From: Verrucomicrobiota bacterium
Lineage (GTDB): Bacteria > Verrucomicrobiota > Verrucomicrobiia > Limisphaerales > UBA1096
Direction: 5' to 3'
Length of the DNA stretch: 14,438 nt
Assembly (NCBI GenBank): GCA_015658765.1
Contig: DQOE01000280.1
Location: 1-14,438, forward strand
Numbering within the stretch: the stretch's first letter is position 1; each line of letters starts with the position of its first letter. The notes beneath the pieces were generated by a model. The model did not search any database. It was not told the origin of the DNA and saw nothing but the letters and a program-made list of their open reading frames with translations. The translations under genes and the position numbers were made by a program. This document shows positions 1-14,438 of the stretch, piece after piece.

Positions 1-822
1 GGAGGGCTGATCGGCAGCCACATCGCACGCGCCGCTGCGGTGCATGCGCCGGGCTGGCGGGTTCGCGCATTGATGCGTGACGACTTCGATTTGACGGACT
101 TCCCGGAAGTTCAACGGCAATTCGAGGCCGACCTGCCGCAACACGTGATTCACTGCGCCGCGATGAGTGACCCCGCGGTTTGCGAGACGCAACTCGCTCA
201 AACCCGGTTCGTAAACCGGGAGGCGACATTTTTCCTTTCCGGCTTGGCACAGGACATCCCGATGATCTTTTTTTCGTCGGATCTCGTGTTCGACGGCAAA
301 CACGGGCACTACACGGAGGAAGACGAACCGTCGCCGCTGACGGTGTACGCCCGCACTAAGGCGGAGGCGGAAGCGTTGGTTCTCGCCAATCTGCTGCATA
401 GCGTGGTACGCACATCGCTCACCGTCGGCAAATCGCCAAGCGGCGATCGCGGCATTGAGGAACAACTCAGGCATCGCTGGGCCAAGGGCGACACCGTGAA
501 GTTGTTCGCCGACGAGTATCGCAGCCCCATCCCGGCAGAAGTCACCGCCCGCGCAACTTGGGAACTCACCTTGGCCAAGCGCCCCGGCCTGTACCACTTG
601 GCCGGCAGCCAGCGGATGTCGCGCCTCGAAATTGGCCGGGCCATCGCCGAGAGAAATCCAGAGTGGAATCCAAAAATCGAGTCGTGCAGCCTGCGTGACT
701 ACGATGGCCCGCCAAGGGCAGCCGACACGTCGCTCGATTGCAGCAAACTCCAGCAACTTCTTTCGTTCCCGCTGACCGGGCTGAGCGAATGGCTTGGATC
801 CAGCGCAAAACAACCCGCATGA
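1..822 (+). CDS. RmlD-like NAD(P)-dependent sugar-nucleotide reductase, 5'-truncated
   Basis: The reading frame is open from base 1, so the start lies upstream of the window. The first codons read GGLIGSH, the end of an N-terminal Rossmann GxxGxxG/S dinucleotide-binding loop. SSDLVFDG at about residues 92-99 (numbered from the first codon) corresponds to the STDYVFDG segment of dTDP-4-dehydrorhamnose reductase, and YARTK supplies the extended-SDR YxxxK pair (Y116, K120). The 273 visible codons are close to the full length of RmlD (about 290-300). Family members reduce 4-keto nucleotide sugars or act as related regulatory subunits such as MAT2B, so the substrate cannot be fixed from sequence. 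The stop codon overlaps the gluQ start as ATGA at 819-822, which implies co-translation. The family call is solid. The specific rhamnose role is not shown, and no other rhamnose gene is visible. Confidence 0.85.
   Translation, partial: GGLIGSHIARAAAVHAPGWRVRALMRDDFDLTDFPEVQRQFEADLPQHVIHCAAMSDPAVCETQLAQTRFVNREATFFLSGLAQDIPMIFFSSDLVFDGKHGHYTEEDEPSPLTVYARTKAEAEALVLANLLHSVVRTSLTVGKSPSGDRGIEEQLRHRWAKGDTVKLFADEYRSPIPAEVTARATWELTLAKRPGLYHLAGSQRMSRLEIGRAIAERNPEWNPKIESCSLRDYDGPPRAADTSLDCSKLQQLLSFPLTGLSEWLGSSAKQPA
569..580. repeat. Iterated palindrome copy (11 of 12 match)
   Basis: Reads CCTTGGCCAAGC, with the exact TTGGCCAA core at 571-578. It encodes Leu-Ala-Lys in the RmlD-like gene. Confidence 0.7.
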
Positions 823-1664
823 AGCCGTATCGCGGCCGCGTCGCCCCAACCCCCACCGGTCTGCTTCACCTTGGTCACGCGCAGACGTTTCGGATCGCCC
901 ACCAACGCGCACGCCAAGCCGGCGGCAAACTGGTGTACCGGACAGAAGACCTCGACCCACAACGGTGCAAAACTGAATTCGCGGATGCCGCGCTGGAAGA
1001 TTTGAAATGGCTGGGCATCGACTGGGACGAGGGGCCGGACTGCGGCGGCGAATACGCGCCGTACATCCAAAGCCAACGGATCGAGCGTTACCGTGAACTC
1101 CTCGAAACGCTGAAAACCCTCGGCTTGGTTTACCCGTGCCGCTGCTCACGCAAGGATGTGATTGAAGCCGTAACGGCACCGCACGAAACCGGCGAAGAGC
1201 CGCTGTACCCAGGAACCTGCCGCCCCGCGCTTGGCCAAGCGGCCACTTTCGAAGCAGACACCGCAGCCCGAGTCAACTGGCGATTTCGCGTGCCAAGCGC
1301 AGAGCCGGTCGTATTTGAAGACGGCCGCCTCGGGCAACAGTCATTCACCGCCGGCAGGGACTTCGGCGACTTCGTTTTTTGGCGTCACGACGATGTGCCC
1401 AGTTACCAGTTGGCCGTGGTGGCCGACGATCACGACATGGGTATCACCGAGGTTGTTCGCGGCGAGGATTTGCTCAAATGCACCGCCCGCCAACTGCTCA
1501 TTTACCGCGCACTTGGCTGGGAAGCACCGGCGTTCCATCATTGCCCGTTGGTCACCGATGAAGACGGCGAGCGCCTGGCCAAGCGCCACGACTCACTCAG
1601 TTTGAAAGCCATGCGCGAAGCCGGGCTTACACCGGAAATGATCCGCGCAAAATTCATTGAATAG
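819..1664 (+). CDS. gluQ: Glutamyl-Q tRNA(Asp) synthetase
   Basis: This is a truncated glutamyl-tRNA synthetase paralogue that activates glutamate and attaches it to the queuosine base in the anticodon of tRNA-Asp. At 281 residues it has only the class I catalytic core, with no anticodon-binding domain, which is typical of GluQRS. Visible motifs are RVAPTPTGLLHLGHAQT with the HIGH-type HLGH at residues 17-20, a zinc site C107-x-C109 ... Y130-x3-C134, and a KMSKS-type loop LAKRHDS near residue 255. An in-frame ATG at 738 would add 27 residues. I chose ATG 819 because the family starts just before the RxAPTPTG motif and because ATGA at 819-822 overlaps the upstream stop. No ribosome-binding site precedes it, so translation probably depends on the upstream gene. 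The KMSKS loop is encoded by a near copy of the iterated palindrome (CTGGCCAAGCG from 1575). Confidence 0.93.
   Translation: MKPYRGRVAPTPTGLLHLGHAQTFRIAHQRARQAGGKLVYRTEDLDPQRCKTEFADAALEDLKWLGIDWDEGPDCGGEYAPYIQSQRIERYRELLETLKTLGLVYPCRCSRKDVIEAVTAPHETGEEPLYPGTCRPALGQAATFEADTAARVNWRFRVPSAEPVVFEDGRLGQQSFTAGRDFGDFVFWRHDDVPSYQLAVVADDHDMGITEVVRGEDLLKCTARQLLIYRALGWEAPAFHHCPLVTDEDGERLAKRHDSLSLKAMREAGLTPEMIRAKFIE
1229..1240. repeat. Iterated palindrome GCTTGGCCAAGC, exact
   Basis: Exact 12-mer inside gluQ, read in the Ala-Leu-Gly-Gln-Ala frame and followed by G. It lies about 10 residues after the zinc-site Cys134. Confidence 0.85.
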
Positions 1665-1757
1665 CGCCCCACACCCACAAGTCGTTGGCTTGCTATCTGG
1701 CAAAAAGGCAGGTTGCGGAAACGGGAGTTCCCGGTAGCATTTGAGCAAGGGCGAACA

Positions 1758-1772
1758 CCCAAGCCTCTTGGG
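1758..1772 (+). other. Perfect 6-bp hairpin in leader of the DUF1549/1553 gene
   Basis: CCCAAG-CCT-CTTGGG is a perfect stem with a 3-base loop. It ends six bases before the ribosome-binding site at 1779. The right arm runs into CTTGGGCCAAACG, which resembles the iterated palindrome with one inserted G. No T-run follows, so it is not a normal terminator. It could affect access to the ribosome-binding site, or it may be a decayed palindrome copy. Confidence 0.35.
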
Positions 1773-1778
1773 CCAAAC

Positions 1779-1784
1779 GAGGTG
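1779..1784 (+). promoter_or_regulatory. Ribosome-binding site GAGGTG
   Basis: GAGGTG lies 5 bases before ATG 1790 and fixes that start. It is the only well-placed Shine-Dalgarno sequence I see in front of a major gene in the window. The rest of the 125-bp gap after gluQ shows no recognisable promoter. Confidence 0.7.
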
Positions 1785-1789
1785 AAACA

Positions 1790-4549
1790 ATGAAACAGTC
1801 TTCGACGATTTACGCGTTAGCGGCAGTAATGGCGATCATTGCCGCGCCGCAGGCCAAGTCGCTACCCACTCCGTCGGAACGGTTTGGGGGCGAGGCAAAT
1901 GGAGAGGTGGCGAGTTTCCGGAAGCACGTGATTCCACTGCTTGGTGTCCGGGGCTGTAACGGGAGGGAGTGCCACGGCTCCTTCTCCGGCAAAGGCGATT
2001 TTCAGCTCTCGCTCTTCGGCTACGAGTTCGACAAGGATCACGAAGAGATCGTTCGCGACGAGGACGAGATTCGCGTCAACCGCGACCAGCCAGAAAACAG
2101 CCTCATCCTCATGAAGCCCACCATGCAGGAAAAGCACAAGGGCAAACTGCGTTTTGAAAAAGACAGCTGGGAATATCGCCTGCTTTTGAGTTGGATAAAG
2201 GGTGGCGCAAAAAACGATTCAAAACTGACCCCGGAATTCGAGCGCCTCGAAATCGTTCCCCCGTCATTGCGCTTCACCGAGTCCGGGCAAACGCAGCGAC
2301 TTCAGGCAATCGTCCACTGGAAGGACGGTTCAATCGAGGACGTCACCGAGTTGACTCGGTTTCGCAGCAACGATGAATCGATCGCCACGGTGAACGAGAT
2401 CGGTATCGCCACCGCCACCGGTAGCGGTGACACACACATCATCGCCTTTTACGACAACGGCATTCAACCGGTTCCGATTTACCGGCCCGTCTCCGACAAA
2501 CTTGGCGACGCCTACCCCGAGGTCGCCGCCACAAGTGAAGTGGATCAATTAATTGTGGCCAAGCTGAGAACGCTGGGGATCGTACCGTCCGAAAAATGCA
2601 CCGACGAGGAATTCCTGCGTCGCGTGAGTCTCGACCTCACAGGCTCGCTTCCGCTCCCGGGTGAGATCCGCTCCTTCGTCGCCAGCAAATCCCCCGTCAA
2701 GCGCTCGAGGAAAATCGATGAACTGCTCAAGCGCCCCGCTTATGCCGCGTGGTGGACCACCAAGCTTTGCGACTACACCGGAAACAACGCCCAGAACCTG
2801 AACGATCCCGTTTTCCGGAACGACATGGCTCGCCAGTGGTACGAGTGGATTTATCACCGCGTGAAAACCAATGTGCCATATGACCAAATTGCGGAGGGGT
2901 TGATCATGGCGACCAGCCGCCAAAAGGGCGAAAGTTTTCAACATTTTGCCACGGGAATGAGCCATCACTACAAAAAGGAGGATCCGGTTCCCTTCCACAC
3001 CCGCGAGTCAATGCCGTTTTACTGGGCTCGCAGAAACGTCCGCAAACCGGAGGAAAAAGCACTCAGTTTCGCTCACGCCTTCCTTGGCGTCCGCATACAG
3101 TGCGCACAATGCCACAAGCACCCTTTCGACCAATGGACACAGCAGGATTTCAAAAAGTTCCAAGCCTTCTTCGAGCCCATCCAATACAAGGCGAACACGC
3201 CGAGGGGCGAGAAGGGTTCCGGTATGAATTACCAGTCGCTGATGAAAGAAATCGAGCAGTTTGTCGGCTACGACAAGAAAAAGAAAAACAACAGGAAACA
3301 ATTGCGTGAGGAGATTCGGAAACGCGCCAACGCCGGCAAACCGGTTCCATGGCAGGAACTCCACATCGTCAACACAAAGCCGAGATCCAAGGGCGGCAAA
3401 AACAAAAAGAAGCAGAATTACTCAAGGCGTGTGATCACGCCAAGTGTGCTTGGCGGGGAGAATGTTCACTTGACCGAGTACGATGATCCGCGCCAACCGC
3501 TGATGGACTGGCTTCGATCCGGGGACAATCCCTACTTCGCCCCGGCGTTCGTCAACCGTGTTTGGCACAACCACTTTGGCCGTGGCATTGTTGATCCCGT
3601 GGACGACATGAACCTGGCCAACCCGCCCTCCAACAAGCCATTGCTCGATCACTTGGCCAAGGGCTTCGCCCAAAGCGGCTACGATATGCAATGGCTGCAC
3701 CGCACCATTTTAAACAGCGACACCTATCAGCGCAGTTGGCGTCCCAACGACACGAACAGGCATGACGAGCGCAACTTCAGCCGCATGACCATTCGCCGGC
3801 TGCCCGCCGAGGTCGTTGCGGATGCGATCACACAGGCCACCGCGTCGAAATCCCGGGTTGACGCCATGACTGCCACCTCAAAGGGTCGCACCATTGGCCC
3901 GGACACTTTGTCCAGAAACAACAAGAATATCTCCTCGCTGAATTATGCGTTGTCGGTTTTCGGCAAGCCGGACCGGACGGCAAACTGCGACTGCGAACGC
4001 TCCAACGAGCCCACCCTGCTTCAAGCCATCTTCACGCGGAACGACCCGGCGATGAACCTGTTGCTCGATGGCAGAAATCGAAAGAGCAAAGGCTGGATTC
4101 AGGAAATTAACGAGTGGTACTCCGGTAAAACGAAATCAACTGCACAAGCCGCAAAAAGCAGACAACACAAGGTTCTGGTCGGCCAGCGAAAGAAACTCAT
4201 GGCCAAGGCCCCAAAAAAACCGGCGAACAAGCAAAATGCACGGGCCATGCAGCGTTATCGGATTTCCGCAAAAAGGCACACCCAAGCGCTCCAGGAATTA
4301 AACCAGAAAATTCGCAATCTTAATGGCGGCGAACCAAAACAACCCGCAAACACTCGACGCCCAATCACCGCGCGGGAACTCGACCGACTGATCAACGAAA
4401 CGTTCCTCCGAACCTTGAGCCGTTTCCCGACCGGGACGGAACTCGCCAAGGCACGGGTTGATGTGGGCGGCTCAACTGACAAGATAGCCGGCGTGAAGGA
4501 CCTGCTTTGGGCGCTGCTCAACACCAAGGAGTTCCTAGCGAACCATTAA
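1790..4549 (+). CDS. Secreted DUF1549/DUF1553 protein with Ig-like segment
   Basis: This 919-residue exported protein belongs to the large planctomycete/verrucomicrobial family that pairs with DUF1501 proteins. Its biochemical role is unknown. Domain order: a Sec-type signal peptide (residues 1-23, hydrophobic core from about 7, AxA-like end); a cytochrome-like region with C56-x4-C61-H62 and the FxLSLFGYE segment usual after it; a bacterial Ig-like (BIG2-type) segment at about 153-235; DUF1549 at about 250-460, ending with the conserved C438-A-Q-C441-H442 and HPFDQWTQ; then DUF1553 from about 565, with FVNRVWHNHFGRG. Two lysine-rich, probably disordered insertions stand out at about 493-545 and 778-860, the second with heptad-like character. 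Either cysteine motif could bind heme or metal, but binding is not proven. The DUF1501 gene follows 17 bases after the stop, indicating an operon. Some family members sit in polysaccharide-degradation loci, but no such gene is adjacent here. Confidence 0.92.
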   Translation: MKQSSTIYALAAVMAIIAAPQAKSLPTPSERFGGEANGEVASFRKHVIPLLGVRGCNGRECHGSFSGKGDFQLSLFGYEFDKDHEEIVRDEDEIRVNRDQPENSLILMKPTMQEKHKGKLRFEKDSWEYRLLLSWIKGGAKNDSKLTPEFERLEIVPPSLRFTESGQTQRLQAIVHWKDGSIEDVTELTRFRSNDESIATVNEIGIATATGSGDTHIIAFYDNGIQPVPIYRPVSDKLGDAYPEVAATSEVDQLIVAKLRTLGIVPSEKCTDEEFLRRVSLDLTGSLPLPGEIRSFVASKSPVKRSRKIDELLKRPAYAAWWTTKLCDYTGNNAQNLNDPVFRNDMARQWYEWIYHRVKTNVPYDQIAEGLIMATSRQKGESFQHFATGMSHHYKKEDPVPFHTRESMPFYWARRNVRKPEEKALSFAHAFLGVRIQCAQCHKHPFDQWTQQDFKKFQAFFEPIQYKANTPRGEKGSGMNYQSLMKEIEQFVGYDKKKKNNRKQLREEIRKRANAGKPVPWQELHIVNTKPRSKGGKNKKKQNYSRRVITPSVLGGENVHLTEYDDPRQPLMDWLRSGDNPYFAPAFVNRVWHNHFGRGIVDPVDDMNLANPPSNKPLLDHLAKGFAQSGYDMQWLHRTILNSDTYQRSWRPNDTNRHDERNFSRMTIRRLPAEVVADAITQATASKSRVDAMTATSKGRTIGPDTLSRNNKNISSLNYALSVFGKPDRTANCDCERSNEPTLLQAIFTRNDPAMNLLLDGRNRKSKGWIQEINEWYSGKTKSTAQAAKSRQHKVLVGQRKKLMAKAPKKPANKQNARAMQRYRISAKRHTQALQELNQKIRNLNGGEPKQPANTRRPITARELDRLINETFLRTLSRFPTGTELAKARVDVGGSTDKIAGVKDLLWALLNTKEFLANH
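3651..3662. repeat. Iterated palindrome core copy
   Basis: ACTTGGCCAAGG, with the exact TTGGCCAA core at 3653-3660. Read as Leu-Ala-Lys in the DUF1553 region. Confidence 0.65.
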
Positions 4550-4566
4550 TTACCAACGTGCGAACC

Positions 4567-5859
4567 ATGAAACATAAACTTTGCTGTGACGGAATTCTTC
4601 GGCGGGATTTTCTCAAGGCCGGTGCCCTTGTCGGAGCCGGCCTTGGCCTGTCTGATTACTTAAGCTTGGCCAAGGCGGGCTCCGTTGCAGGCAAAGCCAA
4701 GGCGGCTGTTTACGTGCGCTTGGCCGGCGGGCCCAGCCACATGGATACATTTGACATGAAGCCAGACGCCCCGGACACGCACCGCGGTGAATTCAAGGAA
4801 ATCAGCACCAACGTGCCGGGCATCCGAATTTCCGAGCATCTTCCGAAACTGGCCAGGTGCGCCGACAAGTATGCCATTCTTCGAGGCGTCAGCCACACCT
4901 TGGCGGCGCATCGGTTGGGCGCGGAATACCTGATGACCGGGAACCGTCCCCTGCCCTCGCTGAAGTATCCGACTTACGGCGCCGTGATCAGCAAGGAACT
5001 CGGTGGCCCAAGGGACATACCCTGTTCTGTGGCCATTCCCAAGGGAGCCGCAGCACCTACCGGTTTTCTCGGCTTGGAATATGGCCCGCTCGAAACCGGG
5101 GCCACACCCAAGGCCGGTCAACCGATGAACATCCGTGGCCTGTCACTCTCCAATGGCCTGACCTTGGCCGACATCGACCGCAGAGACAGCTTGGTCAAGC
5201 GGTACGACACCGCTTTTGGTTCGTTCGCCAGGGAGGACAAGGTGCTGAGCGGCATGGATGAGTTCAGCCAAAAAGCCCACGAGATGATGCGCTCCGGCCG
5301 CACCCGTGAGGCGTTTGACCTGACGCGTGAGCCCGCAGCCATTTCCGATTTGTTCGGCGACGGCAATTTCTCCCAAAGCTGCCTGCTGGCCACTCGCCTC
5401 ATCGAGGCCGGCGTGCGCCTGGTTTCAATTCAATTCGGCGGTTGGGACACCCACCGGGACAACTTCAACCGGCTCAAGGACAACAATCTGCCCAACCTCG
5501 ACGACGGCTTGGCCGGTTTGTTCAGGGCGTTGGACTCGAAGGGGCTGCTGAACTCCACCGCCGTGTTTGTAACCGGCGAATTCGGCCGGACGCCCAAGAT
5601 CAACCAACGCGGCGGGCGCGACCACTATCCACGCGCAATGTTCTGTCTGCTCGCCGGCGGCGGCATGCAGGGCGGCCAAGTGGTCGGCGCCTCAGACGCC
5701 AAGGGCGAAGGTCCGAGGGATCGCGTCATCTCACCCGATGACGTTGCCGCGACGTTTTACCACGCGCTGGGCGTTGACCACACAAAGGAATACCACACGC
5801 CGACCGGCCGACCGGTGATGATCGTCCGGCACGGCAAACTGATCCCGGAGTTGGTGTAA
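4567..5859 (+). CDS. Tat-exported DUF1501 protein
   Basis: The 430-residue product belongs to DUF1501, part of the alkaline-phosphatase/sulfatase-like fold, and is the usual partner of DUF1549/DUF1553 proteins. The N-terminus has a twin-arginine signal ([10 protein letters not shown]12-R13, then a Gly/Ala/Leu-rich segment), so it is probably exported folded. Conserved family segments are [13 protein letters not shown] at about residues 57-69, FGGWDTH near 290, and GEFGRTPKI with GGRDHYP near 340-355. The enzymatic activity is not known. The frame is open back to 4507, but ATG 4567 places the Tat motif at the normal distance. GTG 4558 is also possible. No good ribosome-binding site precedes either, so coupling to the gene ending at 4549 is likely. 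Confidence 0.92.
4664..4675. repeat. Iterated palindrome copy (11 of 12 match)
   Basis: GCTTGGCCAAGG, with the exact core at 4666-4673. Read as Ser-Leu-Ala-Lys-Ala at the end of the Tat signal peptide of the DUF1501 protein. Confidence 0.7.
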
Positions 5860-5884
5860 CACCCGAAACCACAAACGCTTTTCC

Positions 5885-5907
5885 CCGCGCTTGGCCAGGC
5901 GGTTTTT
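5885..5907 (+). terminator. Probable intrinsic terminator built on an altered palindrome
   Basis: CCGC (5885-5888) pairs with GCGG (5899-5902). After a one-base bulge, CT pairs with AG around a five-base loop, and TTTTT follows at once (5903-5907). It begins 26 bases after the DUF1501 stop. The stem contains GCTTGGCCAGGC, a one-base variant of the iterated 12-mer. A second half copy, TGGCCAAG, and a T6 run follow at 5911-5924. Confidence 0.6.
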
Positions 5908-5946
5908 GCATGGCCAAGTTTTTTGTCTCGCAAAACCGGAGGAATC

Positions 5947-6000
5947 TTGTCTTCAATCCCAGCTTTTCAGCGGCATGAACGAACAGATTGTCATCCTTGA
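5947..6000 (+). other. Possible short leader ORF overlapping the guaA start
   Basis: GGAGG (5938-5942) stands four bases before a TTG at 5947 that opens 17 codons ending with TGA at 5998-6000, past the guaA ATG at 5975 in another frame. The guaA ATG itself has no ribosome-binding site, and no in-frame start lies near GGAGG. The site may be chance, or this may be a translated leader that feeds ribosomes to guaA. Confidence 0.2.
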
Positions 6001-7516
6001 TTTTGGTTCCCAATACACGCAGGTGATCGCCCGGCGCATCCGAGAGTGCAAGGTTTACTCCACCATTGTCCACTACAACACGCCCGCCGCCGTCATCGCG
6101 GAAATGAACGCCAGCGGGATTATTCTCTCCGGCGGCCCGTCCAGCGTTTACGCCAAGGATGCCCCGTTGCCGGACAAGGCGATTTTCAAACTGGGCATTC
6201 CCGTTCTCGGCATCTGCTTCGGGTTGCAGGTGATGGCCAGGTTTTTGAAGGGCAAAGTCGAGCGCGGGCAAAAACGGGAATACGGCAAGGGAACGCTTCG
6301 CGTGAAAAATGCCCAGTGCCGACTCTTCGACGCCTTGCCAAGGGATCTGCAGGTTTGGAATTCACACGGCGACAAACTCACCAAGCTGCCGGACGGTTTC
6401 AAAGCGGTGGCCACCACTGAGAACTCCGGGTTTGCGGCAATCGAAAATGCCAAGGCCCGTTTTTACGGCCTGCAATTTCACCCGGAAGTCGTCCACACGC
6501 CCAGGGGCAAAAAAATCATTTCAAACTTCGTGCGCAAAATCTGCGGCTGCGGCCGCAAGTGGACGATGCGCAGCTATGTCGAGCAGGCCGTCGAGGAGAT
6601 CCGAGTCCAGGTCGGCAAGGAAAAAGTGATCCTCGGCTTGAGCGGCGGTGTGGATTCCAGCGTGGCGGCGGCGCTCATTCACAAGGCCATCGGGAAGCAG
6701 TTGACCTGCATCTTTGTGAACAACGGCGTGCTGCGCGCCAACGAGGCGGGAGTTGTCAAAAAAGTTTTTGACCGCAATTTCAAGGTCAAGCTCCACTACG
6801 AGGACTCGACGAATTTGTTCATGCGCAAACTGCGTGGCGTCACCGATCCTGAGACAAAGCGCAAGATTATCGGCAACACGTTCATCGATGTTTTCCAGAA
6901 AGCCACACGCAAGGTTGGCAAGGCAAAATTTCTCGCACAAGGCACGCTGTATCCCGACGTCATCGAGTCAGTCCCGATCGGTGGCAATCCGGCGGCGCTG
7001 ATCAAGAGCCATCACAACGTCGGCGGCTTGCCGAAGAAAATGAAGTTCGAACTGATCGAACCGCTGCGCTGCCTGTTCAAGGACGAGGTTCGCGAACTCG
7101 GCGCTCAACTGGGCCTTCCGAGGGAGATCGTCATGCGCCAACCGTTCCCCGGCCCCGGCCTGGCCGTTCGCATCCTCGGTGAAGTCACGCCCGAGCGCTG
7201 CGAGATTCTCCGCAACGCCGACACGATCGTCGTAGAGGAAATGAAGTCCAACAACCTGTATTACAAAATCTGGCAGAGCTTCGCGGTTCTGCTACCGGTG
7301 CGAAGTGTCGGCGTGATGGGCGACGAACGCACTTACGATTACACGATTGCCGTGCGAGCAGTGGAGTCGAAGGACGGCATGACCGCCGACTGGGTGAAGC
7401 TGCCGTACAAGGTGCTCGAGACACTCTCGAGCCGGATCATCAACGAGGTCAGCGGCGTGAACCGCGTTTGTCTCGACATCTCCAGCAAGCCGCCGGCGAC
7501 CATCGAGTGGGAGTAA
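5975..7516 (+). CDS. guaA: GMP synthase (glutamine-hydrolysing)
   Basis: Converts XMP, glutamine and ATP to GMP, the last step of guanine nucleotide synthesis in the cytoplasm. At 513 residues it is close to the E. coli enzyme (525). The class I glutamine amidotransferase domain is N-terminal, with nucleophile C81 in GICFGLQ and H169/E171 in FHPE. The ATP-pyrophosphatase domain follows with the P-loop SGGVDSS at 223-229. The C-terminal dimerisation domain carries [15 protein letters not shown] and ends in PPATIEWE, as expected. The frame extends upstream to a TTG at 5891 inside the terminator region. ATG 5975 is preferred because [14 protein letters not shown] is the family's normal beginning. 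It stands alone between a terminator and a convergent gene, so it is probably monocistronic. The gene contains no exact copy of the iterated palindrome. Confidence 0.97.
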
Positions 7517-7522
7517 TGCTCA

Positions 7523-7541
7523 GCCGGCCAAGCGCGCCGGC
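7523..7541. other. GC-rich hairpin in the guaA-xseA convergent spacer
   Basis: GCCGGC at 7523-7528 and again at 7536-7541 forms a 6-bp stem with a 7-base loop, starting 7 bases after the guaA stop. No T-run follows, so termination is uncertain. The segment GGCCAAGCG at 7526-7534 matches the right-hand part of the iterated palindrome plus its usual trailing G. The rest of this 122-bp spacer shows only a weak TTCTG-AAT-CAGAA hairpin at 7598-7610. Confidence 0.35.
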
Positions 7542-7638
7542 ATGTCGACGCTACGCGATTCCAAGTCCGGTTGTTGCTGCCGTTATTCCCGGATGGATTC
7601 TGAATCAGAAAAGAGTATCGACGGCGCCCCAAAAAACT

Positions 7639-9048
7639 TTAGTCGGAACTTTTCCGCCCGTTGACTGTGCTGCTGATCTCGCCGGCGTGGAGGTGTGTCC
7701 GCAGCGCCTGGCCGGGTTTCGCGTTTTTGGCATCCTTCAAAACCACGCCTGTCCCGGCGTCGCGAGTGATCGAGTAGCCGCGAGCCAAGACGGACTTGGG
7801 CGAGAGTAAGTCAAGGCGACTTGTCGCCTGCTCAAGGCTTGCAACGCATTCACCCAGGGCACGGCGCGGCGCCTCAGCCAAGCGGCGTTGCAACCAGCCC
7901 AATTGCTCCCTGCGCCTGGCAAGCAAAGCCGTTGGCCGAAGTGATACCAGGCGTTGTCTGGCCAAGCGCAGGCGGTCTCGCCGATCAACCACTCCCTGCT
8001 TGACCAGGCGATTCATGTCGTCGATCTGGTTGTCGAGACGCTGAAAGGAGTCATCGAGCGCCCGGCGCGGATGCGCGCGGCCAAGCCGGTGGGAGAGGCT
8101 CGACAACTCCCGCCTGACCGACTCCACGCCGCGCTTGGCCAAGCGGCGCAAGTGCGCCGCCGCCGAGGCCAAGTCCGCCCGCGAGGCAAACACATCCTCG
8201 GTGATCAACTCGCCGGCGACACTCGGCGTTGCTGCCCGGACATCGGCCACGAAGTCAGTGATCAAAATATCAATCTCATGCCCCACGGCGGACACCACCG
8301 GCAGTGCCGACTCGTGCACGGCGCGGGCCAACACCTCCTCGTTGAACGCCCAAAGATCCTCCAGGCTCCCGCCGCCTCGCGTCAGCAAAATCAAATCCAG
8401 CGGCTCACTCTGCCTGGTGCTCCATTGGTTCAACCGGTGAACCGCCTTGGCCATTTCCGCTGCGGCTGTTGCGCCCTGCACACGGCACGGCTCCAGCACG
8501 ATTTGCAGGGAGGGGTTGCGCCGCAAAACGACATGCAGCACATCCCGAATCGCCGCGCCGGTCGGCGAGGTGACAAGCCCGATCCGCGCGGGAAAACCGG
8601 GCAACGTCCGCTTGCGCCCGGGCGCGAACAGGCCCTCGGCCTCCAACTTGCGCTTCAGTTTCTCAAACTTGACCTGCAACTCTCCACGCCCCTGCAGTTC
8701 CACCTTGCGAACAATCAGTTGATACTGCCCCCTCGCCTCGAACAGCGTGACGTCCCCCTGCAGGAGCACCTGCGTTCCGTCCTCAATCAGCGAACGGTTC
8801 TCCGCGTCGGTTCCGCGAAACAGCGCGCAACCCAACTGGCCTTTCTCATCCTTGATGCCGAAATAAATGTGACCCGAGGATTGCCTTCGCAGCCCGGTGA
8901 TTTGCCCCTCCACCCAGACGGTACCGAGTTGATTTTCCAGCAGCCCCTTGGCCTTTCGGTTCAACTCGGCAACGCCATAAACCTTGCGCGCCTCCCCCTG
9001 CTTCGGCAATCCGCCGAAGTCCCACAGGCTCTGTTGCTCCCGGCTCAT
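7639..9048 (-). CDS. xseA: Exodeoxyribonuclease VII large subunit
   Basis: Catalytic subunit of exonuclease VII, which degrades single-stranded DNA in both directions during repair, together with the small subunit XseB. The 469 residues match the family (about 450). An N-terminal OB-fold (about 22-120) is followed by the conserved catalytic region with GLVTSPTGAAIRD at 158-169, RGGGSLEDLWAFNEE at 224-238 and SAVGHEID at 253-260. Then comes a long charged, probably coiled-coil region and the C-terminal LARGYSITRD segment. The start codon at 9046-9048 overlaps the upstream ymdB-like stop as ATGA, indicating one transcript with coupled translation. The xseB gene is not next to it and is presumably elsewhere. 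One exact copy of the iterated palindrome encodes RLAKRG in the coiled region. Confidence 0.96.
   Translation of the reverse strand: MSREQQSLWDFGGLPKQGEARKVYGVAELNRKAKGLLENQLGTVWVEGQITGLRRQSSGHIYFGIKDEKGQLGCALFRGTDAENRSLIEDGTQVLLQGDVTLFEARGQYQLIVRKVELQGRGELQVKFEKLKRKLEAEGLFAPGRKRTLPGFPARIGLVTSPTGAAIRDVLHVVLRRNPSLQIVLEPCRVQGATAAAEMAKAVHRLNQWSTRQSEPLDLILLTRGGGSLEDLWAFNEEVLARAVHESALPVVSAVGHEIDILITDFVADVRAATPSVAGELITEDVFASRADLASAAAHLRRLAKRGVESVRRELSSLSHRLGRAHPRRALDDSFQRLDNQIDDMNRLVKQGVVDRRDRLRLARQRLVSLRPTALLARRREQLGWLQRRLAEAPRRALGECVASLEQATSRLDLLSPKSVLARGYSITRDAGTGVVLKDAKNAKPGQALRTHLHAGEISSTVNGRKSSD
8133..8144. repeat. Iterated palindrome GCTTGGCCAAGC, exact
   Basis: Exact 12-mer inside xseA, the only copy in a minus-strand gene. 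Read there as Leu-Ala-Lys-Arg. Confidence 0.85.
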
Positions 9049-9833
9049 TCTGCGGGCAACAACTCAGAGACTCGCTCGATGGAGCGCGCCTTGCCGGTTT
9101 CGTCGTCGATGTCGATCAAGGCTCCGTTTAGCATGACGCGCTTGGAGGCGACGCCAAAGCGCTGTGGCCGGTAAGTCGTGAAACGCCGCAGGATCGGCTC
9201 AATCTCGCGCCCAAGGATGCTCTCCTGCGGCCCCGTGCAACCCGCGTCACAGAGGAACGCCGTCCCTCCCGGAAACACCTGCTCGTCGGCGGTCTGCACA
9301 TGCGTGTGCGTGCCCACCACGGCGCTCACCCGGGCATCGAGAAAGCGTCCCATCGCGATTTTCTCAGACGTCGTTTCCGCGTGCATATCCACAAAAATAA
9401 TCGCCGTCTCCTTGCGCAACTCGTCCACTGCCTCGGCGGCAGCGAAGAAGGGGTTATCGATCGGCTTCATGAACGTTTGCCCCTGCAAGTTCAGCACTCC
9501 CACCGGAGGGAGACCTTCCTTTCGTGCGACGCAAAACCCCTGTCCCGGCGTGCCTTCGGGATAGTTGTGAGGGCGCACAAAACGCGGCTCGCTCTCCAGC
9601 AGCGACTCCACCTCGCGTTGATCCCACAAATGATCGCCGGACGTCATCACATCCACTCCCGCTTCAAACACCTCGCTCGCGGTCGCCGGCGTGATGCCCG
9701 AGCCGCCGGCCATGTTCTCCCCGTTGGCGACGACGAAGTCGATCCCGAGCGACTTGCGGAGGCGCGGCAAAAAATACCCCACCGCCTTGCGCCCCGGTTT
9801 CCCAACGATGTCGCCAATGAAAAGCAGCTTCAC
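9045..9833 (-). CDS. YmdB-type metallophosphoesterase (TIGR00282 family)
   Basis: The 262-residue product aligns along its whole length with the YmdB family (264 in Bacillus subtilis), a dimetal phosphodiesterase reported to act on 2',3'- or 3',5'-cyclic nucleotides and to affect biofilm and motility decisions. Metal-ligand positions are visible: D8 in GDIVG, E39-N40 in NGEN, H151 in DMHAE, and H176/H178 in GTHTH. The GNH motif reads GDH, so D67 stands where the family has Asn. The frame extends to TTG 9875. I chose GTG 9833 because VKLLFIGDIVGKPG is the normal family start. Neither start has a ribosome-binding site. The gene is first in a two-gene unit with xseA, and its stop overlaps the xseA start. 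The symbol ymdB is withheld because the function has not been shown outside Firmicutes. Confidence 0.92.
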   Translation of the reverse strand: MKLLFIGDIVGKPGRKAVGYFLPRLRKSLGIDFVVANGENMAGGSGITPATASEVFEAGVDVMTSGDHLWDQREVESLLESEPRFVRPHNYPEGTPGQGFCVARKEGLPPVGVLNLQGQTFMKPIDNPFFAAAEAVDELRKETAIIFVDMHAETTSEKIAMGRFLDARVSAVVGTHTHVQTADEQVFPGGTAFLCDAGCTGPQESILGREIEPILRRFTTYRPQRFGVASKRVMLNGALIDIDDETGKARSIERVSELLPAE

Positions 9834-9881
9834 GGGCCGCACGTTACGACACCCAACCACCCGCGCAAAGCCCAAGCGAAT

Positions 9882-9916
9882 CAGTAAGCAGTCGACAGTG
9901 AGCGGTGAGCAGTTGA
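9882..9916. repeat. Five tandem 7-bp units (consensus CAGTGAG)
   Basis: CAGTAAG, CAGTCGA, CAGTGAG, CGGTGAG and CAGTTGA follow without gaps. Every unit keeps C-R-G-T at the first four positions. Similar CAGT-rich filler is seen in intergenic DNA of Verrucomicrobiota and other groups. Function unknown. Confidence 0.7.
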
Positions 9917-9958
9917 GAAAAGGAACATGGACTGGCAGGAGGAACAGGATGGAATATC

Positions 9959-9973
9959 GAACATGGAATGTTC
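9959..9973. promoter_or_regulatory. Perfect inverted repeat GAACAT-GGA-ATGTTC
   Basis: 6-bp arms with a 3-base centre. The size and symmetry would suit a dimeric repressor operator serving the divergent genes. It also belongs to a run of related blocks (GGAACATGGA 9922-9931, GGAACAGGAT 9941-9950, CGAACATGGA 9958-9967), so it may simply be part of the filler repeat. Confidence 0.3.
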
Positions 9974-10009
9974 AAATTTGAAGTGAAACAACTGAAAACT
10001 CATTGAGAA

Positions 10010-10035
10010 TCTGCGCTCATCCGCGAAATCTGCGG
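10010..10035. repeat. 26-base imperfect direct repeat, first copy
   Basis: Matches 10087-10112 at 19 of 26 positions, and six of the seven differences are transitions. The shared core is GCTCATCC..GAAATC. The copies are 77 bp apart. Confidence 0.6.
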
Positions 10036-10045
10036 ATAAAGAACG

Positions 10046-10065
10046 TTTGTGTCCATTTGTGTTCG
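10046..10065. repeat. Two tandem 10-bp units
   Basis: TTTGTGTCCA is followed directly by TTTGTGTTCG (8 of 10 identical). It lies between the two copies of the 26-base repeat. Confidence 0.55.
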
Positions 10066-10086
10066 TTCGCGGTTGCCAAAAATAAA

Positions 10087-10112
10087 TCCATGCTCATCCA
10101 TGAAATCCGCGT
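10087..10112. repeat. 26-base imperfect direct repeat, second copy
   Basis: Partner of the copy at 10010-10035. It contains the ATG at 10100 proposed as the start of the following gene, which weakens that start and favours GTG 10172. Confidence 0.6.
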
Positions 10113-11599
10113 CCTGCTCTCATGCGCCCGCTAAACTTGAAGAGTGGCCCGCTGCGGATTATGACTTCGGCGTGCCGCTGAAAATCGCCGGAACCTCCAT
10201 CCGGCAAACTCAACTCAAGACGCGCATGCCGTTCAAGTACGGCATCGCCACCATGACTGAGGTTCCGATGGTGTTTGTCCGGGTCGAAACCGAGGTGGAT
10301 GACCGGCCGTCGTGGGGCATTTCCTCCGACCTGTTGCCGCCGAAGTGGTTCACCAAGGTGCCGGACGACCCGCTCGAGCAGGAGATCGCTGACATGCTCC
10401 GGGTGATCCGCCGAGCCATGTCCAATTCGCTCGGCGTCGAGGCTCCGACTGCCTTCGCCGCTTGGCAGACGATTTACGGGCAGCAGGCCGCTTGGGCCAA
10501 GGCCGAGAACATCGCGCCGTTGCTGGCTCACTTTGGCACGTCGCTGGTGGAGCGCGCATTGATCGAGTCGGTCTGCCGCGCCACGGGCCAACCGCTTGGC
10601 CAAGCGCTGCGCAACGGCACGCTGGGTTTTGAGCCCGGTGCGATTCACCCTGCCTTGGCCAAGCGCTCCGCCGCTGAACTGCTCCCGCAACAACCGTTGG
10701 CCAAAGTGCTCGCCCGGCACACGGTTGGCTTGGCCGATCCGTTGTCCGCCGCCGCCATCCCGGCCGATGAGTTGCTCGACGACTCGCTGCCGCAATCGCT
10801 CGACCAGTGCATTCGCGCCTATGGCCTGCGCCATTTCAAAATCAAAATCAACGGCAACCTCGACACCGATCACGAGCGCCTGCGCAGTGTTGCTGCCACA
10901 ATCGGGCAAAACGCGCCGAGTGACTACGCGTTCAGCCTCGACGGTAATGAGCAGTTCAAGTCTGTGGACGATTTTCGCAACCACTGGGCGAGTCTCTCCG
11001 CCGACGCGGAGTTGACCACTTTTTTCGAGCATCTGCTTTTTGTCGAGCAACCGTTGCACCGCGACATCGCGCTGGAGGATTCCGTGGGCGACGGGTTCGG
11101 CGACTGGCCGGATCGGCCGCCGATCATCATCGACGAATCGGATGCCACCATCAAAAGCCTGCCGCTGGCGCTGGCGCTCGGCTACGCCGGGACGAGCCAC
11201 AAAAACTGCAAGGGCATTTTCAAGGGAGTCGCCAACGCATGCCTGCTCAATGCACGGCGGGAAACCGGGCACGCGGCGGTCATGAGCGGCGAGGATTTAT
11301 GCAACGTCGGCCCGGTCGCCGTGATACAGGACTTGGCGGTGATGTCAGCGCTTGGCATCGAAAGCGTCGAGCGGAACGGGCATCATTACATGGCGGGGCT
11401 GTCGCAGTTCCCGGAAGCTACACAGCGGCAGGTGCTCGCCGCACACGCCGGGCTTTATCGCACGAGCGACCAGGGCTGGCCGACGCTCGATATTCGCGAT
11501 GGGCAGATTCACTTGCGAAGTGTCAACGACCAGCCATTCGGCACCGGCTTCGAACTCGACTTGTCGCCGTTCGAAGAGATCGGCCTCACCGCTGTATGA
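10100..11599 (+). CDS. Enolase-superfamily (MLE/mandelate racemase-like) enzyme
   Basis: 499 residues from ATG 10100. The C-terminal barrel shows the muconate-lactonizing subgroup pattern: K247-I-K249 on one strand; metal ligands D281 (SLDGNE), E316 (FVEQPL) and D345 (IIDES); and lysines K368 and K371 in SHKNCKG, near the position of the second acid/base lysine. The spacing resembles muconate lactonizing enzyme (K169, D198, E224, D249, K273). The reaction should start by abstracting a proton next to a carboxylate, but dehydration, epimerisation and cycloisomerisation cannot be told apart. The protein is longer than usual (350-450), with an insertion between D281 and E316. The start is uncertain: the frame opens at GTG 10049, ATG 10100 lies inside a repeat, and GTG 10172 (VPLKIAG) is a good alternative. 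None has a ribosome-binding site. The stop overlaps bioA as ATGA. Confidence 0.85.
   Translation: MKSASCSHAPAKLEEWPAADYDFGVPLKIAGTSIRQTQLKTRMPFKYGIATMTEVPMVFVRVETEVDDRPSWGISSDLLPPKWFTKVPDDPLEQEIADMLRVIRRAMSNSLGVEAPTAFAAWQTIYGQQAAWAKAENIAPLLAHFGTSLVERALIESVCRATGQPLGQALRNGTLGFEPGAIHPALAKRSAAELLPQQPLAKVLARHTVGLADPLSAAAIPADELLDDSLPQSLDQCIRAYGLRHFKIKINGNLDTDHERLRSVAATIGQNAPSDYAFSLDGNEQFKSVDDFRNHWASLSADAELTTFFEHLLFVEQPLHRDIALEDSVGDGFGDWPDRPPIIIDESDATIKSLPLALALGYAGTSHKNCKGIFKGVANACLLNARRETGHAAVMSGEDLCNVGPVAVIQDLAVMSALGIESVERNGHHYMAGLSQFPEATQRQVLAAHAGLYRTSDQGWPTLDIRDGQIHLRSVNDQPFGTGFELDLSPFEEIGLTAV
10594..10605. repeat. Iterated palindrome GCTTGGCCAAGC, exact
   Basis: Exact 12-mer read as Pro-Leu-Gly-Gln-Ala-Leu in the enolase-superfamily gene. 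First of three copies within 110 bp. Confidence 0.85.
10653..10664. repeat. Iterated palindrome copy (11 of 12 match)
   Basis: CCTTGGCCAAGC, read as Ala-Leu-Ala-Lys-Arg: a different frame from the copy 59 bp upstream in the same gene. Confidence 0.75.
10694..10705. repeat. Iterated palindrome core copy
   Basis: CGTTGGCCAAAG, exact 8-bp core at 10696-10703. Read as Pro-Leu-Ala-Lys-Val. Confidence 0.6.
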
Positions 11600-13008
11600 A
11601 AAAGCATCCACTCGCAAAACTCGACCAGCGGCATTTGTGGCATCCGTTCACGCAGATGCGCGACTGGCTCAAGGGCGAACCGCTGGTGATCGAGCGCGGG
11701 AAGGGTGCGCAGCTTTGGGACGTGCGCGGACGGGAGTACATCGACGCCAACTCGTCCATTTGGAGTAATCTTCACGGGCATAATCACCCGAAAATCAACG
11801 CCGCCATTCAGGGGCAATTGGGCAGAGTCGCCCACACCTCGGCGCTTGGCTTGGCCAACGAACCGGCCTCACTGCTTGGCCGGGAGCTGGTGCGCTTGGC
11901 CAACCCTCGAGCCGGCGTGACCCAGCAGCAGCCGCGTTTGGCCAAGGTGTTTTACTCGGACAACGGTTCGACCGCAGTCGAGGTGGCGCTCAAGCTGGCC
12001 TATGAGTTCGCCCGCCGCACGGGGCGCGCCCGCAAGCCAAGGTTCCTTTCGCTCGACGGCGCGTATCACGGCGACACGGTCGGGGCGGTCAGCGCAGGGC
12101 ACATCGACCTTTTTCACAAGGCGTACTCCGGCATGCTGTTCAAGACGGACAAGGTGATGTCGCCATACTGTTACCGATGCCCGTTCAACAAGGCCAAGCC
12201 GGAACGCGGCGACGCGCGCGACACCCGTAAGTGCAACTTCGAGTGCGTTGACAAAGTGGAGCAGCGATTCGCCACCCGCAAAAAACGCGGGAGCAACTAC
12301 GCCGCGCTGCTGGTCGAGCCGGGCATGCAGGGGCCGGCCGGAATGATCGCGCAGCCGAAGGGATGGCTTGGCCGCGTCGCGCAGATTGCACAGGGACACG
12401 GCACCCAACTCATCGCCGACGAAGTGATGACCGGCTTGGGCCGCGCTGCTTGCCGGCATTTTGCCAGCCACGACGAAGGCGTGCAGCCGGATTTCCTCTG
12501 CCTGGCCAAGGGACTAACCGGCGGCTATCTGCCGATGGCCGCCACGCTGACAACGCAGGAAGTGTTCGACGCGTTTCTTGGCGACTATTCCGAGTTGAAG
12601 ACTTTCTTTCACGGGCACAGCTACACCGGCAACCAACTCGGCAGTGCCGCCAGCCTGGCCAGTATCGGGTTGCTGAAGACCGCCGCAAGCAGGCGCAAAA
12701 AACTTGCCGCGAATCTCCACACCGAAGCCAAGCGGCTTTGGAGCCTGTCTCAAGTTGGTGACATCCGGCAGGCGGGATGCGTGCTGGCGGTTGAATTGGT
12801 TCGCGACTGGCGGACACGCGAGCCGTTTAAGTTGGCCGAGCAGGCTGGGATCCGCGTCTGCGACGGCTTGGCCAAGCGCGGCGTGCTGACGAGGTCGGTC
12901 GGCAACGTGATCGTCATCATGCCGCCGTTCTGCACGACGCAGCAACAGGTCAAAAAAATCTTCTCCGCGCTGCACAACTCGATTGAAGAATCCCTCAACA
13001 AACCATGA
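11596..13008 (+). CDS. bioA: Adenosylmethionine-8-amino-7-oxononanoate aminotransferase
   Basis: PLP-dependent class III aminotransferase of biotin synthesis that makes 7,8-diaminopelargonate from KAPA, normally with S-adenosylmethionine as amino donor. The 470-residue product has the BioA N-terminal signature DQRHLWHPFTQM, then WSNLHGHNHP, DNGSTAVEVA, DGAYHGDTVGAVS, IADEVMTGLGR with D275, and CLAKGLTGGYLP with the PLP lysine K305. A cysteine-rich insertion, C192-x2-C195-x17-C213-x3-C217, sits in the middle, and E. coli BioA lacks it. The frame runs back to 11239, but ATG 11596 overlaps the upstream stop as ATGA and gives the family's usual start. No bioF, bioD or bioB is visible. The neighbours are an enolase-superfamily enzyme and a Ste24 protease. 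Another class III transaminase activity is possible but less likely given the N-terminal signature. Confidence 0.92.
   Translation: MKKHPLAKLDQRHLWHPFTQMRDWLKGEPLVIERGKGAQLWDVRGREYIDANSSIWSNLHGHNHPKINAAIQGQLGRVAHTSALGLANEPASLLGRELVRLANPRAGVTQQQPRLAKVFYSDNGSTAVEVALKLAYEFARRTGRARKPRFLSLDGAYHGDTVGAVSAGHIDLFHKAYSGMLFKTDKVMSPYCYRCPFNKAKPERGDARDTRKCNFECVDKVEQRFATRKKRGSNYAALLVEPGMQGPAGMIAQPKGWLGRVAQIAQGHGTQLIADEVMTGLGRAACRHFASHDEGVQPDFLCLAKGLTGGYLPMAATLTTQEVFDAFLGDYSELKTFFHGHSYTGNQLGSAASLASIGLLKTAASRRKKLAANLHTEAKRLWSLSQVGDIRQAGCVLAVELVRDWRTREPFKLAEQAGIRVCDGLAKRGVLTRSVGNVIVIMPPFCTTQQQVKKIFSALHNSIEESLNKP
11849..11947. repeat. Cluster of three TTGGCCAA cores
   Basis: Exact cores at 11851-11858, 11896-11903 and 11938-11945, spaced 45 and 42 bp, all read as Leu-Ala-Asn/Lys in bioA. 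Flanks differ from the 12-mer at one or both outer positions. Confidence 0.65.
12866..12877. repeat. Iterated palindrome GCTTGGCCAAGC, exact
   Basis: Exact 12-mer near the end of bioA, read as Gly-Leu-Ala-Lys-Arg-Gly and followed by G. Confidence 0.85.
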
Positions 13009-14270
13009 CCTCTTTCGCCTTCGTTGCCCTTGGGCTGATTTTGATTCGCTATTTTTTTGAGCTTTGGCTCGATGGGGTGAATGCGGCTCATGTGCGGAAA
13101 CACGCCGATGAAGTTCCGGAGGCATTCCGGGAAATCATGGACGAGGCGACGTACCAGAAATCGGTGCAGTACACTCTGGCCAAGGCTCGCTTCGGCACGG
13201 TCTCGGACAGTTACAGCACGGCGGTGCTCTGTGCCCTGCTCTTCAGCGGTTTGCTGGCATCACTCTTTGCCCAAGTCGTGGAGCGGACCGGTCAATCCGC
13301 ATGGGGACTGGCCATCGCGCTGTGGGCAGTGATCCTGCTGATGTCGCTGCTGAGCCTGCCGTTTTCATGGTGGTCGCAGTTTCGGCTTGAGGAGCAGTTT
13401 GGGTTCAACAACTCGACGCAGCGCACTTGGTGGTCGGATCAGGTCAAGGGGGTCGCGCTGAGTTTTGCCATCGGCGTGCCACTGCTGGCGCTGATACTTT
13501 GGCTGGTCGGGGCAAGCGGCGATTATTGGTGGCTGTGGGCGTGGGGCGTGGTCGTGGTTTTTCAATTGCTGATGAGCGTGTTGGCGCCAATTTTCATTCT
13601 TCCCCTGTTCAACAAGTTCACGCCGTTGCCGGAAGGCTCGCTGAAAGACCGGTTGAAAAACCTGGCCGAGCGCACCGGGTTTATCAACGCCGGCATCCAA
13701 GTAATGGACGGCAGCAAGCGCTCCAAGCACTCAAACGCCTTTTTTACCGGCTTGGGCAAGGGCCGGAGAATTGCGCTGTTCGACACTCTCGTGGAGCAGA
13801 TGAGCGAGCAGGAACTTGAAGCCGTCTTGGCACATGAGATCGGCCATTACAAACTCCGGCACGTGCCGAAAATGATCACGTGGTCGTTTGTCACCACGTT
13901 GGCTGGTTTTTGGGGGTTGAGTTTGCTGGAGGGACAGTCCTGGTTCACAGGTGCGTTCGATTTTGGTAGCGAAGCCGGAATTGCCCCGGCGTTTTTGCTG
14001 TTTGGCCTCCTCGCCGGGACGGTGACGTTTTGGCTCTCACCGCTGTCGAGCCTTTGGTCGCGCAAGTTCGAATACGAGGCGGACGCCTTCGCGGCAGACG
14101 CGGTGAACACCAGTGAACCGATGATCACGGCGCTCCGAAAACTCAACCGGGAAAACCTGAGCAATCTCACCCCGCACCCGTGGTACAGCGGCTTTCATTA
14201 CGATCACCCGGCATTGCTTGAGCGCGAATCTGCGCTGAAAGACTGGAATCCGGGCGATCGGGCCGCATGA
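13005..14270 (+). CDS. Ste24-type integral-membrane M48 zinc metalloprotease
   Basis: 421 residues, the size of eukaryotic CAAX prenyl protease 1 (Ste24) and its bacterial homologues, and longer than HtpX (about 290). An N-terminal M48_N region carries several hydrophobic segments at about 3-15, 67-90, 100-120, 147-167 and 173-200. The catalytic domain has the conserved GSKRSKHSNAFFTGLG segment, the zinc motif H277-E-I-G-H281, and third ligand E356 in EYEADAFA. Further hydrophobic segments lie at about 290-310 and 325-345. Bacteria generally lack protein prenylation, so its role is probably membrane-protein quality control, but this is inferred. The start overlaps the bioA stop as ATGA (13005-13008). 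The biotin neighbour suggests co-transcription rather than shared function. Confidence 0.93.
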   Translation: MTSFAFVALGLILIRYFFELWLDGVNAAHVRKHADEVPEAFREIMDEATYQKSVQYTLAKARFGTVSDSYSTAVLCALLFSGLLASLFAQVVERTGQSAWGLAIALWAVILLMSLLSLPFSWWSQFRLEEQFGFNNSTQRTWWSDQVKGVALSFAIGVPLLALILWLVGASGDYWWLWAWGVVVVFQLLMSVLAPIFILPLFNKFTPLPEGSLKDRLKNLAERTGFINAGIQVMDGSKRSKHSNAFFTGLGKGRRIALFDTLVEQMSEQELEAVLAHEIGHYKLRHVPKMITWSFVTTLAGFWGLSLLEGQSWFTGAFDFGSEAGIAPAFLLFGLLAGTVTFWLSPLSSLWSRKFEYEADAFAADAVNTSEPMITALRKLNRENLSNLTPHPWYSGFHYDHPALLERESALKDWNPGDRAA

Positions 14271-14346
14271 TATTCAGCTTTTGCCGCTTGGCCAAGCAGG
14301 GTAGGTTTCCGCGCGCCCTTGGGAGAGGCACGACTTTGAATTCGAT
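14271..14346 (+). other. Short spacer with one exact palindrome copy, no clear terminator
   Basis: The 76 bases after the protease stop contain GCTTGGCCAAGC 16 bases downstream, with no T-run behind it. A purine-rich GGGAGAGG lies at 14320-14327, about 19 bases before the next ATG, which is too far for a normal ribosome-binding site. Confidence 0.4.
14286..14297. repeat. Iterated palindrome GCTTGGCCAAGC, exact, intergenic
   Basis: The only exact 12-mer outside a gene, just downstream of the Ste24-type gene. Confidence 0.85.
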
Positions 14347-14438
14347 ATGCGACTGAAATTATCCATCACATTTCTGACCGGTTTTTTGGCGCTTGGCCAA
14401 GCGATCACCGGCCTGGCAAGCGACCCGTTCATCAGCGA
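14347..14438 (+). CDS. Start of a secreted protein, 3'-truncated by window end
   Basis: ATG 14347 opens 30 codons that run off the window. The product begins MRLKLSITFLTGF and has the layout of a Sec signal peptide: two early basic residues, a hydrophobic core, and a likely cleavage after LA before SDPFIS. The frame carries no stop. A mature start like DPFIS is seen in some secreted verrucomicrobial proteins, including lamin-tail-domain ones, but six residues cannot decide this. The signal-peptide core is partly encoded by the iterated palindrome. I do not recognise the protein. Confidence 0.6.
   Translation, partial: MRLKLSITFLTGFLALGQAITGLASDPFIS
14391..14402. repeat. Iterated palindrome GCTTGGCCAAGC, exact
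   Basis: Exact 12-mer read as Ala-Leu-Gly-Gln-Ala within the hydrophobic core of a signal peptide, 105 bp after the previous exact copy. Confidence 0.85.

Follow-up and report, generated by a model that had tools for sequence, protein, structure and literature searches.

The function of highly iterated palindromes has been debated ever since the description of HIP1 in cyanobacteria, the two leading ideas being methylation-directed repair and chromosome structure. Hyper-abundance is also a property of the uptake sequences DUS and USS, which occur at about one copy per kb, have graded matches, are clade-specific and have demonstrated uptake roles; to our knowledge, no known DNA uptake sequence is palindromic. 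For HIP1, both selection and a role in chromosome structure have been proposed (PMC6604393). Among the DNA-wrapping proteins of the Lrp family, Sa-Lrp foreshortens DNA by 115-156 bp and BarR is an octamer with a 15-bp semipalindromic site (PMC3584215 and PMC10201364).

Abundance and taxonomic range of the palindrome

The window (the whole stretch of 14,438 nt of verrucomicrobial DNA analysed here) contains 14 copies of the 8-mer TTGGCCAA (Table 1), whereas dinucleotide shuffles give an expectation of 0.46. The original prediction had listed 14 starts and six exact 12-mers, all of which are present, except that one of the starts is 10697 and not 10696. Its chance expectation was 0.2. Within two mismatches of the 12-mer there are 24 places (1.2 expected). 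Ten of the 14 sites are read as Leu-Ala-Lys/Asn, two as Leu-Gly-Gln and two are intergenic; genome-wide all three frames are used.

Table 1. Copies of the palindrome in the 14,438-nt window.
Feature	Position	Strand	Context
TTGGCCAA site	571..578	.	within RmlD-like gene, Leu-Ala-Lys-Arg frame
exact 12-mer	1229..1240	.	Glu/Gln-tRNA-synthetase-like gene, Leu-Gly-Gln-Ala frame
TTGGCCAA site	3653..3660	.	within DUF1549/DUF1553 gene
TTGGCCAA site	4666..4673	.	within DUF1501 gene
exact 12-mer	8133..8144	.	within xseA
exact 12-mer	10594..10605	.	first of a close trio (gaps 59 and 42 bp)
TTGGCCAA site	10655..10662	.	second of the trio starting with 10594..10605
TTGGCCAA site	10697..10704	.	third of the 10594 trio; 42 bp (four helix turns) past the second
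TTGGCCAA site	11851..11858	.	bioA; first of a close trio (gaps 45 and 42 bp)
TTGGCCAA site	11896..11903	.	bioA; second of the trio starting at 11851
TTGGCCAA site	11938..11945	.	bioA; third of the 11851 trio, 42 bp past the second
exact 12-mer	12866..12877	.	within bioA
exact 12-mer	14286..14297	.	intergenic, past M48 peptidase gene
exact 12-mer	14391..14402	.	intergenic; 105 bp, or roughly ten turns of the helix, past the 14286 copy

The motif is not confined to the window, and its count is far from the Markov expectation: in 131 kb of the source genome the 8-mer was counted 103 times, where a third-order model predicts 9.4, and the 2.24-Mb assembly contains 617 copies of the 12-mer, compared to a single copy of the reversed control. 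In the two largest early samples, the ratio of observed to expected copies was ∼11-15. The palindrome, GCTTGGCCAAGC, comprises 12-14 letters with the consensus S-CGCTTGGCCAAGCG-S, its GGCC core being strict and the outer positions looser, and cores are distributed across the genome at ∼0.3-1.1 per kb, genes included.

A survey of 320 genomes of the order revealed 144-1837 copies only in one genus, namely in the source genome and 17 of its 20 congeners, whereas each of the 299 genomes outside the genus contains 0-22; the reversed palindrome of equal composition is rare in the same comparison. The three motif-poor congeners make up a single, AT-rich clade. The motif is thus over-represented genome-wide, in genes and spacers and in several frames, as highly iterated palindromes in the broad sense are, and the initial view of a HIP1-like, genome-wide palindrome acting at the DNA level is borne out by the genome count, the Markov excess, the use of frames and the survey of the order. 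The genus consists of uncultured marine Verrucomicrobia. Eleven viral loci harbouring a close motif pair were also noted, with 2-6 cores per locus.

Conservation and helical phasing of the sites

Comparison with sister genomes, suggested in the original prediction, showed the sites to be conserved far above background, synonymous positions included. At 65-70% identity 121 of 304 motif sites were kept versus 5% of control 8-mers, and at synonymous positions the motif codons were kept in 40 of 69 cases, compared to 0 of 22 for other codings of Leu-Ala-Lys. Clustering confers no better conservation (166 of 348 clustered and 95 of 204 isolated sites kept). Origin by mobile-element insertion was considered and rejected, since the aligned orthologous places of the window show at most 4 differences in 8 positions, whereas an inserted copy would exceed this.

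The distances between neighbouring sites are periodic at 10.40 bp (bootstrap 10.35-10.45), with an R of 0.33 for 329 pairs at ≤200 bp, a value reached by 0 of 4000 sets in each of two null sets. Near-duplicate orthologous pairs were removed before counting, which reduced the pairs up to 3 kb from 2756 to 2674 and gave the 329 pairs mentioned. One genome, G008, contributes 195 of these; three single genomes with few pairs are individually non-significant (p 0.2 for G010, 0.1 for G015 and 0.6 for G013). The phasing reaches as far as ∼200 bp and is seen within genes as well as outside them. The phase is near zero for all four classes of pair: same frame (n = 105), different frames (n = 124), mixed (n = 66) and both sites non-coding (n = 34). 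Of 288 adjacent gaps, 109 are in phase and 28 in anti-phase, and the phasing of adjacent gaps persists without G008 (n = 116, R 0.33). Of the window's five gaps below 200 bp, two (59 and 45) are out of phase. In G008, 294 of 426 clusters are single sites.

Near-match sites share the phasing; one-mismatch sites taken alone show no phasing between 130 and 200 bp (n = 67, p 0.4). Non-motif Leu-Ala words lack the signal (2854 pairs), and 249 other 6-mers are unphased, except for those that are parts of the motif's flanks. Phasing was seen for Leu-Ala-Arg words lying outside the motif (n = 33, R 0.52), which were read as putative one-mismatch copies of it. A first scan hinted at A-tracts offset from the motif by half a helix turn, but this feature was discarded because random positions gave similar amplitudes, in part through an edge effect of the scan. 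Drift of the motif in the AT-rich congeners (to TTAGCTAA and others) was rejected as well: a weak excess exists, yet the near-matches are unphased (n = 39, R 0.07). No clear replacement motif was found among 684 6-mers and 60 7-mers of G001, G019 and G005, and the signal of the reversed control in motif-poor genomes (n = 19, R 0.45, p 0.02) was taken as chance among many tests.

Such phasing suggests a protein that binds one face of the DNA and wraps or clusters it. We infer binding, cooperativity, wrapping and a role in the chromosome, and the reading that we favour, with a probability of about 0.6, is that the palindrome is the predicted site of a dimeric binding protein, kept by selection, with DNA wrapping or clustering and nucleoid architecture as its purpose. 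A sequence-specific, probably dimeric protein would recognise S-CGCTTGGCCAAGCG-S, and selection would maintain its sites at the density given above. Since neighbours separated by up to ∼200 bp share one face of the B-DNA helix, the bound dimers may touch or share one scaffold, and the protein, by wrapping or clustering DNA, would shape the nucleoid and not primarily regulate single promoters. Among the three roles originally considered, that of a chromosome-organising site appears to fit best because the sites are helically phased and conserved.

Candidate protein and alternative explanations

The genus has a single protein of the Lrp/AsnC family (159 aa, for example L387:150-629), which we tentatively put forward as the candidate motif-binding protein because the family wraps DNA and because its own promoter bears a conserved motif pair, like an autoregulatory operator. 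Among the motif-rich genomes read, 14 of 15 have the exact core in their lrp promoter, as opposed to 0 of 2 motif-poor genomes and 0 of 11 outgroups; as a background, 95 of 937 genes have the motif in the equivalent region and 10 of 68 ortholog pairs keep one. The same-face arrays of palindromic sites are likewise a feature of Lrp/AsnC operators. The presence of the protein, however, does not track that of the motif, as motif-poor G001 and G005 retain a nearly identical helix-turn-helix and 33 of 37 motif-free genomes of other families harbour an ortholog; the helix-turn-helix score is below the Pfam cut-off. Slightly more speculative still is the possibility of a sequence-coded bacterial chromatin, in which near-perfect 14-bp palindromes, numbering from hundreds to nearly two thousand, spread and kept by one genus and partly arranged in same-face clusters to ∼200 bp, would allow one wrapping protein, most likely the sole Lrp/AsnC marking its own promoter, to build nucleosome-like complexes chromosome-wide, genes included.

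An uptake signal, favoured by competent cells and spread by molecular drive to about one copy per kb, mostly functionless otherwise, seems unlikely. The density and the graded near-matches resemble those of uptake sequences, and the density of sites at 300-1000 bp separation is below expectation (0.66-0.73), as it should be if a second copy per fragment adds little. ComEC was detected in 9 of 17 denser genomes and in 0 of the 4 lowest (G001, G005, G019, G020), yet in assemblies 61-93% complete it went undetected in 12 of the 21 genomes, including motif-rich G010, G004, G012, G006, G009 and G015; xseA, by comparison, was detected in 20 of 21. Helical phasing is not predicted for uptake signals, and none of these is known to be palindromic.

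Somewhat less plausible is a promoter-type element of a global transcription regulator, with the intragenic copies as by-products. Non-coding DNA is denser in motif in 5 of 6 genomes, gene ends are enriched (136 of 876 counted sites in the first tenth and 102 in the last), and the lrp promoter copies overlap, by eye, the place of the -35 box. Most sites, however, are intragenic, convergent and divergent spacers are similar (1.73 and 1.79 per kb, with 1.45 in tandem ones), no clear preference for terminators or promoters was seen, and orthologs seldom share their promoter copies (6 of 28 and 4 of 40), while intragenic copies are kept.

The role of a methylation or mismatch-repair mark, considered in the original prediction, gained no support and is improbable. 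An orphan methyltransferase would mark GGCC or TGGCCA, both included in the motif, and biased mismatch repair would spread the sites, a model proposed for cyanobacterial HIPs (PMC4390886). The search for such an enzyme covered four Pfam families in 21 genomes of the genus: PF01555 and PF02086 were found in 0 of 21, PF00145 in one (a single C5-methyltransferase of G008, closest to M.HaeIII among solved structures) and PF02384 in three, weakly (∼20 bits), one scanned match being PrmC. The near-absence of these families, with one true DNA methyltransferase in one genome, argues against the model, which does not predict helical phasing either.

A by-product of composition, codon use, protein repeats (such as coiled-coil Leu-Ala-Lys heptads) or neutral biased repair is very improbable: the motif is most often read as Leu-Ala-Lys and 10.5 bp corresponds to half a heptad, but non-coding and cross-frame pairs are phased while non-motif Leu-Ala words are not, synonymous conservation is restricted to motif codons at 65-85% identity, and the reversed palindrome, although identical in composition, is rare.

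Comparison with known systems

DUS and USS share with the verrucomicrobial motif the density of about one copy per kb, the graded matches and the clade specificity, but they are not known to be palindromic and their uptake role is demonstrated, whereas here such a role is putative. Cyanobacterial HIP1 (GCGATCGC) and the alternate HIPs are likewise hyper-abundant palindromes, found about once per kb in genes and spacers; the motif described here is GCTTGGCCAAGC instead of GCGATCGC and belongs to another phylum. HIP-bearing cyanobacterial genomes contain a putative cognate enzyme, whereas the four families searched in the 21 genomes yielded one true DNA methyltransferase in a single genome, the common methyltransferase families being nearly absent. 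This is an independent case of a highly iterated palindrome, in a genus nearly without those families, and it combines signs of selection with helical phasing on B-DNA, the latter a new result. The phasing was computed for the verrucomicrobial genus only, a cyanobacterial plasmid stretch with 26 sites in 50 kb being too sparse for comparison. The 10.4-bp phasing of site pairs is a simple statistic, applicable to HIP1 and other hyper-abundant motifs.

In the case of H-NS filaments, the arrangement of high-affinity sites directs the assembly of nucleoid structure, according to PMC5418058; the H-NS motif is AT-rich and loose, whereas the verrucomicrobial one is a strict GC-rich palindrome. To put the idea of an architectural role to the test, a single purified protein and a single oligonucleotide would do. 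Lrp/AsnC operators have palindromic sites of ∼15 bp, several per operator, with octamer wrapping and control of the own gene (PMC10201364 and PMC3584215). The known cases lie in promoters and have looser sites, whereas the verrucomicrobial genus has hundreds to nearly two thousand near-identical sites genome-wide, to which the binding of Lrp is putative.

Abundance and distribution of the motif

The motif, a highly iterated palindrome (HIP), occurs in the window in all 14 copies of the 8-mer core TTGGCCAA and all six exact copies of the 12-mer GCTTGGCCAAGC that the original prediction had claimed, one of its site starts being wrong by one (true start 10697). Dinucleotide shuffles led to an expectation of 0.46 copies of the core, and 24 sites lie within two mismatches of the 12-mer (1.2 expected). 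The predicted abundance throughout the genome, rather than in the window alone, was confirmed as well. The assembly to which the window belongs as contig 35 (2.24 Mb, 433 contigs, 71% complete) contains the 12-mer 617 times and the reversed control, a palindrome of the same composition with the motif letters reversed, once. Over a 131 kb portion of the genome, the core was counted 103 times against 9.4 expected under a third-order Markov model. It also had the top z among palindromic 8-mers in this and 16 other motif-rich genomes sampled (G007 left out), 11 of the 17 being sampled by just 4.7–17.7 kb.

The closest named records are the uncultured Verrucomicrobia assemblies UBA673, ERR599127_bin.44 and UBA8010, which share 94, 85 and 81% of residues across a single protein. 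A search of 320 genomes from the order found the 12-mer in 144–1837 copies in 18 of the 21 genomes (G000–G020) of the uncultured marine Verrucomicrobia genus to which the window belongs, in 6, 8 and 13 copies in the other three and in 0–22 copies in the 299 genomes outside the genus. The three motif-poor genomes (G001, G005, G019; GC 0.40–0.41) form one clade in the midpoint-rooted xseA protein tree of 20 genomes (support 100/100), nested in a group with the motif-rich G010, G012, G003, G004 and G016; since this group holds motif-rich genomes, loss of the motif as GC fell is the simplest reading. G020 (GC 0.50) carries 144 copies of the 12-mer, and its motif set looks partly eroded.

Beyond the genus, a faint trace of the motif is present in genomes of family f55 (e.g. 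G172, G174, G183, G185, G189), where the 12-mer occurs 9–22 times and the reversed control is absent. Two viral contigs, L254 and L257, contain 5 and 6 copies of TTGGCCAA in 13.4 and 9.9 kb, and possibly represent viruses of the motif-bearing genus. Locus L024 (Verrucomicrobia subdivision 3, AM4_bin-735; 13.6 kb) harbours a different palindrome, GGCATGCC, in 11 copies versus 0.6 expected, so that a separate Verrucomicrobia lineage may have a HIP of its own.

Anatomy and conservation of the sites

The palindrome is extended by its flanks to CGCTTGGCCAAGCG, with conservation weakening outward (+1 G 0.80–0.88, +2 C 0.57–0.75 and +3 G 0.54–0.73 in five genomes; weaker in G020). One-mismatch variants of CTTGGCCAAG number 248 and 214 at the two outer positions and 66, 39 and 31 at the inner ones, where two rare variants also exceed their tiny expectation. 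As had been noted earlier, the motif lies in more than one reading frame and between genes: all three frames occur, Leu-Ala-Lys being the commonest, and motif density is higher in non-coding DNA in five of six rich genomes and lower there in G015.

Conservation was assessed in 146 locus-to-genome comparisons, which are not independent because genomes recur across them. Sites were kept in 121 of 304 cases at 65–70% identity (5% of control 8-mers) and in 115 of 251 at 75–80% (14%). Where Leu-Ala-Lys was conserved at 65–70% identity, the codons were identical in 40/69 cases for the motif coding versus 0/22 for other codings; the figures for conserved Leu-Gly-Gln were 36/40 and 0/2. Above 85% identity this gap is smaller or absent (Leu-Gly-Gln 9/15 versus 8/14 at 85–90%). 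Within the window alone, the sites are kept at about background in the close relatives G011 (6/11), G015 (9/14) and G014 (3/8), the expectations being 5.5, 7.6 and 3.3. G017 (7/10), G008 (9/12) and G013 (7/10) keep them against about 2 expected each, and G020 keeps 0/10.

Helical phasing of neighbouring sites

Seven genomes, sampled over 1.28 Mb, contributed 1107 sites, which form 329 de-duplicated pairs up to 200 bp apart. The distances within these pairs follow a period of 10.40 bp (bootstrap 10.35–10.45) with a phase of about zero (R 0.33), a degree of phasing matched by no set among 4000 jittered ones or among 4000 frame-keeping jittered ones. With Rayleigh p values that assume independent pairs, phasing at about zero was found for same-frame pairs (n=105, p 9e-7), cross-frame pairs in the same gene (n=124, p 2e-4), pairs with both sites non-coding (n=34, p 4e-4) and mixed pairs (n=66, p 1e-4). 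The helix repeat of B-form DNA is 10.4 bp and that of RNA helices about 11 bp; because R is just 0.02 at 11 bp, the repeat is that of B-form DNA and not of RNA.

Of 288 adjacent gaps, 109 are in phase versus 28 in anti-phase, and R is 0.33 (n=116) without G008. Taken singly, G008 (p 2e-11), G016 (0.002) and G000 (0.02) are phased, the signal is not significant in G015 (0.1), G010 (0.2) and G013 (0.6), and G020 has too few pairs. Inclusion of sites with up to one mismatch gave 554 pairs with R 0.29; near-match sites around perfect ones are phased over most distance ranges, with no phasing of one-mismatch sites at 130–200 bp. The signal stops at about 200 bp. Pair density is 1.5–1.8 times expectation below 200 bp and 0.66–0.73 at 300–1000 bp, and the spacing between clusters is mildly regular at most (coefficient of variation 0.66–1.14, six genomes).

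No phasing was detected for non-motif Leu-Ala (2854 pairs) or Leu-Ala-Lys (n=26) words, nor for any of 249 non-motif 6-mers except flank pieces of the motif. Leu-Ala-Arg words do show it (n=33, R 0.52), and we read them as presumed one-mismatch copies of the motif. Among the open-licence papers listed in literature searches (20 of 89 matches for the motif itself), none was recognised as describing this motif as a repeat in bacteria, or any HIP as helically phased.

A candidate binding protein and alternative readings

The Lrp family was chosen for a search because its members wrap DNA with several palindromic sites, as stated in passages of PMC10201364 and PMC3584215; the family was searched first and its promoter examined afterwards. 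PF01037 matched a single protein in each of 17 of the 21 genus genomes; the G006 protein is split between two contigs. An exact core lies 23–55 bp upstream of the lrp ATG in 14 of the 15 promoters read from the 18 motif-rich genomes, matches which are not independent in related genomes, and the remaining promoter (G018) has two one-mismatch copies. Two exact copies are present in 6/15, spaced by 12 bp in G008, G016, G010, G004 and G003 and by 29 bp in G011; the second copy is degenerate in the other rich promoters. The motif-poor G001 and G005 have degenerate remnants only, and in 0/11 outgroup promoters does any copy come closer to the motif than two mismatches. As background, with gene starts from a simple gene caller, the core occurs between −70 and the ATG in 95/937 genes and the 12-bp tandem in 3/937, and ortholog pairs retain an upstream motif in 6/28 and 4/40 cases (reciprocal pairs counted twice).

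The protein scores 57.9 bits against the Lrp ligand domain (cut-off 25) and 19.2 against the AsnC-type helix-turn-helix, under the cut-off of 27. In its structure model, at a mean pLDDT of 65, three helices at the N-terminus accompany an Lrp-type domain, and a structure search with the model retrieved Lrp/AsnC structures at TM ~0.45. Against its role speak a helix-turn-helix near-identical in motif-poor congeners and the presence of an ortholog outside the family, in 33 of the 37 genomes examined there. The Lrp/AsnC protein is a tentative candidate for the binder of the motif, with a probability of roughly one in three. In L209 and L195, the gene directly upstream of lrp presumably encodes a GspF/PilC-type inner-membrane protein.

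Coordinates of two further genes
Sequence	Position	Feature	Remark
Window	10172-11599	475-aa gene	No Pfam or NCBIfam match at E 0.001
L003 (G008)	358-1899	C5-methyltransferase fused to excisionase-type helix-turn-helix	Only one found in the genus

As regards a DNA-uptake signal, a possible alternative role of the motif, ComEC was found in 9/21 genus genomes and in 0/4 of those with the lowest density, compared with 20/21 for xseA in the same incomplete assemblies. The methylation mark proposed originally fared poorly: of four DNA methyltransferase families searched, PF01555 and PF02086 were found in 0/21 genus genomes, PF00145 in 1/21 (G008) and PF02384 in 3/21 at about 20 bits, and in assemblies 61–93% complete lone misses mean little while a gene common to the genus should show. 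The one PF02384 match of the three that was scanned proved to be PrmC, not a DNA methyltransferase. According to passages of PMC4390886, the CGATCG enzyme is absent from some HIP1 genomes, and cyanobacterial genomes with highly over-represented sequences each encode one or more putative enzymes that would act on these.
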